Shown one piece after another: positions 1 to 64,000 of a stretch of 64,000 bases of DNA. Source of the stretch: Nereocystis luetkeana (Eukaryota; Sar; Phaeophyceae; Laminariales; Laminariaceae). Position numbers and translations under genes: made by a program. The DNA lies in NCBI GenBank assembly GCA_031213475.1, contig JARUPZ010000020.1, positions 620,001-684,000 of the forward strand, written 5' to 3'. How positions within the stretch are numbered: the first letter of the stretch is position 1; each line of letters opens with the position of its first letter. The notes under the pieces are model-generated. The model ran no database searches, was not told where the DNA came from, and was given only the letters and a program-made list of their open reading frames with translations.

Positions 1-1318
1 CCACAACCGCCTCTGCTCCTCAGACAGCTGTTACAACAATTTTCGTTAATATTCTCTATTCCATAGACACTTACTTGCTAGTAGCACAAAAACAATGGTG
101 ATTTCCTCTATGATTTCCTCTATACTCCTCAGAGACTTGCTATAATCTGTTTTTGACGTTATTTGCTACTCAATCACTTGCTTCAATTTTTTCAAGTGAC
201 GCTCTCTAACCCCCAGAGACTTGCTGTGACAGAGACTTGCTGTGAATACAATGTTTTGAGTGATTTTCCCTACGTCCTCCTCAGCAAATATACTCATGAT
301 GTATACGATGGTTGTAATGTTCTGTGCCCCTCAGACAGTTGCGACACCACACACCACTTCGCGTGGCGTTGGTGATGTCGGCGGCGGGACGCCATCGATG
401 GCGCGCGTTTTTTGTTTGTTTCCACTGATCAGCCGAACGCGCCACACGTAGCCAATCCCATCATGACGCATTTAGCTGCAGATGGTGTTTCAGGCATATA
501 CGGCGGCTTAACTTGTCAGCATAATAAATGTTTCAATGTTTCAGAGCTGTCTGTTCACGGGTCAAGAGATGTTCAAAATTTCACGGGTCAGGTCGGGTCG
601 GGGCTGATAACGTTGACCCGACCCGACCCGACCTGACCCGTGAGAGCTTGAGAATCTCCTGATCCGACCCGAACCGGCCGGACCGGACCGGACCGGACCG
701 AAGCGGACCGGACCGGACCCGACCCGTGCGACTTCCCGACCCGAAACGCGGGTCAGGTCATGACCCGTAAAGATCCTTGCCAACATTGTCAATTCGAACA
801 TCGGATAGATGACCATCTATCTGATCTATCTGGTCTATACATACTAACATCCTATGCATCATACAGATAATATATATACAATAAAGATCATGTAGACCAT
901 CTAGATCCTGAAATTTCCGCCATGAGATGTCGTGCGTGAGCCGTATCATATAGATCCCGCCGGGAAGACGTGTTTATAATCATACAAACCCCATCCAGCG
1001 AACTTTATCTACTCTACATCTTGTACATCACATAAACCAGGCAAACATATTCCCCGACATATCTACAGTAGATAATATCTAGATTATGAAATAGGGATCT
1101 GATACTCGTATGTTCGATCTGTGCAATGTTTCACGGGAGATGTGCACCCTTTGGTCTTGAGAGCTACGAGGGGGTGACACGTTTCCTTATTGCTATCGTG
1201 CGACTAAGTCTAACACTTGAGATTGCTGGCGTCTCCTCTCACTGTGCTCTACCGCCTCGCCGTAAGAAGAAACATCTAACCTCGACGGGTTTCCATGCCC
1301 CCTTTACTCCATCGACAG
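1..1318. other. Intron of the CFAP57-like gene, with an old GGGTC-type tract
   Basis: No exon is convincing here. 575-770 is a degenerate GGGTC/GGACC hexamer tract. The end near 765-784 (reverse complement CAAGGATCTTTACGGGTCAT) resembles the terminus of the hAT-like element at 17680-18523, so this is probably an old copy; I could not find a target duplication. Confidence 0.5.
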
Positions 1319-1384
1319 AACCAGAGCCTGGTGGATGCCCACACGGAAACTCTGCAGAAGGTCATCGAGGAATACGACAAGAAG
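1319..1384 (+). CDS. CFAP57: CFAP57-like exon a
   Basis: Phase 0 in and out, 22 residues, beginning [13 protein letters not shown] and ending VIEEYDKK. The acceptor is CGACAG and the donor is GTGAGA. Nothing convincing precedes it in the window, so the upstream exons are off the left edge. Confidence 0.8.
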
Positions 1385-3552
1385 GTGAGAGAACCATGTA
1401 CAATAGCAGCTCTAAGGCTCCACAGGGGCTCTTTTAGTGCTGCTATGTCCACCATTGACCTCGCTCCGGTGAAAACGATATTCGTCAGAAAGGACGGCAG
1501 CTTAGCTTGCACTGCAGAAACCGTCGCCACGGCAGAATCGTTGTGTACTACATACTTTACTACAGCAAACAACCGTGCTACAGCAAAGGTAAATGGACGC
1601 ACGAGACATGATGTCTTGTTTTTTCAGGAAGCGATAGTTAGTCATACCATGGTACTACACAATAACTACACGAATTCAAGATATTTTTTTTTTTCAGTTT
1701 CATCGGAGGGTAACGATAGGGATAGCACCGGCTACCATGGGTTACTAATTCCTGTATCTTTTTTTGACAGGGATAGCAGAGGCTACGATAGGGATCCTGC
1801 TGTACCTTTTTTTGGTCATATTTTTGTGACTGACAGCTTTTGAACTGAGGGACTAGCCAGTAAGGGATGCCTTATGATCGTCATCCCGTTTGTGTTTTTT
1901 CAACATTATTATTGTCACTTTCCTAATAAACCTACTGTAGGCCGAGGGATTGATGCCATTTTTATATATCTACTCAGTCAGCTTTTGAGTGACTTAGTAA
2001 TCGTACGGAGCTTCTCGACTATATTCAAGTCAGGGCACCCGGAAAAATTAGTTGCACGCCATGGGGTGAAATTTATTACTTAAAGTCTTGAATTTGTGTT
2101 TATTAAGTCATTGTTTTTTTTAGAAGACGATGCGCAAGTGTACATAGTGCGCTTAACCATTATTTTTACCCATTCACCGGAAAAATACAATAGGAACACT
2201 ATATGCCCCTGGCGTAGTTTCTTCCTGGGCGCTGAAAGCCACTTGGGGGCGTTTTTCGGCGTTGTCAGCACGTGTCTTATTTGGAGCGAATACGAATTTC
2301 TAATTTGCACGGCGCGAAAAAAAAATTAATTTGCCCCTTTCGATCGCCTTAGTCTACAGTATCCCAGAATCTATGACTGACCGCGGTATAATCTCCTAAA
2401 TCTATCGGGATTGGTGTTTTTTTAGTCGAACAAAACCTCCCAACGCACAACGCACACAAGTTGACAACAACTAAAAATATCCTGCGGCGCCGGTTCGCTC
2501 GTAGGTAGAGGAAGCGCAGTCCAAGCAGAGGCTCTGGAGCGATTGAAGCTTGAAGGGAACAGTTTCCGCCACACCGCGGCAGGGTTTTTTTGTTCCATGT
2601 ACCCCACGTTGTCTTATTCGCACCTGTCGGTCATGTCGGCCTATACGGTCACATTTCCCCTCACGTAAGGCGTGTTTTCTCGACATTGCTGTTACCAGGT
2701 CGAGGAAGAACAGTCCCAGCAGAAGGAGCTGGCGCTGGAGAAAGATAAGATGGCCACCGCGTTCGACAACCTGAAGAAGCTCGTAGAGGAGGATGCCGAC
2801 ACGGAGGCGGAATACGTCAAGGTTCGTAAAAAAAACACATCGCATACGTGAGAAACCAGAAGTATTTATTAATAGCTTATTTGGCGGCTAGATGGCCACC
2901 GCTTTCGACACCTTCAACAAGCTCGTACAAGAGAATGTCGATACGAGGTGAAGCAAAGGCACGTCGCGTACTTTTTTAGAAAACGACACATCCACTTTTA
3001 TTGCAGCCAACGTGAATGGCGACCGCGTTCAACAACCACAAAAAGGTGGTACGAGAGATCGAGAGGACGCCAATACGGAGGTGGAATACGGCAAGGTCCG
3101 TAAAAAGGTAAATCGCATACAGTACACTCACGACAGCACCTACAGCAGACAGCAGTAACAAAATTAGGAGCTCAAACGAAGGGGGTCGAGCTCTGCACGA
3201 ACTATCTGAAAATTGTGTTTTATACTGAAATTAATGTAGGACAAACCCTGCCTCGCACAAGAATAAAAATAAAAACAGTAATAAGAACATGAGCCTGGAC
3301 CAATGTAGTACCAGGTGCGTGCTTAACTTCTTAGATGGCATCGCGTACTGTACTTGAGAACCAACAACAAGTATGGCTTTTTATTATATTGCAGCTTGCT
3401 TCTTTTCCGTAGCTCATCATCATATCCGCCCGCATCGGTGATTGGAGTAGTTGTTTGTCATCCCCTGAATAAAAAAATATTCGTTATCATCCAACCCCCC
3501 TGATTCCGAAAATAATGATTTATCAACCAACCATCAGTAACCAACCGCACTG

Positions 3553-3604
<52 letters not shown>

Positions 3605-6600
3605 CATACTGGTATATATAATACCGGTAATTCATAAGGTATTACTAGGTGCTTCGCTCCGCGGGCGGCCTACGCCGGCCTCTACGCTCGCTCAGGAAGG
3701 AAAAGCACATCAAATTACTATTAATACGCGAAGCGGACAGAGGTCCATGATTGAATAGAGTTTTTTGTATGATTGTTGTAGTTGCAAACTGGCGGCTTGA
3801 TAATGCCAAGAGTCCCGCCGCCATGCTTCAGGAGAAAACACCTCGAATGCCACATACGCTTCGCGTCGCGGGCGGTTCCGCCCGCTACGCTAGCTCACAT
3901 GCCGTACGTGCGTACATACCCCAGGTAGGGTAGTTATTTTCTTTTTTTGCTATGTTTTATGTACGAAAGAGAAAGGATAGTACGGCACAGCAGCACCGCA
4001 AAAACAATGTAAAATATGAAACCGAAAATTCCGGAAAGAAACAAATCCCCATCCCTCTCACGTAATAATTTTCTAACTGATTGGAACACCAGGCACCGGT
4101 CAAAAAAAAAAAAAACGAACAGCAGAGCTTTTCTCTCAGCCTCGTACGCCGTCCGCCCCTCTCGCGACCACCTCGCCTCCGATTTGGTCCGGGTAAAACT
4201 TTCCTTACTCTCTGCCACAGTGAGCCCCGTCGCCCGCCTCGCGTTGAGCCCGGTGCTCACCATGGCCGTCGTTCGCAAGCTCGACAACGTTGTTGCTCAG
4301 ACTGGGTTTCTCCCTCTGTGATTTCAGCCCGGTCGCAAAAATAAGCATCGCTTGAATATTGCCTTGCAATCCCGAACGAACCTTATATTCTCGTACATAC
4401 GTACTCAATCAAATTATGCAGATGTAGGCCAGACAGAGCCCATTCATGCTTCCCACGTGTCTCGAGGCACACGCGAAGCCTAGGCACGAAAGCGGCGACC
4501 GCGCTCTCCTTTCACTCCCCCCTCTACCCGCCAGCACCCGCTGACACCCTTGACGGTGCTGGGCTGGCCCGCGGTGCCGTGCTCCGAGTACACACTCGCA
4601 CACGAAACGAAAGAAGAAAAAAGAAAAAAATAGCCGGAAGTGCCAAGAGAAATGGAGAACACAAAGAACCGCTGGAAAGGTCCGGCAAGTAAAAAAAGGA
4701 GGCGATTTCCAAGTTGGAGCTCTGAGAGGCCTGGGATGTACCAACCGAGCACGCTCAGAGAGTGAGGTATCTATAAGTAGTTCTCCCCGCCATGAACATA
4801 AAGGAACGCAGCAAGGACAACGTTTCCTGGTGTTTTATGTTTAATTGGCAACAGTGCTGCCGAGCTACTGTAGAAATTGAACTTCGCTTGTCGAAACTCT
4901 GCAGGCGTTTGCCGTTGCTATGGTAGTCCCTATACCTGCATCAGTCTCTTTAGGCGCGGAAGGCAAACCTAAGGTGTTTGCGCTTCTCGAGTCGATGCAG
5001 CATGCTCTGCGATAACGCGTACGGGAGCCCTTTCACCAGTGCAAGTATCAACACATCAACACATCAGCACCACCCCATACTATTAATAATCCCGAGTGAG
5101 TTCTCGCCGAAACGGGAGTGCAGTCTTAAAGAGGTTCAAGGTGGTGGGCTTGAGGGATTGCTCGTCCGAAAAAATGTGTTTGTCGCCCGCCGTCTCCACG
5201 CCAACACTGGCACTTTTCTGATGACTATTAGATCATACTAGAGTAGACGTATTCGACTTGCTGCCATTCATAGTACATTCTTACGGTAGGTTCGGGCACA
5301 GTTTGACCCCATTGCACCATCCTACAACATTACCCTACCCTCCTCTTGACAGACAAAATTCATGGCTAAATTAGCAGCCGAGAGGGAGGCTACCTTGCGG
5401 CTCAAGGGCACAGTTTGACCCCATTGCACCATCCTAAAACATTACCCTACCATCCTCTTGACAGACAAAATTCATGGCTAAATTAGCAGCCGAGAGGGAG
5501 GCTACCTTGCGGCTTAAGGGAGAAAACGGCATCATGAAGAAAAAGTTCTCCAGACTGACCAAGTGAGTGAAGATTAAAGTTGTAGCAATACTGCCATAGC
5601 AAATACCATCTTTGTCACGGACCTTTTGGCCTATTGGCCTACTCGCCTCCTAACCTACTGGCCTATTGGCCGACTGGCCTATTGGTCTACTTCCCGATAG
5701 GCCTATTGACCTATTCGCCCATTCACCTATTATTGGCCTATTGCCTCTCCATCTAGCGCTGTTCTGCTTGGGCTTGCATGCTAACATTCAGACAAAGAGA
5801 CAGGAGACTCTCTCGGATTCGACATCTTCTTCTTATCTACCGCGTACCGTTTGGCCCTGTCGTCAGCAGTTTGCCATCGTATAATGTGCAGCATGAGCTT
5901 CAACTCGATCCCTTCTACCTGTAGACAATACAATAGACATATAGACATTACAGTAGACACTACCGTAGGCGTTACACATTCCCAGAAAAAAAAAGAACAC
6001 CAAGGGAAACCAGAAAAAGAGAAGCCATACGTATACGCACGATTTATTACTCCCTTCTGTACCCAATTCCAGCCTAGCTAACATCGACCTACTCCGACAC
6101 GATCTATCGATGCTTGCAATGAAAGGCAAGTGGAAGATCAAAAGGAGGACATCACCACCTTGCAAGAGAGGCAGAGGGACCTATTCGACACTATCAAGTC
6201 CCTCGAGAAGGACATACAGGTTAGCACCGCCCATTGTCACGAATCTACTCGAACAACCGAACACCACTCAAACGTAGACACCTACTCGTACACTCGTACC
6301 ACGCATCATATGTATCCGATAGGAGCATACGCTGATTTCACTCGTGTTGTTGTTGTGGGAGGTGGTGGGAGTAGCTGACCGCATTCTTTGGATTTAGGTA
6401 TTCCTGAGGTATTCTGCCACTCCAAAAATAATGGAAGCCTGGCTTCTGATCACGGACCAGCTTTTGGCGATGACTTGATGTGAGAACAGCAACAAATGTC
6501 TGTCGGGACCATTTCGTGAGTTGTGTTTTTCGGCGGTTTCTTGATACAGTAGTAGGCAGGGTGGATTCGTCGAGGCTTTCATATATATGGCACCATCGCG

Positions 6601-8378
6601 GCTTGCTGTGGTTGGAGGGCTTTTGCAAAGGTGGCATTATCGCCTCCCAAAACAAAAAGTGGACAACTTATTCACCCCTTCATAACCCCGCATCACCCTG
6701 GCCATAAATATAGTAAACGTTCGATACTCTTATCGAATTCCAAGTGGTTGTTATATTGCCGTTCATCGTGGAGCCTTCTTGGTCACTGCTATCAGTACGT
6801 AGCACTTGCAGATATTTCCGTGTGGGTGCGTAGGCGCTCGTCCCTGTACAGCTGTAGGGGGTTGTAGTCTGTAAGGTTGACGGTGCTTGCCGTGGTCCTC
6901 GTATTCGTGCTCTGATGTCAGTTTCTTCTACTTTTCCGAGTCCGTTTATTATCTTCGCCCTTATTTTATCTCTCCCCTCTATTACGGGGGACCATAGTTA
7001 ATAGGACCAAATATTTATTAGTAGAAATGGTTAAATATATAGGTTTTTATATACAACATAGGTCCTACCCTGGTATTAACTATGGTCCCCCGTAATAGTC
7101 GTAGCTGAGATCCGGGGTCAGCCACACAGCAGCATAGCAGGCAGGCTCTTTCCTTCCCCTCTCCCCTCCCCACTACGGTTCGTGCCTTGCTTTCTTTGTC
7201 GCGAGAATACTCCATCCCTTTCTTCCCTCGTCGACTCGCGTCTAATGGTGGTATGTATCGGCTTGAGTCAATCTAATGAGAACCTCATGAGGGTGTTGGC
7301 ACTGAAGTGCCCTTGTTTACGGTGATGATGTTCGTCGATGCGTTATCACTGGTGTCAGCGTTGGGGTGTTCCTGCTGGATTGGACTGTGGCGGGCTCGGC
7401 TCGTGTGCTGCTTCGTCTTCCTGGATTCGGAAAATAAATAATTGAGCAACTTCAACCCCACCCACCAATAATTCATCTACCCCCATTGATCATTTTTAGC
7501 GCGACGTTGTGATGGAGGCAGTGAGACGAACTTTGATGCAAACAATCTTTGGTTTTGTTGGCGCCTATCTGTGCCATAGTGGTGGTAATAAAAGTCGAAG
7601 CAATGAGAGAAAATCTGATGCAAACGAACGTGTTGTGTTGGTGTTCGTCGGCGCTAAAACGGAGCGTAAGAATCGAAGCAGTAGGACCAAGTTGTATGCA
7701 AGCGCATTTTTTTTTGTGTTGGTACCTGTCCGTGCTATAGTAGGGGAATATTAATCAACGAAGCGAGACGAAAATTGAAGCTAACGAACGTCAAGTAAGT
7801 GTTGGTGTCTGTCGGCGCCATAGTGGAGGCGTAATAATCGAAGAAGTGGGACTAAATTGTATCCCAACGCATCTGTTTTGTGTGTGTCGGGGCCTGCCCA
7901 CCTGTGCCGCAACAGGGGCACAAGAAGGAGATTCGGGAGAGAGAGGAGACCATCGCCGACAAGGAGAAGCGCATCTATGACCTCAAGAAGAAGAACCAAG
8001 AGGTCAGGACCAAAAGCGGTGCAAACAGTAGATCCATGGAACATATCGGATATCCCATTTCGTGATACGGATAAATCTCTCTCGAGACAGGGACAGGGAC
8101 AGGTAGATAGATCCGTCATAGGTTTGCGCGATACCTGGTATTCAGCAGTAGATAGTGTTTTTCGGGTGGTGTGTGCATCATATTCTATGACGCGGCTTTT
8201 GCGCACGTTGGTTACAGGCGTGTGGGTGGTGTGGGTGGTGTGATCTGTATGATACGGCTCTCGCCCAATATCCCATTACGGAGATGATCTAGATGATCTA
8301 GATGATCTGATAGATAGATAAATAGATAGATAGGTAGACGGACAGATAGATACAGTAGATAGATAGTTAGATATATGC

Positions 8379-8419
<41 letters not shown>

Positions 8420-8450
8420 CAGATGTGTAGGTATATTGATAGACAGATAG

Positions 8451-8522
<72 letters not shown>

Positions 8523-11500
8523 ACATATATATATATCGTGATCTGCCCTGTGTGTGAAATGTTTGGACAAGCATACTGGAAAGTCTGCATTGGACGGACA
8601 GCGATGACCAGATGAGTGCTGAGGCCGCACAGCAGTGTACATAAAATAAATGCCACTCTGAAATGGACGGAATTGTAAGGAACGTTCGTGTCTTCCTATG
8701 AGTACCTAAACGGTTCTTATATTTCCATGCATAGTGGTAGTGGTAGCAGCTAAGTTAACCCTTTCACTGTGTATTATACAGCAAAAACGACTCAACTCTA
8801 ATTGCAAGTACTGTAGTTTGTCTGCAGAACGTGCGTGCAGTTCTTACATATTCGTACGTACTCTATCTGGTATATATACAGGAGTTGGGGTACATGGGCC
8901 AAAGCTACGATTCAAGAGAGGGTGTGTCAGGCCTAGTGCCTACCTGGTATTGAGCAGCAGACCTCTTTTAAACTGTTTTTCCTCTTTAATCGGAGTGGGT
9001 GCTGTACATGTTTTCGTAAATTCCCGCGCCAAACGATTAGATCTCTCTTCAACCGGGTTTTCTCTCAAGTCGGGAGTGGGTACTATGTAGCTTTTGGTGA
9101 GCCCGCTAAGCCTAAGCCATTTGACCTGTCTCAGATCAGGCTCTCTTAAATAATAGTAGTCCCGCTGTAAGGGGTATATAGATGATTGAAATGGCGCACA
9201 TGCGGCAGGATAGCTTGAAATGGTACACGTGCTGCTTGCGTATACTGCTTGAAATTGACTCGATATTGATTGAAGAGAGGAAGCCTGCGGCAACTCTGCG
9301 CCAGTAGTTGGTCTTCAAAATCAGTTGTTCTGATCACTCTCGCAGCTGGAGAAGTTCAAGTTCGTTTTGGATTACAAGATCAAGGAGCTGAAGCGCCAGA
9401 TTGAGCCGCGGGAAAACGAAATATCGGACATGCGCCACCAGATCGAAGAAATGGATCTCGAGCTCGAACAGGTATGTTTTTGTTGCCCTTAAGGCTTACG
9501 AGGTACTATGCATGACATGTGACTTGTCATACACGTCATACATGTATGTAGGACTTGTGGGACTTGTACCGTACTACGGCAGGGGGCGCATTTCTGAGTT
9601 TTACGTCTCGTGCGGTTCAAACGTAGTGTGCTGTTCGTACTTCACTTCGGTTGCAATGGTTGACGCTTCAGCCGTGCTACGGTGTAAGAGAAGGGTACTA
9701 CCTGGTACTATAATAACACGTTGGGGCCAAAACGTTTGTGACTGACGGGGCTCCTCAACCATTGCATCAACCATGGCAACGCTCAATATACTCAGTACCC
9801 AATGTATCTCGAATACAGCTGCCTTAATAAGATAGTATTGGTGGTGTGTACTATTAATAGGCACAACCATTGCAACTGGATCCGATGCGTATTTCCCTTG
9901 CGTGTTATTCGAACATTCGAACCCATGGGGTTGTGTATCGGACTTGAGCTGCAATGTTCTCAAAACGTCGATCGCGGGTAAGGTTATACGAGATCCTCAC
10001 GTCACGAGCCTCACAAAATGTGGGTGCTCGTACCCCTTATACGTAGCACACGTCTATGTACCACGCATCAGATTCACAACATATTTGCTCCGTCTCGAGC
10101 GCAGGTTATCTGAGCTAGAGCTGATGTTATAGCTCTAGCACATACATGCTCGATGGGAAGCTAATACGACCAGGTACCAGGTTATTTTAAGTTGTGTTCA
10201 TATTGGTACTTTCTGTAGGGTGAAACCAAAACCGATGTGTTTCCATATACCATTTATACCTGGGACGATTTTTCGACCCGACTTTCTCGAACCAAATATG
10301 GCACGCACAATGCACAATTGTCAACCAAAAGTATTTACGTACGTACCAGGTGGTGTCTCTGGTGAGATTTCGTCGAGATCTTTCCGTAGGTGCATCCATC
10401 CCTTGGCGGTTGCGCCCTCCCATTTAATGAGAAACTAGCCCTCTCATTTGTGGAGACAAATATCGTAACATGGGAAATCGTCCAAGAGGGTGTACTGCCG
10501 TATCGCTAGCGGGTTATACGGTTTCAGCTCGAATAAATTGACGAATCATAAAAGCATGGCCTCAGGGCATCGACATCATAATTGCGGAGGAGGCTGCTCA
10601 TGCTGCTCCTGCTGTATCGTTTGTTGATATCTGCGATATTGATGCTTACCAGTTCTTATGAGCTACCTGATGTGTCGAGTCACTAGCAAAGTAGCTGTGT
10701 TTTCGTCATTATGTGTGCCGTTCACCCCGGTAGTCTATTGCAAGGGATACTCATTATCCTACCGTATATTATTAATAGTAATAATAACACTTGAGGTAAT
10801 ACTTACGACAACACACCCTCTCGGACGAACTTGAAGGCTGTTGTTTTTCTGGACAACAATGAGAGTGTGAACGCCAAGTAATACATTCACGAGAAGGCGT
10901 GGACGAGATATTTCAAACGCCACCATTCTGGTGTGGTGGAGTGTCCTTGTCCTTTTTACGGCGAAAACTTCGAAGGAAGTTCGTACCGCAGTGTGTTGTC
11001 TTATCGCTAGCGTGTTATCGCCAACCTCCACACCGCAGTTGGCCATGAGTGCGAATCATGGCCATGGGGATTCGTTTTTTGAGCGTTACGTATTACCTGT
11101 TTGGTATCTAGCTGCGGCGCGAATAAGCGCAGTTCAATGCGAGTTTTGAGTGAGCCCATGACCGAAGGACGCCCCCAACTCGCGATAAAACCAAGGCGAG
11201 CACGGGGGGGGGGGGGCGAGCCCTGCTAGGCAGCCCCGTATCTGACCTACAACGGCAGAAGGGCAAGACATAAATAAATGCAAGATCTTTGTCCTCGGGG
11301 GGGGCGGGGTGTACCTCATGTCATGCATAGTCGTAGCCGTATGAACATGCATGACGGGGGGTGCTGGTGTGAGATTATATAATAATCGTGCAGCTGCGTA
11401 ATGCGTGTTCGCCTCGTTGTGCCACGGATCTCTGTGCGATACGTCTATTCATCTAGAGTTGATGGATATTCCACGTAAGATTCTCCACCCCTGATGTGAA

Positions 11501-14500
11501 GAGTGGTGAAGGAGGGTATCAGGTTTTCTGTTTCAGCGGAGCGGGTGATTTGCGGGGATACTTTTTCCCGCATTGTTGTGTGGTGCGTAATTGGTACGAG
11601 TATCGGAACATGCTTGATGTGGCATAATAATATCAGTCACTTTGTATACTGTGATGCTAATGTCGGCAGTTCTTCCAACAGGTAATACCTTGATACGTTG
11701 ATACGTCAGAAGGGACCTCTCTGATACTATTAATAGAGTTATAGCACGCAACGGTACGTAACTTCACTTGCCACTGGTGATAGTGTGATGTTGGTATACT
11801 ATTATTAAGTATCACCGCAGTGATGTCGCACACGAGAGCCTTGCATTGGCAACATATGGGACGAGATATCATCGCAGTGATGTGGCACATGATAATTTCT
11901 CGTATTGCCAGTGGGAAAATAGCTGGAGGGGGTACAGCAAAGACGATGTATTGGTGGACAAACTATAGTTGCGGATTAGGAGGGAGACGTTCGGTACTAA
12001 AGGGTCAGGCGTGGCTTTCTTGGTTCCCCTGTTTTTTCGTTGGTGTCGGGACGAGCAAGGGAGGAGGCTAGATAGGGGCCCACCTCTCTCACTTCTCTCT
12101 GTCCCCTTCTTTCTCCACCCGACCGTCATGTTTAGGCTGGTTTAACATAAAACATCTTCTTCTTCTTCTTCTGCACGTCCCTATGGCACCGTAGGGTTTT
12201 TTCCATCGCCGTATCACCCCGCACCGAGATCATCCCTTAGAGCTTAGAGGAAGGGGGTTTAAATAACGTTGTTCGATGGTCTTGACTTGCCCCCAGATCC
12301 AGCAGGCCACAGCAGTCGGCGCCAGCGCCGCCCCCGAGCTGACCTGCGTATTCGTCCGCTTGGCCGCTGAGGCTTGCGCGGCGGTTTCGACCGGCGGAGC
12401 GCGGGAGCGGTAGCGCCGTGCTTTGGTCCGCTTGTCGCGGGCCAGCGAGCCCTTTCCGGTCTCTTTCTCGTAGTACTGTCAGAGTTGCAGTATACGTTTT
12501 GCGCTTTCCAAACGTGCCTGGAGCTGGGGCCTAAACTCATATTTTCGCCGGACACCACCACACAAGAAAACTGCGTTTGTTTGTGCTAATTATACTACAG
12601 GCACCTCCCACAGTCAAGCGTCAATCGCCAGGGGGGGGGTGGCGATGAAAAATCCCCTGCTGAGCAATGAAAAACATACGCTGCACTCAGGGTGCCTCCT
12701 TTCTTACGGGTGTCGAGCTATATTACCTACTACTGTAATACGATGTGAGCGCCCGGGTTTCAACGGGTTTTGTCTCCTCGCCGCGGCAATACTATCAAAA
12801 CGCAAAAAAGCGGGGACGGTACTTAAAAATCCCCCTATTTTATCCTGAAAAATTCAGGGTGGGTCCCAATTGGGCTGGGGATTACGAATCTGAAGTCAGA
12901 AATTTGAAATCGTACCTCGTTACGTACTAAAGGCACGCAACGCTGGGCAGTTTGCGCATTTGTTTTGATGCGAAGCTGCTCTTCAGCACGTTTTGGACTA
13001 AACGGACCTCAAAATAGCCGGATGGAAAAACAAAACCGCTATCATGACCTCATAGCTGTTACCTGATATAGCCCAGTTTATTCCCCCTTACGAGTTTGTT
13101 GCTGAAGCACACCGCAGAAACCACCACCCGAAAACACAAACGTGCTGAGAATGTACTGCTTTCATGACTGAACTCTCGACCCTCCGGGGGCCCGAGTTTT
13201 GCTTGGATCGCAGATCTGAAAAGCTCTACCCCCCCTGGGCGGTTAAGCGGCGTCGTTTAAGCGTGTGCGCCGGGAGAAAATTCCTTTTTAGTTTTTTTGT
13301 CTTTTCGAAAGGTTTGCAGGAATTTTGGGATCAGGATGTTTTTGTTTCGTTTGTTTTGCGCACATTTCCTATCGTGTTATAACGACGTTTCCCACCGTTT
13401 CCCCTATTACGGGGGGGCCATAGTTAACAGGACCAATTATTGTTAGTAAAAATGGTTAAACATATGAGGTTTTATGTGTACCATAGGTCCTGTTAACTAT
13501 GGTCCCCCGTAATAGTTTGTTTTCTTTTTGCTGAATAGTAGCGTCTCCGCAGTAAATATTGGTTGATCGCGGCTGGCGTTTACATTAGGTTTTAACCATA
13601 CTTTCGTGAACCAATGTGCAGTGAAGTGCCACAATCCAAAATTTCCGGCTGCAGAGGCTGCACACTTCGTATTATACTTCGGTCAGTGTTTAGAGAGACG
13701 AGCTTGCCAACAGGAGTATCAACATTTAATGTTGCCGCCATGCCGTAACCTGGTATTACCCTGGTGTATACGTAGCTTTTCGGTTGGGAGGTTGTTTCGT
13801 TCAAAGCGGTTCGGTTATTGGCCATTTATATGCCGGTATATATGTACCATTAATAAGTACCTGGGACCTGGTATTATTTTTGGCCTGTTTTGTGACCACG
13901 GGCTAGATTTTAGGGTAATGAGCTATCTATAATGTGATATCATCATCATCATCATCACTCATACTAAATGCTCATCTCCAATGCTTTGCGCTGTGTGCTG
14001 TACGATGCACGTGGCAGTACCACAAGAGCAACTCTGCCCTCGACCTGATGATTGGAGAGCTCCGTCTGAAAGTGGACGGCATGCAGAAAGAGTTGCAGGC
14101 GCAAAACAACAGGCTTGAGGAAGGAGCTCGCTTCGCGCGACAGTTCCACAGCGACCTCAGGGTGGCAGTACAGGTGCTCACGGCATTTTGCGATTAGCTT
14201 AGTAGAGCCTGTGCCGATGCCGCGACAAAATAATGAGAACAAAATGTTGATTGTAAACATAGGGGCATGTATGCTTTTTGTGTCCATGGTAGGTTCTGAT
14301 CACTAGATTACTACCAGGTATACAATAGCCCCTCGCAATAGTATAGCAGCGTGACCTGAGGTACAAGTACAGCAGGGCTCGCAGCGTCAATAAGGTTGGT
14401 GTCGCACACGGTCTTGCTACCACGCATAATATGTCCACACGGAAGAGCTGTGGACTGCTGGTAACGCTGCATACCACCAGGTAGAGTGTTATCCAACCAG

Positions 14501-17500
14501 GCAAGCAAGTTGCCTACAATAAACTTCGGTTTTTTTGTTCGAGTATGTAGGCATGAAATATCCCAGACAACTACGTCAGTACGAGGTCTAGCTGGACGTG
14601 CTTATTGAAGTGGAGGTGCCGTGAAGGTGGGTTAGAAAGGGTGGGTTAGTCAAGGTGGGTTAGTAAAGGTGGCTTGCTAATGGTGGCTTACTATTAGGAA
14701 TGCGTGCTACGGTAGGAGAAACACTTTTGGGCGAAACTGACACTGGGACTGACTGCTAATAGGCCCCTTAACCTACAGTGCTGTAGTAGTATCGTTGGAA
14801 TGGTACCATTATTATTACTATTGTATTACCATATTATCCGTAGCATGTCTAAGCTTTGGGATTATATATTCGGCGTGTACTTTCCTTTTTACTCAATATC
14901 AGGTATTGGGTCACAACCGATGGCTTACAAATGACTCCCGATTGACTTAGTAATAGTATTAATAGCATAGAGCTCCTCCGATGAGGGCCCTCAGAAGGCA
15001 AAAGTAGGGGCTACCCCTACGGTAGCACATCCCCCCTCATATACATATATATATATATAAATATATTGTCGGAGAAGAAAACAAAAAACTCCTCAAACTC
15101 TCGTCCTGTCGTGTGAAAAATTGGCGTTTCCCATACTTGAGGTATATTTCGGGCTGTTCTCCCGCAAGGTGTCGCGCAACACATCGCCTTGGCGTCGTGC
15201 ATCGCCATACATTCTCACGATGCGGGCCCAACGTATCGCCTTTCACTGTGCACTCACGATGCGTTTGTTACCGTCGTACTTCCTTGTGCTTGCGGCAGAG
15301 CATGGGCATGGACGGACACAACGCCCTCAAGAAGGCCATCGTCGAGCTGTACAAGCTCTACGACAACGTGCGTACGTTGCTGCAGTGGAATCGTAGTCGC
15401 CTAGAAAAGTCAATTGCCCTTCATAGTCCTTCATTACCCTTTCGTAGTGTTTCTGTTCTGGTGCCCACTGCTGGTGATAGAGCTTTCGTCTGATTATTTT
15501 TCATGCAATGTACATAGTATAGTCTAGTAGTACAATGTCGTATCGTCCCGAACAATGTAACGTCACAGAATGCCTACTATGTATTTCCTTTCACAAGGTC
15601 ATAAACCTCGTAGCACGCGCGGTCGCAATTTTATACGCAGCTGGCAAATATAAGTTTCCACGATATTCTCCATCTCACAGCTTAAGGCCACGCTGGCATC
15701 CGAGCGTCTCCTGGTCTCCGGGGTTCCGGTTTCTCTAGTATGTTTATCGGAACAGGAAAACCATCGCTATCTTAACACGATGCGTTTAGAACTTCGGTTG
15801 GTTCGTGCTTACCGGAGAGCGACGGTGACTTGAAAGAGGTTCATCACAGTAGCTTGCGTTTCTCTCGAGATTGATTTCCCGCCCGATCTCAAAAGAGGCA
15901 AACACCTCGACTTAGAGGTGCTGCAGTGGTCGAGATTGGTCGAAGTTTGGTGTGCACGAAAAGAGACATGAATCAGCCCCCAACTGGCCGATTGCACCTG
16001 TCTCACTTGTCACTTGTCACCTGCGGACAGCTACAGCTCCTCACAGAACACTACAGCCCGCGAAGTTGAGAGATGCTCATGATGAGGTATGCAAGGGCGT
16101 CGGATGCACCAGACGGCAGTCGTAGGCACTCAGAAACGACTCACGAGGTGTTTTCGTGTATTCAAAGGAGCGAGCGAATAGCACGAAAAGCTTGCATAAA
16201 CGCCAAACTGTTGTTTTTCACGCAAGGGAGCATAGCACAATGGCTCGTACGTCACCGATGAAGAAATGGCATTCGCTAGATTTTTGAAGAAATGACCTTC
16301 ACTAGAAGATTGCTGTTCTCCAGGCGAATATTCTATCTTTTAGGGGGTCGTCGTCGAAGATGCCGCGGGAGGAAAAAACACGTTCCCATGATGGATAGTA
16401 ATGTATTGGGCCCAAAAAAATGCTAAAAAGGGCTAGAAAGCTCAGGAGTATCGTATATTTGCATCAACCGTCCTACAACCACGAAAATACGGACCTTGGT
16501 TGCAAACCCCTCACTCTAATTCCAAGTCGTATGTAAATGTTGCCGAAACGCCTACGCGCGGGGACTTAGGGACGCATTCCTGAGGGTGCTAGCGTCCCTT
16601 TACGAATGGGCTGTCTTGTTAAAAAAATTAACAGCAATGTAACACCATCCTTTATCGTACCGTAGATATTTCCGTGAGGATCCACAGTTGTTGGGGTACG
16701 AAGAAGCAACAATCACCACGATGTTGTCAATGATTGAACTTCTCCAACCATGGCAGCGATTGAACTATTAGTTTTCGATTCTTGTTGAGATGGGTGCAGC
16801 AATCACTACTGCTTAGAGCTAGCTTTTGCCCTGTACGTGTCTTAAGTATGTGATTTTTTTGTGTTCATCCCACCTTCTGAAAAGATTACTGTACCATGCT
16901 GCCGGTTCACCGCTCTGAACTCTACGACCGAGCGCATTCATATTGAACCGCGCACCCTCCATTATTTTTTCACCGCTCCACGTTGCCCGTATGTAGCCCA
17001 CACTGCTCTTGATTTCCGATTTGAGCGACACAAAACAGGACAATGGTTATGTATGCTAGAGAAAGTACACTGGCCGAACATATCTACAGTGGGCAGAAAA
17101 CCGCGATAACGTGCGCGCTTAGCTACCAATCGCTGGGTACAACTCTAACTTCTGTCCTGGCTGTTTGCCTTTACATGCCCCTGTTTTTCCTGCTGGCGCC
17201 GAGTCCGTGGGCCGAATCTGTGGCATATAGGTTCCGGGTAAAAGGAGCAACCGCCCGTGTGTGTAGACGCAGAACTTGACGAGAATATCCGCTCCCAACT
17301 TATTGTGAAACCTAGCCAACTAGCAGTTAGTCGGCTAACCAACAGTTAGTCAGCTGACTAGTCTTGTAGTCGGCTCACAAGGAAATGCCCGTGTGTTGTC
17401 GTTGTGGTGCAGGATACGCCCGTGGCTACGGTGAAGAGGGGACAAAGCGGGGACATGCAGCGTGAATACAACCGCCAGCGAAACAACCTAGAGAGAAACG

Positions 17501-20500
17501 TGGAGGCTCTCAAAGGGAGCATTGACAAGGTGCGTGCGAGTCGATATATAGTCATGTACCATCTCGATAAAATGCTCCATTACGGCATAAAAGCTATACA
17601 AAGCAGAACCCACAATGGACCCAAATGCTATGTTTACCCCTACTGTGTAGAGTACGTTTACACACCTATTTGTTAATACCAGGGCTTTTCGCGGGTCATG
17701 ACCCGACCCGCGGGTCGGGTCACTTGATGCTCAAAATGTCACGGGTCGGGTCGGGTCGGGTCAGGAAGTGTTCATGTCACGGGTCGGGTCGGGTCAAGCT
17801 TTTTTCAAAGCTCGCGGGTCGGGTCAGGTCGGGTCAAGAGTTTTTCAAATCTCACGGATCGGGTCGGGTCGGGTCAAGAGGTGATGAAAAGCTTACGGGT
17901 CGGGTCAGGTCATGACCCGCGAGTTGTTTTTTGCTGACCCGCGGGTCGGACCCGCGCATTCGGCTCGCGGACCCGACACTTGGATAACTTCCCGCTCTCT
18001 TACCCAAAGGCTTCTCTCGTACCAATACTCCATAACACCCCTTTGGTATCATATTCAGACATTAAAACACCGCCAAATTCATATACGCATGCCCGCATCC
18101 ATTCATATCCACTACAGCCAGGTCATACATCGCTTCGGGGCACTAAAATGAACATTAAGTTGTTTTTGAAGTGCCCACCTACGGGCCAGATCCGCGGGTC
18201 GAACCTTCGGGTCAAGATAAATGGTATCGCGGGTCAAGGTGACCCGACCCGCATGAAGCCCGTGTCTCACGGGTCAGTCGGAAAGTGGCGGGTCGGGTCG
18301 GGTCGGGTCAGGAGGTTTCGACATCTCGCGGGTCGGGTCGGGTCGGGTCAAAAGATATTCAAATCTCACGGGTCGGGTCGGGTCGGGTCAAGAGGCTTTC
18401 AAAATCTCGCGGGTCGGGTCGGGTCAAGTCAACATACCTAAAAAAATTCGCGGGTCGACCCGACCCGACCCGACCCGACCCGACCCGACCCGTGAGGTTT
18501 GACCTGACCCGCGAAAAGCCCTGGTTAATACTACTACAGTATGTTCCCCCGTGATAGTCTACTGTAGTACTATTAGTGTGCGTGCCTTGGTTTAGGATGT
18601 TGTGGACAAATGTTACCGAGTCCATGTAAATGAGAAAGTCATGTCAATAAAATGCTCTATAAAGGCGTACCCCCTTGGTCAGGGATTGCTGTGGAGGGTA
18701 GAGGACAGGTTGCACTTTTCGGCTCAGTATTTTCTGACCGGTTGGGCTGCTCAAGTGAGCGACTACCGCTAGTATGATAATTTTCCAATATGATGACTTC
18801 ACTATAATCCAAGCGTAACTGACTTAGGACTAGTGTAGAGTAGTGTAGAGTAGTGTAGAGCATAGAACTGCTGGTCGGGTTTCGCGAGCAAACGTTGTTC
18901 GAAGTCATGAAGTAACGTTTTGGATGAGAGAGATATTGGGCTCGTCATGTGAGTGAGGCATGTGTGGCAGGAGTGAAGAAAATAAGGCGCAACCCCTATA
19001 AGGCATTGCTAAAAAAATAAGGCACCTCCCCTATAAGGGCATTACTCAACAGTAGGTGTGATGCATCTACTGGCAAACGCATGCTACGGTGGGGGTTAGG
19101 GGTGCACCTGCCTACCCTGGTATTGATTAGCATTTCTGAGGCCCTCACTTGACCTTGGAGAACTCCATACCTCACCCAACCAAAAACCAGTTTGAGAAAA
19201 AATGAAAATGCCACCCGACGAACAATCCCGATGTGCACAGTCAGCACGTATCATGGCGAATAAGGTTGTAAACAAACACAGCACATCATACGTATTCTAA
19301 CGATGTTGTACGATGGTCACAATGGTTGGGTAGTTCCTCAGTGAAGTCAGTCACTTACTCAACCATTGTATGTGCTTAGCATGCGTCAGTATCTCTCCGA
19401 TGAGATGCAGCTGTGCTTTTGTCTTGACGCTACGAGGGGCCATAGGGTCCAAAGGGGCCATACGGCGGACCTCCAAAGGTAGTGCATTGCTGCTATGTAT
19501 GCTGTTACTATACTATAAAGCCGACGCGTTTGCTACTGTGGAGTGACGGTCTACAAACACTGGATGTAGCCAAGTATACTTCATTTCACGGTCTATAAAT
19601 AGTGGACGGAGCACAATGTACTGAACTCAAGCTCTATCAGTAGCGGACGAAGCAAGCAGCGGGACCTTCGAGCTGCGGGCTTCGCACAACACGGTCATCC
19701 AGTTTGTTGGCGATTGTTGGCGATGGGCGTGGTACGACAAGGGAGATACGGCACTGCTTGGCACTGCTTGGCGAGTGCGATAGGTTTAGCCCAGCCTTGT
19801 ACCGTGATTTCTATAGTGGCGGTGGTGGTGCTGCTGCAATGTCGCAGTTTCGGTGGCATTGGTGCCGCAACGGTACTATTCCGGTGGCACCGGTTCTGCA
19901 ATGTTGCAATTCTGGTAGTTTTCGTGCTGCTCGATTCATTGTCCCGTTTCGTGACCATTGGTCTTTCAATCGTCGCATACAAACTCCAATCGTGGCTCTC
20001 GTGCTCCTGTATCCGTTCCGTTTGGTCGGCTATGTCAGTAAGCTTTCGACGACCGACGCCAATCGTGATTTCACGAAGCGGTATGGCAATGTTCTTTAGT
20101 ATGACAAGTGTTCGTGTGTATGACAATGTTCGTGTGTATGACAATGTTCGTGTGTATGACATCGCTCATTTGCATGACAAAATCCTCGTTTTGTGTGATA
20201 CTGTTCCCTTGTAAGACGATGCGCATTTGTACATGGCAAATGTTCGTTTGTATGTATGACAGTCCTCGCTTCTATGGCAGCTGTTTGCTTTTACCACATC
20301 GTTCCCTTGCAGGACAGTCCTCGTTTTTATGACACTTCTCGTTTGTACGACAATGATATCGTTCGTTTGTACGTATGACAATCTTCATGTTGGTTTGGTC
20401 ATTAATTTGCAGGACTTGCGCATGTTCCACCACGACCGGTCTCGACTTCACCGGGAAAACGTGGTGCTGACCAGGGAGATCAACGACCTTAGGCGAAAAG

Positions 20501-23500
20501 CGAAGGCCTGTTCGCTGCAACAGAAGGGGGTCGAACGGGTGGGTTGGCCTAGACCCCTATGATGCAGACTGCCCCCCCACAGAATAATGCCCTGCCAGTC
20601 TCATCGTGAATATAAGGAACATTTAGGTAGCGACAAAGGTCCAAATATGCTTAGGTTGAAACCAAAGGTCCAGACATGTTTAGATTGCCCAAGAAAGGCC
20701 CGAACGTATTTTGGTTGCCACAAGATAGGCCCAAAAGTGGTAGTGTGATGGCCACAAAAGATCCGAACGTGTAAAAGAGTCCATAAAAGGTGAACATGCA
20801 TTAGATTGCCGCGAAAGGTCCAAGTGCACCTTGCGTGTATGATCAGACGAGTTAAAGATCTTGCGGAAGGTGCACTCATATTCGACTCAGAAATGTGGTA
20901 ACGCAAGAGAGTATGCTCTGCTCTGCTTTGCACAGACAAGACACAGATACCATAGAGCCCGCATGTTCTGCCACTTGCTGCTTTTCCCTCCTAACTGTCG
21001 AACAGGATTTCGTTCATTTGCAGTTGTTTCATGGGCTTGGGGCGATCTTAACATTCACCCTTGTTTGTTCTTGCGTGCACGGGCAATTTGTGACCTTTTC
21101 CTTGCCATGCCGAGTTTCACGAGGGATTTTGTACCGGAGCCCACCGCGGCACACTACAGCAAAACCGCATAATTATAAAATTACTCTTGCACCCTCGGAG
21201 CATTAATTTCGGCAGAGAACGCAGGCGACAAGGTACAGCTGTATCTATGTACGATGCAGTGCAGCCTTATAAAACGCGAGATAACACCCTCCTAGAGATT
21301 ACTTACTTGGTCCATTTTTTATCCAACCAGAGTTGGCACACACAACGGAAATGGTGGGTTTGAAAATATATCGCTGAGATCCTTTCCATAGGCGCATCGC
21401 TCGACCGTTGCACTTTCTCGGTTATCGAGAAATATCAGCTTGGAATATTTGACCGAGGGGGCGTGGTATCTATCTCTATATCAGTGTTTTTCGGAACTAC
21501 TGTGGTGAACTGATAACAACTCAACACTGAAAGTAGCGTAGGCGTGGTCCATTCCGTGCAGCGACCAACCAGAACTGCATTCTGGACAGTAGCACCGGCA
21601 GCATGAGAGTACTCGTCGGCACGGTGGAAACGGCCCCAACGTACCCCGTTTTTGTGAGGTTGTCATCTGCATATCCTTCTGGATTGCGCGTACGGGCCAA
21701 AGGGGTCAACGGCACCAGATGGCAATGCACAAGACTAGTTTGCCAATGCTGCCCGCCAGGGAATGGCCCTTGATTGTCCTTAGCCACCGTTGTTCCTCTG
21801 CGAAGGCAATGCTGATCGTCGGGGAATTCCCCTTGTTTCACACCTTAGGCAGATGATCGCTCCCCTACTACTGCACTTCACGATCTAGATACTCATGGTA
21901 GCTATAATCCCGATCCTGTATGATCTGTATGATGTGGCTTAACTTGCCGGGTGGGATGAGGTATAGTCTGCATGATCTGCGTAGGACACGTTTTCCTGGG
22001 ATGGATCTGCCCTATAAGGCAGATCTTGCGCAACTTCTCACAAGGGCAGGTGAGGAACTAGATGGTCTAATGCACAGTAGATTGATCAGATAGATAGATC
22101 ATGCCCTGTCCCACAGTAGGTGTGCCTTTTTTGTCCTCAACTACCGTTGCTCCACTGGCAAGGCAATGCAATGCTGAAATTGTCCGTATTTGCCGCGTGT
22201 TTGTCCTCCTCGCTGTTTTCTCGCTGTGAAGGCAATGAATGGGGACCCAGATGTTGACATGACACCGGTGTTAGGGGAGGGGTGGGCGGGGCGAAGCAAA
22301 ACCGGCCAAAGCAGCAATCTCGACACGGCCAGCAAGGTATGGGAGCGCCACATCGATGCCGTACGGTCCTCGTGCAGCGCAAGGCAGTGTAAACACCTGT
22401 TTATTTGTAATGGTTGTGATCAAGGCGTATATTATGCCTTGGCTGGGCTTCATTCACTAAGGTATGGCTTATAATTCATAAGACTAGTTTTTGGTTGGGT
22501 GGCAAAGCAAGCCAACTGCATGACTTAGCGTTTATCAATAAAACACATACACACATCGAGGCACAACAAGCGCCGGTCATATTTATAAACAAAGACGAAA
22601 GGGCGTATCAAATTACCCCACCCGCTAACTGTAATATTGTGTCAACTAGTACTACAGTAATACTTATACTAATACTAATACTAATACGCCCCTATAATAG
22701 GCGATGAGTTAGTCAACCAAGTCACAGCCTTACTGTAATATCGAAGGTGTATCACCTCGCATCACCTCGCTCGCAACCGTAATGGTAAAAACAAATGGCA
22801 TGCTCTATAAACCTGACAGTCTTCGACGCAGTCTACTCAACCCTTTGAAGACGTTCATACTCGAGAGGGGAAAATCGTCCAAAATTCATTGGCAGAACAC
22901 AGCATCGGCCGCACCAAATGGCCTACACAGTTTGCTGGGGTAGGGCATAGGAGATGATGCGTCCGACATGCCATGGTGTCATGCAAGGAGCTGCACGGCA
23001 CGCCCGCAGCATGATCATAATGATGATAGTTGATTGTACTGCTGCACACTCTTCGTGTTAATAGACGCTTCATAAAATTGCATTCACTCGTCGAATTTCT
23101 AGCCGCTATACTCTATTCAAGCTAATCAAGTCACAAAAGGGGATGGTACGTTATTGGCGCATTTACGAGTCGATTTTCTGGACGGTAAATATTCCTCGCA
23201 ACCCGCCCCGCTGCTCCTACTAAAGGGCTCTTAGTTGGCTTCCAACTTAGTGATTGACGTTGACGGCTACTTGTTAGTAATAGGTGAGTGGCGAAGTGAG
23301 TCAACTATTAATAACTGACTTAACCTTTCTGAATGAAAAACACCCTTCGGAGCGACGACACACGGCAGTCAGATGCAAACACATATAAGTTCGCCCTAAT
23401 TTGACGCACGCAACTACCAATGACTGTGATACCTATGAATGCCTTTGAACAGCCAGCTATTTACTTTTTACATTGGACAGGCAAGCCGACTCACAGCAAT

Positions 23501-25054
23501 AACCGGCGTATTAATCTATGTACCCCCATCGCCTTCCAACCAGGGACAACCCGCGTCTGGCAAAAAAAGCTCGACGGGCGCTAGCGGGAGTGGGAAAGGC
23601 GTATCGAGGGGGGGAAGGGCTCTTCGATTAACGGAGTCCTCGAACGACGGGTCCAGCTTACCCTTCACGGCTCCTATAAGGGATTTCGCGACCAGTCAAG
23701 TCCCCGTCCCCCCCTCCGGAAAATCTCAGAGGGGTGTGGTAGACGGACTCGAGGTGGGTCGACGGGGACAATCCGCAAAAACCGGTACGGAGACCGGGGC
23801 GCAGACCGGGGCAGAGACTGGTGCGGAGAACGGGGAGCTTTTTGTAGTGCAACAGCTGAAGAGAGAGGTGAGTGTCATGCGTGAGTCGTTTTTGGGGTGG
23901 TAGTGTTCCTCAAAGTAGAATTCCAGTGGACGCATCTCTGGGCAATGCTACAGTGGGCTACTGTAGGTTATCGTCGGCTACCGTAGGCTATTACTGCTGT
24001 AGTAGGGCGGGGGGGATTTTGAGTCTGCAATTCCTGACTGTCGGGCCCCCACAACTCAGGACGTGAACCAACTACACAATGATTCCTCAAATACCTTTGG
24101 AACCCTACTAGAATGGTTGTGATTCAGGCTTGATTATTTTCTATAATAGTGTGATAATTTATTAATAGCAGATGGGATTGCTTATCGGGTTACTCAATAG
24201 CTACCGTAGTGTTTCGGTGCGCCACGGTATGGATTGAGCTCCTTATGTCAGGAGCATCACCAAAATTCGGTGCACCCCTAGGTGCACCCCGACCCTATTC
24301 ATAACACGCCTCCTTATACTTTCATTTACTACTATTAGTACTTTGTATAGTACTATTAATATTCATACTAGATCATGCAGGTTATACGGCTCCCACCTGT
24401 CAACGTGAGCTAAATAATAAAAAATAGTAATATAACTACCATGAAGGATCTAGATGACGAAGATGAGGAAGCGTGGTAATCGATTTTCTGTCCGAGTGTG
24501 AGTAAAAGGATAAGCTTCGTCTGATGAAACATTTGGACCATTCCAATCGCGTACGACTAGTGTGGGTACGTATCAGCACAAGTAGTAGAATATCAAGCTA
24601 CACCCGCATCGTCCGACTCCTTGCATTGAAGCTCGGACATCGAATTCATCACCCCGAAAACCAAGCAGTGGCGGCCGGTGGTGTAATCGTCATATGTTGT
24701 CGTCATTTTTATCCTCTTAGGTTGCTAAACGGTTCCCTGAAGGGTACATCCACTAAACGATTAACACGCGGCCGTGGCTTTGACCCGTTGTGTCCGCTAC
24801 TGCTACTTCTGCTGCTTCTCTCCGCCTGTTCGTCGGTTATTTGTGTACGCACGGCCGAAAAGATCGACATGCAGGAGCAGCAGATTCGGCAGCTGGAGCA
24901 CCACGCCGCGCAACTGAAGGACTCGCTCAAGGCTAGTGGGATCATCAGCCAATCTGTGACCTCGACGGAAGGCGTTACGGCCGTTGGGGTCGTAGAGGAA
25001 GAGGTCGAAGTTAGCCACCAAGGGGGCCAAGGAGCCGACGGAGATTTGCCTTAA
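1319..25054 (+). CDS. CFAP57: CFAP57/WDR65-like axonemal protein, C-terminal half (13 exons)
   Basis: CFAP57 (FAP57/WDR65) is an axonemal protein with N-terminal WD40 repeats and a long C-terminal coiled coil; in ciliates, green algae and mammals it helps dock a subset of inner-arm dyneins. The window holds only the coiled-coil part, 560 residues. I join 1319-1384, 2699-2821, 5465-5562, 6126-6219, 7916-8002, 9346-9471, 14018-14173, 15299-15367, 17413-17529, 20413-20538, 22232-22336, 23544-23867 and 24863-25054. All junctions are GT-AG and every phase closes (1683 nt, no internal stop). Recognisable family blocks in order are [56 protein letters not shown] and REINDLRR, which match the vertebrate protein as I remember it. 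The WD40 exons must lie upstream, so the gene is partial here. Introns run from 0.56 to 4.5 kb and hold MITEs, satellites and decayed exon copies. The identification is firm; the last two exons are poorly conserved and less certain. Confidence 0.9.
2505..2545 (+). pseudogene. Broken partial copy of CFAP57 exon b (5' half)
   Basis: After a TAG acceptor the sequence GTAGAGGAAGCGCAGTCC mirrors the start of exon b (GTCGAGGAAGAACAGTCC). The homologous frame reads VEEAQSKQ and then meets TGA at about codon 14, and there is no donor. It is a decayed duplicate, not a usable exon. Confidence 0.6.
2699..2821 (+). CDS. CFAP57: CFAP57-like exon b
   Basis: Phase 0, 41 residues (starts [11 protein letters not shown], ends [10 protein letters not shown]), between ACCAG and GTTCGT. 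This is the only intact member of a local cluster of four related sequences; the others (2505, 2891 and 3013) are broken. Confidence 0.85.
2891..2980 (+). pseudogene. Broken partial copy of CFAP57 exon b (3' half)
   Basis: GATGGCCACCGCTTTCGACA parallels the middle of exon b, followed by recognisable but shortened end-of-exon and intron-start sequence (TCGCGTAC). A deletion puts TGA after the ACGAGG triplets. Confidence 0.7.
3013..3125 (+). pseudogene. Third partial copy of CFAP57 exon b with flanking intron
   Basis: AATGGCGACCGCGTTCAACA through GGAATACGGCAAGGTCCGTA parallels exon b and its donor, including the intron segment AAATCGCATAC. Indels destroy the frame. Together with the two fragments above it shows repeated local duplication of one exon. 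Confidence 0.7.
3556..3598. repeat. TA dinucleotide microsatellite
   Basis: About 20 uninterrupted TA units inside the intron after exon b, directly before a copy of a dispersed repeat. Confidence 0.95.
3640..4150. repeat. Dispersed repeat R1, copy 1 (GC-hairpin repeat)
   Basis: Near-matching to 56085-56373 plus 56967-57540: shared blocks include GCTTCGCTCCGCGGGCGG, CAGGAAGGAAAAG, GTTGCAAACTGGCG and CATGCTTCAGGAGAAAACA. It contains perfect GC hairpins (GCGGGCGG...CCGCCCGC near 3875). It preserves GTCCATGA near 3744 once, the empty site for the hAT-like insertion in the other copy. Confidence 0.85.
5294..5517 (+). repeat. 112-bp tandem duplication spanning an intron end and half of CFAP57 exon c
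   Basis: Units 5294-5405 and 5406-5517 differ at only about 3 positions, so the event is recent. Each carries the pyrimidine tract, an acceptor (AG at 5351-5352 and 5463-5464) and the first about 53 nt of exon c. Splicing to the first acceptor would read into intron sequence and stop (LKGTV then TGA). Only the second acceptor gives a functional exon. Confidence 0.95.
5465..5562 (+). CDS. CFAP57: CFAP57-like exon c
   Basis: 98 nt, phase 0 in and 2 out; contains the family block [18 protein letters not shown]. The donor is GTGAGT. Its 5' half and the preceding intron end are tandemly duplicated just upstream (5294-5405). Confidence 0.92.
5633..5748. repeat. GGCCTATT-type minisatellite
   Basis: About ten imperfect 8-11 bp units based on GGCCTATT/GGCCTACT in a CFAP57 intron. 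Confidence 0.85.
6126..6219 (+). CDS. CFAP57: CFAP57-like exon d
   Basis: 94 nt entering in phase 2; encodes [12 protein letters not shown]...[10 protein letters not shown] chose the acceptor GAAAG|GCAAG because it alone restores the frame from exon c; the nearer AG (GCAAG|TGG) does not. Confidence 0.9.
6982..7095. mobile_element. TA-flanked MITE, copy 1 (TTACGGGGGACC ends)
   Basis: Ends TTACGGGGGACCATAGTTAA and its inverse are flanked by TA on both sides, as for Tc1/mariner (Stowaway-like) elements. The right arm carries an extra CCCTGG plus TA that the left arm and copy 2 lack. The body is AT-rich with no coding capacity. Confidence 0.9.
7916..8002 (+). CDS. CFAP57: CFAP57-like exon e
   Basis: 29 residues with the highly conserved block [16 protein letters not shown]. 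The acceptor is CAACAG, the donor GTCAGG, and both ends are phase 0. Confidence 0.93.
8309..8521. repeat. GATA tetranucleotide microsatellite
   Basis: Long GATA tracts (longest about 8452-8521) with two interruptions. Apparent Tyr-Leu-Ser-Ile reading frames on the minus strand are products of the repeat. Confidence 0.97.
9346..9471 (+). CDS. CFAP57: CFAP57-like exon f
   Basis: 42 residues, [18 protein letters not shown] then IEPRENEI and EEMDLELEQ; phase 0 at both ends, acceptor CTCGCAG, donor GTATGT. One of the best-conserved family segments. Confidence 0.94.
10230..10440. mobile_element. MITE family D, degenerate copy
   Basis: Shares the ordered core (GGCACGCACAAxG..., GGTGGTGTCT, GAGATCTTTCCGTAGGTGCATC) with the copies at 21280-21470, 27936-28130 and 34231-34438. 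Ends are unclear in this copy. Confidence 0.5.
12230..12475 (-). CDS. Coding-like exon antisense within a CFAP57 intron, unidentified
   Basis: On the minus strand an acceptor TCTGACAG (rc of 12476-12483) opens an 82-codon frame starting [18 protein letters not shown] and ending at TGA (12230-12232). The frame is GC-rich at third positions, basic at first and Ala/Thr-rich after. No partner exon, start codon or family was recognised. It may be a nested gene, a retro-inserted fragment or a transposon remnant. Confidence 0.3.
   Translation of the reverse strand, partial: YYEKETGKGSLARDKRTKARRYRSRAPPVETAAQASAAKRTNTQVSSGAALAPTAVACWIWGQVKTIEQRYLNPLPLSSKG
13407..13512. mobile_element. TA-flanked MITE, copy 2
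   Basis: Same ends as 6982-7095 (one extra G in the left G-run), flanked by TA at 13405-13406 and 13513-13514. The interior (AATGGTTAAACATA...) is clearly homologous. Confidence 0.9.
14018..14173 (+). CDS. CFAP57: CFAP57-like exon g
   Basis: 52 residues ([18 protein letters not shown]...), corresponding to the segment that follows the IEPREN block in the family. Acceptor GTGGCAG, donor GTGCTC, phase 0. Confidence 0.88.
14628..14690. repeat. Short GGTGGGTTAG tandem repeat
   Basis: Four to five imperfect units of about 13-14 bp. GGGTTAG inside it is telomere-like, but the units are spaced and interstitial. Confidence 0.7.
15299..15367 (+). CDS. CFAP57: CFAP57-like exon h
   Basis: 23 residues ([20 protein letters not shown]...) between GCGGCAG and GTGCGT, phase 0. 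It fits the family position of the LLKEKVRGLFEKY-type segment. Confidence 0.8.
17413..17529 (+). CDS. CFAP57: CFAP57-like exon i
   Basis: 39 residues including [20 protein letters not shown], a clear match to the family's EYARQREHLERN segment. Phase 0, acceptor GTGCAG, donor GTGCGT. Confidence 0.9.
17680..18523. mobile_element. Non-autonomous hAT-type element with a GGGTC-repeat body
   Basis: 844 bp. Terminal inverted repeat CAGGGCTTTTCGCGGGTCA (19 nt, perfect) with a perfect 8-bp target duplication GTTAATAC at 17672-17679 and 18524-18531. The CAGGG terminus plus 8-bp duplication is the hAT signature. The body is largely GGGTC/GACCC hexamer tracts around a central unique stretch (about 17985-18180). 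No transposase. It lies in the CFAP57 intron after exon i. Confidence 0.93.
20098..20400. repeat. Minisatellite based on GTTCGTTTGTATGACAAT
   Basis: A degenerate array of about 15-20 bp units ending just before exon j; the first three units (TGTTCGTGTGTATGACAA) are nearly identical. Confidence 0.85.
20413..20538 (+). CDS. CFAP57: CFAP57-like exon j
   Basis: 42 residues including [19 protein letters not shown], matching the conserved ENVSLIKEINELRRELK segment. Acceptor TTTGCAG, donor GTGGGT, phase 0. Confidence 0.9.
20607..20830. repeat. Degenerate tandem array, units about 35-40 bp
   Basis: Repeated AAAGGTCCAAACATG...TTTAGATTGCC-type units at about 20634, 20671, 20695, 20728, 20758 and 20815. 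Confidence 0.7.
21280..21470. mobile_element. MITE family D, copy A
   Basis: Left end GATAACACCCTC and right end GAGGGGGCGTGGTATC are inverted relatives; the interior has GGCACACACAACGGAAATGG and CCTTTCCATAGGCGCATC. Confidence 0.7.
22232..22336 (+). CDS. CFAP57: CFAP57-like exon k (variable tail)
   Basis: 35 residues ([17 protein letters not shown]...DTASK), phase 0, between GTGAAG and GTATGG. It sits where the family tail is poorly conserved, so the support is frame, phase and splice sites rather than homology. Confidence 0.6.
23544..23867 (+). CDS. CFAP57: CFAP57-like exon l (low-complexity tail)
   Basis: 108 residues, Ser/Gly-rich with four imperfect TGAE-type tetrapeptides (12-nt repeats near 23785-23838), ending in VVQQLKRE before GTGAGT. 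I chose the acceptor CCAACCAG because it is phase 0 and follows a pyrimidine run. Confidence 0.65.
24863..25054 (+). CDS. CFAP57: CFAP57-like terminal exon
   Basis: 63 residues and a TAA stop. [18 protein letters not shown] continues the heptads of the previous exon (QQLKRE|IDMQEQQ). The acceptor CCGAAAAG is weak but is the only one that keeps phase 0. The tail is acidic. Confidence 0.7.
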   Translation: MDMQEQQIRQLEHHAAQLKDSLKASGIISQSVTSTEGVTAVGVVEEEVEVSHQGGQGADGDLP

Positions 25055-25133
25055 GCCTAGCCTGGGGGCGGGTGCGCAATCAGCCAGGTTCCGGTGTCTC
25101 ACCGGGTTAATTTTTAACGTAACTTTGCACGGT

Positions 25134-25192
25134 GTCCACCGGTGTCCATGGGTGTCCACCGGTGTCCATGGGTGTCCGTCGATGTCCGTCGA
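25134..25192. repeat. GGTGTCCACC/GGTGTCCATG minisatellite
   Basis: About five 12-bp units (alternating pair of 24 bp) just downstream of the CFAP57 stop codon. Confidence 0.9.
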
Positions 25193-26070
25193 ATGCAAGA
25201 CGCGTTAGACAGCGGTAGTCTCGTTTGCGCAAGTGTCGCGGATCCCAGAGCTACGAGACGTTTTTGGCTGACGTTCAGTGGCACCGCTGACCCACAACTC
25301 GATCTCGCCCTCGCTCTGACTGACACTCCGACCATTTGGCGGGCCTAACTCGAAGAGCGTGCCGCGCCCGCACGGTGCGCTGTAATTATGTGTACGTGGC
25401 ATGCGTTCCTATGCTTCCAGCGAAGGTGAAGCTTATCTTGCTCGTGCTGACGATGTTGACGCTAAAGTCCATAGTGATCATACTAGAGGGAAAACTCATG
25501 TTCGGCCTCCGTATAGGGTGTGAATTGTGCGGTGCTGTGATGACGAAGGACGCGGAAGAGCAAACAATATGAATAGTTACAACCGAGATACACACCGTGT
25601 CTGATGAGTCAAATGTCACGCCATCGGGTCAATACTGTGCCACGGCGCACGACCGTCCAGTGGCTGGCGTAGTAAAAAGGTGGAAATGGTGCTATAATAG
25701 TATAGTTTTGGGAACGGCCTGCAATGATGCTTCTGACACACTCGATGCTAGAATTGTGCGTGTCGAGACTCTGTTTGTGCCCAAAATCCGTACTCTACCA
25801 GCCGAACCTATCTGGACACGGTAGCGGACCCGTAGAAAATCCATGCAGCCGCAGATTTTGAACAGCTTCATGATACCGTTGACGATGGGCTAACTACACA
25901 ATGAGACTACAGTGGAAGAATTGCACACGACCGAGGACGCAATTATTTTGGTTATACGAATATAGCACTAACCATTAGCCTACTAAGCCACGTGACTCGT
26001 CAGCATTCATGTCCGAGGCACTCCCCTCGCCACAGGCTGTTGGAGCTTTTGTCCAACCTAGAAAAAGCAA

Positions 26071-26142
26071 CGATGTTGGGAATCGAACCCACGAACCTCA
26101 TATGCAAAGAGCCGACGATATATCTACCCACCGAGCTATGGA
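26071..26142 (-). ncRNA. tRNA-like sequence (probable tRNA pseudogene or SINE head)
   Basis: On the minus strand it has a good A box (TAGCTCGGTGGGTAGA) and B box (GGTTCGATTCC) at tRNA spacing, with CTCTTTGCATATGAG where the anticodon arm should be. The acceptor arms do not pair and the T stem has a mismatch, so a functional tRNA is unlikely. The anticodon cannot be assigned with confidence. Confidence 0.45.
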
Positions 26143-27239
26143 ATAGTAAAATGTAGAGAGAGTGAAAAAGGCGCGCCACATACTCTGTACTGTTAGCGGG
26201 TAGTGATACACCAGCTGTATTTTATAACCAAGAAGGTTAAAGAGAGTGGACCCAACTGCAGTAGCTTCATATCTCTTATCTCTTGTAGGTAGCAAAATGT
26301 GCCATCAACCCACGATGTAAATCAAGTAGTATGTGAGGTTCGACGTCGAGCAAGAAATAAAAAATGCAAAACTTGAGTGTTCCCATGCAGTTGCCCTGCG
26401 TTCATCGACGGTACATGTTAATGAATATTAATGATGGGGGCTCCTTAAAACCACACTATCATACCAGCATAAGGAGCACACTCGGCCGCAGAAGCAATAA
26501 ATCGATACTTGAGGGCAGCAAGATCCCGCCCAACGGGTAGGGGCCCAGGATAGATTAAGGCGTCTCCAGTTTTCCGATAGAATATAACGTACACATGGAG
26601 CAGGCACTGGTGTACTCAATACGAAAAGATCCAGCAAACAATACCAACAAACTAAACTTGGCACGTCTCAGCGTGCGGTACTCTGAAGAACCACCCGTTT
26701 TGTAGCTGCACGTGTCAACGCCCCCTCTTCTTCCCCGAATTGAAAAACTGCAAATACCTTGCAGTATGCTGTCAACAAATACCGCATCGCACACATGTCA
26801 CCCCTTACGTGTGCAAACGCCCACAGCAGCCCCAAAATGTGACCTTCCTTCGAAGGAGCCCACACAACACTCACAACTCACAACACAGTACCGAGGCTTA
26901 CAGACGTGGGCATGTCCCCAATCGGAGTACGCAGGTCTATGGCCAGGAAGTTTCAGGAAAGGCGGCACTTCACTGTGCTACGAAATCTACTTCTCTGAAC
27001 CTTCTGCTTCCGCCCCTCGTCCCTCTAGCGCAGCTCCAGTGTACACTATTATTGCTGTACCACTGTACTCGTGAACGATACGACCTGATACTATCGGCGA
27101 TTTCTGATGCACCACGTTCCAGGTTGATGGAATCGATATTGTCAGATGTGTTCGCCCTTACATATTATAGCTTTACCGTACACATCTTCGCCCTGTGCGT
27201 GGCTATGAGACCCGGCGACTCCCTCCGTTTTGCATATAG

Positions 27240-27533
27240 CTGGCAGAGTTACGGGCGGCCAGGGAAAAGTTCCGCAACCTGCAGCGCCAGGCCAAACAAA
27301 AGAGGGCAACCCCCACACCCCCACCCCTCCTGGTACTCTCGTCCGCACCACATATCTTGTTCATTAGCTCTGCCCGTTTCGAGGGATGCTTCGACAATTT
27401 TGGGCATACCCCAGAAACCCTTGGAAAAATTATATTGATCTCATTGGTCAATAGCGACAACGCACCACTAGAAATTGAGTCAGTCTTTTCAAGGCGACCA
27501 TTGCGCGACTGCCCGACGCACCTTGAAGTGTGA
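27240..27533 (+). CDS. Orphan coiled-coil terminal exon, unidentified
   Basis: After a good acceptor (CCCTCCGTTTTGCATATAG) a 97-codon frame opens with LAELRAAREKFRNLQRQAK, then a Pro/Thr stretch, and stops at TGA 27531-27533. Codon choice in the first third is strongly coding. It is phase 0, like the CFAP57 tail exons, and lies 2.2 kb past the CFAP57 stop, so it could be an alternative 3' exon of that gene or the end of another. No start codon or upstream partner is evident. The tail after about residue 30 is less convincing. Confidence 0.4.
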   Translation: MAELRAAREKFRNLQRQAKQKRATPTPPPLLVLSSAPHILFISSARFEGCFDNFGHTPETLGKIILISLVNSDNAPLEIESVFSRRPLRDCPTHLEV

Positions 27534-27810
27534 CGCCATTTTACTTCAAGGAGCATGCGACGCGGAAGGCTCTGGGGAAGAGCATCAAAACGCATGCGGT
27601 ATCACACCACCACGCGACACGAATGCACCATCTCGATAAGATGACTTCCTGCGAAAATTGACGGCATTGTCTATACAACACAACACAAGTACGAATATGA
27701 CTATCACAACACCATTCCTCTCGAGACACCCTCCCCCCTCCCCCCCGGTACCGCAGCTACACACATAACGCGCCCTGCAATGACGAGAAAGGGCAACTGT
27801 AAATTCGGCA

Positions 27811-27950
27811 CGTGTGACAAGATAGCACACTATTCTACCGTATCAAACGTGTGATAAGATAACACTCTACCGTCTTACACTGTCACACTAGGTGATAAGA
27901 TAACACACTAACGTGTAACAGTATCACACTAGGGTGATAACATAACACAC
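27811..27950. repeat. Tandem repeat, GTGTGATAAGATAACAC units
   Basis: Four degenerate units of about 35-40 bp built around GTGTGATAAGATAACACACTA, running into MITE family D copy B. Confidence 0.75.
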
Positions 27951-28130
27951 ACCCTGGGATGATTTTCCAAGCCGATTGTCTCTAGAACAAGGATAAGAGG
28001 GACACACACAACGAATGCGGTGGCTTTGGAAGAGTCCAGACAGTTCCATAGACGCATGCACGTAGGCATTTTAACCATCCCTGTTGTGGAGAAAATCGGC
28101 TTGGAACTTCGGCCGAGGGGGGTTGTTATC
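27936..28130. mobile_element. MITE family D, copy B
   Basis: Core ACACACAACGAATGCGGTGGC...TTCCATAGACGCATG; right end GAGGGGGGTTGTTATC is the inverse of the left end (GATAACATAACACACACCC). Confidence 0.7.
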
Positions 28131-28828
28131 TTATTAACAGTATCACACGTGTTACCTGGCACCGGTGGGGATACGGTAAGCCTCTACCTTTCATTCCGTC
28201 ACCAAGTCGCCGATAAACCTCTGGGTTCTACCAGGATAATATCTACCAGTCTCGTTACAGACGATTCTTAGAAGGGCTCGCGGTCCTCTGTTTGTCACGG
28301 GAAATATATTAATAAAACATATACTAAGAACACAGAAAGACAAAAGGACAACTCCGCTGCTAACGCTAGCTGCGACGAAACCCCGCTTGCGTAGTGACTA
28401 ACGCACAGCGGCACAGTGGATCGGGTCGCGAATTCACATCACAAAGACGCCTCGATACTTTTCAATGTAGTACTGCATGAAAAACGCCGTGAAAAGTAAA
28501 ATTAAAAATTAAAAACATCCTTCTCTACCTCACTCTGGGTATACGTCTATTTCGAGGTCGTAACCTCCAACCAGTTGATTTCATACCAGTACGGTGTAAG
28601 ATCTAGAGTAGACCCCAATACGTTTTCGAATCTCGGCACCGCACAGCGATAAACAAGGTAGGCAGCAAGAGGTCGATATATCGAGGGAACGACGACAGAC
28701 TCTGCAAATCACAAGGTACAATGACTAACGCTGCTACTGCGTAGTCTTTCTCTCGATATAACCTCAAGAATATCACGTGCGCATGGTCATCCTTGTGCCC
28801 GTGCCGAGTAACAAAACTTCTCGCCCGC

Positions 28829-30364
28829 TCACCAGCCTCCCGGAACGAATTCACACGGTGAAACAGCGAACGCTGTGAAAGCCTCCTCGGTGTTGAGGTA
28901 TGACCCAACAGAAAGAGGCAGCCAGCTGCTGCTTGTGCTCCCGCTCCCCGAGTTGCAGGCAGCCGTGATATCCAGCATTAAAGGTGACTCCAGCCCAAAA
29001 TCGTCCAAACCCAATCCCTCGGCCCGCCCCTCGGTGACACCCGCGCTCTCATGCCCCGCGTTACCTACCGCGTCACATCCTGCGTCACGCATCGCTTCAC
29101 CCCCCCAATTCACCCGCGCCGGCTGATCTGGCGCAAAAAATGGCAAGGGGCTCTCTTCGTCGGCACCGCTCAAGTCCGCGGTTGTCTCCGATGTAAAGCT
29201 GTTTGCTTTAGACCCAACCGGTCCTGTGCCACCTCCTCGCATATGCAGTTTGACGCTGGACTCCTGCAGAGACCCTGCAACGATGTTCTGTGTGGTCATG
29301 AGCGGAGTCCAGTTAGCGCATTCGACGGCCGGCCAGGCACTTTCCTCCTGCCCGACTGCCCAATCAACACCAACGCTTTCTGCCGACTCTGAAGCTTTTT
29401 GAAGGATACCGGCACCTTCGCTCCCAATGTTGCCGCGGCCACGAGAATTACCGCTAATAGCAATGGCCGTGCGGATGATACCCCTAGCTCCGGCATTCTC
29501 TCCGACCACTCCCACCGAGTCAATCGCAAGCCTAGCTACATCCTTAGAGCAGAGGGGGGGGGGCAGCGCGGTCACCTGTCGCTGCATGAAAGGAGCCACA
29601 GAGGCCACCACCCCCATCGTCTCTTGGTCCAAGCCGACCAATATATCCGCCTGATCGAACTTGACTAATCCAGAGTTAGCCTTGGCGCTGCTCGCCTTAC
29701 CAGAGAGGGCTTCATCGGGAATGGATGCCGCCGTGGGCTTGCGCTCCCCTATCCTCAAGCGCTTGTGGTCGCGGGGGAAACCCCCTGTTACAACCGCCGC
29801 TACCACTGCCGCTGCCGTGGGAAGCGTCGATGCAGTCGGAGTAGATGCCACTGTAGCCGAGCGCTTCTTGCCCTGATGCCCTCGCTGATGCCTCTCCTGG
29901 CCTTGCCGCGTTTCGGGAGATTGTCGGTTCGTGGCGTCAGTGCTAGCGGCGGCTAGAGAAAGGTCTGAAGACCTCGCAGCCGCTCCATAACTGTTATTTC
30001 GGCAAGTGCTCTTTGCCACACCACGCGCCAAGCCCAAGCTCAAGACGGCCTTGACGCCCCCACCATTTGCTATACAGGCCTCACCGTCTTTGCAGCCATC
30101 ACCACCACCATCACCACCACCACCACCACCACCACCACCACCACCGTTGACCCCCCCCCCTTTGTCGGCACCGGCCCCTCGTCCTCCACCTTCCTTGTAG
30201 CTTGCAGAGGTGCGGGCGGCGAGGGGAAGCCTGCGCGGTGATGGAGATATTTGTCCGGAGGGTAGCGGCAGAGGAAGATCGACGTCCGACTTGGGTTGGC
30301 TGTGCTGAGGGTTGGGGTTGATGAGTAAATCGTCGACCTTAGCCTTAAGGGTGCGGATGTCGCC
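28829..30364 (-). CDS. RWP-RK gene exon 2 (low-complexity C terminus)
   Basis: 511 codons in one open frame starting GDIRTLKAKVDDLLIN. It begins with coiled-coil continuation, then Pro/Gly/Ala/Ser-rich sequence without a recognised domain. The frame remains open upstream of the acceptor to 30499, but the start there lacks domain support. Confidence 0.75.
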   Translation of the reverse strand, partial: GDIRTLKAKVDDLLINPNPQHSQPKSDVDLPLPLPSGQISPSPRRLPLAARTSASYKEGGGRGAGADKGGGVNGGGGGGGGGGGDGGGDGCKDGEACIANGGGVKAVLSLGLARGVAKSTCRNNSYGAAARSSDLSLAAASTDATNRQSPETRQGQERHQRGHQGKKRSATVASTPTASTLPTAAAVVAAVVTGGFPRDHKRLRIGERKPTAASIPDEALSGKASSAKANSGLVKFDQADILVGLDQETMGVVASVAPFMQRQVTALPPPLCSKDVARLAIDSVGVVGENAGARGIIRTAIAISGNSRGRGNIGSEGAGILQKASESAESVGVDWAVGQEESAWPAVECANWTPLMTTQNIVAGSLQESSVKLHMRGGGTGPVGSKANSFTSETTADLSGADEESPLPFFAPDQPARVNWGGEAMRDAGCDAVGNAGHESAGVTEGRAEGLGLDDFGLESPLMLDITAACNSGSGSTSSSWLPLSVGSYLNTEEAFTAFAVSPCEFVPGGW

Positions 30365-33300
30365 CTGAGAGGAGCGGCGCGACAGTGTGATCAGGCGACG
30401 GAATTCGGAAGCCGGGAAGGGCGAACGGGAGCGCGCAAAAGGCGGCAAAGGGAACTTTGCGTCAGACGGGCAGATGTGTGTGTGTTTTTTAATATTCAAT
30501 GGTCACTTTTACAGTTCAACTCGTGCTAGTAGTAGTATATAATAGAAGCTTTTATCTGTAGCGGCGCTCTGGGCAAGCCGTGGTTGCAAGTGTCTTCAAT
30601 TTTCCCCCCTCCGGGTTTTGCCTTCATTTTACTACGCACAGATCGAGGCATTCTGAAGGCCACACTGCTCCTGTGATCAATGTTTGTTAAGTAACGCCCG
30701 CCTTGCGCTTTCGGCGACAGATGTGTGATATCGAGTGTCACACGGAGTGGGCAATATCGATTTCAGTGGTTCTACATTCTGAAGTTGTGCCACGGGCGTG
30801 TAAACAGTCTAGGTTTTCGGCTTGTGGGGGGGTCATTGATTACCATAAATACATACTTCGTATACAAGGTTCCCCTCCGGGAGGTACCTAGGGGAGTGGC
30901 GCAAGAAATAATACTCTTCGTTTGAAATACCTGCACACCTGTCTGTTTAGAACTACATTAACTGCATTCACCCATCATTAACGTGAAGAACACACACACA
31001 TATTTTTGAGGACAGACTATGTACCGCTGTTTGTGGAAATAGTGTGGGGTCATTACTACTACAACAATCTAAAAGAGGGCTTACAGGTAGTAAGTGGATA
31101 TTGATCTTGAACAGGTGACTCGCGACGATCAATTCAAAGCTTGCGGCTTAAACGTAAGTACAAAAAGTTGCGCGAGGTTGCGGTTGCGACATGATACTTT
31201 GTGACCGGCAGAGTAAAATCCAGCACAACATCGAACATCAATTCCCGTTAAATCAATGTTTCTCGGCGCTCAGGGTAACATAAGCAGAACATCGAGATAC
31301 TGAGAGTATATACTCACAGTATATACACATATTCTCCTCGCGGAGTATATACTCGCAGTATATACACATATTCTCCTCGCGGTACATAATCCCGAAATAC
31401 TGCCAGTGCTCTAAGTATTCGAGTTGTCCCCAGCGAAAGCAATTTGCTCCAACTCCCGCTCGTCGAACCATCTGTGAGTGATTCGTGCCGAACAATGGGC
31501 CTGAGAATTGCCGACACGGTGCACAGACAGTCGAAGTACATACTTCATACTCCAAGTAAGTATTACTGAGCATATTGAGAGTATTTCGGTTCTGCGAGTA
31601 CACGCAGTCCGAACAACGGACGAAATACTTGAAGTATACTTACTTGCAGTACCCGCATCAGTAGAACCTCGAAATACCTAAAGCACTCGCAGTATCTATC
31701 TGCTGCATGCAGTGCAAACCCGAAATACTGCGAGAAAGCACGAAGTACCTACAGTATTGTCTCGAACATACTCTGCTTTTAGTCCCAAGTATTGGGAGCA
31801 ACTGTGAAAGGTTGGGGTATGTACGCACGCCACACATGAGCGCGCCCACACTCCGCGGTCTTCCTCGCGTAAAAACACACAACAACTTGTATTAAATAGT
31901 ACGTACGTATACACGTTAAGTAGTTTTATGACCCGCGGGCGGGCTATTTAAATACTAAAGACTACATATCATACCTGGCATACACGAGGTAGTCTATATA
32001 GGCCGGTGGGCGGGCTATTTATTACAATGAAATATGTTTCACAGATACGTACTTCGAATACAAATTAGTCTATAGGCTTGTGGGAGGGCTATCATCAGTT
32101 ACAATATATTATATGGTAATAACAGTATGCACCACGGAACGGCCAAGTCGTGTTCAAACTACCCATCGATATGATCGAAATGAAATGGAGAATTGACGCC
32201 CCGAACACGTGGCCATACCGCTCAACGGTTGCATTGCTCGCGATAGCGATACATAATATATGTAGTGATGCACGGCGACCGGATACCGGTGCTATTAAAT
32301 TGGTCAAGTTGGGTTGGGTCAGCATGCTAAGGATAGATCGACAAGTAAGTGAAGAGCACGTTCAATGGCCTCAAACATAGCTATATCGCGTGTGCCATCC
32401 GACAGCGTGCAGCGTTATCTGCTGTCAAACGCAAAAAACGACGAAGAAACAGACATAGCAGAATACCACTACAAAAACGTAACAGTAGGACACCCCAAAC
32501 CGATTTTAGACGTACGAAATGGTTCCTAAAACGAACGCTCTCAGCGCCTTACCCGTCAAACAGCGACTGAGCCCCCCCCTCTAAGCTCTTTCAGCAAAGC
32601 ATCGACCAAAAAGCACCTGCCCAAGGCTGGCTTGCAATTATTGTAGTTGTCATCCGGCAATGCATGTACCAGGTATGTGCAGCATGAGCGTCAACGTTGA
32701 TCACACTCTTAAACACTACCGTAGTAGCAGTAGTTGTTGTAGTAGTGCCAATAAACATTTACAGAATTATTCATATTGTAGGAAAAAGAACATCATCAGT
32801 GCAAACAAAACAAAACAAAACAAAACACAAAACTACAGGACCTAGGTGGAGTCTATCCTGAACTCCCTTTTATATATTACCTTGTGTACCTCTTGGGGCT
32901 TCAGCGGGAAAAAATGGCGATCAAAAGTTATACTACACCAACGGCTACTGTATGTTTGGGGGATGATAGGTGTTGGTGTCGGAGCTATACGATGCAAGGA
33001 CTACAGCACGGCCGCAGGATGGTCTATACCGCTACTGCTGGGCGCTGGCGCTGCTCTATACTCTATACCTCCTATTAATAGACAACATTACTTCATGAAC
33101 ACCACATTTATCGTTGTTTTGGTCGCTGTAAATCTAGGGGTCTCACAGGGTTAACACGATAGCCCCCATCGACAGCACGGACGTACTCCGCCACCGCCTC
33201 TATTATTAATGTACTGTTGTGCTGTAGACTAAGTATACACCTACCTGGTACAGGCTACGTATTAACTGCCTGTTTTTTGTATGAAACTAGGATCATCATA

Positions 33301-35347
33301 GTAGTATCGTGCTGTACAGTTGTGGAGTACCAGGTGCAAACTATACAAGCCTGCAAAGCCTAACATGCATATACTACGCATTAATAAGGCATGAGGATCG
33401 ATTGAACAATCTCCCAAAAACGACATGCCAGGTCAGCTGTTAAGACGAGCGAGGATTTATCATATCTTATCAGATCATATCTACAACCAAGATGCACCGG
33501 AAAAAATGCAGCACCGTATCAAGTACAAGGTACATCACATGCTGCAGCGGTACAGCTACAGTATACTACTGCTTCGTACTACTGGAAAAGAAGGGCCCCG
33601 GGAGGAGAAGGTTAGAAAAATACACCCACCCGCTGCACGTTTTTTAATAAAACTAATAATACTACGAATAAAAAGACAACCGTTTAAAAGATACCTGGTC
33701 GAGGGTTCCATCGAAACTCGTCTTTGCACGCTGCGTGTGATGTGATACTACTACTGCCGTGGCGCTTCGATCGTGCATGCAACGGGTTTTATATGACCTT
33801 ACGAAGGATACCTTCATAAATATTTAATGTGCCGGTGGCTCCCCTGGATGATATCTCGATAGTATGTACGAGGTATATATATATGTATCAGGGTCGACAG
33901 GGCCATTTTACAAAGAAAGACGGTTAGAACGTAAATCGTATCGTCTGTGCACGAAGAAGTTTCCTGCCTGCCCGAAGCACGCAGATGTGTTGCTGCCCGA
34001 AGCACCCCAGCCCGGTTTTGGGGACAAACTATTAATGCTTACCCTGGTACTATTTTTGAGTGTTTTGTCCCCACATACAATGGGAGTGCGATGCTAAAAG
34101 GTCTCTTGTTGCAACCTGGACCATCAGATATTAATACCTGGTACGAATATTATACCGGTACATGTTACGATACATTGTTCTTGCAACTTCTATAGGATAC
34201 ATACCGTATACAGTACTATAATTCAATCAGACAACTCTCCCTCTTGGACGAATATCAGACCTGGTTTCCTCCAAAACGTGGGGGGCACACACAACGAAAA
34301 AAATGGTGGCTTTGGAAAGATTCCGTCGAGAAGGTTGCATAGACGCATCGGTTGGGGTGTATTCAGTACGCCCTCCCCATCATTGCCGAGAAATCCAGCT
34401 TCGAAAATCGGCCTATTAATAATAGGGGGGTGTTATCTTGATTATAGTATACGGTACCCTCGACGAGAGATACCAATCTGGACGGAAATGTATAAGGATC
34501 ATTGGGTATTTGTGTTAATAACAAAACGTTCCTTATATCTTGGGACAGAGGGTAATATCGAATACCTGGTACCGGTACCTTTTTACTGGGATCCTCGCGC
34601 TAACTGGAATCGATCATGACGACTTTACCGTATGTATCTTACACATACATCCATACGCCACCATATATATCAGATATTATACCTGATAGCTGAATACACT
34701 GTACGAAAGAAGTACCTGGTACAAGATTATGCGAGTACCTGGTACCATTTATCGATATTTACTTTACAACTAACTGCAGTCCCGTTTTGGGGACAAAATA
34801 CTCAAATTCTGAGTAGTTTGTCCACAAAACGGGACTGCACTAAACAGCCGTAAAAAAACAAAAAGGGCTAAAGTACCTGTCTGTGGTAGAAAAGTGCGAA
34901 TATATACAAACGTGTATAATGCGGGCAAAAATACCAGACAATTACTACTGCTGTACTACTGCTGTACACAGCAGACACACCAAGCACACGCACCCGCACC
35001 TTGATTTTCTCTTGCTCCGCGGCACTCCTACCCCTCGCTTGCAGCTTCTCCTCGAGCTTGTCGATTCTCTTGCGGGCGCTCTGGATCTGGCGATAAGGCC
35101 ACCGTTCAATGCCGAACGCGCGACACACCCTCTTCACGATCGTCGTAGATACCCCCCAGCTTTTCCCAGCTTCTTCCATAGGAAGGTGGAATTGGCCTTG
35201 AAGCATCTCCCTCGTCACACACTTGGAGAATAACTTCGGACCGGTGCCACGATTACGCGGCTTGGGATCCTTCTTGGTGTTGTCACCTGGAGACGACAAG
35301 GCCGCTCCTGCGGCGACCTGGCGACAACGTCTTTCTTTTGCGGCCAT
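28829..35347 (-). CDS. RWP-RK domain transcription factor (2 exons)
   Basis: Exons 35347-35000 (116 residues) and 30364-28829 (511 residues plus TGA) join in phase 0 across a 4.6-kb intron (donor GTGCGG, acceptor CTCCTCTCAG). Exon 1 carries a basic N terminus and an RWP-RK domain at about residues 44-95: LPMEEAGKSWGVSTTIVKR, then CRAFGIERWPYRQIQS. This family of plant and algal DNA-binding factors acts in nitrogen responses and gamete or sex programmes. A coiled coil (KRIDKLEEKL) follows and continues across the splice (DIRTLKAKVDDLL). The rest is low-complexity, with a Gly run near 30110-30160, consistent with a disordered regulatory region. I chose ATG 35347 because an in-frame stop lies upstream and its context is good. 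Further 5' exons are possible. Target genes are unknown. Confidence 0.85.
31304..31381. repeat. 39-bp tandem duplication
   Basis: Two units (31304-31342 and 31343-31381) beginning GAGTATATACTC and ending TTCTCCTCGCG, differing by one base. Confidence 0.95.
34231..34438. mobile_element. MITE family D, copy C
   Basis: Core GGCACACACAACGAAAAAAA and TGGTGGCTTTGGAAAGATTC, right end GGGGGGTGTTATC. TATTAATA sits directly before the right end. Confidence 0.7.
34776..34838. repeat. Hairpin repeat GCAGTCCCGTTTT...AAAACGGGACTGC
   Basis: Near-perfect 63-bp palindrome with a short loop. A relative at about 34012-34072 (CCGGTTTTGGGGACAAAC ... GTTTTGTCCCC) has extra sequence at a TA, containing TATTAAT and TACCCTGGTA. 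Confidence 0.8.
35000..35347 (-). CDS. RWP-RK gene exon 1 (DNA-binding domain)
   Basis: 116 codons from ATG 35345-35347 to the donor at 34999/34998. The diagnostic motif is RWPYRQ at residues 82-87 (consensus RWPxRK; the last K is Q here). Confidence 0.85.
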
Positions 35348-36429
35348 GATGACAGCAGCAGCAGCGTCGTTCAAAGAAGCTTGTCCTTGCTTGCGCTCTC
35401 AGGGTGAAGGGTGAAAGACTACAGTAGTAAGGTTGTGCTGTTGTTGTTGCTTTTGCCGCGGAGGCCCTGCGACCGGTGGGCAACCTCGTTCCGTACGCGA
35501 CTATGCCACAGGAGCACCTACCTACATACCAGGTATGATTGTGCGCACGCCTGTACGCTTTCAATGCGTCCGGTTGTGTTACCAGTACTCGATGACCCAA
35601 CTCCAGGCGGTAGTTCGTAGCAGTGTTTTTAGTGTTGGATTCGTAGATGGGGTTCTCGTAGATACAACACACACAAGGAAAATCCTAATTAATCTAGAGA
35701 AAACGAGCTGGAAGCCACACGCAAAAGCCCCACCTGTCGTGCGAAAAACAGGGGAGAGCAAGTTACGAGCACTCGTAGGGCCCCGTCGTTTGTTGGGTCT
35801 TGTGGCGTCCACTGACGATCGTTGAGACACTCTGGGGATTGGAGTATATGAGTATGAGCGTGCTGATGAGTGCTGAGATGTGCTGATGTGCTGATGTGCT
35901 GATGAAGGATGGATGTGAATCGGATGCGGCGCGATTAGCCCGTTCGCCGAATAGGTACTGCTGTACCGAGGAGACCAGTCGTTGTGACGCGTCAAGGCCT
36001 CTTTATAGGTCCCAATATCATACCAGGTATCAGTTTTATAATGCCAAGGGGACGGTCAGTCAAGCGGTCTAACCGCGGTCTCCCCGCATGTTCGTTGCCA
36101 TTTTTTGTTCGTTTCTCGTCGTATCTCTACGTACCGTTTACCAGGTGCGTTTATGCAAAGGGTGCAGAGTCCAGAGTGCAGAGTGCGGGGTGCAGGGTGC
36201 ACGCGGTGTATACCGTAGAACAAAACGGCAGCCGAACACATGATCAACACATTACATGATACTTTAGAGACCGATCGACGATCGATGATGATACAGCACA
36301 GTGTACCTGGTATACTGTATGGTACCAGCTACCTGGTATAATAACAATATACCAGGTATACAACACACTCACCACCCTGGCCTGGCTGACTGGAGATCTT
36401 GTGTCCAGATCGCTGACTGACCTGCGCAT

Positions 36430-37050
36430 ACAAGAACCCTACAATGCCGAGACGGAGCACGTCGGGTTTTCGCCGATCAGGCAGACATTGTTTGCACCAA
36501 CCGCAAAGCGTCGTGAGGTGTTGGGCGAGTCGCAGGAAGGGTGAGCCGCATCCTACTAAGAACCGCTTGTGAGGCGGATTTTCTATCATAATATATATGG
36601 ATGACAGCATCAATGAATTATTATTATTATTATGCTTGCCATTCGACAATGTGTAGTGTTGTTCTAATAAACGACTACCTGGTATTAAGTAACAGAAAGT
36701 AAGTGAAGAACTCTCCAAAACAAAAGCGCGGCAGTATCCTACGACAAATCAGAACTGATGTGACGCTCATGAATTGATTTAATTTCTGGTGGGGCCAGTT
36801 TCCAGAGACAGCAATGGGTTTACTATGTAACTGCCTCGTGGGTGCCTTAAAATATACACACTACGTGATACGATCATCCCCCTTGACAATTGTGCGGAGT
36901 AAAGATTCTCCCCGCACGAAAATGATCTAACTTGACCGCTCGCCAGCCTTGGTAACCGCCAAAAAAAAAAAAAACGGTACCCTGGCTGCCTAGCTCACGC
37001 AGTGAGAGGCGTGTTTTACAGCGTCGTCGCCAACCGACGCTAAACCCCAA
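36430..37050. repeat. Dispersed repeat R2, copy 1, with nested R3
   Basis: Homologous to 46340-46775: CCTACAATGCCGxGACGGAG, AGAACCGCTTGTGAGGCGGA, TTTCCAGAGACAGCAATGGG and GGTACCCTGG...CCAACCGACG in the same order. About 160 bp (36618-36775) interrupts this copy and is absent from the other. Confidence 0.88.
36618..36775. mobile_element. Short dispersed element R3, copy 1
   Basis: Present at 57135-57300 and absent from R2 copy 2. Runs from TTATTATTATGCTTGCCATT to TGATGTGACGCTCATGAA. Its insertion is inferred from the empty site in the other R2 copy. Confidence 0.75.
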
Positions 37051-38584
37051 CCTACATATATACCAGGTATATAATATAGGGGGGGGGAGGGGAGTCGGGG
37101 GGGGGGGTGTTAAGATCACGGAGAGCGGAGTCCTACCGACGACGCCACTTGTTAAGATCACGGAGAGCGGGACAGTTTGTATCCCTGGACAGGTCTGCTT
37201 ATTAAGTCGGCACTCGTTGGTACTCACGTTGATGTTCGCTTAGAGATAGAAGAGCCACTTTACTCCCTTCATGCACGACGGAGACTGAGACCACGCTCGT
37301 GCCTCTCTGGAAAACCCCTGGTTTTCCACCTAAGATACGCCTTCCAAGTACTATAAATACGATCCCAGTGCCAGAGCCCAGGTAATTATCGGGCTTTCAA
37401 CCTCATACAAAGCAGTATCATAACAGGGGGGGAGACAAAAGCCTGCTACGTATGTGACCCCGGATCTCAGTTACGACTAAGAGGGGGCGAGAAAAAAAAT
37501 GGGATGGAAAAATAAAGAGAAAAAAACGTTAATGTTGGCCGCAGAAATGAAAAAAATCGAGGATTTGAATCGAAACACATCTTTGCAAGCTTACGCGGGA
37601 TGCTTCGATCGCGCGTGCTACGGGTTTTGAGGGGAACAAAATCTGGCAGTTGTGGAACTCGGAGGATGTACAGATACACGGCATACGTTCTGAAGGTGTT
37701 GAGCAGTAGGCCGGAAGTGGTCCAGTCCAGCAGGCCTGATGCTCGCGCTGCTCATTTGTTGCACGTGCGGTGGGTGGTCGTTCGCGCACCACATGGCGTC
37801 TGCTCTTCTTGCCTTACGACAATATTAGGTATATTACAATCAAAGCTGCAGTTAGTATTATAATACTAATAGTGTACATCGCAAACAAGTCACAGAAAAA
37901 AAGGAAACAAATGAATATACATTATTACCCGAATCATGAGGCCAGGGCGGGTAGGAAGCTATGTGTTGTTGATAGCTCTTCTGCACACATTTCCGCTGAA
38001 AAAAAATGTGAGCACAAATCAGCAGTAAGTAGTACCTAGTATTTTTATTTTTTATTTGCCTCTAATAGGAAAATACTTATGTACGTACCTTGTTAAACTT
38101 TCGCTTGCCTCCACTTCTACATCTCTCTGGTGACTGGCCACGACCTGCCTAGAGGGAGAATCGGCACGTATATAGCTCCCAGCTCTTCTTAGGGGCATAC
38201 CTATTGTTTAGATTTAGATTCATGAGCAGGGGTGAGCTGACAACATGAGCAGGTGGGCTGCACCCAAGGTATGAAACACGCGGGGGGCGCGTTGGGTGTT
38301 GTTAGGTGAGTATGATGGGCCGAAGAAAACTTGAACTTCGTATCACGGGTCGATGGAGCACACAGCAGAGTCACATCGCGCATCAGTCAAAACTACCTAC
38401 CCGCCACACAGGGATTTCGCAGATGAGGCCAGCCAAGTGCATTAAAATGGAGACTCAAGAGCAAGCCCACTAATCACAAGTCTCCCCAAACACGAACGGA
38501 GTGGCAGAAGGATAAAAGAACAGACCCTCTCTCCCGCTTCATTGTGTGTCTTCCTGACATCCCGCGAACTCTCATCATTTCAAG

Positions 38585-39616
38585 TTCTCTCTGCGCCACC
38601 GCGGCGTTTGCAACGGCTGTCCACGCGGGGGTGGTACCCTCAGTGAAGTCTCGAGGCTTTTCGCAAAAGGCGGCCTCAAGTCAACTCAAAACCTCCTCAT
38701 CGAGGAGAACCACTGCGTATTCCCTCTCAAGAAAGTAGACGCCGGGAAAAAAAATGCACAAGTACTGTGGGAGGTTTTCAGGTGCGCGATGATCTGCGTG
38801 TAGAGTAGAAAGGAAGAAGCAGGTAGTATAGCAGCACACACGGGCGACCGAGTGGGAAGCGGCAGCAAGGCAGCCTAGCCGACAAAGCAACATGATCAAC
38901 GAATGTAAAATATGCCGCGAGTAGTGACCAGGGGCCCAGGCTGGGCACAACAAATCGATGAGCACACACAGGTGCGTCGGTACAGGTGCATGGTGTGCAT
39001 ACGAAATCATTCGCGGGGTGTTCGAGCAACGATAATCACATGATGGTGCTATTAATAGCAGCACGCTCTCTAGAAACGACACAAAAGCACAGCAGGTCAG
39101 GGAGGTCTTCACGAGCAGCAGCTACACCAGCGGTGGAAACATGAGCAATTCCAACGGCAGCTGGGGCTCGGTGATAGATAGTATTGATGGGGAAGGGTCT
39201 CCGGCGTGTGACTCCAGCTACGTACTATTTCGGCTCGTACATCGACCAGCTCGAATTACTCGGTCGGCCCAAGCTACCTGGCGTCTTCGTCCAGCGCATC
39301 AACCGGTTCGGACGACACGTCACACAAGCTCAAATTTTGCTGCGAGGGAGAAGATAGCGAAGATCTTTGCATGGACAGGCCCATTGGCACGATGTTGGCC
39401 AAGGCTGACCCGAATGACTTGGAGGGTGACTTTATCTGTGGTAAAGTAAGGCAGTAATACGAGAAAGTAGGCGACAGGCCTTGCGAAGTGTCCGAGGTCG
39501 TTCTCAAGGACAGATCCAAGGCGGAGTACACCCGCGAAGAAGTCTCTCCGTACAAGCAAACCTATGCCGCAAACCAGGGCTGCAGGGGCTGCGTCGAGGT
39601 TTACTTCAAAGTTTGA
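38585..39616 (+). pseudogene. Unidentified Cys/Ser-rich gene with an in-frame TAA
   Basis: Exon 38585-38781 encodes FSLRHRGVCNGCPRGGGTL...LIEENHCVFPLKK and ends in phase 2 at GTGCGC. Exon 3' of it begins at 39074 (acceptor CTCTCTAG) and restores the frame exactly (NDTKAQQVREVFTSSSYTSG). After about 39220 the frame must shift, or use a 47-nt intron (GTGATA...CTCCAG, phase 0), to continue as a Ser-rich stretch and then LKFCCEGEDSEDLCMDRP. TAA at 39455-39457 interrupts it, but the same frame continues with YEKVGDRPCEVSEVVLKD to TGA 39614-39616. There is a CxxC pair in the first exon and many Cys later. No family is recognised; it is probably a recently inactivated gene, or carries sequencing errors. 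Confidence 0.5.
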
Positions 39617-39862
39617 AGAGGAATATGTTTGTAGGGGGTCTTTGTATGGGATTGTCGCGGTCGTTTTGTATTTGTTTTTTCAACAATTCGAAATAATTAA
39701 ATTAGTAAATTTAAATCGCGGGAATATGCGCTTTCGCCCACGAACGAAGGCTATCCATTCTGCTTCCATGCGCCCACCGCCCCTTAACGAAGGCTCTGTC
39801 GTCCCCTTAACGAAGGCTCTGTCAACAACCGGTCGTGTTTCTACTTTTCGAGGAAACACGCC

Positions 39863-40324
39863 TTAACGCCTCCTCCTCCTCCTTTTACCCACAACGGGGC
39901 TGATTTTGAGGTCATTCTGTAGTCCTGACTGAGCCCGCTTCAGCCTCTTATTCGCTACCTTACTATTAATAGCTGCTTTCTTGGCCGTCGCAACGGCTTT
40001 TCTCGAAGTTTTAACTTTCTTGTTGGCCTTTTCGGAGCTACTCTGTAGCGCGTCAGCCTTCCGCTCGGCTACGGAGAAGGCCTTCTCTTTCTTTGTAGCC
40101 GTGGACAGGGTTTGTTTCGCCCTGGTGGTCATCCCAGATTTGGAAGCCGAAGGACTCCTCTTGGACACCGTTTTGGCCTTCGCCGCCTTAGTTTTGGCAG
40201 CGCCAGATTCCCTCTTGAGCGCCCTTGCCCGCGCCTTTGCCCTGGCCGCCCGCCCCAGAATGTTTTTCGCCCTACGTTTGACGAACTCCACGGTTTTTTC
40301 CTTGGGGGCAACTTCGGCATCAGC
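39863..40324 (-). CDS. Lys/Ala-rich basic protein, histone H1-like C-terminal exon
   Basis: 153 residues ending in a poly-Arg tail (VGKRRRRRR) before the stop. The composition is Lys/Ala/Arg/Ser with SPS and AKKA motifs, typical of linker-histone tails or nucleolar basic proteins; no globular winged-helix domain is visible. I place the acceptor at AAGAAAAG|GCTGAT, because the frame has a TAA just upstream. A preceding exon probably ends at 40430 (ACAAAG|GTGAGC), giving a 105-bp intron with matching phase 0. The start codon is not located. It converges on the 38.6-kb gene with a 246-bp gap. A chromatin role is inference from composition only. Confidence 0.5.
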   Translation of the reverse strand, partial: ADAEVAPKEKTVEFVKRRAKNILGRAARAKARARALKRESGAAKTKAAKAKTVSKRSPSASKSGMTTRAKQTLSTATKKEKAFSVAERKADALQSSSEKANKKVKTSRKAVATAKKAAINSKVANKRLKRAQSGLQNDLKISPVVGKRRRRRR

Positions 40325-40430
40325 CTTTTCTTATGCAACCAAGGTCGAGACAACTTTTTTGGCTCCCATGAACTCGAGAGTTTTGTATACACTACTTTTT
40401 TTCATGATTTTGTATACACCGCTGCTCACC

Positions 40431-42638
40431 TTTGTCTTGTTGGTCACCGTATTCGTACCGGAAGCTTTCGTCTGGCTGTAAAAGTAGTTGCAGATCGCTT
40501 TGTGAGTTACAGCCTTTCTTTGCTCTCTCTGTTTCGTTTTTGCTTCCTTTCATAAGGCAGGGGGGTCGCTCCAACGTCTGCGGACCACATTTTGATTTAA
40601 CACCTGGGAGCAAGTTTGTTTACTTGATTTTAGAGAGTCGAGGAGCTCGACGTAGTCGAGATCGCCCAAAATTTTCAAAATAAATCGCCCCGTGCCCTTG
40701 ACCCCGACCCTAGAAGATATGTCATAGGGTTAGGTAGAAGAGGCACATAGCCGATGAGCGGGCTTCAAATGGATCCTTTAGCGTCGAGCAGCGGTGTGCA
40801 CAAAACGCGTTTTTGACGACGGCGGCATATCGAAAAAAAATGCAAAATGCCGCCAATTTTTAGACCTCAGGTTAGGGCGACGCACGCCGGGGCTCTCACA
40901 CGCAACGAGAGGCTGCGAGAAGACACAAGCCCACTGGGAGATAGTGTCTTAGAGCAAGCACCGGCCTCCACAGCAGTGGTTGATTTATTCCCCGTGTTAA
41001 AAGGGCAGCGACGTTGGTCACTTCAAAAAAATCCAACCGACATTTTTGCGGCTCCTACAAGCTCGAGGCAGATTTGAGCGGATCGAGCTCAAGTAAGCGC
41101 GATGCCGTAGCGTCAGAGAAACGAAGGCTACGGGAATGTAGCTGATGTTCTCAGCTGTCCATCCATAAACACATATATATTAAGGTCAGCGCCAAGGAGA
41201 CGGGGCGATTTATAAAGATATCTACCGCTTTGTGTCATGTTGGAAAAACAGCTAAAACACAGGGAAAAGGGCCAAAAAAAGTGGCTGAACCGCATGTGAC
41301 GACTGATTTATTTCTTTTTTTACGACCAACTGCGAACCGCCACAATGGATAGGCCGAAAAAGCAACGTGCCTTCTCGTATTTCGCTCTATTCCTTAGCCG
41401 CCTGTGACCCCTGACCTTAATAAGCTTGCTAAGAGGGGCCTGAACTCCTTCTAGTAGTCCCACGAAGCCTCGCCATTGGAAGAGAACCTATTCTTGTTGA
41501 CGCGAAGGAAAACGACCCATCCGTTGGGCGCAAGGCACTTTTCGTTGCATTTTCGTCTGTAGCACTTTACGTCACCACAAACCTTTATTTGCTTTTTTAT
41601 ATCAATACTTCTTGGCAATAAAATAAAACTGATTAAATCCGCGTCGTACTAACATCGCTCCAGTCATTGGCCTCCATCTATTTCGTGGGTTCAAGTCTCA
41701 CCGAGTGCATGCTCGTGGCTTTTTCTTGCAAAAAAGAAATTGATTAGCGGAAAACGCGAGAGCGTGAGTTAGCTACATTCGATGAAAATCGACGAGCAGT
41801 GGGAACGCTGAACCCTATGCGGGACAAAAACTAAAGGCACGTACCGGGGGGGAGAAAGGTGGACACCTGTGACCACGGCTTGTCCAGAAGCTCGTTGACG
41901 GTAAAACCTCCCATGAGTAAGGCTGGAAGTAGAAGTGATATTGAAAAACATAAATAAAAATCTGTGAACGACAGGTGAACAAGAGACGGGGACGGTGATT
42001 TCAACAAAGATCGGTTCCGTCACCTTTTTACCCGCGCCCCCCTAAGAAAGGGCGTGGCGTCACCGCTCATGGCTGGTGATACTCCGCTCCGAAGATTAAA
42101 CCCTGTGTTGTAGTGATGAGGTGTGGTAGCGTCTGGGACAGTAGACAGTTTCTACAACAGAGTTTTTCCGAATTAAGGAGTCAGATTCAGAATTAAGAGT
42201 CCTTAAATCTGTATTTAAGTGACAGTCCCATAGTCCTGAAGAGTCAACAGGCTCAGATTTAGAACGAAGCGACTTTTGGGCCTGGCCGGATCTTACGCAA
42301 TTTTTTTTTAGATGATTATATGACTGTTTACGGGGGCTTCGGGGTATCTGGTCCCCTATCTGATCGGATTTTATCAAAACCACGTCTTATGAGGCCTGTT
42401 TGGTGGAAAAAATGTTCCTCCGAGATTTTATCACTCCTGAAATTCCATGAAATAAATGATTAATTTGGCAGCTTTTTCTGATCAACTCTGAAAGTGATAA
42501 AATTTGGCTTTGCACAAGACCTTGGTGGCGTTATACAATTTTGTTTAGGTTATAGACTGGGTTCATGACGGGTCACGACGCTACATGCTTGGTTAAGCTT
42601 GTGCACAGCTGGGCTCCAACACTTGTGCATCGACCACC
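40431..42638. other. Region upstream of the H1-like gene
   Basis: Any 5' exon of the H1-like gene should be near 40430-40613. 41684-41915 is a SINE-like repeat. Otherwise I see no supported feature. Confidence 0.4.
41684..41915 (+). repeat. SINE-like repeat S1, copy 1
   Basis: Begins near a B-box-like GTGGGTTCAAGTCTCACCG, then ATTGATTAGCGGAAAACGCG and GAAAATCGACGAGCAGTGGG. Homologous to 49865-50092 and, diverged, to 60604-60745. Confidence 0.75.
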
Positions 42639-42770
42639 ATGGAGAGGGAGGGCATCAGTACCTTGGCCACCATGGTGTCCCTTGCGGCCGCCCAACTGCA
42701 GCTGCTCTAGGCAAAACAACTTCGGAAACGAATAGGACGAGACTACAGCAGCAGTATCAAAACAATCTAA
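42639..42770 (+). pseudogene. Broken ORF, transposon-type remnant
   Basis: ATG with Kozak-like ACCATGG opens MEREGISTLATMVSLAAAQ; an in-frame TAG (42708) is followed in the same frame by AKQLRKRIGRDYSSSIKTI and TAA. A coding-like frame DYERRKQLMLREGESSLLIQ follows at about 42785. The helical N terminus then basic segment recalls proteins upstream of DDE transposase domains, but I cannot name the family. Confidence 0.3.
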
Positions 42771-45700
42771 CGGGTTTTTTCTGACTACGAACGCCGCAAG
42801 CAGCTCATGCTCCGCGAGGGCGAGAGCTCCTTGCTGATCCAGCGACTAGCAAGCCCCTTACGCAGGTCCCCTGGGGGATCCACATTCCGCTGCTTCCTTC
42901 GAGGAGCTGGTGGTGATCGCCCAACCCGGCGTGAGCGACTCTCGTTCGTGTCGTGGTCCACGTGGAGTTCAAAATGTCGGTTCTGTTCTGTTTTTTTAGT
43001 TCTCCCATGAAATAAAACCAAAATCACGATAAGACGGCACATGGCGCACCGACCTGGTGTGGCTTTTTGCCGTAGGAAAATCCGATTTCCTGCCTTTTTC
43101 AATCACTAAAAAAAAATCGCTTAAGACCCAGCCTAATAAATCTGAAAAGCCGCTTCGCTCTCAAATTTAGGTTTGGCCGAACGAAACAGCAGTCGTGTGT
43201 ACGAGACTCCACACCCACCCCAAGCCAAGTGTGATGGGAGCTGCTCGCAGCGCTCAGTCATGGTGAAAACAAGCGGCGCGAAACACACACAGCCCGCATT
43301 TGTTGGTTTTGGGCAGCTTGTTGAGTAACGCACTGAACGCACGCGAACAAAACCAGGAGACAGAGGAGAGGGGCCAGGAGGTGTCGAGGAGGGGTCGATG
43401 ACTCTCGTAGGCAGAGAGTAGCCTGCGACACGGTCCAACCGAAGGCGAATACGAAGCCGAGGCAGAGCAAGAATACGCCCTCTCTGACTGGTGCTGGCGC
43501 ATCATGGGAGAAATTTTTTGGTTGTGTGTCTCGTGAGAGAGCGAGATGATCTGTTTGCTGCTCCCGTCTGTATCGATCTCGACACAATCCGTGCACTCAC
43601 GACTTCACATAAAATCACCACTAAAAATAACTACCGAGAAGAAGAGTACTACTTACTGTTTAGGCGGTGACGTCAGTACTGCCAACGCCCGCTGCAGGTA
43701 TTTTTGTTTTTGCCTCTGTTTTTGTACTTGAGGTATTTCTTCCGCTCCAGAGTTATTGGAGCCTGTCCTGCGACCACGGACTGCATTGAATTGTGAGTTA
43801 ATGTGAGAACAACAACAACAACAACAACAACAATTAATAGCCAACACACATATAATACGTACACGGCTTATACACACAAAGTCAACAGAGCGCGTCCCGG
43901 CCTGACGTCATTTTTTCTCTTCGCTTGCAGGAAAATACGAAAATACCAGGAAAGGCTGTTCGAGGCTCTTACTTCTAAATATGAATCTGTGGGACGGTAG
44001 ATTTGTCAATATGACTCGTCGCAAGTTTTCAGACTCCCATGCTGTATGTGCAATGGCATCGCTGCTTCGAAACCTTTCGAGAAGCAATAAAATCCTTGGA
44101 CGTGTTCTCACGAGAACGACAATGCTAGTTACTAAGCCTTAGCTTGCGCGACTGTGCTGGGTGTAGTTGGAACCTCTAGGACGACTGACGACCTGGGACC
44201 TTCGTCAAGTAAGTGTGCTTGGACAGCAAACATTTGGTAGTTCATGAAGATTTTGATTTACGAATATGAACAGACAAGGTTCGGCTCACTCAACCTAGCT
44301 ACATAGCACGGTGAAATTGCCACGGTCTATGTCATGGTGCAACAATACTACTATCGAGACACGACAATCTCTGACGGTAGGGTTTGACGTGACAACTAAT
44401 AACTTGCAAATGTGTGCCAGCTTACAAGCGTGAGGAAAAAAAAGGGAAAAAACAACAACACGCGTTGATGACGCTGGATTCGTGTCCGAAACTATCTATT
44501 CTGCTCGAACGTACCTTAATTGAATGGAATAAAGACATGAAAAGGAACTTCGGATCGAATTCTACGGCAAAGATTAATCCTGATGCTGGGCACACGTGAG
44601 GTCACTGACACTCATCACAATAATAATGGAACTCTTCGATATTGGTTTTTAAGCAAAACTCGTTCGAGTTGAGGATATTCTGCCTGGACAGACATTAAAT
44701 AAACTCTGGAACAATTGACATCACCTCGTTTTTGGCTGCACCAAAAGAGGTCTTGGTATCTCCACACGCACATTATGCCTGTACTAATGGCAAAACCTGC
44801 TATACAACAACTATGATACATTATCTGGCGTATTACAACAACCAGATGGGAATCAGACATTTCTGCATCTCGCTCATCAGCAATATAATGAGTTGATACT
44901 CGTATACATTCGGAGTTAGTTAGCGTCCCCATTCACTCTAAACGTTATCTTCCTCACGCTGACAACGGTTTACAAGAGAACGACATGCCTAACTCAATCG
45001 CCTGACTTGATTGATGATTTCCATCAACAGACTTGCAGCCTGCATACAGGGGATCGGCCTGCGCATACAAAGGTCTGCTTGGCGACGATCGTTGACAATG
45101 TCGACCGACATTTTCCTTATATCAGGAAGATAAGATACCGAACTGGCGGCTGACAAACCTAACATGGTAATTTATCAACTTTGGTATCCAACCCGTACCG
45201 CGGCACAAACGGGATGGTACCGTTGGCTCTGCCTCTACAGTTTGCTAGACTGGGGCACGGGAGGTGCTCGTGTTGGCGGATCAGGAGAGACATCCTGAAT
45301 CCTCGTAAAGTATGAGCGAATAAATTCACTGCAGTGGGGAATTTGGCGACGGTGATACCTACCATCACTATTTACACCTTCTGCACTGAAACGGACACGG
45401 AACTGAACGTTATCTGAGGGGAAACCCGAGACAACTTCCCAACTGCGGGAACGACCTCCACAACTGGGCACCGTCAGGTGGACTTCTGACGGCGCGCACG
45501 CCTCTCCCTGTACCGGGCAAGGTTGGCTTCCCCGTACAAGGGGTGGTCAAAACAGTCCTTACTGGCGTGTTACTTCTGTCCCTAGCCGTGCACCTTGTAA
45601 CGGAGCAGGGTGAGTGGTCCCGAGGGTTGTCCGACTTGGACTTGGACGACTTTGATGCAGGCAACTTCGAAGTAGGCAACCGGGATGCTGCTGCCCTTGC

Positions 45701-46339
45701 GCCTACTCGCCGCGCTACTGCTAGACCCGCCTGAGCCCTCGGTCGTGACTCCTCTCCGGTTCACAGACCCTCTTCCCCCGTTCGCAGACCCTCCTACCTC
45801 GGATGACCACCCTCCTCCCCCGGATTAACGACACTCCTGTTCTGGGTGTCGACGCTCCTTCCACGGGTCGCGATGGCGGGCCCGTGCGACGCGGCCGCAC
45901 CGTTGGCCGCGTGCCGGTGTTGCCAGGGACGGAGCCTTCAGCCCCATCTGCGCCGTCCGGGACGGCGGCATCGGCAATGCCGCTGTCGTCCCCCCTCAAC
46001 GACACGAGGTCCTCGTAGATCATAGCAGCAAGCCTGCCTGCGCAGAAATTCCACGAGTGTTTAGCGTCAGCCCTTGCCGTGCCGTCGTCGCCATCGCCTG
46101 CGGACAAGATGTCGGCGCTTTCACCACCGCTTTGATTCCCGTTTGCTTGCCTGACCTTGGGGTGAGGTGTTGTACAGACAGTGGGGATGGCGGGGGGCAG
46201 GGGACAGGCGAGGGGGTGGGAGGCGGGGGGATGGGTCGGGGGATTAGGGCAAAGAGCGAGGGGGGGGGGGTGTACTCGATAGAAAATATATACTCGGTCT
46301 CATGCATGGCCGTAGTCGTATGACCATAGACCCTCGCAT
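42771..46339. other. Region without an identified gene
   Basis: Scattered short coding-like frames on the minus strand (for example 45235-45471, FPSDNVQFRVRFSAEGVNSD) could be degraded exons. Microsatellites include CAA repeats at 43808-43831 and G-rich runs at 46180-46270. Confidence 0.35.
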
Positions 46340-46775
46340 CCCTACAATGCCGGGACGGAGCATGTCGGGTTTTCACCGACCAGGCAGACATTGCTTGCAC
46401 CAAGCGCGAAGCGCCGTGAGGTGTCCGGCGAGTCGCATGAAGGGTGAGCTGCATCCTACTATAATAAGAACCGCTTGTGAGGCGGACTTGCATAGGGATG
46501 ACTGCTTCAATGAGTTAATTTCATTTCCGGTGTAGGCATTTCCAGAGACAGCAATGGGAGTACTATGTAACTGCCTCTTGGGTGCCATACCTTGAACACT
46601 ACGTGATACGATCAATTCCTATGTGCGGAGTAACGGTTCTTCTTTACCTCGCACAAATGATTTAACTCGACGACCAGCTGTGGGCGACCGCCAAAAAAAA
46701 ACAAAAAAAAACGGTACCCTGGTTGTCTAGCTCACGTAGTGAGCGGCATGTGTTACAGTGTTGTTGCCAACCGAC
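46340..46775. repeat. Dispersed repeat R2, copy 2 (no R3)
   Basis: See R2 copy 1. Here CAATGAGTTAATTTCATTT is continuous where copy 1 has R3. Confidence 0.85.
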
Positions 46776-47019
46776 GCCAACCGACGCCAAACCCAAGGGC
46801 GAGGGGGGGGGGGTAACAAGATGTTACTGGTATTCCGGAAGCGCTAAAGGCGGTTTGTCAACACCGTAACGAGGGGGGAACACAGGGAAAACAAGTCTAG
46901 CTACAAGAGACGATACACTTGTAATAGCGTGCGAAAAACGATATGGCGTCGCTGGCTTCAGACACAACTAAAATCTATAACAATCGCAAATGAACCGGAA
47001 CGCCCTTGTACCGCAGCGG

Positions 47020-47690
47020 TTAAACCAAAACACCCACCGTGTGCTTTGCCTTGATCTTTTTCAGCCCCAAATAACATTTCTTCCGCGTCTCCTCCAACAT
47101 TGGGTTCCCATAGCCGTCGAGAGGCAGCTTGTCGCGCAAGGTCCTCGCAGTGGCAACGAGGTCCAAGTCTTGCAGTGCCAGTAGAAGGCTCAGGGGGGCC
47201 CTCGTGCCATCCTTGTGGTCTCATCAGGTAGTGAGATTCCGTTGCCGTTGGAGTCCTTATATTCGGGATCCACCATGGCCTTGGCAAGCTCCGTGATGAA
47301 TTCGTGATTGACGCCCATAGCCTTCCGGTCCTGCTCCTCGCGATCAGGGGCGTTCCGAGATCTGACATGCAGCTTCAAGATGCGGTCGCAGTTCACCACA
47401 CAGAGAAGGCGACAATGAAAGTCTTGCCTGGGGTTAGCGGCTCCGGAAGGCTTAGGCTCCGAAGCCTTGGGCTTCTTCGCCGCTTTCGACGCTGATGCCT
47501 TTTTCATCGGAGCGATTCCGATGGGGGTGTTCTCCCACTCGTTTGGCTGTTGATTGGCGTGACGCCAGGCCGAGTGAGCCACCAGAACGTTGGCCAGATC
47601 TTGTTTGGGAGCCGACGATGTTGACTTCAGAGTGTGTCGAGGGCGTTGAATCGTAGGCCGCCCCTTCCTCCAAGTCTGCTCGCTCCCTTC
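47020..47690 (-). pseudogene. Frameshifted unidentified ORF, possibly transposon-derived
   Basis: Two consecutive minus-strand frames look like one protein split by a 1-bp indel. The first (47690-47190) includes APKQDLANVLVAHSAWRHAN, a Lys/Ala linker, DREEQDRKAMGVNHEFITEL and DPEYKDSNGNGISLP. After a C6 run (47193-47198) the reading continues in another frame (LSLLLALQDLDLVATARTLR ... LEETRKKCYLGLKKIKAK) to TAA 47020-47022. Upstream, a Ser-rich frame with YGKWKQVDLKK suggests a second shift near 47690. The order (Ser-rich, basic, helical) recalls Myb/SANT-like accessory proteins of DNA transposons, but that is only an impression. Confidence 0.45.
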
Positions 47691-48885
47691 TTAAGGTCAA
47701 CCTGTTTCCACTTGCCGTAGTTCGGTATTGAAGTTCGGCGCGACCCCCCGTCTCGTGGAGGACTAGACGGTGTATCCGATGACGAACGTGGAGGAGTAGA
47801 GCGTGTAGCCGACGATGAAGCCCCGCGAGATGACACGGGGATGCCCTGTGCATATTACCGTGGGTTTCGAGTCGAGGCGTGCGAGTTGGAGGCGAGTGGC
47901 GTTCGTGAGGGGTCGCGCCATCAGGTCGTTATCACACTGTGATTGTACTTGACTCTGTACAGCGCAAACATACGAAAATGTACTGCGATATTTACGTTGT
48001 ATACGGCCTGTCGTTGTACATGCCCTTGTGATTCGCGCATACATACATGGATGGATGTTACTTGGGGTGGAGCGAGTCTAGGGTAGTATTTTATCAGCGC
48101 AATGCTAGCTTACGGGCGGTGCCGCACGGAGTGCCTTACCTGAAACTAGTGGCAATAAACATACAGGTACTACTGTTGGGGTCACAAAATGCACTCACTT
48201 CATCCCACGGCAGAATTTTTCACAAGAAGATCCAAAGTCGCGCTGGACCGCACCGTACTGTCACCGCATGTACCGCTTTCTCGCGCCAGATGGATTTCTC
48301 TTTTTTGCCAGAACGAAAGGACGCTGCAAACGTTCTCGGCCCGTGGAAAACCCAAATTCGGCTTCGATCGGAAGCTATAAATACCTTTCTTCACGTTCCA
48401 CTACTAGCGATCGATCTGATCATACTGCAGTCCTTCTTGTGGCCAGCATCCTGGGTACTATTATTATATTAGTATCCCCTTCGGGAATATGCTTCGGTCC
48501 CACGTACTATTAATAGTAAAAAGCACGGCAACTCTCGCAGTGATATTGCGCTTCAATGAGCCGCGCCGTGCATGTTCTTCTCTCAAGTTTTTGTGGATTA
48601 TTATACGAGCGAAACAAACCAATGTTGTTGTGTATTTCCAGTGAAACGAAAACTACTTATATTGTACCTGGTATACTTTTTCTGGCGGTGGGAAACACGC
48701 CATACGGAAAACCGCATTCCTCCATAAAAACAACTAACTGATGATGATGTGTCTCGACAGTCTACGTTGTGACATAACTTACATTCACACCAACCTTTCT
48801 GGTGCGGTTGTCAGATCAATGCGATGCGTTGTTCGCCCCGAAAACACCCCTGTGTTGCACTGCCCATAAAACACACAAAAAAAGT

Positions 48886-49727
48886 CATTTCGTTTTTCTG
48901 CTCTAGCTCGACCGTTCCTTGCGGGCCAAAATTTGGCAGACCGGATATGAGCTCCTTGGTGCACTTCCGTGAGTGTGCCAAAGCGACAGCACTTTTCGTG
49001 TCCTCCTTCATACCGGACCTTGTCGCTGAAGGTTGAAAATGTGGTTCCAGGCGCTTGAATTTTCGGTTTCTTGTACTATAATAGCCAAGTTTTTTTTCTG
49101 GTGTAGAACGAGAGCTGGAGGAACCCAGAAGTCGTAACGAGTACGTTCCTCCTTCTCGTTCTTTAGCAGAAAAAAATACTTGACTTACCTGTTCGCCTCG
49201 GTGGTTCAAGTGGTTAACCTCGAATTCTACTTGTGTTTGAGTCCTGGGTTCGAGCCCCCGGTGGGTCGGACATTTGACTTTATTTCCAAAAAAAAAAAAA
49301 AAAAAGGATTCAATTGTTGAGAGCGCCTTGCAGCGTGGGTAGGCACAATTCGATGCGAGTCGATGAGGGAAGAAAAAGGCTGAAATCTTCTCGCGATAAA
49401 AATGAAGGCACGTGCCGTAGCGGGAAGGGGGTAGAAGAGCCTGCTACGTGACCCCGGATCTGAGTTACGATTTGGAAGGAGAGAGAGAAGAAGATGTGCG
49501 AAGGTAATAAATGGGATGAGCAAAAAAAAAAAAAAAGTACAAGAAACCGAAAATTCAAGCGCCTGGAACCACATTTTCAACCTTCAGCGACAAGGTCCGG
49601 TATGAAGGAGGACACGAAAAGTACTGTCGCTTTGGCACACTCACGGGAGTGCACCAAGGAGCTCATATCCGGTCTGCCAATGTTTGGCCCGCCAGGAACG
49701 GTCGAGCTAGAGCAGAAAAACGAAATG
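48886..49727. repeat. 191-bp inverted repeat flanking a tRNA-like promoter unit
   Basis: Arms 48886-49076 and 49537-49727 are inverted copies with about 5 differences. On the appropriate strand each reads ...FKRLEPHFQPSATRSGMKE-like, but this is a consequence of the identity and not evidence of coding. The 460-bp centre includes A and B boxes (49202-49257) and a poly(A) tract. Confidence 0.93.
49195..49306 (+). mobile_element. tRNA-derived SINE-like unit
   Basis: A box TGGTTCAAGTGG at 49202-49213, B box GGTTCGAGCC at 49248-49257 and an A-rich tail (49288-49306), the structure of a tRNA-derived SINE. The two boxes are at tRNA-like spacing. Confidence 0.65.
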
Positions 49728-49864
49728 TCCTCAGAAAAAAAACGGCGGCAGGTGTGCTTCCATTGGCTTTGTTGTCGGGACTTTTGGCAATATCAGCTTT
49801 TTTTCGTGGGCAGTGCCGGCGTCCCCGGTGGCTTGGCAGGTGGTCCGCGTGCCTGTCAAGATCA

Positions 49865-50092
49865 ATTTCGTGGGTTCAAGTCTCACCGAGTGCATGCTTG
49901 TTGGGCTTTTTCTTGCATAAAAGAAATTGATTAGCGGAAAGCGCGAGAGCGTGAGTTAGCTACATTCGATGAAAATCGACGAGCAGTGGGAATGCTGAAC
50001 CCTATGCGCGATAAAAAATAAAGACACGTACCGGGGGGGAAAAGGGTAGACACCTGTGACCACGGCTTGTCTAGAAGGTCGTCGAGGGTAAA
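49865..50092 (+). repeat. SINE-like repeat S1, copy 2
   Basis: TTTCGTGGGTTCAAGTCTCA through CGACGAGCAGTGGGAA and CACCTGTGACCACGGCTTGT, closely matching 41684-41915. Confidence 0.8.
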
Positions 50093-50725
50093 AACCTCCT
50101 ACCAGGTACGAGTTAGCCTGGAAACAAAAAGTGAGAGTGATGTTTTAAGAAAAAAGTGCAACACAGGTGAAAAAAACGCGCCGAGAAACGAGAAACTGGC
50201 TCAGGGACTATAGGTAGGGGTCGAGAAGTATATATAGGTTGCTCGCGCGAAGCGCGAAAAAAATATATACCTGGTAGGCGTTTTTCTCGGGCGAGCTACA
50301 ATACGAAACACTTAGTAATAGTGAGAAAAAATAAGAAACAGGAATGCTGGTGCAGCCCGAATTTCTTATTCGGGAAATTTCTATACTGACTTCAGTACAA
50401 CGGCTCTGAAATTTCTTATTTTCCTGCCATTGTTGACTATTACAGGGGGCTCCTTTACGTGTGTTCTGGTAGAGGGCAAGATTATTATTTTGTTTAAAAT
50501 GTTAAAAGTCGGCTTCAAGTAATAGCGCATATCTACTCGAGACAAAATCCGATTGCAAAACGGTTTTTCACGTTGGATGACCTGGCACTTTTCGAATAGA
50601 ACGGCAATGCCGGTATATTTGATGCATATGAAGGGTTGTGGGGGTGTCGTCACAAAGATGGGCAACGAAAAACTCGAAAATACATTCCGTACGACTGAAG
50701 CTAGCTGCTCTAGAATTTGATCTCT

Positions 50726-51531
50726 GAGGGCCGGTCCTAGCGGGGGCAAAAAAACGAAAAACAAAACGGAATAAAACGAACAGACTTTCGTTTTTTGCAA
50801 AAAACAGCACATTGAGTCCTAACGAGAAAAAAAAAACGAAACAAAAACGAAGCAAAAAGAAGAAGCCGAGTCAAATATTTACGCGGTACAATTTTTCAGA
50901 GTGACTCAACCACCACAGCACGTGATTACCGGCGATAGCGATCGACAGCGACGGTGGATAGACACAACTCGCACGCGTGAGGCACCCTCCACAGCAGGCA
51001 GTTCTCGTGGGGTCCAACCCGCTCCCTCCGGAGTGCTCTAGAAATGGTGTATCGGCCATCGCTGTTTGACGGCAAGCGTTTGAATTTTAAGTGGGACTCA
51101 TGTCGAAAAAATTACCGCCACAGCCACTTCCTGACCCCCCGGTTTCTTGCGAGGGCAGCCCATGGTGATTCCCTACCCCATATGTTTTCGCGCCGTCAGC
51201 AGGCAAGCCGCGTGGCAGCCACATGCATTACCTCGGCCATCGTGCGCTTGCCAACCGGTCGTAGAAAAATTATCGGAACTTCATCCCAACGCTTCGAGCT
51301 CCTCCTATGTTCCTCTTCGACCCTGGGTATCCCATATTTTCTATTATTCGGCACCCATTTCGTTTTTTAAGTCCCACGAGGACTTGAACAAAAAAAACGA
51401 AACGTGAAAACGGACGTATCGGGATCTCCACTTCTAACTTTTTTATTTTACCAAATTAAACTCACGTGCCCTTCAGTTCTGCTCTTCGTTTTTTTATTTC
51501 GTTTATTTTGCCCCCGTTAGGACCGGCCCTG
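50726..51531. mobile_element. TIR element, hAT-like ends, no target duplication found
   Basis: Ends AGGGCCGGTCCTAGCGGGGG and, inverted at the right, AGGGCCGGTCCTAACGGGGG, extending about 35 bp. The right terminus reads CAGGG..., as in hAT elements. Flanking octamers (TGATCTCT and ACAACACA) differ, so the ends may be from different copies or the element is old. Confidence 0.6.
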
Positions 51532-52322
51532 ACAACACAGAACGATCACACATACATGAGATACTCACCGCAACGTGTCCGAAGGAAGAGATATCTCGTA
51601 AAATATACCACTATGTTAAAAACATGGAGACATGGAGAATTGTCTGGCAGTGTGATGACGAAGTTCACTGCATTCTAGACAACACACACAACGCAGAGTT
51701 ACGTCGCCCTCGGCCTTCTCAAAGAAAACATACTGCAATACACGGAAAACGCCGAGACGTATCTTAAGAAGTAGACGATTTCAATCGAAAAACGTATCTT
51801 CAGCAGCAGCCAGGGCTACACTAAATCCTGCACGTCAGCCCATATTTAACGTCAGTGGCAACTAAAGACAATCGCCTGTGCGACCACGCCAGCCATATTT
51901 AGATTCCTCGTACGACCCATGGGAACATCCGAGGAGGAACTTCGATTTTCTTCTGCGTTCGTTTCCCGTCCCTGGGCGAGGGTCAGCAGGCACGATACGT
52001 CCTTGCTCGCCCAAATATGGGTCCAGAGTCGATCTGAGACCATCAACCCTTGCGTTGTGCGCACTCCTGGCAACCTCCGGATTTCTCCATCGGTGTACGA
52101 CCGTCCTTCCCTCCGCCCACCCCCCCCCTGGCGATATCCACCCGCAATGCGAGGACTCACGTCTCCGCCCCTGCCCCCACCGTCCCGGCCGCGACCATGG
52201 GTGGCGCCAACGAATCCCGCATTAAGGGGTTGAGAGTAAACATTCAAGGCGTGGTCACGGCAGTGCTTAAACTCTTGGGCGGTGCTTGCTGCATCATCCC
52301 CCTGACGACCCCGCGGCGATTT

Positions 52323-53635
52323 TCATGATCGGGAGCCATGCGCATTTCGCAGACACCGAAGCTTTGTAGTTGGCTGGCTATCTTCCTGTTGATGGAAAAG
52401 ACGAAGAGGGTGCAAAGATACCGGCGGTAGCCCTGAATATGAGGGACGCAACAAGAAGGCAAGAAAAGTGTTGCCGCGACAGCGGTGATTGGTTGAGGCC
52501 CGAAAATGTCTTCGAAGCGTTTCCGCCGATTTAAACGAGCAGCCGATCTTGTACATCCGAAAGGTACGCACATTTGACCCAGTTTACATATCACATTATA
52601 GAAGTTATATTACTACGATAGTGCCGCTATCTATTTGTTCAAGAAAGCTAGCTAGCCTTAGCACGATTCGTAACCGCGAGCAGGCTGCCAACACACGCAC
52701 CGAAGTTAACAAGCCTCTACATATTGTTTCAATTGTTATACAAGCATCTACACGCGCCGCTCACCTGTATATCCCTGTCGCCCGGCCGCGTTAGACCCGC
52801 GACGTTGTCGTCCTGGCCAAGGGCGAGACCGATCCACTCGTTGCCTGCTCTGGCTCCACCTGCAGCGTCGTCACCTTCAGCATCAGCACTAACTGGCAAA
52901 TGATTAGAAAATTATGCGGTCCACGCCAGATGAGCGTATGTGACAGTGAAACCGATGTCTCAATCTCACGCAAGGGCTACACAGTATCGTTCGCTTGCAT
53001 CAGAAATGTCAGACTCCATCATCCGCGAAAAAAAGTGGAATGTTTACACGTTACCGCCATCCTTACGCCAGAGCCCCAGCAAACGACCAATGACCCACCT
53101 GCTCCCGTTGCGGTGTTCCCGGTAGGAAGGTCCTCGTTGTTGAAGTCGCCAGTGACTCCGCACCATCGTCCAGCGGCAGCTTGTAAGATTCCGCCTGCGG
53201 ATGATATATACGCCCTGCAACGATATACCATCGAAAGCGGCAGGTTCAGCAGACTCTGGCCGTGTTTTGTCTTGGCGTACCCCCCCCCCCTCTCCCTCAA
53301 CAAATCCTCCTCCTTCCTGGGCAGCACGCTCGCCTGCGCGGCTGCATCAAACCCCTCGGCACCGTCTGCTGCGATTTCCTGCGGGTGGGAGGTAGGGCGC
53401 CGGTTCGGGGCGCTGCGCCCTGGCCTGCGGCAGTGGATACCGTATGTCGTTCCGTGCAACGCTTGCTCGTCGCTTGCCCGGTCTTTCATTACACAGGTAT
53501 TGGCGGCGACCTGGCGTAACGGACGAAAGCGCCTAGTAATGTTTCCCTCGTGCTCTTGACCGCTCCCCACAGCCCGATCAGCTGCGTCCGGGCTTCCCCG
53601 TAATAGAGAGCTTCACGCGCGGAAAGTAGCTGATG
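52323..53635 (-). CDS. Unidentified multi-exon gene (4 exons modelled)
   Basis: Exons 53635-53495, 53378-53099, 52889-52765 and 52547-52323 give 256 codons with every phase closing on GT-AG (donors GTGTAA, GTGGGT, GTGAGC). Segments are HQLLSAREALYYGEARTQLI, then EIAADGAEGF...RKEEDLLRER, CGVTGDFNNEDLPTGNT, GNEWIGLALGQDDN and CSFKSAETLRRHF. No family is recognised. The first exon is ambiguous: an overlapping frame (LVHAPLRQTYLVYALSAKR, donor GTATGC at about 53650) is equally coding-like and also phase 0. The 5' end is missing and may include the exons at 54.5-55.5 kb. Acidic and Gly/Ala-rich stretches suggest partial disorder. Confidence 0.45.
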
Positions 53636-54541
53636 CTGTACAGGCATACCCGTTTCGCGGACAGGGCGTAGACGAGATATGTTTGGCGGAGAGGGGCGTG
53701 GACGAGGGCGGGAAGGACGAGGGTACTTCTGTGTGTAGCACTAGAGGGGCGCTGAGCGTTACGATTACGTATTGCAGTACCAACATATTCGATGATAGAG
53801 CTGTTACCGGCCACCGTATTTCCTCGAAACATTTCGAATCAGGCGCCAGGTCCTCAGTTTCAGGGAACGCAGAGGCAAGGAGATGGCACACTTCGAGCCG
53901 ACCATCGCTTTGCGCAGAACGACCGAGGTGGAGCTATAATATTACCTTAGTCCTGTTGTGTGTCGTTGAGACGAGCGTGCTGCGGAAGAACGGAATGGCG
54001 CTGTTCGGCAGCTGCTTTCCCAGCAGGCATGCCGTCATAGCGGCGTGGTATCGAGACGAGTATATGCTACCAATTTCAACTTAGCGAGCAGGTGCAAGTA
54101 CGAGGTATTCGCCGCTTCTACGCCGCAGTTGTTGAAAACCTGCGCAGCATCCGTTTTGATGGCGGTACCACTGCTGTAGTCAGCGCAAGGGGTCCATCGA
54201 GCAGAAATGCGGTCGCCGTCCAAGTTGGTGCCAAAACAAAAGAGTGCAGGTATTCCTGCCACAAAAAAAGGGACACAGGAAAAAATGTACCCAGATATTA
54301 GTTGTAATGGCACTCCCTCGTGGTTGGCGACGCTCACCTTAGTCTACCTTCGAGAGCAGTCGGGAACGTCTCCTTTGGGAACCCAGAAGGGACCCTCTGC
54401 AAATGGAAGAGGAAGGACGTGCCGTGCTAGGGGGGTGCATTGATGGCCGCCACTTTGTGCTCCCCGAATCGACCGTCTCCCACCCGCGTCTACACCAAGG
54501 ACCTTCTTCTTTTCCACCCGCCCGGTCGCTCTTACGAAGCA

Positions 54542-54668
54542 CATGGACAGCAGCGGCGGCGGCGGGGGGACCGAACACGATAGTCGGCAGGGACTCCATC
54601 CCCAGCTTTCGGAGAAGAAGGGCCAGCTGGATCACGGCGGTCAGCACAGGAGTCATCTGGGGGTGGGC
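54542..54668 (-). CDS. Coding exon, unidentified (hydrophobic helix)
   Basis: Minus-strand frame with strongly coding codon choice: MTPVLTAVIQLALLLRKLGM, then ESLPTIVFGPPAAAAAVHVL, ending at a GTAAGA donor (phase 1). An acceptor at GCTTGCTGAG would join it in phase to the exon upstream (donor ACAG|GTGAAC near 54884). It is probably part of the gene below or of the 52.3-53.6 kb gene. Confidence 0.4.
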
Positions 54669-54850
54669 TCAGCAAGCGAGACGGACGACGGACGACGGAC
54701 GATCGGTAGAGGCGATGTCGAGTTTTGTAGAAAAATGAACCTTCGTCACTCGTTCCGACGAAACAGGCAAGTCTGCTCTTGACCACCGTCAAAACACTGC
54801 TAAGTTGGTATCAACAGTTGTTTTGCTCTGCTCTGGATCAAGGATGTACC

Positions 54851-55018
54851 CTAAGAACAGAGTAACACAACCCGCAGTTCACCTGTCAGTGCAACAGAAT
54901 GGGCGGCTCCAAGCCGTTGCCCGGTAGATCCTGAGCCCGGTCTCGTAGGAGAGCTCGAGTTGCTTGGGGGGCTACTTCCTGCTGCTACTGCTGCCTGGTC
55001 TGCTGCTACTGCTGTTGT

Positions 55019-55050
<32 letters not shown>

Positions 55051-55462
55051 ATGTGGTGGTTGGTGTTGTTGCTCCTGCTGCTTGCTGTTGATGGTGCTGG
55101 CTGGCACTGGTTCTTCTGTCTAGAGCAGTATCATAGTATTTATAGTAGCACCGCCTTCCCCTTGAAGTCGGCTGCTTTGCGAGTGCTGCTGCTGGAGGTT
55201 TCTGGTACTCCTCCTGGCACTGCTTCTCCTCTTCGGCGTCTGGAGCCTGACACAGAGAGCTCTGACTGCCCGGTCTGCTGCAGCTGCTGCTGCTGCCACT
55301 GCTGCTGTGCTGCTCCTGTGCCGCTACTGCTCTGCCGCTCATGATGTGGGCCATGATGATGTGTTGTTGCCGCGAGGAAGGTGCCGCTCGTACAAAAAAG
55401 TTGACAGTCCAGTGATTTCGGGGTGACTTCGGCGGGATTTCGGCCTCTTGGCCAATAGACAT
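54851..55462 (-). CDS. Low-complexity ORF, possible first exon
   Basis: ATG 55460-55462 opens MSIGQEAEIPPKSPRNHWTV, followed by Ser, Gln and Ala/Thr-rich tracts from CAG/CTG repeats (55000-55340), to a stop at 54851 or, more likely, a donor near 54884 (ACAG|GTGAAC, phase 1). It starts about 300 bp from, and divergent to, the CCNDBP1-like gene. Repeats inflate open frames, so coding status is uncertain. Confidence 0.35.
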
Positions 55463-55764
55463 CGTCGTAATCAAAAGTCGTAACCTATCTCGCTCGGTAA
55501 ATCCCTCATATAATCGGGCATTGATCAATGATAATGCGTCGTACAAGAAAAATCCCCTACCTTTTGTCGCTGTGCCTGAGAAACTAACGTCTGGGTGAAG
55601 ATGGGCCCTAACCCAGCATGCAAAATCGCCTATAAATGTAGTCGAACTCCCTTTCTAATCAAAGTGTGCTGTTGTGCGCTGTGCGCTGTACGCAGTTGCG
55701 GCTGACTCGTTATGCGTTACCACACCACGCCAGGCTCACAGGGTTCTGAAATTTGAACGGCACA

Positions 55765-55938
55765 ATGGCAACACATGAGGGTTCTAAGAACTGCAGCAAG
55801 GGCCACCTAGAAGAACTAGCGTCCGAGATCACCACTCTGATAAAGCACGCAACACCCGCCGCAAACACAACTTCTCCGGCAACTTGCTGGAGCACGAACA
55901 GCGACGACATGGGTGTGGCCATGGCTGTGCTGTCTGCG
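55765..55938 (+). CDS. CCNDBP1-like exon 1
   Basis: ATG in ACAATGG context, 58 codons (MATHEGSKNCSKGHLEELAS...), donor GTGAGT, phase 0. Confidence 0.7.
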
Positions 55939-58900
55939 GTGAGTGGCGCCTTACCCCCTTGCAAACTACAAGGTTGCAGACAACCTACCAGGGCCTCTTG
56001 TAGTGTGCTTCACGAGGAGCAAGCGGTGGGGATACCAATGTATTGTTGTGACCTACCAGGTATTTCTCAGTATGTTGTACAAGGCGCTTCGCTCCGCGGG
56101 CGGCCTACGCCGCCCGCTACGCTCGCTCAGGAAGGAAAAGTACATCAAATTACCATGCGAAGCGGGCAGAGGCCCATAATTATTGAATACCAGGTACCTG
56201 GTACCTGGTATCGTTTTTTATATTATGGTCGTACAGTAGTTGCAAACTGGCGACTTGATACGACTAGTGCCAAGAGTCCCATGCTTCAGGAGAAAACAGC
56301 TACTCTCGCTCAGGAAGGAATTTTTTTCAAAGTATATCCAACTAGTATATGCGAAGCGGACAGAGGTCCATGATAGAGTTGCACCCCGTCTGACTGAGAA
56401 CCGGGTACCCGGTGGCGGGTACCCGGAACCGTCGGAACCGGAACCGTCCCGGTCCAACTCACGGAACCGCGGGTATTTGTACCCCGGGTACCCGGGTACC
56501 CGGGTACCCGTCAATTGTGCTATACGGAGGCCCCAACGTTGGTTTACACTCCAGCGGCTGTGCCTCTCAGCTCTAGACTCTCGCCTCTCGCCCCTGCAGA
56601 CTACAGACCGAGAATAGAGAATACCCCTATTAATACCTGCCTTGCCTACCACGCCGCCGTTCCAAAGCTACAAGTTTAGCAAATATTGTATGGTAACCCG
56701 GGTACCCGTGTCCGCCTTACCACGCCGCCGCTCAAACGCAAAAGGGGAGCTAATAGTGTATGGTAACCCGGGTCTACATGGGTACCCAGATATCCGTTTC
56801 CGCCCCATCCGCCGCCGCTCAAACGCTAAAAGGGGAGCAAATAGTGTATGGTAACCCGGGTACCCGTGTCTTCCGGGACCCGGGTACCCGGTTCCGGTTC
56901 CGCCTCAACCGCCCCCCACCCGGTCGGGTACCCGGTTCCAAATCTTGAGGCCGGGGTGCAACTCTAGTCCATGATTGAATATAGTTTTTTTTTTAAATTA
57001 TGTTCGTAGTTGCAAACTCGCGACTTGATAATGGCAAGAGTCCCGCCGCCATGCTTCAGGAGAAAACAGCTCGGACGCCACATACGCTTCGCATCGCGTG
57101 CGGTTGCCGCACGTACGTACGTACATACCCCAGGTAAGCTACTTAATTTATTATTATCATGCTTGCCATCCGACAATGTGTAGTGTTGTTGTTCCAAAAA
57201 ACGACTACCTGGTATTAAATAACAGAAAGTGAAGAACTCTCCAGAACGAAAGCGCGGCAGTATCATACGACAAATCAAAACTGATGTGACGCTCATGAAG
57301 TCTATACTTGATTTATTATTATGATACCATGTATGCTGTCGGTATATACGAAAAAAGAGAAAGCACAGCACGGCACAGCGGTACAGCAGCACCGCAAAAA
57401 CCATGTAAATTGAAACCGAAAAATTCGTGAAGAAAAAACAATCCCCGTCCCTCTCCTGAAATATTTTTCTGTCTGACTGGAACACCTTGCACCGGTCGAA
57501 AAAGAAATCAAAATGAACAGCAGAGCTTCTCTCTCGGCACTGGGCCGAGGGATAGGTACAAAGTTATGACTTACAAGCAAAGAACAGCGTAAAAACAGAC
57601 TAGACTTTTCGAGCTTGCACCGATCACACCAGAGCTAGGACTTACCGTATGACTTGCAAAATGGCCGTGATTGGCCAACAGTGCCGTTACAGCTCCTGAT
57701 GAGCACAAATATCGTATTGAGCGTGCTACGAGTACAACAAGCAGGCTGTTGCACATTGCTGCGACCATGCCGCCCAGCAGCACCAGCAGGAAAAACCATG
57801 CGCGTGAGGTGGCACACCCACAGTATACTCTATGGTTTGGTGCATGTATCGGAGCCTGCGATGCATCACGGGGGATGGACAGGTAGAGCTTGGGGTGCCG
57901 GCGCATGATGTATCCCGACTCCCGACCGCACCCACCACGACGACCAAATACAACCGCCACCACCTGCTGCTGTTGCCCAGCAGCAGAAACAGGCCAAACC
58001 AGCGCGTGAGGTGGCACACCCGCGGTGTACTCTTGGCTACTGTAGTAGCTGTGATTGCAAGGGTCGGAGCCTACGACACATGATCGAGGATAGATAGGCA
58101 GAAGTTGGTGTGCGGGGGCATGTATGTGTGTATCCCGACTCCCGAACACACCCACCGATCAACAACCAACTGCCACCAGGTAAAATTGCGTGAAGGGGTG
58201 ACACATCCGGGGTGTACTCTCGGCTACTACTGCAGACTGTACTTACTTACTTGTAATCGATGCACGTTTCGGAGCCTGCGATGCGTCATCGACGATAGAG
58301 AGGCAGAGCTTGGGGTGCGGGCGCATATATGTATGTACTCTATGTACCCCTAATCCCGACTACGCCCACCACGATCAACAACCAACTGCCAACAGACATA
58401 CCTGCGAGAGGTGACACATTCGGGGTGTACTCTTGGCTACTGTCCTAGTTGCAAGTGTCGGATCCTACAATGCATCATCGAGGATAAATAGGCAGAGCTC
58501 GGGGTGCGGGCGCATGTATGTATGGATGTATGTATGTATCCATGTATCCTAATAATCCTGACTCCCGACGACGTTCACCACAACGACCAACTGCCACCGG
58601 ACAAAACTACTCATCCTCCAGCAGCAACAGGCGCCCAGCAGCAGCAGCAGCTTGCAAAATCATGCGCGTAAGGTGGCACATCCGGAGTGTACTTTATGAC
58701 TAGTTGCGTGCATCGGAGCCTACTCTGCAGCACCGAGGGTGGATAGTAGGCAGAGCTGGGGGCGCGGGCGCATGTACAGCATGATGAATCATAATTATTT
58801 GTCATCCCGACTCCAAACGACACCGACCTCAACGATCAACAACCGCCACCAGAAAAAAAAACCCGCTGTTCTCCTCTGCTGTTGTTCTGAGCAGCAGTGC

Positions 58901-61900
58901 AATTCTCATCCAGTTGAGAGGACAGCAGTACGCACGTGCCTGCTGTCGCAACCGTTTGCCTGCACCACCGCCACGCACCACGGTCTCTGCTGTTGTTGTT
59001 CGAGCTGTGCGGTTGGTATTTTGGATCGACAACAAGCTCGTCACACCTCAGTGACGTATATATAGTGGACCCAAAAGCTGCGGCACAGCAGCAGGGTGTC
59101 CACTGCAACCACTCCAGAGCACATCAGCAGTAGTAGTAGCAGTATAGTTCCTGCCGTCGTCTTTTGCCTCCACACCACACACACCGCCTATATCTTGCTG
59201 TGCAAAAGTTGCTCGACCGTCATTGAGGGTGGACAAAAATCGACCGAAACGCCTAAAAACCTTTTAATTTACACAAGTTGTCCCTATCCCTCGGAGGTGA
59301 GCCGAGAACTGAGCTCTTACGGTGCGCAAGCCATAGTTTTGGAGGTGAGTCGCCGACTTTGTACCAGCGTGGTTGACGCTGAAAGGGAAGTGTGGTGTGT
59401 AGGTGTCTGCGTTCTACTGCACTGGTGTAGCTTGCTAGCTCACTCGATGACCCACGATGGTTATGCTCGGACAGGCTGGTTTGTCTATTCACGACGGGGT
59501 GACGCGCTTCAACTTGGTGTACAAGGCTAACCCTGGAGAGGCGGCATCGGCGAGCATGGCCAAAGAGATGGGGGGCTTTTGTCAGCAGATGGTGTCGTCT
59601 CTCACGTGAGCTCTATCTATTATCTCTATATAAGAGTATGGCCTGTCGTCTGTTGCAGCCGTTGCCCCCCCCGGCATGGGTGAAAGACACAGCCACCCGC
59701 GATCGTTTTGCCACCGAAAGTAGGTGAGTTAGATAATCACGACGACGTACGACGTATTCGTCAGAGGGTTTATAGTGGGTGTCCTCCTTTCGGCTGTTTC
59801 CTACCAGGTATGCGGTTCGATCGCGAGCTTCAGATTCGTATTTTTCGATCCCTAAAATAAAACCATCTGATTATGCAATCCAAATATGCAAAATCTGACG
59901 AAACAAAAATGCTTGGAAAATCCGATGGCCCAAGTCGTCAGAGTTTGGCCCGAAATCCGACGACTTGGGCGATCAGATTTTCAAATCGAAAAATGGCATG
60001 GTCTCTAAATTCAAGATGTTGTTCACGACAGCGAGAAGCAGCAGAACGACATTGAGTTGGATGGTGAGACAGTTGTATAGCGAAGCTGCTTCGCGCCCGA
60101 CGCACGGTCGGCGGTCGGCGCGTCTCTCCGTGGCCAGACTACATACAGTCGGCTGGCACGGGCCCGGGCCTACAGACCAAGAGACGCGCAATCGGCGCAC
60201 ACCTCTCCGTGGATACGCACACGTAGACTACAGCAGCAGCAGTCAGTCACATTGTGAAATACAAAATACCAAGACAGGCTGACTCTAGCGCACTCGGCAC
60301 GTCTCTTCGTCGCCAGACCAAAGGCAGTCATCGTTGGCTCGGACGCTTGAGTCCTACGCGCAGTACAGCGCACCCAGTGCGTCTTTTCGCATCGCCAGAC
60401 CACGAAAATAGCAGTTGGTCTCGGCGTTTGCTCAAATCTCTGCACGCACAATAAATTCGATTTTTCCGCATAGGAAGACTGTTTTGATTTGCGAAGTTCA
60501 CAGCTGAGAATGCGATCGGATCAAAATCTGGAGCTCAAAATATGAACCGCATAGGAAACAGCCTTCCTGCTGTCATTGTGCTATTGAAGTGCTGGTTAGA
60601 GCTGGAAATCGACGAGCAGTGCTAATGCCCAACCTTTTTCGCCTTATACACTATTAATAAGCCGTTTACCGGGAAGGAGAAGGGGAGAAACCTGTGGCCA
60701 CGACGTGTACAGAGGGTTCACAAGGCCGCCGAGCGTAAATTGTCATGGGATATAAGCTGAGAGGTATCTCCATGCATCAAAAGGAATGACATACCATGTA
60801 CATACCCTACTCTACACACCTTTTGGAATGTTATACCTCAAACGAAACAGTAGTACATACCTGGTACCTGATACGTATACACGATACCGGTTCGAATAAT
60901 CGGGTATTCGAACAGCAGCCATGAGTACAAATAGCCGCAATTCGGTTTACTTTGATCACCCAGTACCAGAACAATTAATTACTATCTAATGTACTCCTCT
61001 CACGACCATAACATCACCCCTCCCCATCCCGCCTCTTCAGGCTGCTGTCGTCGGTTGGAGCCTCTAAATTCATGGTCATGTATTTCTCTGCCGGAATTCG
61101 GGCCGTTCTGCACAGCCTGAAGGACCTCGTCCAAGCGCTTCTGGACCCCTCTCGGCATTCCCAAGTGAATACCCTGACGGGAGTGGTGAGCGTTTGCCAT
61201 CGCCGTCGTCCGCAGCCACTGCAACTCTACGGCAACTCTATAGCAGTGGCCAGTGTTGGACGTCAACATAGCAGTAGTTGCGTCGCAGCAACAGTAGTAA
61301 CTGTTTGACAAGAGTGTTGTTACTGGCAATCCGAATCCGCACGGAGTGATATGCAGGTAATATAGGGTAGGATAGCAGCGTTGTGGCAGCAGTGATGCTG
61401 CTCTATCTGGTTGCAAGGGGCGCTGTCAAACGGTTAAACATACGAATTCCCAGGTGTGGGATCATCTTGGCGTACTACTGTCTGTAGGCTCCTCGATACA
61501 CTACCGACTATCGGTCGTCTCATGTATTAGTAATCTTGTGTCCCATGTCTGGATGCTCCATTTGTCGCTGCATCTCGAGGAAGCAAGCTCAAGCATGTAC
61601 CGGTACCAGGTATATACTCGTAGCATGGGGTCAATGTCTTCGGCAGGACGCAAGTCTCGCGGCGTGGGCTGTCGTTGTGTCATGCTGTAAATATAATGCT
61701 ACAAGGTATAAGGTGCATGAACCGTCAGATGCGCCGTCTGAGCTTAGCCGGCATTGGTCCCGGTCGTGAACGCCGAGATCACGGAGGCTGAACATTTTGG
61801 AAATATGAACCAGACTGCACTCACAGCTGATAGCGTTTTCGCAATCAACAATGAAACTACGCATTGTGCAAGGTATGGCAAGGATGCAAGGAGCTACAAC

Positions 61901-63480
61901 AAGCACCGAAATCGAACAAGCTGGCCTGTCGCCGCCAGATGATGCAGGTGAGAGATATCGTGTCACACGAGTGTACCCCCAGGCGTGACCCACAAGTACT
62001 TAAGTAGTCACCTGGATTTTGTGGGCCTAGGCAACGATAGCGCAGGAGACGCGCGACTTGGCATCACACACAGGTTTTACTGCAGGTACGTGTATACCAG
62101 GGTATGGCGTAATATTTCATGTGTTTCACGGCTGTGACCTTGCTCTAATGGTAGTGAGTGATAGGTGCAGCATTAGCTTTTTTCGCGCCGATGGCCCATC
62201 GTGCTCGCCCTTAGGGTTTACTCTCGTAACAGGTCCGAACGATTATCCCACGTACAACACAAGCAGTCAGGAACGCACGCAACTTTAGAATATCGCTAGT
62301 ATTGATGTTTCTAGGCTGGTTGCGAGTACCGACCTCAAGACTTGTGTGTGAGATACCTCGCTTCCAACTCCGCGCAAGCCCGACGGTAGGGTTGATTGTG
62401 CACCGGGCGTGATATGGTGACGGAGGCATGCTACGCAGGGGTGGGTGTACCTCAATTGTCTCAGGCTTCTCTTACTCGGTATATAATCGTACGCTTAACC
62501 CGATGAACAATACTATTATTGTAGTATAATCGTACGCTTAACCCGATGAACAATACTATTATTGTGTTAGTATCTCCTACTGCAGCTATGTAGTGAATCC
62601 TGTTGTACATCCCAATCATCCAATCGGGATTCCAACGATACTGGATATTCCCCACTTCAGGACTACGTCGTCCTGAAATAAGTTTGCCCGAAAGGGTTCC
62701 TGTATCGTACCCTTAGCGTGGCACGCGCCCACCGCTGCCTGCCTGCCTGCCTGCCTACCTGCCTGCCTGTCCCGAGGCACCCCTTAGGCACCCCTTAGGC
62801 ACCCCTCATATTCCGCCTGTTGCCGTCTGTTGGTGTACTTTTCTGTGCAGTGGAGCGTTGCGATGAAGGACACGATCGACGAGTTCCAGGAGGCAGTGAA
62901 GACCGCCGCTGCTGCCAACGCCGATAAGTCAGATGCTCCCAAAGATGCTCAAGCGCTTGGTCAGGAGCTAAGTGGATCAAGCTTGGGGGGAGATGGGGCA
63001 GGAGAAGAGGACGACTTCGACTTTGACGATATGGACGAGGAGTACAGCCCGTCGGAGCTGCAGTGCGTAACGGCGAGTATAGACGTCTTGCGGGCGTTCC
63101 GGCGTTGCCTCAAGGCGGCTAACGACACTCTCAATACCCTCGACTCGACTCAGGCACAAGGGGAGAACGCAGCGGTGGTTGGATCGCAGGGGGCGGATTT
63201 GTTAGAAGGGCGCCTGCAATGGGCGCAGGCAGTGCAGGTGTGCCTGGAAGAAGCACACGAGTGTGCTGGCGACTTGGGGATGCAGCTTTACCCACCGTTG
63301 GACAGCAGTGAGTTGTCGGGGCGGGCGGACGATCTGGGGCGAAAGTTGGCGTCGTTTTGTGATGTGTTTTACACACGTGAGGAGGAAGGAAGAGTGGAAG
63401 ATGGTCAAGAGCAGTCGCCGCTTCGGACGGTTGTAGAAGAGAAGCTTGGTGTGCTGCGAACGGGGATGGCACAATTATGA
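55765..63480 (+). CDS. Cyclin-D1-binding protein 1-like (CCNDBP1/GCIP family), 5 exons
   Basis: Exons 55765-55938, 59475-59605, 61041-61185, 61873-61947 and 62851-63480 give 384 residues with closing phases (0, 2, 0, 0) and stop TGA. The family (GCIP/Maid; human about 360 residues) is all-helical and binds cyclin D or HLH partners in animals; algal roles are unknown. Family landmarks are FNLVYKANPGE in exon 2, AGIRAVLHSLKDLVQALLD in exon 3, VWQGCKELQQAPKSNKLACR in exons 3-4 (cf. the VWEAC..L...PKSN pattern) and AMKDTIDEFQEAV in exon 5. An acidic patch (EEDDFDFDDMDEEY) precedes a helical C terminus. Exon 4 was found by frame and family fit; its acceptor GTGCAAG is weak. TATAAATG at 55632 could be a TATA box. 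Confidence 0.8.
56374..56966. mobile_element. Non-autonomous hAT-type element with a GGTACCCG-repeat body
   Basis: 593 bp, TIR TAGAGTTGCACCCCG (15 nt, perfect), target duplication GTCCATGA at 56366-56373 and 56967-56974. The TAGAG terminus and 8-bp duplication indicate hAT. The interior is dominated by GGGTACCCG/GGAACCG units and three GTATGGTAACCCGGGT-type repeats. The pre-insertion site survives once at about 3744-3751. Confidence 0.95.
57135..57300. mobile_element. Short dispersed element R3, copy 2
   Basis: Matches 36618-36775 over its length (TGCTTGCCATCCGACAATGT ... GTGACGCTCATGAA). Confidence 0.75.
57807..58850. repeat. Degenerate tandem array, five units of about 185-265 bp
   Basis: Units starting near 57807, 58006, 58191, 58406 and 58668 share GTGAGGTGGCACACCC, GGTGTACTCTTGGCTACT, CGGAGCCTGCGATGCATCA, GGCAGAGCTTGGGGTGCGGG and ATCCCGACTCCCGA in order. 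Confidence 0.88.
59475..59605 (+). CDS. CCNDBP1-like exon 2
   Basis: AGLSIHDGVTRFNLVYKANP and onwards to QQMVSSL; acceptor CGGACAG, donor GTGAGC, leaves in phase 2. A TSS-proximal candidate exon at 59660 was rejected because it breaks the frame. Confidence 0.8.
59792..60563. mobile_element. TIR element with ends GGCTGTTTCCTATGCGGTTC
   Basis: The left end is GGCTGTTTCCTA + CCAGGTA + TGCGGTTC and the right end (inverted, 60544-60563) is GGCTGTTTCCTATGCGGTTC, so the left end carries a 7-bp insertion. No coding capacity; the interior has GACGACTTGGGC hairpins (59932-59970). Target duplication not identified. Confidence 0.75.
60604..60745 (+). repeat. SINE-like repeat S1, diverged copy 3
   Basis: GAAATCGACGAGCAGTG and GAAACCTGTGGCCACGACGTG align with S1. 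TATTAATA at 60647-60654 stands where copies 1 and 2 have a single TA. Confidence 0.6.
61041..61185 (+). CDS. CCNDBP1-like exon 3
   Basis: Enters in phase 2 (acceptor CTCTTCAG): LLSSVGASKFMVMYFSAGIR then AVLHSLKDLVQALL; donor GTGAGC. Confidence 0.82.
61873..61947 (+). CDS. CCNDBP1-like exon 4
   Basis: 25 codons VWQGCKELQQAPKSNKLACR plus RQMMQ region, supplying exactly the family segment missing between exons 3 and 5; donor GTGAGA. Confidence 0.75.
62851..63480 (+). CDS. CCNDBP1-like exon 5 (terminal)
   Basis: 209 codons from WSVAMKDTIDEFQEAVK to TGA; acceptor TTTTCTGTGCAG. Strong coding bias over its whole length. Confidence 0.88.
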   Translation, partial: WSVAMKDTIDEFQEAVKTAAAANADKSDAPKDAQALGQELSGSSLGGDGAGEEDDFDFDDMDEEYSPSELQCVTASIDVLRAFRRCLKAANDTLNTLDSTQAQGENAAVVGSQGADLLEGRLQWAQAVQVCLEEAHECAGDLGMQLYPPLDSSELSGRADDLGRKLASFCDVFYTREEEGRVEDGQEQSPLRTVVEEKLGVLRTGMAQL

Positions 63481-64000
63481 CGTCGTTGATAGTATCAGGG
63501 TTGCTGTAGTTTGCGAATGCCTGGCATCCAGCAAGATTTTGCGGATACCTCGCGACCCTGCCGGACGACAGGGATTTTTTTGCTGGAAAAGCCGCGGGAT
63601 TGTATGTGTTAATGTGTGCTATTTATACTCTTGGGCACTATATAGGTTTCGGTTTGCGGTTCCCTCCCCCCAACCTCCCTCACCTGCGTAGTAATAACCA
63701 AGTCATACACATTTTTGACCACTCCGTGAGTCTCACTGTTTGCCATCATTTCACGTAAAAGCTTCAGAGATGCGGAGACTGTTCGTATGGCCGGACGGGT
63801 TTCTCATGGTTTTTGCCTGTTTTTTTTTTCGTTTTTTTGGCAAATTTGGACCATCTAGACTAGATATTTTCGGTGGAAACAAGAAACAAAAACAAACGCC
63901 CCCCGCAGGTCAGTCCTCGGTTAGGAGATACATAACACGTGTGCAAAGTTCCAGGTTCTATCTCTGATAAACGCCGTGGACGCTTGGACTTTAGCGCGGA
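63481..64000. other. 3' flank of the CCNDBP1-like gene
   Basis: No further gene is supported. It probably includes the 3' UTR; no canonical polyadenylation signal is obvious. Confidence 0.4.

Follow-up and report, generated by a model that had tools for sequence, protein, structure and literature searches.

TACCWGGTA in a kelp genome: probable excision footprint of a TA-duplicating DNA transposon

TA footprints of known transposons and the kelp scar

Excision of DNA transposons is normally measured by reporter assays, and the scar left by Sleeping Beauty is TAC(A/T)GTA. The TACCWGGTA family, which we analysed in a 64-kb window of Nereocystis luetkeana (the whole stretch of DNA under study) and in the genome, is like the footprints of Sleeping Beauty and mariner in its TA target, in the TA on both sides and in the few end bases that are kept, and shares the A/T centre of the Sleeping Beauty scar, but it differs from Tc1/mariner footprints in its five-base core, CCWGG, in a number of more than 10^5 per genome and in that its parent is one that we infer. 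In mariner and Sleeping Beauty, according to PMC7827188, the cut lies three bases inside and the donor is left with 3-base 3' overhangs. The pogo-type Passer is likewise TA-inserting and a relative of Tc1/mariner, and the kelp genome has 28 matches to the pogo-type DDE_1 profile (PF03184); however, the kelp scar is longer and more uniform than the Passer footprints of 0-4 bp reported in PMC9976928. In the brown alga Ectocarpus, 17 Mariner-Tc1 families with almost 12,000 copies, mostly non-autonomous, are reported in PMC12477816; in the passages considered, no scar family is described for these MITEs, and the words 'footprint' and 'excision' are absent from the main text. Protein similarity places the host of the window among the brown algae, with Laminaria digitata as the only named hit. 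Among the literature matches listed, there was no report of a TACCWGGTA scar family and, for the string TACCAGGTA, no relevant title.

TACCWGGTA as a 7-bp insertion at TA

The window contains 28 exact copies of TACCWGGTA (11 TACCAGGTA and 17 TACCTGGTA, Table 1) against 0.6 expected from an order-3 Markov background, with each one-mismatch neighbour present 0-4 times. Genome-wide (465 Mb), 182,395 copies were counted, against 1,744 for a reversed control pattern, which confirms the massive over-representation claimed in the initial annotation on the basis of at least 20 copies. All 23 positions that it named correspond to real copies, at most 8 nt away from the exact coordinate, and its three TACCCTGGTA sites are real too, but five copies had been overlooked (50268, 56188, 56195, 56202 and 59802); one TACCCTGGTA copy in the window lies on the reverse strand. 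Its statement that none lies in a supported exon holds within the two Pfam-supported ORFs, which have 0 copies. In a 264-kb sample the CCWGG core was found 87 times against a background of 1.8, whereas CCSGG was at background level (2 vs 2.0), and the one-mismatch neighbours were in excess (107 vs 50.5), which is what decaying old copies of the scar would give. The words TACAGTA, TACGTA and TACCGTA are weakly raised, about 2-fold, and were left without a reading since TA-X-TA words are high in general.

Between paralogous repeats the difference is exactly that of TA against TA-CCWGG-TA, i.e. 7 bp, so that the insertion is precise and TA is kept on both sides. From 78 single scar sites queried, 30 had a spanning paralogue, and the exact difference was found at 15 of these 30, in 44 pair comparisons. 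Among 1,533 repeat-repeat indels listed without bias, all 13 of the seven-base insertions converting TA to TA-X-TA have CCWGG as X, the other 28 of the 41 seven-base indels not being of this type. Scars common to paralogues are exact in 21 of 28 pairs, which are not independent, where flank divergence predicts 10, a point against an excision footprint. Of three comparisons within the window, the one of 59802 with the reverse complement of 60525-60563 shows a clean difference of 7 bp at TA; those of 50100 with 41833 and of the triple scar at 56188 with 3673-3802 point the same way, but in each the empty partner has diverged at the TA or next to it.

In one repeat family, independent insertion has recurred at a single TA, that of scar 50100. 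Among 100 copies listed, this hot TA carries CCWGG in 12 and is plain TA in 78, and its target score lies in the top 0.3% of TAs, the site itself being among the 76 training sites. Two other TAs of the repeat have CCWGG in 0 of 72 readable copies and CCAGG in 3 of 35 fetched alignments, more than the former count suggests. A set of 30 copies retrieved with a filled query was biased towards filled ones, and the rates were therefore taken from the 100-copy list. The idea that every copy of the family once held the parent was dropped because of the 78 plain copies.

The pooled left and right flanks of the scars display a target preference that reaches about 7 bases out, with little A at position 1, T at 6, A/T at 7 and nothing past ~8. 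Cores of 4 and 6 bases also occur (CCGG, CCATGG and CCAGGG), and these variants would match the excision of a TA-inserting element with CCAG ends. Among 100 TACCNNGGTA sites listed, CCATGG was found 13 times and CCTAGG once, so that, of the ends beginning CCA or CCT that had been proposed, CCA is favoured and CCT disfavoured. CCGAGG/CCTCGG (16), CCCGGG (14) and CCGGGG/CCCCGG (9) in the same list are not predicted by CCAG ends.

Table 1. Scars, empty sites, MITEs and other features (window coordinates unless prefixed c1).
Feature	Position	Strand	Remark
TACCTGGTA scar	8132..8140		exact match
TACCTGGTA scar	8941..8949		exact match
TACCTGGTA scar	9699..9707		exact match
TACCAGGTA scar	14312..14320		exact match
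TACCAGGTA scar	32667..32675		exact match
TACCTGGTA scar	33242..33250		exact match
TACCTGGTA scar	34135..34143		exact match; TA common to sister scar 34129
TACCTGGTA scar	34563..34571		exact match
TACCTGGTA scar	34713..34721		exact match
TACCTGGTA scar	34736..34744		exact match
TACCAGGTA scar	35527..35535		exact match
TACCAGGTA scar	36021..36029		exact match
TACCTGGTA scar	36304..36312		exact match
TACCTGGTA scar	36330..36338		exact match
TACCAGGTA scar	36350..36358		exact match
TACCTGGTA scar	36676..36684		common to paralogous repeat at 57206
TACCAGGTA scar	37061..37069		exact match
TACCTGGTA scar	48665..48673		exact match
TACCAGGTA scar	50100..50108		at hot TA of repeat family
TACCTGGTA scar	50268..50276		exact match
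TACCAGGTA scar	56054..56062		exact match
Nested triple scar TA-CCAGG-TA-CCTGG-TA-CCTGG-TA	56188..56210		units at 56188, 56195, 56202
TACCTGGTA scar	57206..57214		paralogue of 36676
TACCAGGTA scar	59802..59810		clean empty paralogue 60525-60563
TACCTGGTA scar	60858..60866		exact match
TACCAGGTA scar	61604..61612		exact match
Variant scar TACCCTGGTA	7066..7075		within MITE 6980-7097
Variant scar TACCCTGGTA	19113..19122		exact match
Variant scar TACCCTGGTA	34040..34049		exact match
Variant scar TACCAGGGTA	62095..62104		reverse-strand copy of TACCCTGGTA
Empty-site paralogue (plain TA) of scar 59802	60525..60563	-	alignment
Empty-site paralogue of scar 50100	41833..41928	+	TA itself diverged to CA
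Empty-site paralogue of triple scar 56188	3673..3802	+	alignment
MITE TA-TTACGGGG...CCCCGTAA-TA	6980..7097		candidate source of TATTAATA
MITE TA-TTACGGGG...CCCCGTAA-TA	13405..13514		
Sister scar TATTAATA	2867..2874		
Sister scar TATTAATA	3719..3726		missing from a paralogue
Sister scar TATTAATA	5081..5088		
Sister scar TATTAATA	9852..9859		
Sister scar TATTAATA	10770..10777		
Sister scar TATTAATA	11728..11735		
Sister scar TATTAATA	14957..14964		
Sister scar TATTAATA	23306..23313		
Sister scar TATTAATA	24160..24167		
Sister scar TATTAATA	24354..24361		
Sister scar TATTAATA	28307..28314		
Sister scar TATTAATA	33073..33080		
Sister scar TATTAATA	34129..34136		TA common to scar 34135
Sister scar TATTAATA	34414..34421		
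Sister scar TATTAATA	39050..39057		
Sister scar TATTAATA	39964..39971		
Sister scar TATTAATA	48508..48515		
Sister scar TATTAATA	56628..56635		
Sister scar TATTAATA	60652..60659		
CCAG-ended candidate pair	c1:164208-165100		
CCAG-ended candidate pair	10175-13755		
RWP-RK ORF	34871-35398		Pfam support; no TACCWGGTA
GCIP-like ORF	62788-63477		Pfam match below Pfam's cut-off; no TACCWGGTA

The sister scar and the search for a parent

A sister scar, TATTAATA, was counted 93,112 times vs 10,689, and a MITE of the form TA-TTACGGGG...CCCCGTAA-TA is still present: in 350 kb, 12 copies are flanked by TA at either end, and for the sister family as a whole 35,103 exact MITE ends are in place. The MITE has TA-flanked inverted ends and a target preference in common with the TTAA scar: positions 1-3 are G.60, T.74 and A.60 at the MITE ends and G.55, T.43 and A.51 at the TATTAATA scars. 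Empty-TA paralogues were found for 15 of the 83 scar sites queried and for 2 of 12 MITE sites, some of the alignments being weak. The MITE is a candidate source of the TATTAATA scar, and a single cut-and-anneal rule would fit both this scar and CCWGG.

The full-length element for which the initial annotation had proposed to search did not emerge: neither 358 kb of sequence nor the hot TA yielded a convincing TA-CCAG...CTGG-TA, and at the hot TA 0 of 13 CCAG-starting forms is an evident element, with a pattern that sees ~56% of possible sequences. CCAG-ended TIR pairs scoring at least 9 in the 358 kb numbered 3, no more than with control prefixes; c1:21088-21191 and c1:195259-195753 were dropped as parents, both being single-copy in the sample. 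The TA-flanked inverted repeats of the window and of C1 yielded no parent, and TACCWGG half-sites without a following TA have all dinucleotides represented and no common end sequence. A hAT-like element at 17680-18523 was first suspected since TACCAGGG spans its left edge, but it was ruled out as a different kind because of its CAGGGC ends and the 8-bp repeat GTTAATAC on either side. A profile search of the genome gave no match to DDE_3 (PF13358), and no DDE_1 match was linked to the scar or to CCAG ends, with one locus (L092) read.

Excision footprint and rival explanations

TACCWGGTA is probably the excision footprint of a TA-duplicating cut-and-paste DNA transposon with both ends starting CCAG, as an overhang-repair model would have it. 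This reading, proposed in outline from the window, is supported by the insertion at TA, the target preference, the scar variants and the sister TTAA scar, whose MITE is still present. In the scheme, of which the CCAG-ended parent, the transposase and the overhang-and-repair steps are putative, a transposon with CCAG-starting ends would duplicate TA on insertion and, on exit, its transposase would cut 3 bases inside each end, as the scar variants suggest, so that the flanks would keep a 3-base CCA tail after TA. Two CCA tails may then pair by a single A:A contact that repair would make A or T, and gap filling would give TA-CC(A/T)GG-TA, whereas zero tail overlap would give CCATGG, and retention of two or four end bases CCGG and CCAGGG/CCCTGG, respectively. 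For TATTAATA, a TTA-ended MITE could follow the same rule, its TTA tails overlapping by 2 bases to give TTAA. A more doubtful extension, to which we give limited credence, is that CCWGG elements almost never stay: in this lineage a TA transposon (or a transposase working on its ends) would come and go so efficiently that more than 100,000 exit marks stand against hardly any residents, with the host possibly removing new insertions.

The scars far outnumber any parents, of which neither the 358 kb nor the hot TA gave a single one, and this would also agree with a hit-and-run without residence, in which a transposase joins ends to TA, but the joint fails or is resolved immediately and only end bases remain; the scar would then be the mark of an insertion that was tried but never finished, and a small number of parents would suffice. 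We consider this improbable, as the scar holds bases of both ends, requiring both to be joined, residence does occur in the sister family, judging from its exact MITE ends in place, and a few cut-and-paste elements persisting long would also give many scars. The failure to find a parent in 358 kb, together with nested arrays such as the triple scar, could be read as a self-propagating micro-insertion, the CCWGGTA unit itself being copied into new TAs, but 4- and 6-base cores are unexpected from a copied unit and we know of no enzyme that moves a 7-bp unit, which makes this very unlikely, and less likely than the excision footprint.

Exactness up to the centre, and among shared copies beyond what flank divergence predicts, is what a protein-binding or otherwise selected palindrome, retained and not inserted, would display; it is contradicted by the precise empty sites, and the patchy occurrence at a single TA across repeat copies and the excess of one-mismatch decay products speak against it as well, so that such selection is highly improbable and only a cofactor role could survive. 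Hardly credible at all is slippage of the heptamer, of the kind represented by plain CCWGGTA arrays in some bacterial MAGs, where the triple unit has 40 matching stretches: a few tandem units exist in the kelp genome, but the 264-kb sample has only 4 tandem arrays, with A and T centres mixed, and single units arise at plain TA, which contradicts it. The MAGs were also rejected as relatives, their plain direct arrays being without scattered single copies at kelp density, and viral_contigs gave no match to the triple unit or to the hot empty site.

Under the excision footprint, the ~180,000 scars are a countable record of landings and departures of TA elements, even though the maker of the CCWGG scar was not found, and 7-bp insertions occupy about 0.7% of all TAs when the 182,395 copies are set against a scaled TA number. 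Such insertions can also shift reading frames and mislead k-mer or motif searches. The genome thus seems to be a readable excision record, in which each scar stands for a single landing followed by a single departure, its core for the mode of joining and its decay for age. If so, transposition and end-joining would be countable genome-wide, hot and cold TAs included, in a lineage that is multicellular independently of plants and animals.

Insertion of CCWGG at TA

Exact TACCWGGTA occurs 28 times in the window against 0.6 expected under an order-3 Markov model, and 182,395 times across all 465,085,209 bases (1,987 contigs) of the host assembly, where the pattern read backwards occurs 1,744 times; the over-representation claimed in the initial annotation thus holds both locally and genome-wide. 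In a 264-kb sample, consisting of the window, which is C20:620001-684000 of the assembly, and the first 200 kb of C1, another of its contigs, 87 exact copies (1.8 expected) are accompanied by 107 one-mismatch forms (50.5 expected), and this excess indicates that the scar copies are of varied age, from which we infer, as a rough estimate, a mean divergence of about 7% per site.

The CCWGG motif is an insertion. The scar at 59802 has a window paralogue identical save for the seven bases, and two more window pairs are consistent with a 7-base insertion, which bears out the three internal comparisons from which an origin in a plain TA had been proposed. When 78 single scars of the 264-kb sample were queried, a spanning paralogue was found for 30, and 15 of these have at least one plain-TA paralogue (44 pair comparisons in total); in the same survey 21 further pairs have an ungapped empty site with a mutated TA, 18 are empty but irregular, and 12 are of other kinds. 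The insertion is present in both members of another 28 pairs, unchanged in 21 and mutated in 7. Differences between repeats were also listed without regard to the motif: of the 1,533 indels, 41 are seven bases long; 13 of these turn TA into TA-X-TA, with X being CCAGG or CCTGG in all 13. Other cores in the list are TTAA (3), CCAGGG (2) and CCGG (2), plus compound forms.

Target preference and repeated landing

CCWGG lands repeatedly and selectively. Outward flanks of 76 scars were compared with those of other TAs; as the motif is a palindrome, left and right were taken together, on the assumption of a symmetrical preference. Scars have less A at position 1 (6% versus 20%), more T at position 6 (49% versus 24%) and more A or T at position 7 (87% versus 53%), with no departure past position ~8 in this comparison. 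By this profile the hot TA, which belongs to a repeat family first met at window position 50100 and is itself among the 76 profile sites, outranks 99.7% of sampled TAs.

A scan of the whole genome for this family, in which the flanks had to match exactly and any gap of 0-30 was allowed between them, gave 900 matches (reversed control, 0). Among the 100 listed, the TA is plain in 78 and carries CCWGG in 12 (6 CCAGG, 3 CCTGG and 3 compound, compound forms including CCTGG-TA-CCAGG and CCAG-TA-CCAGG), CCAGGG, CCGG and TTAA occur once each, and the remaining 7 show other small changes. For two neighbouring TAs in this repeat there were 1,570 matches, and among the 100 listed CCWGG is found in none of the 72 copies with readable letters and a 7-base insert in none of the 28 displayed without letters, one of which has a 21-base insert. 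In fetched copies these neighbours carry CCAGG in 3 of 35 alignments, which counts against a zero rate there, and TTAA in one.

A proposed footprint rule and a sister scar

The variant cores would represent retained end bases if both element ends began CCAG: CCWGG would keep three bases of one end and two of the other, CCATGG three and three, CCGG two and two, and CCAGGG/CCCTGG four and two. Mariner and Sleeping Beauty are described as leaving 3-base 3' overhangs (PMC7827188); two CCA tails could make contact solely as A:A, which would account for the A/T centre of CCWGG. In the 264-kb sample CCGG (14 versus 3.2 expected), CCAGGG (8 versus 0.74) and CCATGG (5 versus 0.29) are in excess, and CCSGG is at background level (2 versus 2.0). 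The six-base-core form TACCNNGGTA occurs 28,845 times genome-wide (control, 4,918); among 100 listed sites the core is CCAGGG/CCCTGG in 34 (8 in one stretch, 7 of those 528 bases apart), CCATGG in 13, CCTAGG in 1 and others in 13, together with CCGAGG/CCTCGG (16), CCCGGG (14) and CCGGGG/CCCCGG (9), which CCAG ends do not predict. A nested TA-CCCGGG-TA-CCCGGG array, likewise not explained by CCAG ends, lies at window 56480-56510. On C1 (G000:C1:1304145-1308353) a tandem array of 528-base period has TACCAGGGTA in every unit, a scar amplified along with its repeat.

The sister family acts as a check on the footprint rule. Its scar, TATTAATA, occurs 93,112 times genome-wide (10,689 reversed), and an element with fitting ends is still present in the genome: the MITE TA-TTACGGGG...CCCCGTAA-TA, with 12 elements of 98-114 bp (five of 105 bp) in a 350-kb sample, and exact ends TATTACGGGGGNCCATAGT found 35,103 times genome-wide (reversed control, 0). 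TTA tails would share a two-base overlap, giving TTAA, which is both the predicted product and the observed core, so that one rule covers two scars. Flank preferences at positions 1-3 are G.55, T.43 and A.51 for the scar, and G.60, T.74 and A.60 for the 35 of 51 TTACGGGG matches preceded by TA, the remainder including chance matches. Empty-TA paralogues were found at 15 of 83 scar sites and, in weak alignments, at 2 of 12 MITE sites. CCGG, CCTGG and CCCTGG scars also occur at one TA (GTTAATA-GGACC) within different copies of this MITE (window 7066 and matched sequences L067:1982 and L082:579), possibly a second hot TA.

Search for the proposed parent, and the genomic setting

The search for full elements proposed in the initial annotation was run on half-sites, end pairs and the hot TA, and no convincing CCAG-ended element was found there. 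The 94 TACCWGG without a following TA, on both strands of the 264 kb, are scattered over dinucleotides and share no end sequence beyond known repeats; CCAG-end pairs up to 6 kb apart are no commoner than such pairs of control words, and neither of two inspected was repeated within the sample. At the hot TA genome-wide, 13 CCAG forms were not excluded as CCAGGTA by a pattern spanning ~56% of possible continuations; in 12 of them, recognisable flank follows no more than 35 letters on, and the remaining one, when fetched, had no evident element by eye. Profile searches of the host genome gave no match for the transposase domain DDE_3 (PF13358) and 28 for DDE_1 (PF03184, pogo-type), with no clear inverted ends at the one locus read. 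Either the many exits are the work of a few long-lived elements, or the parent has been lost, or its residence is brief.

Only two of ten ORFs tried had a Pfam match, that of the GCIP-like ORF lying below the Pfam cut-off. The sole named relative of the RWP-RK exon, from Laminaria digitata, matches 66% of the query at 88% identity, and further relatives are at 93% and below; by this similarity the host would be a brown alga. The hAT-like element is filled with GACCCG/CGGGTC repeats, which dominate the window k-mer counts.

Other features of the window
Feature	Position	Basis
RWP-RK domain exon	34871-35398	Pfam match
GCIP-like ORF	62788-63477	Pfam match
hAT-like element	17680-18523	ends CAGGGCTTTTCGCGGGTC, 8-bp repeat GTTAATAC on both sides
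Inverted repeat	48886-49727	192-nt arms, 97% complementary, 458 nt in between

Direct CCWGGTA heptamer arrays in bacterial MAGs (matched sequences L001-L040) are unrelated to the single scars of the alga. In Ectocarpus, 17 Mariner-Tc1 families with almost 12,000 copies, mostly non-autonomous, are described (PMC12477816). Our literature search found no published description of such a scar family; we therefore take its probable kind, a transposon footprint, as known, and what is new is the scar core, its copy number and the readable record that it leaves at single TAs.
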